31,505 nucleotides of DNA from a virus. Location: IMG/VR virus record IMGVR_UViG_3300047471_000182, positions 1 to 31,505 of that record, one strand, 5' to 3'. Every line of letters starts with the position of its first letter. The stretch's first letter is position 1. A program made the translations under genes and the position numbers. Under the pieces are notes generated by a model. The model was given only the letters and a program-made list of their open reading frames with translations. It searched no databases and was not told the origin of the DNA. This document shows, one piece after another, positions 1-31,505 of this stretch.

Positions 1-1
1 G

Positions 2-763
2 CCCTGGCCCAAGAACAGCAAGAAGCACGACCTCGGAGCGCTGGCGGAGTTCTTCGCCGAGAACGGCTTCGCGGAACTGCCGATCGTAGACGAGGGGACG
101 GGCAAGATGGTCGCCGGGCACGGCAGGGTCGAGAAGCTGGTGGCGATGCGCGCCGCCGGCGAGCCGCCCCCCGAGCGCGTCCAGGTCCGAAAGGGAAAAT
201 GGTTCGTGCCCGTCATCCGGGGGATGCGGTTCCCCAAGCCGGGGAAGCACGTCCTCGCCTCCAACCGCGGTGTCGAGCTGGGAGGCTGGGACAACGCGCT
301 CCTGGCCGCCGCGCTGACCAGCATCGGGAAGGATGACCTCGTCGGGACTGGCTTCGGGGCGGACGACTTCGCGACGTTCATGGCGATGGACGGCGCGGGT
401 GCGGGGAGCGGCGCCGGGGCGCTGGCGGAGAAGTTCCTGGTCCCGCCCTTCAGCGTGCTTGACGCGCGACAAGGCTACTGGCAGGACCGCAAGCGGGCGT
501 GGCTGGCGCTGGGCATCAAGTCCGAGCTTGGCCGCGTCGCCCCGATAGGGGGGGGGGCCGATGCCGTTGGATCGAGTACCCAAAACGGGGGGGGCGCAGC
601 CTTCCAGCAGACGTCGAAGCGCGAGATCGCGATGCTCAAGCGAACCGGAGACTATGCAAGCCGTCGTCGGGGGGGGGCAAGTCCCGGCGGCAGCCCGAGG
701 CCAGCGATGAAGCTGAGGGACGGTAAGACCGTGCGCGGCGACGGGGCCGGGCACGCGCTTTGA
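2..763 (+). CDS. ParB-like nuclease-domain protein, 5' end cut off
   Basis: The gene is open from the window edge, so the true start is missing. The first visible residues PWPKNSKKHDLGALAEFF lead into LPIVDEGTGKMVAGHGRVEK, the ParB/Srx N-terminal signature (an IVDE strand followed by the AGHGR box). The next part, with PPFSVLDARQGYWQDRKRAW, matches the linker that in many phages joins a ParB-like domain to a DNA methyltransferase in one polypeptide. Here the protein ends after a low-complexity tail rich in G, R and A, and the methyltransferase is a separate gene 100 bp downstream. The tail is written over runs of 10, 8 and 9 G, so its C-terminus may be variable or mis-sequenced. In phages these proteins are thought to guide or accompany DNA modification; that role is inferred from the family. 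Confidence 0.8.
   Translation, partial: PWPKNSKKHDLGALAEFFAENGFAELPIVDEGTGKMVAGHGRVEKLVAMRAAGEPPPERVQVRKGKWFVPVIRGMRFPKPGKHVLASNRGVELGGWDNALLAAALTSIGKDDLVGTGFGADDFATFMAMDGAGAGSGAGALAEKFLVPPFSVLDARQGYWQDRKRAWLALGIKSELGRVAPIGGGADAVGSSTQNGGGAAFQQTSKREIAMLKRTGDYASRRRGGASPGGSPRPAMKLRDGKTVRGDGAGHAL
548..677 (+). repeat. Three poly-G tracts (G10, G8, G9)
   Basis: Uninterrupted G runs lie at 548-557 (10), 587-594 (8) and 669-677 (9) inside the last third of the ParB-like gene. Each is read as Gly codons. Runs of this length are prone to slippage and are classic phase-variation tracts in modification genes of some bacteria. A one-base change would move the reading frame and alter the C-terminus. It would not create a fusion with the downstream methyltransferase, because that frame is closed by TGA at 804. 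Homopolymer sequencing error is the main alternative. Confidence 0.75.
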
Positions 764-765
764 AA

Positions 766-777
766 TCTCCCGGGAGA
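766..777. promoter_or_regulatory. Perfect 12-bp palindrome
   Basis: TCTCCCGGGAGA begins two bases after the stop of the ParB-like gene, in the gap before the methyltransferase. It may be a protein-binding site. No function can be assigned from sequence alone. Confidence 0.3.
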
Positions 778-830
778 ACGTTCGGGCAAGACCTGATGCG
801 TGGTGAACACGTCTTAGGCACGAGCCGTGC

Positions 831-854
831 ACCGACCGACCGACCGACCGACCG
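831..854 (+). repeat. Tetranucleotide repeat (ACCG)x6
   Basis: Six perfect ACCG copies end directly before AAAGG (855-859), the only Shine-Dalgarno-like sequence of the methyltransferase start at 864. A change in copy number would move upstream promoter or RNA elements relative to the ribosome site. The methyltransferase frame is open through the repeat back to TGA at 804 but holds no start codon, so the repeat is probably untranslated. Tetranucleotide arrays of this kind drive phase variation of some bacterial methyltransferase genes; that parallel is inference here. Confidence 0.7.
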
Positions 855-863
855 AAAGGCGCC

Positions 864-1694
864 ATGAGTAAACGCAACGGGTCGATCACCGCCGACCGAC
901 GTCTGACTTGGGTCGGCGGTGATCGACCCGTTGAAGACCTGGACGAGACCTCGCGCAAGATCTTGGAGGCGCAGCCGTCATCGGGGACGAGCATCTTCGA
1001 CCCCGTCCTCTGCGAACTCGCCTATCTCTGGTTTTCACCCAAGAAGGGAACGGTGTTGGACCCGTTCGCGGGCGGCTCGGTGCGCGGGATCGTCGCTGGG
1101 TTCCTCGGCCGCAAGTATACCGGGATCGAGCTTCGCCCCGAGCAGGTCGCCGCGAACGTGGCGCAGCTCAAGACCATCAAGCCGAAGGTCAAGCCCGAGT
1201 GGGTTAAGGGCGACGGCAAGGACGCCCCGACTATCGCGCCGGGAGCCTACGACTTCGTGTTCACGTGCCCGCCCTACGGCGACCTGGAGCGCTACAGCGA
1301 CGATCCGGCCGACATCTCGACGATGGACTACCCGGCCTTCATCGCCTCGCTGAGGGAGATCCTGGCGGCCTCTGTCGCGCTGCTCAAGCCGGATCGCTTC
1401 GCATGCGTGGTGGTGGGGGACTTCCGCGACAAGAAGGGCTTCTATCGGAACTTCGTCAGTGACACGATCTCGGCGATGCAGGACGCTGGGGCGCGGCTTT
1501 ACAACGAGGCGATCCTGGTGACCGCCGTCGGCTCACTGTCCATCCGCGCGGGGCGCCAGTTCGCTGCCGGTCGCAAGCTCGGGAAGACTCACCAGCAGGT
1601 GTTGGTGTTCGTCAAGGGAGACCCCGCGGCGGCCACGAAGGCCTGCGGAACGGTCGAGGTAGCGGACCCTGACGAGAGCTTCGCCGAGGCCTGA
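864..1694 (+). CDS. DNA methyltransferase (N-4/N-6 amino-MTase type)
   Basis: This predicted 276-aa methyltransferase transfers methyl from SAM to an amino group of A or C in DNA. Residues 66-75 (LDPFAGGSVR) form the SAM-binding loop, and TCPPYGDLE near residue 135 is the catalytic motif IV (S/D/T)PPY. The SAM loop comes before CPPY by only about 70 residues, and no separate target-recognition domain is obvious. SGTSIFDPVLCELAYLWF near residue 40 matches the start of the methylase half of phage ParB-methylase fusions, so the two genes look like a split fusion. AAAGG lies 4 nt before the ATG, and codons 4-24 sit inside a perfect 23-bp inverted repeat that could hide the start in the mRNA. The gene probably protects phage DNA from restriction; target sequence unknown. 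Confidence 0.85.
   Translation: MSKRNGSITADRRLTWVGGDRPVEDLDETSRKILEAQPSSGTSIFDPVLCELAYLWFSPKKGTVLDPFAGGSVRGIVAGFLGRKYTGIELRPEQVAANVAQLKTIKPKVKPEWVKGDGKDAPTIAPGAYDFVFTCPPYGDLERYSDDPADISTMDYPAFIASLREILAASVALLKPDRFACVVVGDFRDKKGFYRNFVSDTISAMQDAGARLYNEAILVTAVGSLSIRAGRQFAAGRKLGKTHQQVLVFVKGDPAAATKACGTVEVADPDESFAEA
875..933. promoter_or_regulatory. Perfect 23-bp inverted repeat at the start of the methyltransferase gene
   Basis: Arms 875-897 and 911-933 are exact reverse complements over 23 bp, with a 13-nt loop (898-910). The left arm begins with CAACGGGTCGAT and the right arm ends with ATCGACCCGTTG. The structure starts 11 nt after the A of the ATG, inside coding sequence. As RNA it would be a very stable hairpin next to the ribosome site; as DNA it could be a cruciform or an operator. 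Confidence 0.9.
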
Positions 1695-1726
1695 TCTCAG
1701 GTCTTGCGAAAGATAGCGGAAGTAGC

Positions 1727-1732
1727 TATCGT
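1727..1732 (+). promoter_or_regulatory. -10-like box TATCGT, 6 nt before ATG 1739
   Basis: TATCGT fits TANNNT and is separated from the ATG by six bases. Transcription would then begin at or next to the start codon, giving a leaderless mRNA. No Shine-Dalgarno sequence is present. Confidence 0.55.
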
Positions 1733-1738
1733 CCGTTC

Positions 1739-2086
1739 ATGACCACCGCCGAAATCACCGCCAAAGTCCAGAAGCTCGCCGAGCGCGGCATCGACGCCCG
1801 CACGATCACGCTAGACCTGGAGGACCGCCTGGGGCGCCAGCTAGGCCCCGACGAGGCCCAGGCTCTACAGGATGGGTGGAGAGCCGCCGCGCCCGCGCGC
1901 CATGAGCGCTTCCGAAGGAGCCAGCAGCAGGCGGCCGATGATCGCCGCGCTACGGTCGTGCGGGCGGATGGAGACACCTACGAATTCCCCACCCGTACAA
2001 AGGCCGAAGAGTTCGCAGCCAACTACAACGTCAACGCAAAGAAGATGGGCTGGAAGAAGGCCACGATCCAGCCGAACGGCCAATAA
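1739..2086 (+). CDS. Hypothetical protein, 115 aa
   Basis: The family is not recognised. The N-terminal half (residues 1-65) is charged and likely helical, with a stretch rich in R and Q around residues 55-65. The C-terminal part (YEFPTRTKAEEFAANYNV) looks like a small alpha/beta segment. The start is chosen because ATG 1739 sits exactly 6 nt after the TATCGT box. The gene follows the methyltransferase by 44 bp and precedes the BppU-N-like gene, which has its own box, so each may be transcribed separately. Confidence 0.65.
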   Translation: MTTAEITAKVQKLAERGIDARTITLDLEDRLGRQLGPDEAQALQDGWRAAAPARHERFRRSQQQAADDRRATVVRADGDTYEFPTRTKAEEFAANYNVNAKKMGWKKATIQPNGQ

Positions 2087-2095
2087 GGATCCTGG

Positions 2096-2101
2096 TATTC
2101 T
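2096..2101 (+). promoter_or_regulatory. -10-like box TATTCT, 6 nt before ATG 2108
   Basis: TGGTATTCT carries a TANNNT hexamer preceded by TGG, an extended -10 form, with exactly six bases to the ATG. There is no ribosome site, so leaderless transcription is the simplest reading. Confidence 0.6.
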
Positions 2102-2107
2102 CCAGCC

Positions 2108-2458
2108 ATGAGCCTACCCGACTTCAGCGTCGCCGCGGGCGACACCGCCCCTTCCTTCGTCAAGACCTGGACCGACGAAGACGGGAACGAAGTCGACCTC
2201 ACTGACTGGGCGGTCACCTTCTCGATGCAGGACCAGGGGCGCGTCAACCCGCCGATCACGGGGGACGTGACCGTCACCGATACGGTCTCCGGGGTCCACG
2301 CCCTGATGACCTACGACTGGGCCGCCGGAAACACGGACGTCCCCGCGCTCTACGACGCCGAGTTCACGGCGACGAAGGACGACGCCACGATGACCTGGCC
2401 CATCGGGAGGCAGCCGCCGAACCTCGCGCTGGTCATCGAAGTGCGCCCGCACGTCTGA
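2108..2458 (+). CDS. BppU N-terminal-domain-like protein
   Basis: This 116-aa protein has the layout of the small Ig-like fold found at the N-terminus of BppU-type baseplate upper proteins and often seen alone in phages: FSVAAGDTAPSFVKTWTDED, then EVDLTDWAVTFSMQD, then GVHALMTYDWAAGNTDVPAL and YDAEFTATKDD. The alternation of beta strands with GDTAP and DLT turns supports this. In phages the domain anchors receptor-binding or baseplate proteins. Here it stands alone, upstream of two glycosyltransferase-like genes and far from the baseplate genes at 26-30 kb. The fold is fairly secure; the role is inferred. Confidence 0.65.
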   Translation: MSLPDFSVAAGDTAPSFVKTWTDEDGNEVDLTDWAVTFSMQDQGRVNPPITGDVTVTDTVSGVHALMTYDWAAGNTDVPALYDAEFTATKDDATMTWPIGRQPPNLALVIEVRPHV

Positions 2459-2470
2459 TCGGACCGCCAG

Positions 2471-2479
2471 GCGCCTAAT
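2471..2479 (+). promoter_or_regulatory. GCGCCTAAT motif, copy 1
   Basis: This exact 9-mer occurs in four intergenic positions (2471, 4353, 8915, 11615). In the first three the TAAT lies 9-10 nt before an ATG (here 2490). It is probably a promoter -10 region or an operator overlapping one. Confidence 0.5.
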
Positions 2480-2489
2480 CCTCTACGCG

Positions 2490-3293
2490 ATGGATGACCA
2501 AGCCAGCCGAGAGGTCCCGGGCGGGCCAAGCGGACTCATCATCGCCGTCCAATATTACGGAGGCGACGAGCTCCAGGCGCTCCGCCTCGCGCGCCTGCTG
2601 GCCGACATCGAGCCCCGTCCGCGCGACGACGCAACTGTCCTGCTGGTACGCCGCGCCGACGTCCCGCTCTCCGACGAAGCCCGCAGGACCGCGCAGCACG
2701 TCTCGAAGAAGTTCCCCGTCATGCTCGCCAGGAGTAAGCGGGAAGGGGTCGGTCACCCGGCCGGCTGCAACGCTCTCATGGGCGGGACGATGGACCACCT
2801 CGCGGCGCTGTGGCGCGCGGGCGACCTCCTCCGCTCCGCCGTCTTTCTCGCCGAGTCGGACGGGTGCCCGCTGCGCCGCGACTGGCTCGATGTCCTCCTC
2901 GACGAGCACGAGCGGACGCTCGAGGACGGGCTCTCCGTGACGGGGCCCTACATGGCGGTGTTCCCGCACATCAACGGCACGATGGTCCTGGAGGTGCCCT
3001 GGTGGATCGACCACCCGAGCGTCCACGTCACGCCGCCTGACCAGGGATTCGACATCTTCCACCGCCGGACCTACCTGCGGGCGGCGCGGCGGACTAAGCT
3101 GATCATGAACATCCACCACTCGAAGAAGTGGACTGACGACCAGCTGTCGCCGCTCGGGGCTGAGCATGCCTGGATCACGAGCGTGAAGGACAACAGCGTC
3201 ATCGACTGGGCGGAGAACGCGCTCCTGACGCCGGCGGCGCGGGAGACGCGGATCCTGCGGGATGAAGTCTCCCGACTGCGAGGCGCGCGATGA
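2490..3293 (+). CDS. Glycosyltransferase-like protein (GT-A type)
   Basis: This 267-aa protein is probably a sugar transferase. The central segment LAESDGCPLRRDWLDVLLDE (from about residue 124) has the form of the acidic metal/nucleotide-sugar loop of GT-A enzymes that read E-x-D-x-x-PL-x-x-x-WL. A predicted strand precedes it, and a TGPYM segment follows. Histidines in MNIHHSKKW and AEHAW near the C-terminus could be catalytic. No signal peptide or membrane segment is seen. The stop overlaps the start of the next glycosyltransferase gene by 4 nt, so the two are probably co-translated. The pair could glycosylate phage DNA bases, virion proteins or host surface sugars. Donor and acceptor cannot be read from sequence. 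Confidence 0.55.
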   Translation: MDDQASREVPGGPSGLIIAVQYYGGDELQALRLARLLADIEPRPRDDATVLLVRRADVPLSDEARRTAQHVSKKFPVMLARSKREGVGHPAGCNALMGGTMDHLAALWRAGDLLRSAVFLAESDGCPLRRDWLDVLLDEHERTLEDGLSVTGPYMAVFPHINGTMVLEVPWWIDHPSVHVTPPDQGFDIFHRRTYLRAARRTKLIMNIHHSKKWTDDQLSPLGAEHAWITSVKDNSVIDWAENALLTPAARETRILRDEVSRLRGAR

Positions 3294-4135
3294 TGACGTA
3301 CTTGACAGCGTGCAGATCGTGGCAGCTACCGGTCCTGCTGCGCTCGATGCGCCGCTACTGCCAGCCGTTCCACCTCGCCGTGCTCGCCTGGGACTGGGAG
3401 CCGAAGCCCGAGGCGGACGTCTCGGTGATGACCCGCGCCGCGTTCTACCGCGCGCACCCCGAGTACGAGAACATCCCCGGGCCACCGCGCCTCACGATCA
3501 ACCTCATCGATACCGCCCGCTGGCGCGTGATGGCGGATTTGCTCGACGCGGACCTCGGGCCGGTCACCTACATCGACGGGGATCAGTGGTTCTTCTCGAG
3601 CCCGGAGCCGCTGTTCGAGGAGATCGGCGGCGCGCGACTGGCGGTCTCGCCGCATCGGATCCCTCCGCGCGCGATGGGACTGCCGGGCGTCGTGCTCGAG
3701 ACCCATCGGAAATACGCTTTGTTCAATTCAGGATTTTCATACGTTGCCGACGTCGCGATCGCGGAAGAAATGGCCAGGTCGGTCTATCGCTGGAGCTATT
3801 CCGGCACGATCGAGCACCCCCCGGGCGTCTACTATTTCGGAGACCAGGGCTGGCTTGAGCAGGTCGCGGTGCGCGAGGGCGCGCACGTCATCCAGCATCC
3901 GGGCGTCAACGTCGCCCCCTGGAACGCGAACCGGCACCGGATCTACGTCAAAGGCGGCTCGCTCTACGTCGGTGACGACTGGCCGTTGGTGACCTATCAC
4001 TTCAGCGGGCTGCGCTTCGAGGGCGGGAAGGTCACCCATCTCGTCCACCCCGAGTATTGCGTGCCCCAGGCCTACCTCGACCTCGTCTACAAACCCTACG
4101 TTTGGCAGCTCGAAGGGAAAGCCCAAAATGAGTGA
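3290..4135 (+). CDS. Glycosyltransferase, GT8-like
   Basis: Of the two sugar-transferase candidates this 281-aa protein is the clearer. YIDGDQWFFSSPEPLFEE (from about residue 94) is the GT8-type DxD motif that holds Mn2+ and the nucleotide-sugar. FNSGFSYV (about 144) is the acceptor-side strand of GT8 enzymes. FGDQGWLEQV (about 183), HPGVNVAPWN (about 203) and TYHFSGLR (about 231) complete the family pattern of a D-Q pair and a late His. No membrane segment is seen, so it acts in the cytoplasm. ATG 3290 overlaps the upstream stop (ATGATGA), and the 3' end overlaps the next small gene by 8 nt, so this is a tight operon. Confidence 0.7.
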   Translation: MMTYLTACRSWQLPVLLRSMRRYCQPFHLAVLAWDWEPKPEADVSVMTRAAFYRAHPEYENIPGPPRLTINLIDTARWRVMADLLDADLGPVTYIDGDQWFFSSPEPLFEEIGGARLAVSPHRIPPRAMGLPGVVLETHRKYALFNSGFSYVADVAIAEEMARSVYRWSYSGTIEHPPGVYYFGDQGWLEQVAVREGAHVIQHPGVNVAPWNANRHRIYVKGGSLYVGDDWPLVTYHFSGLRFEGGKVTHLVHPEYCVPQAYLDLVYKPYVWQLEGKAQNE

Positions 4136-4325
4136 GTACCTCAAGGCCCTCGGCGTCGAGCTCGTGGCGGCCGAGGCGCGGCTCAAGCTGGCCACCGCCC
4201 GCGGCGCCTGGAAGGACGCCGTCAAAGCAGCAGAGCGCGCGGTTGAGATCGAGGCCGAGATGGCCGAGGCGCGCGCGGTCCCGGCCAAGACGAACATCGT
4301 GGGGCGTCCTAAGGTCCACGGGTAG
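4128..4325 (+). CDS. Small helical hypothetical protein, 65 aa
   Basis: The protein is almost entirely Ala/Glu/Arg-rich and likely one long helix or coiled coil (residues 1-50), ending in NIVGRPKVHG. The start overlaps the end of the GT8-like gene by 8 nt, so the two are translationally coupled. No family is recognised. Confidence 0.55.
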   Translation: MSEYLKALGVELVAAEARLKLATARGAWKDAVKAAERAVEIEAEMAEARAVPAKTNIVGRPKVHG

Positions 4326-4352
4326 CCGTTCCTGGTCAACTTGGCGCGCGCG

Positions 4353-4361
4353 GCGCCTAAT
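4353..4361 (+). promoter_or_regulatory. GCGCCTAAT motif, copy 2
   Basis: The exact 9-mer, continuing TACTTGAGGC to ATG 4371. TAAT is 9 nt before the ATG, giving a near-leaderless geometry. No Shine-Dalgarno site is seen apart from a weak GAGG too close to the start. Confidence 0.5.
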
Positions 4362-4370
4362 ACTTGAGGC

Positions 4371-4934
4371 ATGAGACCCATGTGCGGATGCGGGGGCCGT
4401 CTCTACTACGCCGCGGAGACAAAGCCGGGTGATCCAGTCGGTATTCCAGTCGCGGTGTCCTGCAGGACCGCAGGATGTCCAGGAAACCAGTTCTCATCTC
4501 AGCCCTTGGCCTGCGAGTTCTGGTGCGGGAAAGAGATGGCCTGCCGGAACAGCGAGCAGTGCAAGGTTCGGCACGGCATCTGCTGGTGCTCCGAGGCCTG
4601 CGCGGACCGCGGCGCGGCAGTTTCCCACCATCCACCAACTCCTCTCGCGATGTCGTGCTTCGGGGCCCGAATGAGCGAGCACGTCGAGAATCGTTACGAG
4701 GTGCTGGTCGACGTAGCGCTGGCCGTTCGCCTCCCCGGGGTCTCGTCGGAAATCATGGCTCAGATCGACGCGAGCCCGCGACTGGAGATGGCGCTCCGAA
4801 AGGTCTGCGACGCCCACGAGAGCCTCCTCAAGTCGATCGACGACACTGGGTTCCTGGAGGCGTCCATGTCGGCGAGCGGGATCCCGGCGGCCCGCGCCCT
4901 CCTCGCGAAGCTCGAAGAGAGCCGGAAGCGATGA
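4371..4934 (+). CDS. Cys-rich zinc-ribbon-like protein, 187 aa
   Basis: Function is unknown. The first 75 residues hold many cysteines: MCGCGG, SCRTAGCPGN, ACEFWCGKEMAC, EQCK, GICWCSEACADR. They look like one or two zinc-binding knuckles. The CGCG...CPGN pattern recurs in the protein encoded at 9558-9851. The C-terminal 85 residues are helical and free of Cys; an internal in-frame ATG at 4671 (MSEHVENR) could be a second start, so the gene may be a fusion of two small proteins. The stop overlaps the next ATG (ATGA), which starts a run of five tightly packed small genes. Confidence 0.6.
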   Translation: MRPMCGCGGRLYYAAETKPGDPVGIPVAVSCRTAGCPGNQFSSQPLACEFWCGKEMACRNSEQCKVRHGICWCSEACADRGAAVSHHPPTPLAMSCFGARMSEHVENRYEVLVDVALAVRLPGVSSEIMAQIDASPRLEMALRKVCDAHESLLKSIDDTGFLEASMSASGIPAARALLAKLEESRKR

Positions 4935-5302
4935 GTGCCGCCGGAATGAGTAAGGAGCCGCTAGAACGCGACTACCGAGTCGGTCGCACGGACGCTCACG
5001 GGCGGTTCGTCTACATCGCGCAGGACGTCAGAACCTTCCTGGTGACGCTGGCCAAGCATCGAGAGCTTCCTTTCGGGATAGCCGACGAGGCATTTAGTCT
5101 CCTACGTCGCTGCGGTCCCGCCGGCGCCGAGCAAGCTCGCGAGATCGTGGCGCGCGGCATCTGGGACGCCTATCGGCGCAAGGCGTTCCCCTACCACTAC
5201 CGGGTCGAGGATCTGCGAGTGCCGTTCGTCACCTGGGTCGAGAAGGGCGGCGCGGCGCCAACGACGCGAAGCTACACGCGATACCGGCTCGGTGGGCGAT
5301 GA
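4931..5302 (+). CDS. Hypothetical protein, 123 aa
   Basis: No family is recognised. The frame is open from 4475, but ATG 4931 is preferred because it overlaps the upstream stop (ATGA) and the upstream part would duplicate the Cys-rich gene. The protein begins MSAAGMSKEPLERDYRVGR. The central part has helical segments (AQDVRTFLVTLAKHREL, AEQAREIVARGIWDAYRRK), and the end is basic. The 3' end overlaps the next gene by 4 nt, so this is an operon member. Confidence 0.6.
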   Translation: MSAAGMSKEPLERDYRVGRTDAHGRFVYIAQDVRTFLVTLAKHRELPFGIADEAFSLLRRCGPAGAEQAREIVARGIWDAYRRKAFPYHYRVEDLRVPFVTWVEKGGAAPTTRSYTRYRLGGR

Positions 5303-5691
5303 CCGACCTAGTGGACGCCGGCGGCAAACCATTCCAGGCCGCCGCCGCTCGCAGACCTGAAGGTGCCCGCCGATTTGTTCGCAGGCGCGGCGACATGCCC
5401 GTCTACGTTTCGGAGCTCGTCCCCGAGTGGCTCCGTCCGACGCCCAGCAAGGCGGTTGGGGAGCTGCCAGCGCGGAGAGGTGGCAAGCGGACCGACTTCG
5501 GGAGGCACTTCCGCGCGGACAGCTTCACCCGCGGCTTGGCTGGCCCGGCGCCCGTCTCCACGCTCGGCTACTTCATCGTGAACGGGGAGCTGCACGTTCA
5601 TCCGAGGACGTGGGCCAAGATGGTCGCGGGGCTGAAACTGAAAATCTCGGCGCGGATGCCGGCGCCGCTGCGGTACATGGACGGCGTCTGA
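5299..5691 (+). CDS. Hypothetical protein, 130 aa
   Basis: Not recognised. The protein is basic, with an Arg-rich N-terminal third (RRPEGARRFVRRRGD). It then has TLGYFIVNGELHVHPRTWAKM, which resembles a small beta-hairpin plus helix. ATG 5299 overlaps the upstream stop by 4 nt, and its own TGA shares its last base with the next ATG (TGATG), so it is translationally coupled on both sides. It may bind nucleic acid on charge grounds only. Confidence 0.55.
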   Translation: MTDLVDAGGKPFQAAAARRPEGARRFVRRRGDMPVYVSELVPEWLRPTPSKAVGELPARRGGKRTDFGRHFRADSFTRGLAGPAPVSTLGYFIVNGELHVHPRTWAKMVAGLKLKISARMPAPLRYMDGV

Positions 5692-6083
5692 TGACCGGGG
5701 CCATCTACACCTACGGCAGCCCTCGCCAGGACGGCGGAAGCGCCTGGTTTCTTTGGCGCAAGCTCCGCATCTCGCTGGTGGTGGACATCCGCTGGCCCGA
5801 CGCGCCCACCAGAGAAATCGGCCATTTATACGCTCTCGCCCGCGGTGGTGAACGGATCCTGATCCTCGACAAGAAGCCCGACCCCGCCAAGACCTGGCGC
5901 CACCAGGCCGTCATGCTCCCCCTGGCCCGAGACCAGGAGCGCTACGCCCAGAGCGCGATGAACCAAATCATCGGGAGGATCGAGCTGGCCCACGTCGTCG
6001 GGGACCTCCTGATCGAGCCGCTCGAACTGCAGAGGGCCATCGAGACGAAGACCAAGCCGGTCGGGAAGAAGTGGATGCGATGA
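5691..6083 (+). CDS. Hypothetical protein, 130 aa
   Basis: Not recognised. ATG 5691 is chosen because it forms TGATG with the upstream stop; the frame extends upstream to 5427 but would overlap the previous gene. WFLWRKLRISLVVDIRW suggests a beta strand rather than a membrane helix because it is broken by charges. A second half (ARDQERYAQSAMNQIIGRIEL) is helical. The 3' end overlaps the next ATG (ATGA). Confidence 0.55.
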   Translation: MTGAIYTYGSPRQDGGSAWFLWRKLRISLVVDIRWPDAPTREIGHLYALARGGERILILDKKPDPAKTWRHQAVMLPLARDQERYAQSAMNQIIGRIELAHVVGDLLIEPLELQRAIETKTKPVGKKWMR

Positions 6084-6418
6084 GCGAACCTCCGGAGAAA
6101 GTCGTCGAATTCGGGGTCGGTTCCGAGGTCCCCGGGGTCCCCGCGCAATCGGTCGGGGGAACCTGGGGCGTGAGCGCAAAGCAGCGGGCCCAGGTAATCG
6201 TCTCCGGACAGGTGTGGGTGATCGTTGCCGAGGACGTCCAGAAAGGCCAGCAGGCGGTCATGATCGTGAAGACGGGGGAACTTGGCGGCCGGCGTCCCGG
6301 CGAGCGCTCACGCAAGCGTAGGCGGCTCCTGCGCGGCTCCCGGTGGATGACCACCACCAAGGCCGGGGAGCTTGCCCTACTGGCCCTTGGAGTTGTTCGG
6401 CGCGGCGTAGGAAGGTGA
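6080..6418 (+). CDS. Hypothetical protein, 112 aa
   Basis: Start 6080 is taken over GTG 6071 because its ATG overlaps the upstream stop by 4 nt. Residues 35-65 (AQVIVSGQVWVIVAEDVQKG) read as a small beta barrel-like segment with a turn. The rest is Arg/Lys-rich (RRPGERSRKRRRLLRGSR), which could bind nucleic acid. No family is assigned. It closes the run of overlapping small genes and is followed 4 bp later by the next start. Confidence 0.5.
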   Translation: MSEPPEKVVEFGVGSEVPGVPAQSVGGTWGVSAKQRAQVIVSGQVWVIVAEDVQKGQQAVMIVKTGELGGRRPGERSRKRRRLLRGSRWMTTTKAGELALLALGVVRRGVGR

Positions 6419-6422
6419 CGCG

Positions 6423-6785
6423 ATGGGCATCCTGACGTGCCTCGCCACCCTCTTCGACCCCGCTACCAACCGGCGCACCGTCGTAACCGAGACCTACGCC
6501 CAGGACGACGAGGTCACCGAGGGCGGCGCCGACTACATGTGGACCGAGGGGAACTGGTCCTGCGACTGCAACAAGCGCCTGTTCATCGCACGGGCGCTCG
6601 GCGAGCCCGAGCCAGAAACCACCGACCCCTGCGGCGACACCATCAAGCTGGAGAAGCTCGAGTTCAAGAGGGAGGCTACGGGCGGCGGTATACTAACTCC
6701 ACCCCCAGCGGTATACTCACCGGATGGCGAAGAGGAGAGCCCCGGTCCAGTTCCGCCCGAGCCCGACCCAGCTCGCCGAGCTTGA
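6423..6785 (+). CDS. Hypothetical protein, 120 aa
   Basis: ATG 6423 is preceded by GGAAGGTGA, a good ribosome site. The core is residues 1-85, with a CDCNKRLFIARALGE segment reminiscent of small phage proteins of unknown function that carry WxCDCN. The last 35 residues (proline-rich, with PPPAVYSPDGEEESPGPVPP) are read through the promoter and start of the next gene and may be non-functional sequence up to a chance stop. The 62-nt overlap with the regulator gene at 6724 is unusual for this compact genome. Confidence 0.55.
   Translation: MGILTCLATLFDPATNRRTVVTETYAQDDEVTEGGADYMWTEGNWSCDCNKRLFIARALGEPEPETTDPCGDTIKLEKLEFKREATGGGILTPPPAVYSPDGEEESPGPVPPEPDPARRA
6685..6717 (+). promoter_or_regulatory. 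Tandem GCGGTATACT boxes (promoter/operator of the RHH gene)
   Basis: GCGGTATACT occurs exactly at 6685-6694 and 6708-6717, 23 bp apart. The second copy puts TATACT six nt before ATG 6724, a leaderless promoter. CAGCGGTATA (6706-6715) recurs at 6937-6946 before the small terminase gene. The gene between them encodes a likely ribbon-helix-helix DNA-binding protein, so these may be its operators. Confidence 0.6.
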
Positions 6786-6924
6786 GCGCGCCGCTGGCGC
6801 CGCCGGCATCACCGTGAACGAGCTGGCCAAGCGCCGCGCCTGCCTCCCGGAGCCGAAAGCGAGAAGGGGGCCGATACCCGGTTCGCGGGCCGGCGAGATC
6901 GCGACCGTCTACGACGAGCCATAG
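6724..6924 (+). CDS. Ribbon-helix-helix-like DNA-binding protein, 66 aa
   Basis: Residues 8-40 (VQFRPSPTQLAELERAAGAAG then ITVNELAKRRA) give the RHH plan: a short strand (VQFRPS) that would enter the DNA groove as a dimer, helix A (PTQLAELERAAGAAG), the turn residue region ITVNE, and helix B. Such proteins of 50-70 aa are dimeric repressors in phages and toxin-antitoxin modules. There is no toxin gene beside it. Its own promoter carries two GCGGTATACT boxes and the next promoter carries a related one, so it probably represses itself and may time expression of the packaging and head genes. Confidence 0.6.
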   Translation: MAKRRAPVQFRPSPTQLAELERAAGAAGITVNELAKRRACLPEPKARRGPIPGSRAGEIATVYDEP

Positions 6925-6938
6925 CGCCGCGAGCGCCA

Positions 6939-6950
6939 GCGGTATATCAT
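6939..6950 (+). promoter_or_regulatory. Promoter GCGGTATATCAT before the terminase genes
   Basis: TATCAT (6945-6950) is exactly six nt before ATG 6957 and overlaps a third GCGGTATA-type box (6939-6946). The likely result is a leaderless transcript of the terminase and head genes, possibly controlled by the RHH protein just upstream. Confidence 0.55.
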
Positions 6951-6956
6951 CGTCCG

Positions 6957-7508
6957 ATGCCGCCGAAGAAGAAGCGGGCCTCGCCGCGAATCGCCGCGAA
7001 GCCACCCGGAGGGCCGCGCCGGCCTGGGTTCGACGTCCTCCGGATGGTGAATGCGACCTACGAGGCGCTGATGCTCCACGTAAGCCGGGACAACATCTCG
7101 AAGATGCTGGCGGAGATCGCCGGGACCACTGAAGCCGTCCCGCTCCGGACGGTGGACGACATGATCCGCCGCGCCAAAGACCGCATGGAGGCCGAGGCGT
7201 TCGAGACGGGCAAGGCGGCAAAGAAGGCGTTCATCGCGCGCCAGTTCGCGCACATCCGCCGCGCGGTCCAGAAGGGGAACCTCCCCGTGGTCTCCCGCCA
7301 CGAGAAGCTGATAGGGGACACGCAGGGGATCTTCGCGCCCGTCCGGGTTGAGGCCAGCACGCCGCCGGGCCAGCCGATCGAGGTGAGCATCCGCGACCCC
7401 CGCAAGATGACCAGCGCCGAGCGCCGCAAGCGGCTCGCCGAGCTGGAGGCGAAGCGCCAGGCCACCCTCGCCGCCACCACCGTCGCGAAGCCGTCCGAGC
7501 AGGGATAG
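6957..7508 (+). CDS. terS: Terminase small subunit
   Basis: This 183-aa protein should bind the packaging start site and hand DNA to the large subunit. The N-terminus is a basic arm (MPPKKKRASPRIAAK). Then come helices containing VDDMIRRAKDRMEAEAFE and RQFAHIRRAVQKGN, followed by LPVVSRHEKLIGDTQGIFAP, a pattern I associate with phage small terminases. The C-terminal 45 residues are charged and helical and may contact the large subunit or portal. It lies 9 bp before the large subunit gene. Weak sequence conservation is normal for this family, so position is part of the evidence. Confidence 0.7.
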   Translation: MPPKKKRASPRIAAKPPGGPRRPGFDVLRMVNATYEALMLHVSRDNISKMLAEIAGTTEAVPLRTVDDMIRRAKDRMEAEAFETGKAAKKAFIARQFAHIRRAVQKGNLPVVSRHEKLIGDTQGIFAPVRVEASTPPGQPIEVSIRDPRKMTSAERRKRLAELEAKRQATLAATTVAKPSEQG

Positions 7509-7517
7509 CGCGCGCCG

Positions 7518-8903
7518 ATGGCGCTGACGGAGGACGAGGAGATCGAGGAGCTCCGCCTGCTCGAGGCGCAGGTCCCGCGGGAGGGGCTCGCGGCCTTCAT
7601 CGCCAGGATCTCCCCGCACCACCCCGCGCCGCCGCACCTGGCGCACGTCATCGCGCGGATCGAGCGGGCGGTCTACGAGCCGATCCGGCTCTGCATCAGC
7701 ATGCCCCCGCGGCACGCGAAGACCTCGCTCATCCAGCACGCGATCGCCTGGTGGTTGGCGAACGTCTCCGCCGCGGACACCTGCGCCTACTCGAGCTATT
7801 CCCACGAGCAGGCGACATCCAAGAGCCGCGTCACCCGCGACCTCGCCGAGATGGCCGGCGTCCAGCTGAACACGGACATGGCCAACCTGTCCGAGTGGCG
7901 GACAATGGACGGCGGCGGCCTCCTGTCTGGAGGCGCGGGCTCGGGCCTGACGGGCAAGGGCGTCTCGGGCCTGATGGTGGTCGACGACCCCATCAAGGAC
8001 CGCGTCGAGGCCAACTCGAAGACGATCCGCGACCAGCGCTGGGACTGGTTCAAGGACGTCGTCATGACCCGGCTCGAAGGCGCCTCGGTCATCGTCATCC
8101 ATACCCGCTGGCACCCCGACGACATGATCGGGCGGATCTCCCGGGACATGCCGGAGTTCGAAATCGTCAACCTGCCGGCGCTGGCGGAGGAGGACGATCC
8201 GCTGGGCCGAGAGTTCGGCGCCGCGCTCTGGCCGAGCCAGTACGACGCGGACTACCTCGGGAAGCTCCGCAAGACGGTCGGGGCGTTCACGTTCGATTCT
8301 CTCTACCAGGGCCGTCCGCGCCCGCGCGGCGCAATGGTCTTCGGGATGGCGCACTACTACGACCCCAAGCTGGTCGACTTCACAGGGTGCAAGGTGGGGA
8401 TCGGAGCCGACCCCGCGGCGAGCGAGAAGACGAGCGCCGACTACAGCGCGGCCATCGCCGGCAGGTTCACTGGGTCGGAGGAGGACCGGAAGCTCTACAT
8501 CACCGAGGTCTACCGGCAGCAGGTCCAGGTCCCGCAGTTCGTCTCGGACCTCCGGGCGATGCAGAGCCGCAACGACGACTGCAGCGCGGCCGTTGAGGGC
8601 GCCGGCATCGGGAAGCCCGTCATCAGCGTCCTGCGGGCGGTCGACCGGCACATCCGGATCCACGAGAGCCCGACCAAGGGCGACAAGTTCCAGCGCGCGC
8701 AGGGGGTAGCGGCCGCCTGGAACGACGGGCGCGTCCTGGTGCCACTGACACCGTTCGGGGAGGAGCCTCCGCCCTGGCTGAAGGACTTCCTCGATGAGGT
8801 GGCCGAGTTTACGGGCGTGAACGACGAGCACGACGATCAGGTCGACGGGCTCGCCCACCTCTGGAACGGCGGCTGGCACCTCTCCATCTTCGACGTCCTC
8901 TGA
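7518..8903 (+). CDS. terL: Terminase large subunit
   Basis: This 461-aa packaging motor has an ATPase domain and a nuclease domain. Residues about 57-66 (SMPPRHAKTS) are the deviant Walker A, and GLMVVDDPIKD (about 151-161) is Walker B, with VIVIHTRWHPDD as the coupling strand and helix. FDSLYQGRPRPRGAMVF (about 260-276) marks the hinge. The RNase-H-like nuclease has GADPAASEKTSADYSAAI (first Asp), AAVEGAGIGKPV (middle Glu) and NDEHDDQVDGLAHL near the end (last Asp). The overall length and motifs match the Terminase_6/TIGR01630 type. It sits directly after terS and opens the classic head module. Confidence 0.93.
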   Translation: MALTEDEEIEELRLLEAQVPREGLAAFIARISPHHPAPPHLAHVIARIERAVYEPIRLCISMPPRHAKTSLIQHAIAWWLANVSAADTCAYSSYSHEQATSKSRVTRDLAEMAGVQLNTDMANLSEWRTMDGGGLLSGGAGSGLTGKGVSGLMVVDDPIKDRVEANSKTIRDQRWDWFKDVVMTRLEGASVIVIHTRWHPDDMIGRISRDMPEFEIVNLPALAEEDDPLGREFGAALWPSQYDADYLGKLRKTVGAFTFDSLYQGRPRPRGAMVFGMAHYYDPKLVDFTGCKVGIGADPAASEKTSADYSAAIAGRFTGSEEDRKLYITEVYRQQVQVPQFVSDLRAMQSRNDDCSAAVEGAGIGKPVISVLRAVDRHIRIHESPTKGDKFQRAQGVAAAWNDGRVLVPLTPFGEEPPPWLKDFLDEVAEFTGVNDEHDDQVDGLAHLWNGGWHLSIFDVL

Positions 8904-8914
8904 TGGACGGCGGG

Positions 8915-8923
8915 GCGCCTAAT
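8915..8923 (+). promoter_or_regulatory. GCGCCTAAT motif, copy 3
   Basis: The exact 9-mer follows the large terminase stop, with TAAT nine nt before ATG 8933. It uses the same spacing as copy 2 and probably starts a near-leaderless transcript. Confidence 0.5.
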
Positions 8924-8932
8924 AGATAGAGC

Positions 8933-9238
8933 ATGAGAGCACCGTGGAAGTTCGAGGGGGGCGCGTTCAAGGACGCCGACGGATCCGTCCTGATCGGCGA
9001 GAACGACGGGCGCGTAAACCAGCTTGGAGTTCCGATCCCTGGCATCGTCATCCGGGACATCGAAGTGTACCGGCTAGTCGTGGCGGCGCCGGACCTGCGC
9101 GCGCTCCTCAGCGAGGTCTACGATACGATGATCGCCGCGCCGCCGGAGAAGCTCAGGGCGAGGATTCTGGACCTGCTCGACACGATCGCTGGAGGATCGG
9201 ATCGAGCGGAACGCTTTAGAACTGGAGACCTCACTTGA
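8933..9238 (+). CDS. Hypothetical protein, 101 aa
   Basis: Not recognised. It reads as a small beta-rich N-terminal part (WKFEGGAFKDADGSVLIGEN) and a helical C-terminal half (LRALLSEVYDTMIAAPPEKL). The stop overlaps the next gene's TTG start (TTGA). It lies in a three-gene accessory block between terminase and portal. Confidence 0.6.
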   Translation: MRAPWKFEGGAFKDADGSVLIGENDGRVNQLGVPIPGIVIRDIEVYRLVVAAPDLRALLSEVYDTMIAAPPEKLRARILDLLDTIAGGSDRAERFRTGDLT

Positions 9239-9561
9239 GCGCGCCCGAGCACCCCGCGCCGTGGCGGTGGATGCGCCAGGGGCGTTCCTCGCTGCTCATG
9301 GACGCCGCCAATAAATGCGTTCTGTCGCTCGACGACGATGAACGTGGCCAGCAGTCCAAGAGTCTTCGAACGCCGATGGAAGTGATTCGCTCCGCGCGCG
9401 AGATGCTGGACCTGCTGCGCGGGCTCGTCGATAGCTACCAGGGCGCGGTCATCACGACCAACCGAGGGGCCGACCTTGAGGATATTTCGGCGGCGGAGGA
9501 AGCGTTCTCGCGGGCCGGGTTGCTCGTCGCCCGCATCGACGCAGCGAAGGCGGGGACGTGA
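9235..9561 (+). CDS. Hypothetical protein, 108 aa (TTG start)
   Basis: TTG 9235 is supported by GGAG at 9224-9227 and by the 4-nt overlap with the upstream stop. The protein begins MSAPEHPAPWRWMRQGRSSL and ends in a long predicted helix. No family is recognised. Its stop overlaps the GTG start of the next gene (GTGA), so the three genes are translationally coupled. Confidence 0.6.
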   Translation: MSAPEHPAPWRWMRQGRSSLLMDAANKCVLSLDDDERGQQSKSLRTPMEVIRSAREMLDLLRGLVDSYQGAVITTNRGADLEDISAAEEAFSRAGLLVARIDAAKAGT

Positions 9562-9851
9562 ACACGACGGTCTGCGAGTTCTGCGGCTGCGGAACCGTCG
9601 GTTGGGATCCGGTCAAGCCGCGGGGATGTTGCAACACCTTCGCCTGTCCTGGGAACCGAGAGACACAGACCGTCGAGGACCCGCGCCTACTGAAGGCGAT
9701 CCATGACGCTGTGGTGGCGGAGGCGTGCCGCTGGCGGGGGATTCCGAAGCCGACCGGCTGCGGAGAGTTCACGCGGATCACGGACGTCTGGCGTTATGCG
9801 CGGGTCGCGCTGGCCGAGGTCCGAAAGTTCGACGCAGCGAAGGGCGGCTGA
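9558..9851 (+). CDS. Small zinc-ribbon-like protein, 97 aa
   Basis: GTG 9558 overlaps the upstream stop. The first 35 residues hold CEFCGCGTVG and GCCNTFACPGN, seven Cys that suit one zinc site or a compact ribbon. The CGCG...CPGN pattern is shared with the N-terminus of the protein encoded at 4371-4934, so the two may be distant paralogues. The C-terminal half (EDPRLLKAIHDAVVAEACRW) is helical. Function unknown. Confidence 0.6.
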   Translation: MNTTVCEFCGCGTVGWDPVKPRGCCNTFACPGNRETQTVEDPRLLKAIHDAVVAEACRWRGIPKPTGCGEFTRITDVWRYARVALAEVRKFDAAKGG

Positions 9852-9882
9852 CACCCGGTAGCGCCCCGCCGCGCCCGCGGTG

Positions 9883-9888
9883 TACCAT
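9883..9888 (+). promoter_or_regulatory. -10-like box TACCAT, 6 nt before ATG 9895
   Basis: GCGGTGTACCAT resembles the GCGGTATA boxes upstream. TACCAT is exactly six nt before ATG 9895. This decides the portal start: an in-frame GTG at 9880 lies within the promoter and would add only five residues. Confidence 0.55.
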
Positions 9889-9894
9889 CCGGGC

Positions 9895-11601
9895 ATGTCG
9901 AAAAGTCAAGGCGCCCTACTTTCCCGCAAGCTCGCCAAGGGCGGCCCGATCGCCGACGTCGAGGTGAAGGGGGAAGGGCGCCGGGCTGGGGTCGATCGGC
10001 TCTACGACATGCCGATCTCCCGGGTGGTCGACGGGCTGCAGAACGTCGTCGCGGCGCTCGGCACCGGCGGGGACAAGCGGAAGCACACCCACTACGCCTT
10101 CCCGCTGACGCTGACCCGGGTCGAGCTGGAGAATATGTTCCGCTCCTCCTGGCTGGCCAAGCGGATCGTCCGCACGCCCGCCGACGATATGTTCCGGGCC
10201 GGCTGGGAGCTGACCTGGGACGGCTACGAGGACGACAAGGACGCGGCCAAGGCGGTCGCCACCGCCGTCAAGAACCTCGGCATCCGCCAGAAGGGGACCG
10301 AAGCGGCGACATGGGGGCGGCTCTACGGCGGCTGCGGCATCGTGCTCGACATCAAGGGCCAGGAGGATTGGTCCAAGCCGCTCGACCTCAAGACGATCAC
10401 CAAGAACAGCCTTCGATCCCTCCACGTCCTCGACCGCTGGCGCCTCGCCGCGACGGGTGAGCTCGACTACGACCGCGAGAGCCCCAATTACGGGATGCCG
10501 AGCTACTACACCATCAGCGACCAGGGCGACCCGCGCTATCGCGTGCACTGGTCCCGCATCATCCGCTTCTCGGGCGAGCCGCTCCCCTGGTTCCTGCTGA
10601 TCCAGAACGCCTACTGGGAGGACTCGGTTCTCCAGCACATCGCCGAGACGATCCGCGACTACGACGCCACGCTGGCCGGCATCGCCTCGATGGTCTACGA
10701 GGCGAACGTCGACATCATCACGACGCCCCAGCTCAACGCTACGTTGGTCTCCAACCTCGGCGAGCAGAAGCTCATCAAGCGGTACGGCCTGGCCGCGATG
10801 ATGAAGTCCTTCAACCACATGATGATCCTCGACGGAGGGAACGGGACCAAGGACAGCACCGGCGAGACGTACACCCAGAAGACGACCCAGTTCAGCGGGC
10901 TCAAGGACGTCGTCGAGAAGTTCATGATCAACGTCTGCGGCGCCGCGGACATCCCCATGACCCGCCTGTTCGGGCAGAGCCCCGCCGGCCTCACCGCCAC
11001 CGGCGAGAGCGACATCCGCAACTACTACGACCGCATCAGCGCGGACCAGGAGAGCAGGATCCGCCCTGGAATGGAGCGGCTCCTCGAGGCCGTTATCCGT
11101 TCGACGCTCGGCCACATGCCGAAGGACGTGGCGATCACGTTCAAGCCGCTGTGGCAGATGAGCGACAAGGAACGGTCAGAGATCGAATACGCGAACGCGC
11201 AGCGCGACCAAATCTATTTGCTCCAGGGCGTCATCCCCGAGCACACCGTGACCGCGCGCCTCGTCGAGACCGGGGTCTACGGCAACTCGCTCACCCAGGA
11301 CGATGTCGACCTCGTGAAGAAGCTCGCCGCGCAGGCTGCCGTTCTCCCCGACCCAGGCAAGCTCGGCGCGGTGCAGCCGGGCGGCAAGAAGGCGCCCAAG
11401 GCCGGGCAGGAGCCGGCGGGCAACGCGGAGCCAGGAACCGGGAAGGACACCGCCGCGCTCGACATCATCCGAAAGAAGCCGGACGGCTGGCACTTGTACT
11501 CGGCCAACGGGAAAAAGCACTTAGGCGGACCCTATTCAAAAGAGGAACTTGCCGTGCGGATCGCTCAGGTTGAGGGCCATAAAAAGGACGATCAGGACTG
11601 A
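9895..11601 (+). CDS. Portal protein (DUF1073/HI1409 type)
   Basis: This 568-aa protein is the likely portal, the 12-mer ring at the capsid vertex through which DNA is packaged. Supporting segments: LENMFRSSWLAKRIVRTPADDMFRAGW (as two blocks, near residues 75-100), KGTEAATWGRLYGGCGIVLD (about 130-150), and GQSPAGLTATGESDIRNYYD (about 360-380), all typical of the HI1409/DUF1073 portals. The last 45 residues are a separate small segment: KPDGWHLYSANGKKHLGGPYSKEELAVRIAQVE in pieces, resembling a short beta-hairpin/helix add-on seen at the ends of other phage proteins. Some database entries call DUF1073 proteins Acb1-like; the position after terminase argues for portal here. The start is 9895 on promoter grounds. 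Confidence 0.88.
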   Translation: MSKSQGALLSRKLAKGGPIADVEVKGEGRRAGVDRLYDMPISRVVDGLQNVVAALGTGGDKRKHTHYAFPLTLTRVELENMFRSSWLAKRIVRTPADDMFRAGWELTWDGYEDDKDAAKAVATAVKNLGIRQKGTEAATWGRLYGGCGIVLDIKGQEDWSKPLDLKTITKNSLRSLHVLDRWRLAATGELDYDRESPNYGMPSYYTISDQGDPRYRVHWSRIIRFSGEPLPWFLLIQNAYWEDSVLQHIAETIRDYDATLAGIASMVYEANVDIITTPQLNATLVSNLGEQKLIKRYGLAAMMKSFNHMMILDGGNGTKDSTGETYTQKTTQFSGLKDVVEKFMINVCGAADIPMTRLFGQSPAGLTATGESDIRNYYDRISADQESRIRPGMERLLEAVIRSTLGHMPKDVAITFKPLWQMSDKERSEIEYANAQRDQIYLLQGVIPEHTVTARLVETGVYGNSLTQDDVDLVKKLAAQAAVLPDPGKLGAVQPGGKKAPKAGQEPAGNAEPGTGKDTAALDIIRKKPDGWHLYSANGKKHLGGPYSKEELAVRIAQVEGHKKDDQD

Positions 11602-11614
11602 TTCGGCGTGAGCG

Positions 11615-11649
11615 GCGCCTAATCCTATTAGGGCCACCAACCTGGTGGC
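11615..11649 (+). promoter_or_regulatory. GCGCCTAAT copy 4 with dyad and leader hairpin
   Basis: The 9-mer (11615-11623) is part of a dyad CCTAAT-CCT-ATTAGG (11618-11632). Next to it is a hairpin GCCACCA-ACC-TGGTGGC (11633-11649). The RAMP-like gene starts at 11672 with GAGGAG (11658-11663), so here the motif is not close to a start codon and would give a leader of roughly 40 nt. The hairpin could affect transcript stability or be a binding site. Confidence 0.5.
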
Positions 11650-11671
11650 GCCTTTACGAGGAGCTGCTCCG

Positions 11672-12346
11672 ATGGAAAAGCAAGAAGCGCAGTCGAAGTC
11701 CGTCAAGACCAAGGTCATCAGCGTCGCAATCCCTCCGCCGAAGTTCGAGCACATCGACTTCCGAATCGAGGGGACGGCACCGCTGGTCATCCACAAGTTC
11801 TCCAGCAAGGTCCGCGCGGCGATGCGAGAGAAGCACGCCAACGGTGGCTCGGGGCCGAAGGCTCCGCGCGCCGCGAAGGACTTCGACCAGCTCTACAAAG
11901 ACGCCTTCCACGTCTCACGGGAGGGATGGTACGGCATCCCGGCCGCCTCATTCCGGCACGCAATGATCTCGGCCTGTCGGACGGTCAACTACAAGATGAC
12001 CCACGCCAAGCTCGCGTTCTGGATCCAGCCCGACGGATTCGACGCTGATGAGGGGACGGGGCTCATCCGGGTCTACGGGACGCCGAAGAAGTTCGAGGCC
12101 ATGACCAGGAACGAGACCGGCGTAGTCGACATCCGGATCCGCCCGATGTGGGACGAGTGGCGCGCCTCGGTCAAGGTGCACTTCGACGGCGGCATGTTCT
12201 CGGCCTCCGATATCGCCAACCTCATGATGCGCGCCGGTCTCCAGGTCGGCGTCTGCGAGGGGCGCCCCGATAGCAAGAACTCGCCGGGGATGGGATGGGG
12301 GACGTTCGCGCTCGTCCGCGAGAAGGGGGCGAAGAATGTCAGCTAA
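11672..12346 (+). CDS. RAMP/Cas7-like protein A, 224 aa
   Basis: Function unknown; this is one of two paralogues (the other at 30116-30715, minus strand). Shared blocks: FRIEGTAPLVIHKFSS near residue 30; WYGIPAASFRHAMISACR near 88; RIRPMWDEWRASVKVHFDGG and MFSASDIANLMMRAGLQVG near 155-190; and PDSKNSPGMGWGTFALV near 200. The plan (a strand with a PL pair, an IPxxxxRxAM box, a late Gly-rich GxGxF loop) resembles RAMP/Cas7 RNA-binding proteins, where IPGSSLKGxxR and a G-rich loop occupy the same places. That fold is inference. Start 11672 has GAGGAG 8 nt upstream. The gene overlaps its partner at 12336 by 11 nt and lies between portal and MuF genes, far from any cas gene. Confidence 0.7.
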   Translation: MEKQEAQSKSVKTKVISVAIPPPKFEHIDFRIEGTAPLVIHKFSSKVRAAMREKHANGGSGPKAPRAAKDFDQLYKDAFHVSREGWYGIPAASFRHAMISACRTVNYKMTHAKLAFWIQPDGFDADEGTGLIRVYGTPKKFEAMTRNETGVVDIRIRPMWDEWRASVKVHFDGGMFSASDIANLMMRAGLQVGVCEGRPDSKNSPGMGWGTFALVREKGAKNVS

Positions 12347-12830
12347 GACGGACGCGCTTTGGGCAGAGGTAGGATCGATCCCGCAAAAGAACGGTCTCCT
12401 CCAGCGCGAGGATGTCCTCCGCTACGCCAAGGCGAACAAGAAGTCGGCGACCTATGCCTGGTTCGACTCACGTGGAGCCTGGGACGATACGGCCGCCGCT
12501 GAGGCCTTCCGGTTGCAGCTCGCGGGAACGTTGATCCGCGTCTTCTACACGGAGACTACGGTCGAAGGGGAGGACGAACCAATTAAGGTGCGGGTGCTCC
12601 ACTCACTCTCGTCAGATCGAACCTCGGGCGGAGGGTATCGGCGGATCGGATCGATCCTGAGGTCGGACGCGAAACGGCAGGTGCTCATCACCGACGCGCT
12701 GGCGGCGCTGGACGCCGTCCGCAAGCGATACGAAGCGGTCAAGGCTCTCGTCCCCATTTGGGAAGCGATGGACGAGGTCGCGAGGCAGAACACGTTCCCC
12801 GGAGCGAACGCGAAGTCAGCGGCGCGCTAG
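12336..12830 (+). CDS. Hypothetical partner of RAMP-like protein A, 164 aa
   Basis: No function is known. The middle part (AWDDTAAAEAFRLQLAGTLI then RVFYTETTVE) and the helical end (ALAALDAVRKRYEAVKAL) match a pattern I associate with small unknown phage proteins carrying a WDDT-AA-x-x-R-L motif. The first 35 residues (GLLQREDVLRYAKANKKSAT) look like a winged-helix or similar DNA-binding segment that reads a condition column (VLRYAK). ATG 12336 overlaps the end of the RAMP-like gene, so the two are coupled. Its stop is followed after 12 nt by the pentanucleotide array. Gene order suggests the three elements work together. Confidence 0.65.
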   Translation: MSAKTDALWAEVGSIPQKNGLLQREDVLRYAKANKKSATYAWFDSRGAWDDTAAAEAFRLQLAGTLIRVFYTETTVEGEDEPIKVRVLHSLSSDRTSGGGYRRIGSILRSDAKRQVLITDALAALDAVRKRYEAVKALVPIWEAMDEVARQNTFPGANAKSAAR

Positions 12831-12842
12831 GGGAACGAAGAC

Positions 12843-13390
12843 ATGGCAGGGCTGGTTCGGGACGGATTGGTTTGTCACGGAGAGGGCTGGTGTCGCAGGC
12901 GTGGATGGGCGGGGAATAGATAGGAGTGGATAGATCCCGCAGGCAGGGATCGGTGCGCAATGGGACGGAAAGCAGCGGGAAGGAGACGCAGGTAAGGCAC
13001 CGGAGGGAATGGACAGGACGGGCCGGTCGATGATTGGCAGGCCTGGCGGGGAGACGCATGACTTGGCGGGGCCTGGTCGGGACTCGCAGGTTCGGCTAAG
13101 CGGGGCAGGCGTGGCACGAACGGGAAAGGCACGGATAGGAGTGGTCACGCAGGCCGGGCACGGATTGGAGAGCTCCGGAAAGACGGGGACAGGAGACGCG
13201 GGCGTGGCTTCGATAGGTGGGGACCGGGCCGGTAGGGTCAGGGTTGGTTCCGCAGGAACGGTTAGGACCGGTCGCGCTTGGTGTGGAGTGGACAGGAATC
13301 GCAGGATAGGTGGGGGGCCGATGGGATCGGCGCGGCAGGGCGTAGCAGGAATCGCACGGCGGATAGTGGAGCCGTAAGGGAAGGGACGGA
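12843..13390 (+). repeat. Degenerate pentanucleotide (NNNGG) array, about 540 nt
   Basis: This gene-free stretch steps in units of five bases, most ending in GG. From 12846 the units are GCAGG GCTGG TTCGG GACGG, with GG at 12849, 12854, 12859, 12864, 12869, 12879, 12884 and 12889. From 13252 they are GCAGG AACGG TTAGG ACCGG, with GG at 13255, 13260, 13265, 13270, 13280, 13285, 13290 and 13295. Phase slips of one base occur between blocks. GCAGG or a close variant also returns about every 49-50 nt. The plus strand is strongly G-rich. Several long chance frames cross it on both strands, but their products are low-complexity (G/R/A or P/S/R), as expected from a 5-nt repeat. It runs in the same direction as the RAMP-like gene and ends at a terminator, so it is probably transcribed. 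Function unknown. Confidence 0.8.
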
Positions 13391-13394
13391 ATGG

Positions 13395-13428
13395 ACCCCG
13401 GCGGCTTTCACAGCGCCGGGGTTTTCTT
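13395..13428 (+). terminator. Intrinsic terminator closing the array transcript
   Basis: Stem ACCCCGGCG (13395-13403) pairs perfectly with CGCCGGGGT (13414-13422) across a 10-nt loop and runs into TTTTCTT. It is the clearest rho-independent terminator in the window and would end transcription coming through the RAMP-like gene, its partner and the array. Confidence 0.85.
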
Positions 13429-13429
13429 G

Positions 13430-13435
13430 TAGGCT
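13430..13435 (+). promoter_or_regulatory. -10-like box TAGGCT, 6 nt before ATG 13442
   Basis: TAGGCT begins directly after the terminator T-tract and is exactly six nt before ATG 13442. An in-frame GTG at 13436 lies in the spacer and is less likely. Terminator and leaderless promoter are packed into about 45 bp. Confidence 0.55.
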
Positions 13436-13441
13436 GTGGGG

Positions 13442-13657
13442 ATGAGATACAAAACCAAGCTCCACGTCGTCTCGATGACTACGATCGATGGAATTCCTTC
13501 GCACCGGCAGGTTCTACTCAGAGGCCAGGACAAAACGGGCTCACAGGTCATCGAGCTCGACATGACCGTGGCTGACTCTGACGGCCCCGAGTTCATCTTC
13601 GGGGATGCCTACACGCTTGAACTGTCCTCGGTTCAGGGAAAGCAGGACGACAAGTAG
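13442..13657 (+). CDS. Hypothetical protein, 71 aa
   Basis: Not recognised. The protein is beta-rich by eye (TKLHVVSMTTIDG, SQVIELDMTVADSDG, FIFGDAYTLELSSV), like a small barrel or sandwich. ATG 13442 is chosen for its position 6 nt after TAGGCT. It is the first gene after the array terminator and 2 nt before the next gene. Confidence 0.6.
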   Translation: MRYKTKLHVVSMTTIDGIPSHRQVLLRGQDKTGSQVIELDMTVADSDGPEFIFGDAYTLELSSVQGKQDDK

Positions 13658-13659
13658 CC

Positions 13660-14013
13660 GTGGCGAACCAGACCATCACCGCCGCCGCGCGCGCCATCGC
13701 GGCCGCGCTCGGCTTCCCCGACTACGTGACGGCGGAGGGCCAGGGCCCGTCATCCACCTCCGAGAGCGACGCCTGGCGGGCGATGCCCCAGACGCGGCGG
13801 CTGATGAGCTGGCTCGCGGAGCACGCGGCGGCTGCGGCGATCAACCTGGACCGCCTCGCTACCGCAGGGGCGCTCGCCCAGGCGAACGGGCAGATCAGCT
13901 CGGTCATCGACATCGCCGCGCGCGCCGGGCGGGAGCGGGACAAGGGCGACCTCGCCCGCGACGCCATCAGCGAGATCCTTTCGGCGGGCGGAAGCGCGAC
14001 CAGCGAGAACTAA
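13660..14013 (+). CDS. Hypothetical protein, 117 aa (GTG start)
   Basis: Mostly helical and Ala-rich (AARAIAAALGFPDYV, LMSWLAEHAAAAAINLDRLA). No family is recognised. GTG 13660 has AGGA about 13 nt upstream, and the gene begins 2 nt after the previous stop. It lies directly upstream of the MuF-like head gene and could be a head accessory protein, by position only. Confidence 0.55.
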   Translation: MANQTITAAARAIAAALGFPDYVTAEGQGPSSTSESDAWRAMPQTRRLMSWLAEHAAAAAINLDRLATAGALAQANGQISSVIDIAARAGRERDKGDLARDAISEILSAGGSATSEN

Positions 14014-14015
14014 TG

Positions 14016-14099
14016 TAGACTTTTCGATGCCCGGTAAGGCCGCGCGGGGCTGGGCACTCCTGGGTGCGGCTAGGCGAATCGAGGCAAGGGATTTATTCT
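14016..14099 (+). promoter_or_regulatory. Candidate -10 boxes before the MuF-like gene
   Basis: TAGACT (14016-14021) lies 5 nt before an ATG at 14027 whose frame is probably not a gene. TATTCT (14094-14099) lies 10 nt before the chosen GTG 14110. Either could start the head transcript. The 96-nt gap itself holds no convincing gene. Confidence 0.35.
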
Positions 14100-14109
14100 A
14101 TCGATCGCC

Positions 14110-15057
14110 GTGTATCAGCTTCGCCATTTTGTTCAGCAGACCCACCCCAGGTTCAACGCCCTCCGCGCGCGCCGGAACCGGAAGCTCAACGCGATCAAGC
14201 CGAGCGCGGCGAACCGCATCTGGTACGCCCAGCAGCTCCATCACCACATCCTGACCCGGCTGCGCACGGCCGGCATCGACGTAATGGAGGCGCTGCGGAA
14301 CCACTGGCCGCCGCCACCGACCGCCGACCGCGCCCGAGACGCCGAGAAGACCAAGAAGCACGTCAGCAAGCCGGCCCCGGTGGTCGATGCCGTTGCCCGC
14401 GCGCGCCAGTCGTTCCCCGACGTCGGAGGCTTCGCGGTCAACCTCTCCGCCAAGGTGGTCAAGCGGAACCTCGACACGGTGGACGATCGGCTCTCAGCGA
14501 GCATCGAGAACAGCCTGGGGATCGACATCCGCCAGAACCTCGTCGGGAGCGGCCCCATCCTGACCGAGATGGACGACGCGCTGTCGGAGAACGTCGACCT
14601 CATCACCTCGATCCCTGAGCAGTACTTCGACGACCTGGAAGAGGCGATCTCGAACGCCTGGACCGAAGGGAAGCGCTGGGAGGAGCTCGCGCCCGAGATC
14701 CAGGAGATCGGCGAGGTGACCGAGCGGCGCGCGGAGTTCATCGCGCGCGACCAGACAGCCAAGCTAACGTCTCATTTCAATCGCAGTCGGAGCCTCAGTC
14801 TCGGGATCAAGAAAGGCATCTGGCATACGGCCGGAGACGATGACGTGCGACCGACCCACGCCGAGATGGAGGGCGTCGAGTTCTCCCTAGAAGATCCGCC
14901 ACTGGTCGGCGACGAGTACCTGCTCCCGGGAGAGGATTATGGCTGTCGGTGCGACTGGGAGAGCGTGTTCGATCTGGACGACGACGCGCCCGAGGACCTG
15001 GAGCCGGACGAGGAAGAGATCGACGAGGACGAGGCGGTCGAGGACGAAGAAGGCTAG
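14110..15057 (+). CDS. Head morphogenesis protein, SPP1 gp7/MuF type
   Basis: This 315-aa protein belongs to the MuF-like group, made in a few copies and packed near the portal. The C-terminal third holds the signature: RAEFIARDQTAKLTSHFNRS (about 212-231), GIWHTAGDDDVRPTHAEMEG (about 237-256), and LPGEDYGCRCDWESVF (about 276-291), where the His and the CRC cluster are conserved. After this the protein ends in a very acidic tail (about 25 residues, mostly D and E). GTG 14110 is the first usable start after the in-frame stop at 14071-14073. The stop overlaps the end of a converging minus-strand gene by three bases. Confidence 0.88.
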   Translation: MYQLRHFVQQTHPRFNALRARRNRKLNAIKPSAANRIWYAQQLHHHILTRLRTAGIDVMEALRNHWPPPPTADRARDAEKTKKHVSKPAPVVDAVARARQSFPDVGGFAVNLSAKVVKRNLDTVDDRLSASIENSLGIDIRQNLVGSGPILTEMDDALSENVDLITSIPEQYFDDLEEAISNAWTEGKRWEELAPEIQEIGEVTERRAEFIARDQTAKLTSHFNRSRSLSLGIKKGIWHTAGDDDVRPTHAEMEGVEFSLEDPPLVGDEYLLPGEDYGCRCDWESVFDLDDDAPEDLEPDEEEIDEDEAVEDEEG

Positions 15058-15230
15058 CGAGTAGGTTCTGGCTTCGGTGGCAACGGCGAGTTGAACCGCG
15101 AGAGCAGGAAGATAAAGCGATCGGGGTGTTCTAGATTCGCGGTGTGGACGCCCCATCCTTGCTCTGTCCGTAACTTGAGCGCGGCGTTCGCTTCCTCCAG
15201 GCTCACGACCAAGACCAAATATTCGTTCAC
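15054..15230 (-). CDS. Small DUF4177-like protein, 58 aa (minus strand)
   Basis: A short gene read from GTG 15230 to TAG 15056-15054. It begins VNEYLVLVVSLEEANAALKL and continues with RTEQGWGVHTANLEHPDRFI. The pattern strand - helix with L and E - QGWxVxT - strand resembles DUF4177-type mini-proteins. The GTG overlaps the TGA of the upstream minus-strand gene (GTGA), which supports coupled translation. Its stop meets the MuF-like stop tail to tail. Function unknown; it may be a small accessory carried into the head operon. Confidence 0.6.
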   Translation of the reverse strand: MNEYLVLVVSLEEANAALKLRTEQGWGVHTANLEHPDRFIFLLSRFNSPLPPKPEPTR

Positions 15231-15424
15231 TCGTCGTCCCCTTCGTCATCCGGCGGCGGCACCGCGATCGACATCGATTTCAGGACGTCCCGCACGCGTC
15301 CGTCAACGTCGCCGCGCACGCGCCCGCCCTGGAGCACCCTGCGAACTGTCCGCGGGTCCGCGATCGCCGCCGCCGCCACCTTGATGACCCGGTGATTCGA
15401 CAGCCTCGGTTTCTGCTCCGCCAT
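15227..15424 (-). CDS. Small HTH-like protein, 65 aa (minus strand)
   Basis: Start ATG 15424 (MAEQKPRLSNHRVIKVAAAA). The frame is open ten codons farther upstream, but this start lies 8 nt after TATCCT, a -10-like box on the minus strand. IADPRTVRRVLQGGRVRGDV has the A-x-A-x-x-DPRTVRR-L-x-G pattern of LacI-like or small homeodomain-like helix-turn-helix segments. The tail is acidic (PPPDDEGDDE). It is followed by the coupled 58-aa gene. The pair run against the head genes and may be a small regulatory insert. Confidence 0.6.
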   Translation of the reverse strand: MAEQKPRLSNHRVIKVAAAAIADPRTVRRVLQGGRVRGDVDGRVRDVLKSMSIAVPPPDDEGDDE

Positions 15425-15556
15425 GAACCGAGAGGATACACCCGATGGGCGCACGATGAAAACCTAGCGCCTACGTGGTGATCGGAATCCATCCCCGCAG
15501 CCCGCGCGGCTCTTGCGGGCCGCTGGTTTCCTGACGCACCGTCGGATTCGGAAGAC
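15425..15556. other. Divergent intergenic region, 132 bp
   Basis: This gap lies between the minus-strand HTH-like gene and the plus-strand capsid protease gene, so it must hold divergent control signals. On the minus strand TATCCT lies near the small gene's start. On the plus strand no TANNNT box at leaderless distance is seen before GTG 15557. A GC-rich imperfect hairpin (around CAGCCCGCGCGG...GCGGGCCGCTGG) occupies 15499-15530. Confidence 0.4.
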
Positions 15557-16954
15557 GTGCGTTGCCAAGCCACCGACCTCTACCCGCTCCCCTCTTCGCG
15601 CCAGCTTCTGGCGGACGGGGCCCTCGCCGCGCCGGCGAAGATCGGGCGGACCGGGATCCAGGTCTACTCGGCGCGCGAGCTGGGGCTGGACGGCGGGTCG
15701 AAGCCGATCAGGCTGATGCGCACGGCCGAGGAGGTCGCGAAGGCGGTCGCCTCGTTCGAGAGCCGAACGGTCACGGACGATCACCCGCTGCGGGACGTCG
15801 ACCCCTCCACATGGAAGCTGGTGGCCAAGGGCGACGTTCGCGACGTGGCGATGTCGGGCGACTACATGGCCAGCACGATCATCGTGCGGGACGGCCAGAC
15901 CATCGACAAGGTGCGCGAGGGGAAAGCGGAGCTGTCCTGCGGCTACGCCTTCGACCTCGACATGACGCCGGGCGTGGACGCCAACGGGATCTCGTTCGAC
16001 GGCTACCAGCGCAACATCGCGGGCAACCACGTTGCGATCGTGGACTACGGCCGCGCTGGTTCACAGGTTCGGATCGCTGACCGGGACCCCAACAGGAGCA
16101 AACCGATGAAGACCGCTCGCATCCAGACGAAGGACCACAAGATCAGCGACAAGCTCACCGTCGCGGGGACCACCGTCAACATCGAGGGCGACGACGCCGT
16201 CATCGCCTCCGTGCAGGATCTCGCCGATCGCCACGACCGCGCGATGAAGGACTGCAAGGACGCCTACGACTCGAAGCACGCCGAGATGCTCATCCACAAG
16301 GAGCGCGCCGACGCGGCCGAGAAGGCGATGCGCGACAGCGCCAAGGCGGACGAGAACGAGGCGGACGACCCGGACGACGACGACGAGGAGCTCGGCGCCA
16401 ACAAGAAGAAGGCGGGCGACCGCCTCGCCAGGATCAAGGCCAAGCTGGACGCCAAGATGGCGGCCAAGGACGCCGAGATCGCCGCCCTCAAGATCAAGGC
16501 CAGCGACGCCGAGACCGAGAAGCGCGCCGAGCTGCGCGCCAAGGTGATCGGCGACGCCAAGAAGATCCTCGGCGAGGACTTCGAGGCCAAGGGCAAGAGC
16601 ATCGATCAGATCCGGATCGCCGGGCTGGACGCCGCGCTCAAGGACGACGGCCTCAAGGCCACGGTGGTCGCGGTGCTCGGCGAGACCGAGCCCTCCAAGG
16701 CCAAGGCCGAGGACGTGGCGACCGCCTTCCGCGCGGTGCTCGCGGCCCCCGCGAAGCGCTCGGCCGGCGACAGCCAGGACCCTGTCCTCTCGCGCATCCT
16801 CGCTGGCGGCGACAGCGCCGACCTGAGCGGATCCCCGCGCATGAGCGCCCGGGACGCCCACTTCGCCCGCGAGGCAGAGCGCAGCCGCCAGCCCGCGGCG
16901 CGCGGCACGACCTACGAGCGCGGCGGCGACCTCTCCGCCGTCGAGGACCGCTAG
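15557..16954 (+). CDS. Prohead protease (DUF2213 type) with C-terminal scaffold
   Basis: This 465-aa protein has two parts. Residues 1-175 match DUF2213-type head maturation proteases: GRTGIQVYSARELGL, then SRTVTDDHPLRDVDP (likely catalytic His), then GKAELSCGYAFDLDMTPG (likely catalytic Ser) and GNHVAIVDYGRAG. Residues 185-440 are Lys/Ala/Glu/Asp-rich and predicted coiled coil, the form of an internal scaffold (for example KKKAGDRLARIKAKLDAKMA). An internal AGGAG plus ATG at 16106 would make the scaffold alone. It lies just upstream of decoration and capsid genes, as expected. GTG 15557 is the first usable start after the in-frame TGA at 15533. Confidence 0.85.
   Translation: MRCQATDLYPLPSSRQLLADGALAAPAKIGRTGIQVYSARELGLDGGSKPIRLMRTAEEVAKAVASFESRTVTDDHPLRDVDPSTWKLVAKGDVRDVAMSGDYMASTIIVRDGQTIDKVREGKAELSCGYAFDLDMTPGVDANGISFDGYQRNIAGNHVAIVDYGRAGSQVRIADRDPNRSKPMKTARIQTKDHKISDKLTVAGTTVNIEGDDAVIASVQDLADRHDRAMKDCKDAYDSKHAEMLIHKERADAAEKAMRDSAKADENEADDPDDDDEELGANKKKAGDRLARIKAKLDAKMAAKDAEIAALKIKASDAETEKRAELRAKVIGDAKKILGEDFEAKGKSIDQIRIAGLDAALKDDGLKATVVAVLGETEPSKAKAEDVATAFRAVLAAPAKRSAGDSQDPVLSRILAGGDSADLSGSPRMSARDAHFAREAERSRQPAARGTTYERGGDLSAVEDR
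16094..16108 (+). promoter_or_regulatory. Internal ribosome site and ATG for a nested scaffold
   Basis: AGGAG (16094-16098) is 7 nt before ATG 16106, in frame with the protease gene and exactly at the protease/scaffold boundary. This is the best Shine-Dalgarno site in the gene. Confidence 0.75.
16106..16954 (+). CDS. Nested scaffold protein, 282 aa (internal start)
   Basis: The second product predicted from the protease gene. It begins MKTARIQTKDHKISDKLTVA and is largely coiled coil with an acidic patch (ENEADDPDDDDEELG, about residues 85-100). In lambda the C protease and Nu3 scaffold overlap the same way: protease fused to scaffold in a few copies, scaffold alone in many. The same logic would fit here. 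It is shown as a separate entry because a reader would otherwise miss it. Confidence 0.6.
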   Translation: MKTARIQTKDHKISDKLTVAGTTVNIEGDDAVIASVQDLADRHDRAMKDCKDAYDSKHAEMLIHKERADAAEKAMRDSAKADENEADDPDDDDEELGANKKKAGDRLARIKAKLDAKMAAKDAEIAALKIKASDAETEKRAELRAKVIGDAKKILGEDFEAKGKSIDQIRIAGLDAALKDDGLKATVVAVLGETEPSKAKAEDVATAFRAVLAAPAKRSAGDSQDPVLSRILAGGDSADLSGSPRMSARDAHFAREAERSRQPAARGTTYERGGDLSAVEDR

Positions 16955-16990
16955 GAACCCACCACCGGAACGAACCCAGGAGACATCACT

Positions 16991-17527
16991 ATGGCTCAAG
17001 CAACTTTGACGACCGTCGGCGGGGACCTCTTCACCGTCGGTAACCCCGGCCAGGTCGCGGACCTCGAGAACATGCAGATCGTCACGAAGCAGAACAGCCA
17101 GGCGGCTGCGATCGACTTCGGCGTCGCGGTCTTCTGGGACACGGGCGACGCGGACGGCTCCGTGCGCGTTCAGCAGGGCGCGAGCGACTTCTGCGCCGGC
17201 ATCTCCGTTCGCGAGCCGCTGATGGTTGCCTCGAACGACGGCCTGGACACCATCAACTACGTCCGCTACGCGAACGTCCCCGTCATGATCGACGGGACGG
17301 TGTTCGTGCAGGCGGCCGAAGCCGTACTGGCCCAGGACGAGGTCCTGGCGCTGCTCACCGGCGGCGCGGGCAACACGGCGGTCGGCGCGCTCGGCAGCGT
17401 CCACGGCGGCGCGGTCTCCTCGACCCGCCTGCTCGTCCCCGGAGCGATCTGGGTCGACACGACGGCCTCGGGCGCCATCGGGCGCGTTCGCATCAAGACG
17501 GTCGGCAACGTCCGCACCACCACCTAG
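16991..17527 (+). CDS. Capsid decoration protein, DUF2190-like
   Basis: This 178-aa protein is beta-rich and lies between protease/scaffold and major capsid genes, the usual place for DUF2190-type decoration or cement proteins. Visible segments are DFGVAVFWDTGDADGSVRVQ, DGTVFVQAAEAVLAQDEVLA and GAIWVDTTASGAIGRVRIKT, with the alternating strands and small turns of that family. An AGGAG-type site (CCCAGGAGACATCACT) precedes ATG 16991. It probably sits on the outside of the capsid and stabilises it after expansion. Confidence 0.7.
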   Translation: MAQATLTTVGGDLFTVGNPGQVADLENMQIVTKQNSQAAAIDFGVAVFWDTGDADGSVRVQQGASDFCAGISVREPLMVASNDGLDTINYVRYANVPVMIDGTVFVQAAEAVLAQDEVLALLTGGAGNTAVGALGSVHGGAVSSTRLLVPGAIWVDTTASGAIGRVRIKTVGNVRTTT

Positions 17528-17566
17528 TCCCTCCCTCCTCCTCCACCACAACGCGGGAAAGAAACC

Positions 17567-18751
17567 ATGCAAACCCAGATGATCAAGGTCGCGGACCAGC
17601 TGACCAGCGCCATCATCGGCGCCGAGCTCGGTGACTGCGGGAAGGGCCGGGACTCCCAGGGCCGCAACAAGTGCGGTCACGTCCACATCGACCCCGAGCG
17701 CTTCCAGGAGATGCACGATTCCTGGGCGCCGCTCGTGACCGACATCGGGATCACGGTGCAGCAGGGAAGGATCCAGACGCACCGCCCGACGTTCGCGGCG
17801 CGCGACGCGCAGGAGGCGCTGTTCTTCCTCGTGAGCCAGCTCGCCTACACCGAGGCGGGGCTGTTCGAGCGGTCCTACCAGCCGATGCAGTACAAGGACC
17901 TCATCCCGCAGGACTACTCGGCGGGCGAGGCGGCCGAGACGATCCGCTACGAGATCTACGACGAGGTCGGGAACGCGGACGACGTCAACCCGATGTCGGA
18001 CGACGTCCCCACGGCGGACGTGCTCTACGCCGACAAGACGTTCGGCGTGAACCATGCTGGGATCGGCTACCAGTACACGACCCAGGAGCTGCGGGCGACC
18101 GCGTTCCTGCGCCGCCCGCTGCCGGAGCGCAAGGTCCACGCGGCGATGGGCGCCTACGAGCGCTTCCTCAATGTGGTCGGCCTGACGGGCCGCACGAAGA
18201 AGAACCTCACGGGCCTGCTCAACAACACCACGATCACCCACGCGGTGAGCCCCTCGACGCTGGCCTGGAACAGCACCAGCACCGTGACGCCCGCCCAGAT
18301 CGTGGCGGACTTCGCCTTCGGCATGAACTCCGTCTGGCAGGGGTCGAAGCACACCGTCATCCCGAACACGGTGGCGATGCCGAGCTTCGCCTGGCAGTAC
18401 ATCAACGCGACGCCGGCGACGGGGACCTCGGGCCCCTTCCAGCGGTCCATCCTCGATTACCTGATGGACAACAACCTCTGCAAGGCGCGCGGCGGCGGCC
18501 CGCTCTCCATCATCCCCGTCTACGACGCGGACACGGTGGCGAACGGTGGCACCGGCCCGGGCGCCAGCGCCGCCTCGCGGACCGTGTACTACCGCAAGAC
18601 GGACCAGGACCTCATCCAGCACGTCCCGCTGCCCCTGCGCTTCCTGGCGCCGGAGCTGCGCGGGCTCAAGGTGAAGGTGGCGGGCGAGTTCCGCTACAGC
18701 GGCGTCGAGGTTCGGCGCCCGCCGTCGTTCTACTACCAGGACGGCAACTAG
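17567..18751 (+). CDS. Major capsid protein (DUF2184 type)
   Basis: This 394-aa protein should form the HK97-fold shell. The family pattern includes LVTDIGITVQQGRIQTHRPT, YQPMQYKDLIPQDYSAGEAA (about 104-123), FGVNHAGIGYQYTTQELRAT (about 160-180), AAMGAYERFLNVVGLTG (about 195-212), and the late VPLPLRFLAPELRGLKVKVA. Near the N-terminus is GDCGKGRDSQGRNKCGH, two Cys within 15 residues, which is unusual for this family. The 39-bp leader is a pyrimidine-rich run (CCCTCCCTCCTCCTCC) followed by GGGAAAG before the ATG. Position and length agree with a major capsid gene. Confidence 0.85.
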   Translation: MQTQMIKVADQLTSAIIGAELGDCGKGRDSQGRNKCGHVHIDPERFQEMHDSWAPLVTDIGITVQQGRIQTHRPTFAARDAQEALFFLVSQLAYTEAGLFERSYQPMQYKDLIPQDYSAGEAAETIRYEIYDEVGNADDVNPMSDDVPTADVLYADKTFGVNHAGIGYQYTTQELRATAFLRRPLPERKVHAAMGAYERFLNVVGLTGRTKKNLTGLLNNTTITHAVSPSTLAWNSTSTVTPAQIVADFAFGMNSVWQGSKHTVIPNTVAMPSFAWQYINATPATGTSGPFQRSILDYLMDNNLCKARGGGPLSIIPVYDADTVANGGTGPGASAASRTVYYRKTDQDLIQHVPLPLRFLAPELRGLKVKVAGEFRYSGVEVRRPPSFYYQDGN

Positions 18752-18788
18752 ACGGACGGCTGGCCGAGGGGACATAGTGTGGCGGAAA

Positions 18789-18809
18789 GGCGGCGCCGCA
18801 AGTGCCGCC
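18789..18809 (+). other. Stable hairpin after the capsid gene
   Basis: GGCGGCGC (18789-18796) pairs with GTGCCGCC (18802-18809) around CGCAA. No T-run follows, so it is not a classic terminator. It could slow RNA decay or reduce read-through after the highly expressed capsid gene. Confidence 0.5.
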
Positions 18810-18834
18810 GGCCACCACCTACCAGGAGATCTTC

Positions 18835-19194
18835 ATGTCGAACACGGTCACCATCGAGAACCACTCCGAGCACCCCTTCCACCTACCGAAGCACACGGCG
18901 GCGAAGGAGGGCGAGGGCGTTCTCCAGGTCGAGACGGGCACCTACCAGGAGGCCACCATCTTCCCGCGCGCCGGCGCCGAGGACGAGTCCGGCAACCCGG
19001 TTCCGTCCAAGACGAACGTCTCGCAGGAGACGCTCGATCGCATGAAGAAGAACCCCGTCACCCGCGGCTGGTTCAAGCCGGCTGCCGGGCGCCTACAGCT
19101 GGTCGTGGCCGAGAAGGCCGCTCCGGACTCGGCGCCCGAGGACGGAACCAACGCGCTCGGCGGATCCAACACCAAGGCGAAGCCGAAGGCGTAG
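18835..19194 (+). CDS. Hypothetical head protein, 119 aa
   Basis: Start 18835 has AGGAG (18823-18827) 7 nt upstream; an in-frame GTG at 18802 is less likely. It begins MSNTVTIENHSEHPFHLPKH, a short beta segment, and has SQETLDRMKKNPVTRGWF in the middle. The last 30 residues are low-complexity. Small proteins of this sort often lie between capsid and connector genes. It may be a head-fibre or connector accessory, by position only. Confidence 0.6.
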   Translation: MSNTVTIENHSEHPFHLPKHTAAKEGEGVLQVETGTYQEATIFPRAGAEDESGNPVPSKTNVSQETLDRMKKNPVTRGWFKPAAGRLQLVVAEKAAPDSAPEDGTNALGGSNTKAKPKA

Positions 19195-19201
19195 GTCACC
19201 G

Positions 19202-19624
19202 ATGACCCCGGCGCAGTTCGTCAACATCTTCCCGGCCTTCGGGAACACCGATCAGGCGGTGATCGCGGCGCAGATCGCGCTCGCGGCGCCACACCTGAAC
19301 GTGGCGAGGTGGGACGACTTCTACACGGAAGGCCTCGCCTGCGCCGTGGCTCACATGCTGGTGGTCGGGAAGGCTGACAGCGTCCTGCTCGAGGCCAACG
19401 ACATCACCAGCGACGAGACCGAGAACCGCAAGGTGGCGCGCGACCCCGCGCTCCTGATGCGGCAGGCGGTCGACTGGTGGAACCGCAGCACCTACGGCCA
19501 GCGGTTCGTCTACCTGCGGGACACCATGATCGGGAAGGGCGCGCTCACGGCGGGTCCGCTCCTGTCCACCGGCGGCTGGGCTTCCCCTGTCTGCCCGCCC
19601 GCTTCCTGGTGGGGCTGGTGCTGA
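19202..19624 (+). CDS. Head-tail connector-like protein (DUF4054 type)
   Basis: The first part, MTPAQFVNIFPAFGNTDQAV, is the FxxxFPxF opening of DUF4054/gp6-like head-completion proteins. It continues with IAAQIALAAPHLNVARWDDF, LACAVAHMLVVGKADS (helix) and STYGQRFVYLRDTMIGKG (late SYG/TYG motif). These 120-150 aa proteins form a ring below the portal. The C-terminus (WASPVCPPASWWGWC) is odd and may be a read-on extension. It is followed after 1 nt by the next gene. Confidence 0.7.
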   Translation: MTPAQFVNIFPAFGNTDQAVIAAQIALAAPHLNVARWDDFYTEGLACAVAHMLVVGKADSVLLEANDITSDETENRKVARDPALLMRQAVDWWNRSTYGQRFVYLRDTMIGKGALTAGPLLSTGGWASPVCPPASWWGWC

Positions 19625-19625
19625 C

Positions 19626-20081
19626 GTGAACCAGCTCGTCGACTTCCGCGCGCGCCTGGTCGGCCTAACCGGCCCTGCCTTCCTGACACAGCGCAACGCG
19701 CTGATCGGGCAGCGCCTGGAGGCCCTGGCGCTCAAGGAGTTCCAGGGGTCGGTGAACCCCTACGGGAAGGCCTGGAAGCCCGTGGGGCGGCTCGGGAAGC
19801 GCCTCCGGCGCGGCTTCAGCGGCCCCCGTCGGCGCGGTAAGCCCCTCATCAAGACCGGCGCCCTCCGCGCCTCTCACGTTAGCGAGGGCAGCGCCACGGG
19901 CGTCCGGGTTGGCTTCGCCGACCCGGTGGCGATCTTCCACCAGAAGGGAACGCCGACCATCGAGAAGCGCCAGATCCTGCCCGAGGCGGGCACGGGCGGC
20001 CTGCCGGCCACCTGGAAGGCCGAGATCGGCAAGGTCATCGCGGGCGCCGCGCGCGCCCAGGTCATGGGGGGCTCGCGGTGA
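19626..20081 (+). CDS. Virion morphogenesis / neck protein (gpG- or HK97 gp10-like)
   Basis: GTG 19626 lies one base after the previous stop. The 151-aa protein carries KPLIKTGALRASHVSEGSAT and VGFADPVAIFHQKGTPTIEK, the L-x-TG-x-LR-x-S ... A-x-x-HQ-x-G pattern of Mu gpG / HK97 gp10-type tail-completion proteins that sit at the head-tail joint. The N-terminal third is basic and helical. Its stop overlaps the next GTG (20078). Confidence 0.75.
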   Translation: MNQLVDFRARLVGLTGPAFLTQRNALIGQRLEALALKEFQGSVNPYGKAWKPVGRLGKRLRRGFSGPRRRGKPLIKTGALRASHVSEGSATGVRVGFADPVAIFHQKGTPTIEKRQILPEAGTGGLPATWKAEIGKVIAGAARAQVMGGSR

Positions 20082-20617
20082 TCTCCGCCGTCTTCAACAG
20101 CGCCAAGCTGGCGGTCGAGACGATCCTACGCGACAAGAACGTCGTCCTGGCCAACCACGACCTCGGGGAGGAGAACCTCGCCCCGAGCATGGCCTACCCA
20201 GGCGTCGTCTGGGTCCCGATGGGCGGCCCGGTGACGGTCGCGAGGCAGCTGGGCGCCGACTCCGCCATGCGCCGCGCCGCGGGCAAGCAGGCGACCGGCC
20301 TGCGCGAGATGGCCCAGCGCAACGTCTCGATACGGGTCCACATCTGGGACGTCGACTTCACCACGACGGAGGTCCTGATGGGCCACTACGTCGCGGCGAT
20401 TCGGCAGGCCCTGACGGCGCACCCGTTCGAGGTGACGCATGAGGCCTGGGGGATCGGGCCGTCGCCGGTGACCAAGGAGCCGGTCCAGAACCTGACCTCG
20501 GGGTCCATGTGCATCCTGACGATCGAGATCCGGATGCCGTTCACGTTCGAGCCAAACGTCCTCAGCGCTCCGCCCCACCACCCCACCATCATCCCGGCGA
20601 TCCCGGCGGCCGCGTAG
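20078..20617 (+). CDS. Tail terminator / completion-like protein, 179 aa
   Basis: GTG 20078 overlaps the previous gene by 4 nt. The protein has an alpha/beta plan with VSIRVHIWDVDFTTTEVLMG, HYVAAIRQALTAHPFE, and SGSMCILTIEIRMPFTFE, which matches tail-terminator proteins by layout (strands alternating with two helices). Sequence identity in this family is usually low, so the call rests on position between the gpG-like and sheath genes. It likely caps the tail tube and joins it to the head. Confidence 0.55.
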   Translation: MISAVFNSAKLAVETILRDKNVVLANHDLGEENLAPSMAYPGVVWVPMGGPVTVARQLGADSAMRRAAGKQATGLREMAQRNVSIRVHIWDVDFTTTEVLMGHYVAAIRQALTAHPFEVTHEAWGIGPSPVTKEPVQNLTSGSMCILTIEIRMPFTFEPNVLSAPPHHPTIIPAIPAAA

Positions 20618-20624
20618 GAGACCC

Positions 20625-20963
20625 ATGGAAGACAAAAAGGTTCTCCCGAGCGTGGTGGTCGACGAAGTTGCTGTCGTCGTTTCCGGAACGATCAGCAAGA
20701 CGACGCTGACGCCTCCGCGCGCGCAGGTCGAGCACTGGGCGCGCGCGAAGGGGATGATCCCCGAGTTCACCGACGGCGAGGTCTCGCCAGCGCGGCTCAA
20801 GCGGGCGCCGCGGTCGCCGAAGCCGAAGCTCCACAATCCGAAGTACGCGCTCTGGGCGCGCACGCGGGATTCCCTCCGGTGGGACCCCACCAACTGGCCG
20901 GTCATGACCGAGGCCGAGTTCGACAAGGCTGTCGCCGCGACGGCGCTTCACGCCTACCACTAG
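20625..20963 (+). CDS. Hypothetical tail-region protein, 112 aa
   Basis: ATG 20625 follows GGAGACCC. Residues 1-30 are beta-like (LPSVVVDEVAVVVSGTI). The middle is basic (RLKRAPRSPKPKLHNPK). The C-terminal part includes ALWARTRDSLRWDPTNWPVM. Unrecognised; it lies where many myoviruses carry a small gene before the sheath. Confidence 0.6.
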   Translation: MEDKKVLPSVVVDEVAVVVSGTISKTTLTPPRAQVEHWARAKGMIPEFTDGEVSPARLKRAPRSPKPKLHNPKYALWARTRDSLRWDPTNWPVMTEAEFDKAVAATALHAYH

Positions 20964-20972
20964 GAGACGACG

Positions 20973-22664
20973 ATGGCCGGCCCAATCAAGTTCAACATCC
21001 TCGACGGTCAGCTGGGACAGCTCCCGGCGACGATCGCCAACGCCATCGTTCACGCGGGCATCTGCGCCAACGGCGTCCCGAATCAGATGTACGGGCTCGG
21101 CAACCCCACGACCGCCGCCGCAACCCTCGGCGCGGGGCCGCTGACGGAGGACGCCGCGGACACGATCAACGTCGCGGGCGCCTGCTACGCGGTGCCGATC
21201 AACCCGAGCGTCGCGGGCAGCATCCCGGCGTTCACGCATCTCGGCACCGGCGCGGGAACCATCACGCCGACGCTCGCGCCCGCCCAGCAGATCCTCGTCA
21301 AGATCATCACCGGCGGCGCACTGGGGACGATGACGGCCTCCTTCTCGGTCGGTGGCGGCGCCTACAGCGCCCCGGTGACCTCGACGGCCAGCTGGGCCTA
21401 CCGCGTCCCCGGGACGCTGACGGTCCTCAGCTTCGCGACGCAGACCTACACCTCGGGCGACGTCTGGACGATCACCACGGCGGGCGTCATCACGGTCGTC
21501 GGCGCCGGAACCTCCAGCTGGGTCACGCAGGCATCGAGCCCGATGGACGCCTACGACGTCTTCATCGGGATCACCACCGCGGGCGCCACCGGCACCGCCC
21601 AGATGACGGTTTCGGTCGACGGGCAGGCGGGCAACAGCAAGATCGGCCCGATCGTGATCCCGAGCGGGAACGTCTACGTCATCCCGGGGACGGGTATCGT
21701 CCTGACCTTCGCCTCGACCTTCGTGGCCACCGACACCTACGAGTCGATCGCGGTTCCGGCCGGCTTCTCGGGCGGCGACGTCTCGGCGATGCTCACGGCG
21801 GTCGGCAACAGCCCGAACACCTTCGTCGGGCTCCACATCGTCGGCGCGGCAGCCTCGAGCGCGGCGGCGGTCTCCCTGGCCGCCACGATCGACACCTCCC
21901 TGACCGCCTACGCGACGGCCTACCGCTTCATCTTCGCGATGGTCGAGAACCCCCAGAGCGAGAGCGACGCGACCATCGAGGCGGCCTGGAACGCCTTCAG
22001 CAGCAACCGCATCATGGTGACCTGCGCGGACGTGCTCCACATCTCGTCCCTGAGCGGGAACATCATCCGCCGCAACTGCGGCGTCACGATCGCCTCGCGG
22101 CTCGCGAGCGTCTCCGCCAGCATCGATCCGGGCTGGGTGAACGGCGGCAAGCTGGCGAACATCGCGCCGGCGACGACGACCCAGACCTGGTTCCGCAACG
22201 AGGCCAATACTCCCGGCCTGGTGCCGAATCGGATCACCACGATCACGACCCAGCCGACCAAGGGCCAGACGATCTTCTCCAGCACCGGCGTCATGATGGC
22301 GTCGATCGGGAGCGACTACGCCTCGATCATGAACCGCCGGGTGATGGACGTCGCCTGCACGACGACGACCGCGGCCGTGATCGGGAACGTCAACGAGGAC
22401 CTCCTGGCGAACAAGGACGGGACGATCTTCGACCCCCAGGCGACGAAGATCGAGCAGTACGTCCAGAGCCAGCTCGCGACGGCGCTGCTCACCAAGAAGG
22501 CCCCGACCAACCGGCCGGACGCCTCAGCCGTCTCGGCGAACATCGACCGGACGGAGAACATCCTCGCCACCGGCGACTACAGCATCACGATCGGGATCAC
22601 CCCGAAGGGGTACGCCCACAGCATCAATGTCACGATCGGGTTCACGAACCCCGCACTCGCGTAA
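20973..22664 (+). CDS. Tail sheath protein (DUF2586-like)
   Basis: This 563-aa protein is the likely contractile sheath. The C-terminal half carries sheath-type features: RFIFAMVENPQSESDATIEA, IIRRNCGVTIASRLASVSAS, TKGQTIFSSTGVMMASIGSD (near 430) and a late beta part (DRTENILATGDYSITIGITP). Residues about 107-168 and 195-270 are two related Ig-like inserts (GTMTASFSVGGGAYS... and GTAQMTVSVDGQAGN...), each about 65-75 aa. A third copy of the module occurs in the baseplate J gene. AGGAGACGACG precedes ATG 20973. Sheath followed by tube is the standard myovirus order. Confidence 0.8.
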   Translation: MAGPIKFNILDGQLGQLPATIANAIVHAGICANGVPNQMYGLGNPTTAAATLGAGPLTEDAADTINVAGACYAVPINPSVAGSIPAFTHLGTGAGTITPTLAPAQQILVKIITGGALGTMTASFSVGGGAYSAPVTSTASWAYRVPGTLTVLSFATQTYTSGDVWTITTAGVITVVGAGTSSWVTQASSPMDAYDVFIGITTAGATGTAQMTVSVDGQAGNSKIGPIVIPSGNVYVIPGTGIVLTFASTFVATDTYESIAVPAGFSGGDVSAMLTAVGNSPNTFVGLHIVGAAASSAAAVSLAATIDTSLTAYATAYRFIFAMVENPQSESDATIEAAWNAFSSNRIMVTCADVLHISSLSGNIIRRNCGVTIASRLASVSASIDPGWVNGGKLANIAPATTTQTWFRNEANTPGLVPNRITTITTQPTKGQTIFSSTGVMMASIGSDYASIMNRRVMDVACTTTTAAVIGNVNEDLLANKDGTIFDPQATKIEQYVQSQLATALLTKKAPTNRPDASAVSANIDRTENILATGDYSITIGITPKGYAHSINVTIGFTNPALA

Positions 22665-22676
22665 GGAGCTTTCGCC

Positions 22677-23192
22677 ATGCCGATGAACCCAGCCGCTCTC
22701 CTCTACCCGGACATCCTGGGGAACCGCTACTCGCGGACGAGCGCGGTCGACATCAGCATCGACAACACGCTCGTCATCGAGGGCTGCCTGGGCTTCTCGG
22801 TCCACCGGAAGCTGACCCGCGGGAAGTCCTGGGGGCACCGGGCGAAGCCCCAGGCGCGCACGCGCGGGAAGTTCGAGTGCGACGGGAAGATCACCGTCTA
22901 CCACGAGGACTACAACCTCATCCTGGCCTACCTGACGGCCAAGGGCGCGCTCCTGAACCAGGGTGCCTTCGACGTCAGCTTCCTGCTGAGCATCACGATC
23001 TTCGAGCAGTTCCTGGGCTCGACGAACTGGATGCTCCTGGGCTGCTCGATCGCCGACGAGAACATCACCCTCATCGAGGAGGACGGGGACAAGGAGATCC
23101 CTGTCCCGCTCGACCTGGACGTGATGGACATCCTCAAGGACGGCATCTCGCCGGTGCTCGAGAACAGCCCCTTCGGCCAGATCGGGGCGTAG
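22677..23192 (+). CDS. Tail tube protein
   Basis: AAGGAG lies about 9 nt before ATG 22677. The 171-aa product begins near-polar (MPMNPAALLYPDILGNRYSR) and contains AVDISIDNTLVIEGCLGFSV, GKFECDGKITVYHEDYNLIL and later beta strands, the plan of a tail-tube monomer. It follows the sheath directly and precedes the frameshifted chaperone, which is the canonical order. It should form the inner tube that is driven into the host. Confidence 0.7.
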   Translation: MPMNPAALLYPDILGNRYSRTSAVDISIDNTLVIEGCLGFSVHRKLTRGKSWGHRAKPQARTRGKFECDGKITVYHEDYNLILAYLTAKGALLNQGAFDVSFLLSITIFEQFLGSTNWMLLGCSIADENITLIEEDGDKEIPVPLDLDVMDILKDGISPVLENSPFGQIGA

Positions 23193-23245
23193 CCTCCGAG
23201 CGGTCCTCTTGACGAGGCCACCCATGTGCCAGCATCCTGAGCCGC

Positions 23246-23563
23246 ATGGATCAAGCCATCGTCGACGAGGTCAAGGCCAGCTACACCGGGACGCGCGAGC
23301 TTCGCTGGGCCGTTCACCCCACGCTCTCGGACTGGGTCATCTTCGTGGTCCCCACCCGCGCCGAGCTGCGGATGTTCTACGACCAGCAGACCAAGAGCGT
23401 TCCGAACGCCCAGCAGATGCTGCTCGATACCTGCGTCATCTGGCCGGCGAAGAAGGAGCTCGCCGAGTCGATCGACGCACACCCGGGGCTCGCGGCCGTC
23501 TGGATCGGGGAGATCCTCGAAGGCGCTGGCGTCACCGGGCAGGCTCGGCAGGGAAAAGCCTAG
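23246..23563 (+). CDS. Tail assembly chaperone, short form
   Basis: The 105-aa short product of a two-product locus. It begins MDQAIVDEVKASYTGTRELR, then WVIFVVPTRAELRMFYDQQT and a helical second half (NAQQMLLDTCVIWPAKKELA). It ends QARQGKA at TAG 23561. The region before the stop has GGGAAAA in the correct phase for a -1 shift, so part of the translation continues in the next frame. Chaperones of this type coat the tape measure protein during tail assembly. Confidence 0.75.
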   Translation: MDQAIVDEVKASYTGTRELRWAVHPTLSDWVIFVVPTRAELRMFYDQQTKSVPNAQQMLLDTCVIWPAKKELAESIDAHPGLAAVWIGEILEGAGVTGQARQGKA

Positions 23564-23757
23564 AGCGGGTCCGAGCCGCCCAGAGCAACCTCGGCGTGCG
23601 CGCGGCCTGCAAACGGGCGTTCTTGAGGAACGAGATCGACGCGGACGGGGAGCCGTCGGTCGACGCTGAGGCCGGCGCGCTCCTCGACGCCCAGGTTGAC
23701 GGCGCGATCGTCTTCCTGGCCACCACCTTCGGCTACCAGGTCTATTGGAATGGGTGA
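23246..23757 (+). CDS. Tail assembly chaperone, frameshifted long form
   Basis: Predicted 170-aa fusion: 104 codons of the short form through AAA (23555-23557), then from 23557 in the -1 frame SLERVRAAQSNLGVRAACKR and on to TGA 23755-23757. The added 66 residues are charged and helical with an acidic patch (EIDADGEPSVDAEAGALLDA). They end YQVYWNG. The tape measure gene starts inside the end of this frame (ATG 23750). In lambda and many other phages the long form is made at a few percent and is needed for tail assembly; by analogy the same is expected here. Confidence 0.75.
23551..23557 (+). other. Programmed -1 frameshift site GGGAAAA
   Basis: In the zero frame the heptamer reads G GGA AAA, the X-XXY-YYZ slippery form. 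It lies 3 nt before the short-form stop TAG, and slipping back one base enters a frame open to 23757. Lambda uses GGGAAAG at the same point of its G/GT locus. Confidence 0.8.
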
Positions 23758-25546
23758 CGGCGCACCTATCTCCCAGGAGATCAAGCTCCCCACCGACTCG
23801 GCGGAGCTCGGGAAGGCCGTCCTCAAGCTGGACGAGCTGATCTCGAAGCTCGGCAAGTCCGGCCAGGCGGCCAAGGACCACGGCGAGAAGCACCGGGACA
23901 ACGCCTACAAGCTGCGCCACGAGTTCGGTCAGCTAGGGCACGCAGCCCAGTACGCCAAGAACGAGATCGGTGACCTCCTCGAGTTCACCGGGATCGTGGC
24001 GGCGATCGACCTGGCGGGGAAGCTGGTCGAGAAGGTCATGGAGATCGGCAAGGAGGCAGTGTCGAGCGCGGCCGCCGCCGAGCGGATGAACCGGGTCATC
24101 GACAACGCGAGCGGGGGGAAGATTGCGGGGAAGGAGAACCGCGAGTGGCTGGACGAGTTCTCGAAGAAGACCGAGTTCACCCAGGCGCAGGGCGAGGGGG
24201 CGTTCGTCGATCTCAAGAAGGTCGGCAGCAGCGACCAGCAGGCCAAGCTCGCGATCAAGGCGGCCGCCGACATCGCCGCGGTGTCGAAGGACAAGGACGC
24301 TGCCTTCGGGGCGACGGTCGAGGCGTTCGCGCGGCTCGAGCGAACGGGCAAGATCAGCAATCGGACCCTGGCGCCGCTCGGCCTCGGCGAGAAGGACTTC
24401 GCGCAACTCCCTCAGTTCCAGGGGATGAACGCCAAGCAGATCAAGAAGGCCACCGACACCGGGAAGGTCTCTAAAAATGACCTCTACGCGCTCATCATGG
24501 CGCGCACCGGGGAGAAGGCGATCGGCGAGAAGGCCGCCGCCAACGCTGACCTCCTCGGGACTAAGCTCTCGAAGCTCTCCGAGCTCCCGGAGCGGTTCTA
24601 CAAGAAGCTGGCGGACACCTCGGCGCTCAAGTCGCTGTCCAAGGGCCTCGACGACATCCTCACGAAGCTCGACCCCGAGAGCCCGAAGGGGAAGCAGATC
24701 TCGGAGTTCTTCGAGAAGGCGCTGGAGGAGGGCGCAAAGCTGGCGGGCGATCTCGGAGATGCGATCGACTCGATCGACTTCGCCTCGATGGGAGAGGTCC
24801 TGCACGACGACGTGATCCCTGCGGTCGAGACGCTAATCTCGCTCATCAAGCCGGCGGCGGAGATCATCGGGACGACGGTCAAGGGTCTGGCGATCGCCGC
24901 CAAGTACATCAGCGGCAACAAGACGACCGAGGAGAAGGCGGCGGCCACCGGCGCCTATCAGGCGAACACCGGCGCGGCAGCGGGCGGTAGCCTCTGGGCG
25001 AAGATCAAGGCACCGTTCCTGCGGCACTCTGCCGGCGCCGATTCCGACGAGGCGGCGATCGAGACCGCGATGGGGACGATGTCGCGCGCGAAGGCGCGGG
25101 AGATGGGACTTCTCATCCCGCAGGGCGTCGTTGACGGCATCGTCAGCGGCAAGCCTGACGTCGACAAGGCTTCTGCCGATCTGGGAGATGACGCCCATCA
25201 ATCGTTCATGAGCCCGGACGGCATCAACGCCAAGTCGCCGTCGAGGAAGTTCCATTACGGCGGCCAGATGATGGCCGAGGGAGTTGCACTCGGCTACGAG
25301 AGCAAGGCCGACCGGATCGCCGACGCGATGACCAGCACGCTCGGCCCGCGGGTCTCGGGCGGCGCCGCGGGGCGCGTGGCCACCGGCGGCCGGTCCATCC
25401 ACCTCACGATCGCAGAGGGAGCGATCCCGATCTCGGTCAGCGGACACGGCGGCGGAGACATCGCTGGGCAGGTTCGAGACGAGCTCCGCAAGAGCCTGAC
25501 GCCCGCGCTGGTCGCGGCGCTCGAGGATGCAGAGGACGGGAACTGA
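23750..25546 (+). CDS. Tail tape measure protein
   Basis: This 598-aa, mostly helical protein sets tail length. The start MGDGAPISQEIKLPTDSAEL overlaps the chaperone stop by 8 nt. Features are long coiled-coil stretches (residues 20-130 and 330-420), a Gly/Ala-rich middle (ADLLGTKLSKLSELPERFYK), and hydrophobic patches near ETLISLIKPAAEIIGTTVKG that may form the membrane-facing core. The C-terminus includes SPSRKFHYGGQMMAEGVALG and IHLTIAEGAIPISV, elements often seen in tape measure proteins. By the usual ratio of about 1.5 angstrom per residue the tail would be near 90 nm; this is an estimate. Confidence 0.85.
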   Translation: MGDGAPISQEIKLPTDSAELGKAVLKLDELISKLGKSGQAAKDHGEKHRDNAYKLRHEFGQLGHAAQYAKNEIGDLLEFTGIVAAIDLAGKLVEKVMEIGKEAVSSAAAAERMNRVIDNASGGKIAGKENREWLDEFSKKTEFTQAQGEGAFVDLKKVGSSDQQAKLAIKAAADIAAVSKDKDAAFGATVEAFARLERTGKISNRTLAPLGLGEKDFAQLPQFQGMNAKQIKKATDTGKVSKNDLYALIMARTGEKAIGEKAAANADLLGTKLSKLSELPERFYKKLADTSALKSLSKGLDDILTKLDPESPKGKQISEFFEKALEEGAKLAGDLGDAIDSIDFASMGEVLHDDVIPAVETLISLIKPAAEIIGTTVKGLAIAAKYISGNKTTEEKAAATGAYQANTGAAAGGSLWAKIKAPFLRHSAGADSDEAAIETAMGTMSRAKAREMGLLIPQGVVDGIVSGKPDVDKASADLGDDAHQSFMSPDGINAKSPSRKFHYGGQMMAEGVALGYESKADRIADAMTSTLGPRVSGGAAGRVATGGRSIHLTIAEGAIPISVSGHGGGDIAGQVRDELRKSLTPALVAALEDAEDGN

Positions 25547-26217
25547 TGGCTGGGAACGCTCCGCTCGCTCAGGTACTCGGTCCGGCCGGCGGCGGCCAAC
25601 CGCTCTGGGGCCTCAACGACCAGGGCTCAAGCTCCAGCGACGCCCAGCTGTTCTCGACCGATCCGTGGGACACGTTCTACATGGGGACGCGCCAGCTTCC
25701 CGGCGAGTGCGAGCTGATCCCCGGAGGCATCGCCGCCATCGAACTGAACGTCAAGAAGGGGAAGGGGTCGAACGTTACCCGCATCACCTACGCGGGCTAC
25801 GCGGCCAAGAAGTTCTCGATCACCTGCGAAATCTGCACCGCGGCACAATGGGCCGAGCTGCAGGACATCATCGACGTCTACTGGACGATCCCGAACAAGG
25901 TCAGCAATCTGTCCCAGATCGCGGTCTCCGTCTTCCATCCGAACCTCGCCTGGATCAAGATCTTCTCCGCCGTGCTCGAGGACGTTACCCCGCTCGTGCG
26001 TGGAAAGAGCGGCGAGGGATTCATGATGACGACGCTGACGTTCCAGGAGAACCCGCCAGCGGCCGCTAAGAAGAACGTCACCAAGAGCGCGGGGCCGCCG
26101 GCAGAGGCGCCGAGCCTCCCGAACAGCAACCAGCGCGGCGGCACGCCGAAGCCGACCCCGCCGAGCTCCAACCCCATCAACGCGAGCGTCCTCGGGGCGC
26201 CGATCAGCGGGGACTGA
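25546..26217 (+). CDS. Baseplate/tail protein after the tape measure, 223 aa
   Basis: ATG 25546 shares a base with the previous stop (TGATG). The core (residues 35-165) is beta-rich: CELIPGGIAAIELNVKKGKG, YAAKKFSITCEICTAAQW, and LAWIKIFSAVLEDVTPLVRG. The last 50 residues are Pro/Ser/Asn-rich linker. In Mu- and P2-like phages a gene at this point supplies a hub-associated or DNA-circularisation protein; the exact family is not clear. It probably contributes to the inner baseplate. Confidence 0.6.
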   Translation: MAGNAPLAQVLGPAGGGQPLWGLNDQGSSSSDAQLFSTDPWDTFYMGTRQLPGECELIPGGIAAIELNVKKGKGSNVTRITYAGYAAKKFSITCEICTAAQWAELQDIIDVYWTIPNKVSNLSQIAVSVFHPNLAWIKIFSAVLEDVTPLVRGKSGEGFMMTTLTFQENPPAAAKKNVTKSAGPPAEAPSLPNSNQRGGTPKPTPPSSNPINASVLGAPISGD

Positions 26218-27476
26218 TGGGCCTCCTCACCGCCAATGGCCAGGACGTACTCCAGGCGGAGGCCTCCCGCCGGCGCACGGGCGCTTGGAGCTTCGACCTC
26301 CTCGTGAACGACCCGACCGCGCTGGCCGGGAAGGTCACGATCGACGTCAACAGCGGAGCCATGACCTTCGTGGGGACCGCCGTCCGGACCGGGGCCTTCA
26401 GCGATACGGCCCACGTCCGGGTCATCGCCGGCTCGGGCGGCCTCTCGACCGTCGCCGCGCCGCGCCACTACGTCGGGACGAGCGTGGGGATCGTCCTGGG
26501 GGACCTCCTAGGGGACGCCGGGGAGGCGCTCAGCCCCACCGCAGACGCAGCCATCCTCGGCCAGGGGCTCGATGCCTGGACGACGGGTGCGACGCCCGTC
26601 GCTACACTGATCTCGCTCCTACTGGCGGCTGGGGCGCCCGGGGCGGTATGGCGGAGCCTGCCCGACGGGACGATCTGGGTTGGGAACGAAACCTGGACAG
26701 ACGCCGGGATTGACTCGGCGCTCTACCAGATCCTGGAGGACAACGCCGAGCAGAACTCGATGCTGGTCGGCTGCGACGCGCCGTTCCTGCTGCCGGGGAC
26801 GACCTTCGAGGGCCGCAAGGTCAGCTACGTCGAGGACACGGTCGGCCAGGAGGGCCAGGGCGTCACCGCCCTGATCCTGTTTGAGGACGCGACCTCCATC
26901 ACGGACGTCGACCGGGTCCGCAAGAGCCTGTTCCGGCTCGCGGCGCGCGCGGCGGCGCGGACCGACGTCATCGACTACAGCCGGCGCTACCCGGCCCAGA
27001 TCGTCAGCCAGGAGGGGAACACGATCGACGTCCTCCCCGACCTGGTGAACGGGAAGGCGCTCCTCGACAGCATGGGGTCGGTCCCGCTCTGGCTCGGCAT
27101 CCCGGGCGCGAGCGTCAACGGGATCACCGGCGGCCGCTGCGAGATCGGGTGGGCGGGCGGCGACCCGAGCCAGCCCCGAGCCTATCTCTTCGACGGCCAG
27201 GAGACGCCGGGGACGGTTACGCTGGCGGTCGCGCTCCAGCTGCTACTCGGCGGTCCTACGGCTCCGCCCGCCGTCGTAGGAGCACCCTACCGCGCCGCGG
27301 AAGATACCCTCTTTGCCGCGATCGGAGCGGCGGCGACGGCAGGCCTCGGGGCGCCCGCCGTAGACCCGGGGACGATCCTGTTTTTGACCACGCTGGTCAG
27401 CCTGATGACTGGGTGGGTGTCGACCGCGGCTGGCGCGGCTGGCTTCCTCTCGACCAAGGTTGGAGTCGCTCCCTGA
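26217..27476 (+). CDS. Baseplate hub with spike (gpV/gp45-like) domain
   Basis: A 419-aa hub candidate. Residues 1-240 resemble the late-control/hub domain, with GLLTANGQDVLQAEASRRRT, YVGTSVGIVLGDLLGDAGEA and WRSLPDGTIWVGNETWTDAG. Residues about 255-335 then form an OB-fold-like segment, RYPAQIVSQEGNTIDVLPDL, PLWLGIPGASVNGITGGRCE and IGWAGGDPSQPRAYLFDGQE, the pattern of gpV/gp45-type spike proteins. The end is a hydrophobic Ala/Gly-rich tail. Hub and spike are separate genes in Mu; here they appear fused. It should sit at the centre of the baseplate. Confidence 0.65.
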   Translation: MGLLTANGQDVLQAEASRRRTGAWSFDLLVNDPTALAGKVTIDVNSGAMTFVGTAVRTGAFSDTAHVRVIAGSGGLSTVAAPRHYVGTSVGIVLGDLLGDAGEALSPTADAAILGQGLDAWTTGATPVATLISLLLAAGAPGAVWRSLPDGTIWVGNETWTDAGIDSALYQILEDNAEQNSMLVGCDAPFLLPGTTFEGRKVSYVEDTVGQEGQGVTALILFEDATSITDVDRVRKSLFRLAARAAARTDVIDYSRRYPAQIVSQEGNTIDVLPDLVNGKALLDSMGSVPLWLGIPGASVNGITGGRCEIGWAGGDPSQPRAYLFDGQETPGTVTLAVALQLLLGGPTAPPAVVGAPYRAAEDTLFAAIGAAATAGLGAPAVDPGTILFLTTLVSLMTGWVSTAAGAAGFLSTKVGVAP

Positions 27477-28366
27477 TGGCCATCACGCCAACCGCCGCGG
27501 ATCCCTTCGGCCTCGGAACCGACATCGCGCTCCTCGGCGACCTGAACCCCGTCTGGGGGCTCGTCTCGAGCTTCACGAATCTCGGTTACGCAATCGCGCG
27601 CCGCCTGAACGCCGTCCTCGGGTCGCTGTTCTATGACCTCGGCTACGGATTCGACCTGAACGACCTCGTCAACCAGGACCTCCTCCCGGGCGACGTCGGC
27701 CGGATCGCCCAGGCGATCGCCGGGCAGTGCCTCCTCGACGAGCGCATTCAGACCTGCCGCGCGGCGCTCAGTTTCGACAGCCCGTCGAGCACGCTGACCA
27801 TCGTCGTCAGCGGGACGATCGCGACCGGGCAGGCCTTCCAGTTCATCCTCTCGCCGAACGGCCTGACGGTCGCGCTCATCTCGGTCAACGGGCAGGCCGT
27901 CACGACGCCCGCGCCGGCCACCGTCTCCGGGCCGAGCACGGTCATCATCCAGAGCGGGAGCGCCACCGCAGGGCCTCCAGGCCCTCCCGGACCAAGCGGG
28001 AGCGCATCGCAGGACGTCCCGACCGCCGACCTCGAGAGCAGCTCGGGCAGCGAAGACCCGCAGGCCCAGACCCAGAAACAGATCGACTGGGACTCGCTCC
28101 CCGCAACCGTCACGCTCGCGCTCAGCGGGATGTTCTCCTCGGCGTCGGGTACCGGGACCTTCCGCGTCCGCGTCAACGGATCGGACGGTGTCGCCGATGG
28201 GACGATCGAGCTCACCATCACGACCTCCAGCGCCTCCCCGGCGCCAGCCACGGCGAGCGCGACGATCTCGAACCCCGGAGGCCTCGGCCGCATCATCGTC
28301 ACCGCGCAATCGAGCGGCGCAGCAGTCTCCTGCGCGGCGCGCGACCTGGCTCTCACGATCCGGTAG
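27476..28366 (+). CDS. Baseplate wedge protein, gp25/W-like, with collagen-like insert
   Basis: ATG 27476 follows the previous stop as TGATG. Residues 1-100 match the gp25/W group: ADPFGLGTDIALLGDLNPVW, IARRLNAVLGSLFYDLGYGF and DLNDLVNQDLLPGDVGRIAQ. Family members are usually about 110-150 aa; this one is 296 aa. The extra part has beta domains (TLTIVVSGTIATGQAFQFIL and a similar one near 228) joined by GPPGPPGPSG (about residues 164-173), a short collagen-like Gly-x-y run, and a Ser/Glu/Gln-rich linker. The two beta domains look like an internal duplication. It probably forms part of the baseplate wedge that triggers sheath contraction. Confidence 0.65.
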   Translation: MAITPTAADPFGLGTDIALLGDLNPVWGLVSSFTNLGYAIARRLNAVLGSLFYDLGYGFDLNDLVNQDLLPGDVGRIAQAIAGQCLLDERIQTCRAALSFDSPSSTLTIVVSGTIATGQAFQFILSPNGLTVALISVNGQAVTTPAPATVSGPSTVIIQSGSATAGPPGPPGPSGSASQDVPTADLESSSGSEDPQAQTQKQIDWDSLPATVTLALSGMFSSASGTGTFRVRVNGSDGVADGTIELTITTSSASPAPATASATISNPGGLGRIIVTAQSSGAAVSCAARDLALTIR

Positions 28367-28369
28367 CAT
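28364..28369 (+). promoter_or_regulatory. -10-like box TAGCAT before baseplate J
   Basis: GGTAGCAT lies nine nt before the chosen TTG start. It overlaps the upstream stop. A leader of about 3 nt would result. Weaker than the six exact cases. Confidence 0.3.
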
Positions 28370-28378
28370 GGTGGGGCC

Positions 28379-29893
28379 TTGCTGACCCTCGCCGACCTGA
28401 TGACCGCGGAGACGCCGACGGCGATCCGCGCGCGCATGCTCGCCGCGCTGACGGCCGCCGGGTTCCCCACCGCGTCCTGGGCGCCCTTGAGCGCGGGCGG
28501 CGTCGAGAACCTTCGGCTCGACATGAACAGCGGGATCGGGATCCTCCTCCCGCCGCGGATCGTCGAGATGGTCACCGGGCGGATCCTCCCGCTCGCGACC
28601 GGGGACTTCCTCAAGACGCTGGGAGCGAAGTTCTACGGCCTCACCCAGCGCGAGGCGACGTTCACGATCCAAAATCAGGCCTTCTTCCTGAAGCCCGGCG
28701 CCGGCGGCGTCAACTACACCTTCACCGCAGGCCAGATCCGGGTGCGTAGCGATGCGACGGGAAACCGATACGTCACCATCGACTCGGGCCAGTTCGCTCC
28801 CGCCAACGCGGACTTGGCTACCGCGCTCATGCTACGCGTGCAGGCAGAGGCGCCGGGAGCTGCCTACGAGGACCAGGCGGGGACGATCACAACGATGGTC
28901 ACCGCCAAGGCGGGCGTTCAGTGCGTCAACGTCACGCCGAGCCCCTACATCCCTTCACCGCTCTCGGTGGACGGCATCTCGAGCGGGACGATCGTCGTAA
29001 CGCGGGTCCCGTTCCGCAACGCACCCGGCTCGATCCGGATCCGCATCATCGCGAGCGGCGACGTCGGGACGGCTACCTTCGAGTTCTCGGTCGACGGCGG
29101 AGTCACCTGGGTCTACGGCGGCCCAACGGCGCCGGGCATCGACCAGGGGATCGACTCGGGCAGCACGATCCACCTCGCCTTCTCGAACGGCGCGACGCCG
29201 AGCTTCGTCACCGGCGACATCTTCACCGGGTTTCTGGGGGACTCGATCCTCCAGCGCGGGCGCGACGCCGAGACGGAAGCGGCCTTCCGCCTGCGCTGCT
29301 CGAACCGCTGGCCAGGGCTGTCGACGATCCCGGTGGCCGGTGGGGTCGCTCTCTGGGCCCACCTTGCCAGCGACGAGGTCGACAAGGTGAGCGTGGACGC
29401 CAATCCGAACGTCTCGGGCGGCATGATTGTCACGATCGCCGGGTCGACCGGACCGGCCAGCCCAGCGGCTCAGATCGCGGTCGAGGACTACATCGGGCCG
29501 CGCCTGCAGGGCTACCAGAACGTCCCGGCGCCAGCGACCACCGGGTTCACCTCGCCAGCGGAGACGGTCACCGTCATCTCGGCGGCTGCATTCAGCGTCG
29601 TCGTAGCCGGGCCCGTTAGCGTCCCCAAGGCGCAGCTCCTCGCTGCCCAGGTGACGGCGGATAACGCCTGGAACGCCTACCTCGCCGGCCTGCCGCTCGG
29701 AGGGCAGACCGGGGCCGTCGTCGAGCTCGCGGTCCTCGCCCAGGTCTTGGCCGATGCCGGTGCCATCGACATCCCCAGCACGCTCTCGGCCCTCACCATC
29801 AATGGAGCGAGCGCTGACGCGACGATCCCTGTCGGCCAGGTGGCCGTTCCCTTCTCGACCCTCCAGGCGTCGCTCTCCTGGATCCCGGCTTAG
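28379..29893 (+). CDS. Baseplate J-like protein
   Basis: This 504-aa wedge protein starts at TTG 28379 (the in-frame TAG at 28364 rules out earlier starts; ATG 28400 is the next). N-terminal MLTLADLMTAETPTAIRARM is the usual J opening. The core is ILQRGRDAETEAAFRLRCSN and RWPGLSTIPVAGGVALWAHL, then DEVDKVSVDANPNVSGGMIV (about 290-355), which is the J domain proper. Residues 218-284 are an inserted module (GDVGTATFEFSVDGGVTWVY...) shared with the sheath. It probably forms the wedge ring of the baseplate. A second J-like gene follows beyond a minus-strand cassette. Confidence 0.85.
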   Translation: MLTLADLMTAETPTAIRARMLAALTAAGFPTASWAPLSAGGVENLRLDMNSGIGILLPPRIVEMVTGRILPLATGDFLKTLGAKFYGLTQREATFTIQNQAFFLKPGAGGVNYTFTAGQIRVRSDATGNRYVTIDSGQFAPANADLATALMLRVQAEAPGAAYEDQAGTITTMVTAKAGVQCVNVTPSPYIPSPLSVDGISSGTIVVTRVPFRNAPGSIRIRIIASGDVGTATFEFSVDGGVTWVYGGPTAPGIDQGIDSGSTIHLAFSNGATPSFVTGDIFTGFLGDSILQRGRDAETEAAFRLRCSNRWPGLSTIPVAGGVALWAHLASDEVDKVSVDANPNVSGGMIVTIAGSTGPASPAAQIAVEDYIGPRLQGYQNVPAPATTGFTSPAETVTVISAAAFSVVVAGPVSVPKAQLLAAQVTADNAWNAYLAGLPLGGQTGAVVELAVLAQVLADAGAIDIPSTLSALTINGASADATIPVGQVAVPFSTLQASLSWIPA

Positions 29894-29926
29894 ATGATCC
29901 TCGAACAAAAACCCTTGGATTGGATG

Positions 29927-30096
29927 GCAGAGCCAAGCCGGACTGCGCAGTGCACAGGAAAGCTACGCGATCCGCTGCCTTGCGATGATCAGCGCCTCCG
30001 CTCCTTATTCAAGGGAGCGAAGGCTCCTTGGTTTGCCGTGCGCTGCCGGGACGTGCTTCGCAAGGCGCAGGCACGCCGTGCCGCGCGCGGCCCTGC
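29927..30096 (-). repeat. Pentanucleotide (GCNNN) array downstream of RAMP-like gene B
   Basis: The 222-nt gap between the J gene and the stop of gene B contains no supported gene. On the minus strand from 30096 to 30032, 11 of 13 consecutive pentamers start at the same phase with GC (GCAGG GCCGC GCGCG GCACG and on). Farther on, 29927-29986, a second block reads GC every five bases in another phase (plus strand GCAGA GCCAA GCCGG). Because GC is its own complement, strand cannot be told from this pattern. The middle (29987-30031) holds a GGAGC/GCTCC hairpin and weaker periodicity. Confidence 0.7.
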
Positions 30097-30115
30097 ATTA
30101 CGACTAATCCGCAAC

Positions 30116-30715
30116 CTACGCCGCCTTTTTCTCCTCTTTCTCGATCTCCCACTTCGTGACGACGAAGCGGCCGAACGGCCCCTTGCGGGCGGGGCGAAAG
30201 TCTCCGAGGCCGATCCGCTTCCCGGCATCGTCGAGGAGCTGGCGAACGAGCGGCATCGCGAACATCCCGAGGTCAACCTCCAGCCCGAACGAGATCGACC
30301 AGCGATCGAAGCGCGGCCGGTGACACATGATCCGCCCACCCGTCGATGGGATGACGACCGAGCGCGAGTCGACCTCCCATGCCGGTTGCCCGAGGAGCGG
30401 GCACGTCAGATCGACGAGGTTAACCGCTGCCGGGACGAGAGACGACTTCTGCGTAGTGATCTTCGAGCGCCCGGCCTTGTGGAACACGCCCGCGTCGATA
30501 ATGGCGCGGAAGATGTTCGTCCCCGGAACGTGGACGATCCCCTGCTCGTCGACGTAGACCTTTTTCGAGGCCTGCTCGCGCGGCGTGCCCTTATCGCCGG
30601 TGATGGCCGACGACGTTCCTCCTTCCATCTTCAGCGCTGCCGCGTCGGTGAACTTGTTCATAATCAGCGGCGTCGTGCCAGTGATCTCGACCTGGACCAT
30701 TCTTATCGTGTTCAT
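30116..30715 (-). CDS. RAMP/Cas7-like protein B, 199 aa (minus strand)
   Basis: Paralogue of the protein at 11672-12346. Aligned blocks: VQVEITGTTPLIMNKFTDAA near residue 8; GIVHVPGTNIFRAIIDAGVF near 60; HRPRFDRWSISFGLEVDLGM near 135; FAMPLVRQLLDDAGKRIGLG near 153; DFRPARKGPFGRFVVTKWEI near 172. VPGTNIFR aligns with GIPAASFR in A, and RPARKGPFGRF with RPDSKNSPGMGWGTF. The late GLGDFRP..GPFGRF segment is close to the Gly-rich loop of RAMP proteins. It is the only minus-strand gene in the tail region, has no partner gene like the one beside A, and the periodic GC pattern runs right up to its ATG. Function unknown. It probably binds nucleic acid if the fold inference holds. Confidence 0.7.
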   Translation of the reverse strand: MNTIRMVQVEITGTTPLIMNKFTDAAALKMEGGTSSAITGDKGTPREQASKKVYVDEQGIVHVPGTNIFRAIIDAGVFHKAGRSKITTQKSSLVPAAVNLVDLTCPLLGQPAWEVDSRSVVIPSTGGRIMCHRPRFDRWSISFGLEVDLGMFAMPLVRQLLDDAGKRIGLGDFRPARKGPFGRFVVTKWEIEKEEKKAA

Positions 30716-30782
30716 GGTTCGCCTTGCCGTGGAGCGCTAAGCACCGCAGTGCCTGACAAAGCATCGCTTTGCCGCGCCACAC
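30713..30782 (-). repeat. Pentanucleotide (GCNNN) array upstream of gene B
   Basis: Read on the minus strand, 14 pentamers from 30782 to 30713 (GTGTG GCGCG GCAAA GCGAT, GCTTT GTCAG GCACT GCGGT, GCTTA GCGCT CCACG GCAAG GCGAA, CCATG) keep GC or a one-base variant in phase, and the last unit contains the start codon. No Shine-Dalgarno sequence is seen apart from this pattern. Confidence 0.65.
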
Positions 30783-30797
30783 ACATCAGGACCTCAA

Positions 30798-30887
30798 ATC
30801 GCCCCGCTTCGACGCGCCGTACATTGCTGAGATGGACGGTTGTGCGCGGAACGGGGCGATCTGAAGTTCCAAGGTGTCCATCTCAGC
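30798..30887. promoter_or_regulatory. Two interleaved inverted repeats (pseudoknot-type order)
   Basis: Arm A ATCGCCCCG (30798-30806) is complementary to A' CGGGGCGAT (30852-30860). Arm B GCTGAGATGGAC (30826-30837) is complementary to B' GTCCATCTCAGC (30876-30887). The order A-B-A'-B' allows a pseudoknot in RNA or two alternative hairpins. It occupies the 152-nt gap between the array of gene B and the second J gene. Confidence 0.6.
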
Positions 30888-30933
30888 GAGACGAGATCTA
30901 TCCGATCTATCTGGCCCGTGTAAAGGTAATTGC

Positions 30934-31505
30934 GTGAGTACGCCATCGATCACGGATCTTCTTGCTCCGCCGGACTCAACCAGTATCGAGAGTCTTTTGT
31001 TGGCGTATCTGTCGGTTGCTGCAAACCCTGTCACGGACTGGGAAAATGGCAGCGTGATGAAGACGATGCTCATGATCGAGACCCAGATCTTGAGCGACCT
31101 TCTCGGCCCCGGAACCCCGCCCGCTGTCCAATCGATGCTCGCCAACCTCCTGGCGAACGGCTACCCGGACACCGCGACCGGCGACAGCCTGGCGACGCTC
31201 GCCGATGGCTGGTTCGAGGTCGAGAAGGATCCCGGCAGCTTCGCGATCCAGACGGTCACGTTCGCCTGCGACGCTGGCCACGGGCCCTACATCTTCACTG
31301 CTGGTCTCGAGGAGGCGCTCGGCTCCGACGGAAAGGTCTACGTCGCCGCCGGCAGCGGGACGCTCTCGACGAGTTCCGCGCTGACGCTCGACTTCGATGC
31401 GCGCGCCCCCGGCCTCGCCAAGGCCCTGATCACCAGCCTGCGCTACGGCCTCCCCGGCGTGACGGTCAGCGCGGCAGTCATCAAGGTGGTCCTCGGCGTG
31501 CCGCA
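30934..31505 (+). CDS. Second baseplate J-like protein, 3' end cut off
   Basis: The gene starts at GTG 30934, with AAAGG (30922-30926) 7 nt upstream, and runs off the window after about 190 codons. It begins VSTPSITDLLAPPDSTSIES and continues DWENGSVMKTMLMIETQILS, LLANGYPDTATGDSLATLAD and GWFEVEKDPGSFAIQTVTFA. This is the N-terminal plan of the baseplate J-like gene at 28379 (helices, then the transition to beta strands near GPYIFTAGLEEALGSDGKVY). Two J-like paralogues in series are separated by the gene B cassette on the opposite strand. It was probably contiguous with the first J gene before the cassette was inserted. Confidence 0.75.
   Translation, partial: MSTPSITDLLAPPDSTSIESLLLAYLSVAANPVTDWENGSVMKTMLMIETQILSDLLGPGTPPAVQSMLANLLANGYPDTATGDSLATLADGWFEVEKDPGSFAIQTVTFACDAGHGPYIFTAGLEEALGSDGKVYVAAGSGTLSTSSALTLDFDARAPGLAKALITSLRYGLPGVTVSAAVIKVVLGVP

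Follow-up and report, generated by a model that had tools for sequence, protein, structure and literature searches.

The window analysed here, the whole 31,505-base IMG/VR virus record IMGVR_UViG_3300047471_000182, raised the question of what two similar small proteins, each standing beside DNA with a five-nucleotide period, were doing in a single phage. Terminase, portal, head morphogenesis, protease, major head protein and baseplate genes were recognisable, identifying a tailed phage; a DNA N6/N4 methyltransferase gene (PF01555) was also present at 864-1694. The two proteins were encoded as follows:

11672-12346, plus strand: Vipr protein A, RAMP fold (phrog_4652, paralogue of B, clade profile to 36pp, AF2/Foldseek)
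30116-30715, minus strand: Vipr protein B, RAMP fold (phmmer to 36pp_D, phrog_4652, AF2, Foldseek)

The sequence-only reading had proposed that A and B were paralogues, that they shared three motifs and that they had a RAMP/Cas7-like fold, and each of these proposals was borne out. Namely, A (224 aa) and B (199 aa) aligned at 26% over 183 aa (BLASTP, E 3e-9), and both matched phrog_4652, a family of unknown function (1.2e-11 for A and 1.2e-19 for B). The shared strand motif was GTAPLVIHKF in A and GTTPLIMNKF in B, the shared box IPAASFRHAMI and VPGTNIFRAII, and the shared C-terminal segment RPDSKNSPGMGWGTF and RPARKGPFGRF, respectively; the C-terminal G and the RP...G motifs were invariant or nearly so in the family. 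The AlphaFold model of B (AF2, pLDDT 86, pTM 0.82) had Csm3/Cas7/Cmr as its top Foldseek matches in the PDB (E 4.7e-7, probability 1.00, TM 0.54), and the model of A (pLDDT 83, pTM 0.77) matched Cmr/Csm more weakly (best E 2.8e-3, TM 0.42). A Pfam scan gave no match for either protein or for the vap-like protein described below.

Protein B alone matched PDB entry 36pp_D, 'SUSP1 Vipr protein', by phmmer (E 5e-8). Since A alone gave no 36pp match by phmmer, its link to Vipr runs through B, phrog_4652 and the profile of its own clade, for which SUSP1 Vipr 36pp was the best PDB match (E 0.0023). Both A and B were small single-RRM RAMP proteins with a C-terminal glycine-rich loop, the features by which Vipr is recognised. 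VIPR was described in a preprint of April 2026 (PMC13142463) as an RNA-guided system made of a RAMP protein and vrRNAs of GGY/NN pentamers; DNA is read by the NN bases, one nucleotide being skipped after each pair. According to the main text of that preprint, the fixed triplet is GGY or a related consensus, a vap accessory gene is typical and not universal, and the mechanism was demonstrated experimentally for SUSP1 and P. fulva. VIPR is a known system; the window adds a phage that combines two diverged repeat codes, and it represents an independent recognition of VIPR from sequence alone.

Periodic DNA had been reported beside A at 12843-13390 and beside B at 30713-30782 and 29927-30096. It was indeed present beside both genes, with revised limits: the array of A started at 12849, and the array upstream of B reached about 30838 and not 30782. 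The periodicity downstream of B was also real and consisted of two candidate vrRNAs (about 30030-30102 and 29920-29984), while a further stretch at 14033-14092 had been overlooked. On both the A and the B side the arrays were non-coding, adjoined the vipr gene and lay inside the structural operon. The features that followed vipr A were:

12336-12830, plus strand: vap-like accessory gene (phrog_15946 at 2.7e-6), overlapping vipr A by 11 nt
12849-13378, plus strand: vrRNA array A, about 11 units of 8-10 GG-H-NN pentamers (HMM fit and unit positions)
12849-12893, 12898-12937, 12942-12986, 12991-13035 and 13040-13084, plus strand: units 1-5 of array A
About 13089-13107, plus strand: short unit of array A
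13108-13147, 13152-13196, 13201-13250, 13255-13299 and 13304-13343, plus strand: later units of array A
13395-13428, plus strand: intrinsic terminator-like hairpin closing array A, CCCCGGCG...CGCCGGGG followed by TTTTCTT

Identity within 12843-13390 was 0.42, 0.39, 0.41 and 0.40 at lags 5, 10, 15 and 20, and most other lags gave 0.21-0.31. Because the phase shifted repeatedly at ...NN-CGCA-GG..., cutting 12849-13378 into units, lags 4, 9, 14 and 19 were raised too. Most units were closed by CGCA, with GGCA, CGCG and AGCA as variants, and the final stretch was degenerate. The third base of the pentamer was A in 38%, C in 36% and T in 18% (HMM), giving the consensus GG-H-NN, and the variable dinucleotides differed from unit to unit. 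An ordinary tandem repeat was considered and rejected, as TRF was negative on array A; its blank result was due to the small number of fixed positions, two or three in every five. An Rfam scan found no family, hammerhead included. The MFE of 13385-13436, which spans the closing hairpin, was -23.0, and the consensus terminator scanner missed this hairpin, apparently owing to its loop limit.

Homologues collected from IMG/VR and from named phages, numbered here with the prefix L, allowed locus A to be placed among its relatives. The order vipr, vap-like gene, vrRNA array and terminator, as read from the sequences, was conserved in the clade of A. The phrog_15946 gene was present after vipr in the examined A-clade members with an intact region, and it directly followed vipr in L003, L008, L012, L010, L011, L089 and L092; a profile of this vap-like family gave nothing significant against the PDB. 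A junction ending in GCA|GG also punctuated the arrays of the A-clade members L003, L008, L009, L012, L090 and L091, and terminator-like hairpins stood in the same place in L003 and L007. In the close relatives L077 and L078, which had a portal 85% identical to that of the window, the next operon gene lay directly 3' of the portal; thus, module A (11602-13435) is an insertion between the portal and the gene at 13660. An A-clade vipr was also carried by a Roseococcus genome and by MAGs labelled Acidobacteria, Omnitrophota and Paludibacter (L089-L092); the clade is thus widespread, though rare. In L089 no array stood directly 3' of the vap-like gene.

The arrays around B, and one isolated candidate, were of another kind:

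30719-30818, minus strand: vrRNA array upstream of B, 20 D-G-Y-NN pentamers (score 22.3, the top of the window)
30030-30102, minus strand: vrRNA candidate 1 downstream of B, 14 pentamers (score 17.6)
29920-29984, minus strand: vrRNA candidate 2 downstream of B, 13 pentamers with the end CCAAGGGTTTTTG (score 15.0)
14033-14092, plus strand: isolated vrRNA candidate, 12 pentamers with a third-position pyrimidine in 11 of the 12 and the end GGCAAGGGAT

Weaker repeats continued the upstream array to its limit near 30838. Candidate 1 was followed at 30011-30029 by the hairpin AAGGAGC-CTTC-GCTCCCTT, and the end of candidate 2 resembled the unit ends of the clade member L027. Both the HMM and the parse of the repeats on the strand of B gave D-G-Y-NN, with the second G and the pyrimidine kept and the first base free. 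The first pentamer base was likewise mixed, or T, in the B clade (L019-L028, 48-58% identical), and in L021-L028 except L023 the fixed triplet tended to TGT. In L026-L028 the vipr locus lay between apparent terminase and portal genes, which were named by reading the sequence. No accessory gene was seen adjoining vipr in B or in its clade. The main text of PMC13142463 distinguishes seven VIPR types and names six vap genes, and B may perhaps belong to a type without vap.

The isolated candidate scored 20.4, whereas the highest score among 120 strand-shuffles of the whole window was 17.6. It lay in non-coding DNA, with the gene at 13660-14013 on one side and a head-morphogenesis gene on the other; array A ended about 650 nt before it, and B was 16 kb away. 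A resemblance to the B-type vrRNAs is suggested by the pyrimidine in third position and by the GGCAAGGG end. Taking proteins and arrays together, we consider it very probable that the phage carries two VIPR systems, A and B.

The expectation that DNA of the same period would be found beside homologues elsewhere was confirmed: pentanucleotide-periodic windows lay beside the homologue at 51 of the 54 loci counted. Here a periodic window was a 100-nt window passing the lag-5/10/15 threshold, and near meant within 1.2 kb of the gene. Such windows made up 9.1% near the gene versus 0.15% farther away, about a 60-fold enrichment, and the control lags 4, 7 and 8 showed no comparable excess (near fractions of 0 to 0.06%). 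Arrays occurred in phages of Escherichia, Mycobacterium, Gordonia, Vibrio, cyanobacteria and many uncultured hosts. Among the individual loci, L071 had a very long periodic stretch of about 1.4 kb downstream of vipr (2411-3810), and among the B-like vipr loci listed, only L033 lacked clear 5-nt-periodic DNA nearby. In L080, a distant relative of the window, a 5-nt-periodic patch (6851-7005) between a minus-strand portal gene and head-morphogenesis genes resembled another array beside a portal, and no vipr gene was identified there.

A natural target was found for one A-clade array. Reading of the final L003 unit, begun at the pentamer that directly follows ACGCA, gave the dinucleotides GT AT GG GT GG TA TT TG CC AA GT, and these matched positions 2911-2943 of L007 at 21 of 22 NN positions with one skipped base per pentamer. 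The match followed the codon frame of the portal gene (phrog_156), within which the site lay, and the skipped bases were at wobble positions. About 0.03 matches of this type would be expected by chance in our own estimate, which assumes uniform base frequencies and concerns a single case. With skip 0, skip 2 or permuted guides, none reached 21/22 (4,951 overlapping guides, 1.5 Mb). Skip-3 matches at 21-22 of 22 did occur and were rejected as targets: they were window stretches outside the arrays aligning to relatives at 5-nt spacing, that is, ordinary homologous sequence. A general skip-1 enrichment over all putative guides was rejected as well, since permuted guides were equally enriched, an effect of codon periodicity on false guides that lie in coding DNA; the L003 case alone stood out.

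The 20-base pattern derived from the L003 guide occurred in only three IMG/VR records, all of them portal genes of relatives about 75% identical, which differed by synonymous changes at the skipped bases. One of the three was the contig of L007 itself, and the other two, L093 and L094, were homologous to L007 and partly non-independent, so these matches illustrate the skip rule rather than prove it independently. The L003 site itself had three pairing mismatches, which fits rivalry between sibling phages. Sibling-phage portal genes are added here as a natural target class, one that supports the non-contiguous 1-nt-skip code in another Vipr clade.

For the window itself, the units u8, u9 and u0 were searched as exact patterns against viral contigs. 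Unit u9, with the 1-nt-skip target TAnCCnCGnTTnGTnGTnCAnAT, had seven matches at 16-17 of 18, mostly in low-GC or unrelated contigs, and u8 had one at 16 of 20, outside any long ORF, both at chance level; u0 had no match. Nothing stood out among the relatives for the window's own guides, and the B-clade guides had no target among the collected sequences.

The best surviving alternative was that the systems are RNA-guided and regulate the late genes of the phage itself instead of rivals. The portal of L003 itself still matched its guide at 19/22, as such a role would allow, but the sibling copies matched better (21/22), and the self copy was off at three pairing positions, as expected for self-avoidance. 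The units of the window, moreover, had no match above chance in the window. We regard self-regulation as unlikely, and the targets here are probably the DNA of rival phages.

It is less likely still that the periodic RNA is a binding platform or sponge through which vipr or the structural operon is autoregulated. TRAP, which binds regularly spaced NAG triplets, is a model for such a platform, and the placement of the arrays, non-coding, next to the gene and inside the structural operon, agrees with this, as does the lack of targets found for the units of the window. However, the variable dinucleotides differ between units, ten or more different units would be superfluous for a platform, and the L003 unit matches a sibling portal at 21/22 by the skip rule. 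Guide function was, in addition, shown for two VIPR systems (PMC13142463, main text).

Recombination genes stand close to some of the named homologues (Cy-LDV1, Quico), as might be expected if A and B were RAMP relatives and the periodic DNA a recombination or replication signal used as DNA. This is very improbable: RAMP proteins bind RNA, the strand of the fixed G follows that of the gene in the examined arrays, and A-clade arrays end in terminators, both as expected for RNA. RNA was also recovered with the protein, according to the main text of PMC13142463. A degenerate remnant of a class 1 CRISPR-Cas system is barely conceivable, for despite the Cas7/Csm3-like fold TRF reported neither CRISPR repeats nor tandem direct repeats in the arrays, PADLOC scans of Vipr members and 10 ORFs detected no cas family among the ORFs tested, and the direct sequence match was to Vipr and not to Cas7.

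Under the preferred reading of two VIPR systems, Vipr A or B would polymerise along pentamer RNA in each system, holding the fixed triplet (GGH for A, DGY for B). In each pentamer the two variable bases would pair with DNA and one base would then be skipped, and a run of about 10 pentamers would define a DNA target with gaps, about 30 bp long. Once bound, the complex would block transcription of the target gene. The likely use would be competition between phages, with an A-clade vrRNA aimed at an essential head gene, the portal, of sibling phages. RNA expression, RNP formation, DNA binding and repression are presumed here by analogy with the systems reported in the main text of PMC13142463. 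The sequence-only reading had already suggested a RAMP protein that recognises a regular 5-nt pattern in RNA or DNA, and for RNA this agrees with what was reported for SUSP1 and P. fulva; it had not included the guide role of the variable positions.

A more detailed scheme is offered only tentatively, as we judge it more doubtful than probable. The two systems would use different triplets (GGH versus DGY), each Vipr loading its own vrRNAs only. System B would be vap-less, with a drifted first fixed base and vrRNAs scattered singly through the structural operon (14033-14092 and the flanks of B), and the A clade would have one long polycistronic, CGCA-punctuated array aimed at sibling portal genes. 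The combination of a GGH/DGY pair, scattered B vrRNAs and a CGCA-punctuated array is absent from the main text of PMC13142463, and VIPR variants as yet undescribed may be represented by the divergence of the triplets and by the CGCA-delimited array. With two naturally diverged Vipr proteins in a single genome, the phage lends itself to the study of fixed-triplet recognition by a RAMP protein and of whether two guide systems can stay apart.

Among known systems, type II VIPR of Escherichia phage SUSP1 (PMC13142463; PDB 36pp) and gp95 of Felixounavirus wV8 share with the window an approximately 200 aa RAMP protein of phrog_4652, a gene flanked on either side by pentamer arrays and, in B, a hairpin after a repeat run. 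Unlike them, B lacks an accessory gene, and the first of its fixed bases can be other than G (DGY instead of GGY), whereas A has GGH, a phrog_15946 accessory gene and one long array cut by CGCA tetramers. The closest named relative of A was g34-g33 of cyanophage Cy-LDV1 (BK059895, 50% identity), which likewise has a phrog_15946 gene after the vipr homologue and GGC-NN arrays with GGCAGG junctions, but which lies in an early region beside an excisionase, with arrays on both sides of the vap-like gene. Cas7/Csm3 of class 1 CRISPR also has a RAMP fold and forms a regularly stepped polymer on a guide RNA; its steps are 6 nt and the spacer is contiguous, whereas VIPR uses 5-nt units with two reading bases. 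VIPR is proposed as the ancestor of the RNA-guided proteins of CRISPR.

Two B-clade loci had unusual arrays. Seven separate GT-NN arrays extended over about 4 kb around one vipr gene (L022, 4291-8300). In L027, a single 32-nt CRISPR-type repeat, GTCGCGCTCTTCACGAGCGCGTGGATTGAAAC, lay at 2757-2788 inside a vrRNA array, with TGT-NN pentamers on both sides. We take this repeat to resemble those of type I-C; it had weak matches of 84-88% in Brevibacillus and Paenibacillus plasmids. It could be a borrowed processing site, or a hybrid that combines a vrRNA with an RNA anti-CRISPR of the solitary-repeat kind. Such Racr RNAs (PMC10651486) resemble vrRNAs in being small phage RNAs that engage a RAMP-type protein, but they mimic a CRISPR repeat to block host Cas proteins and carry no pentamer code.
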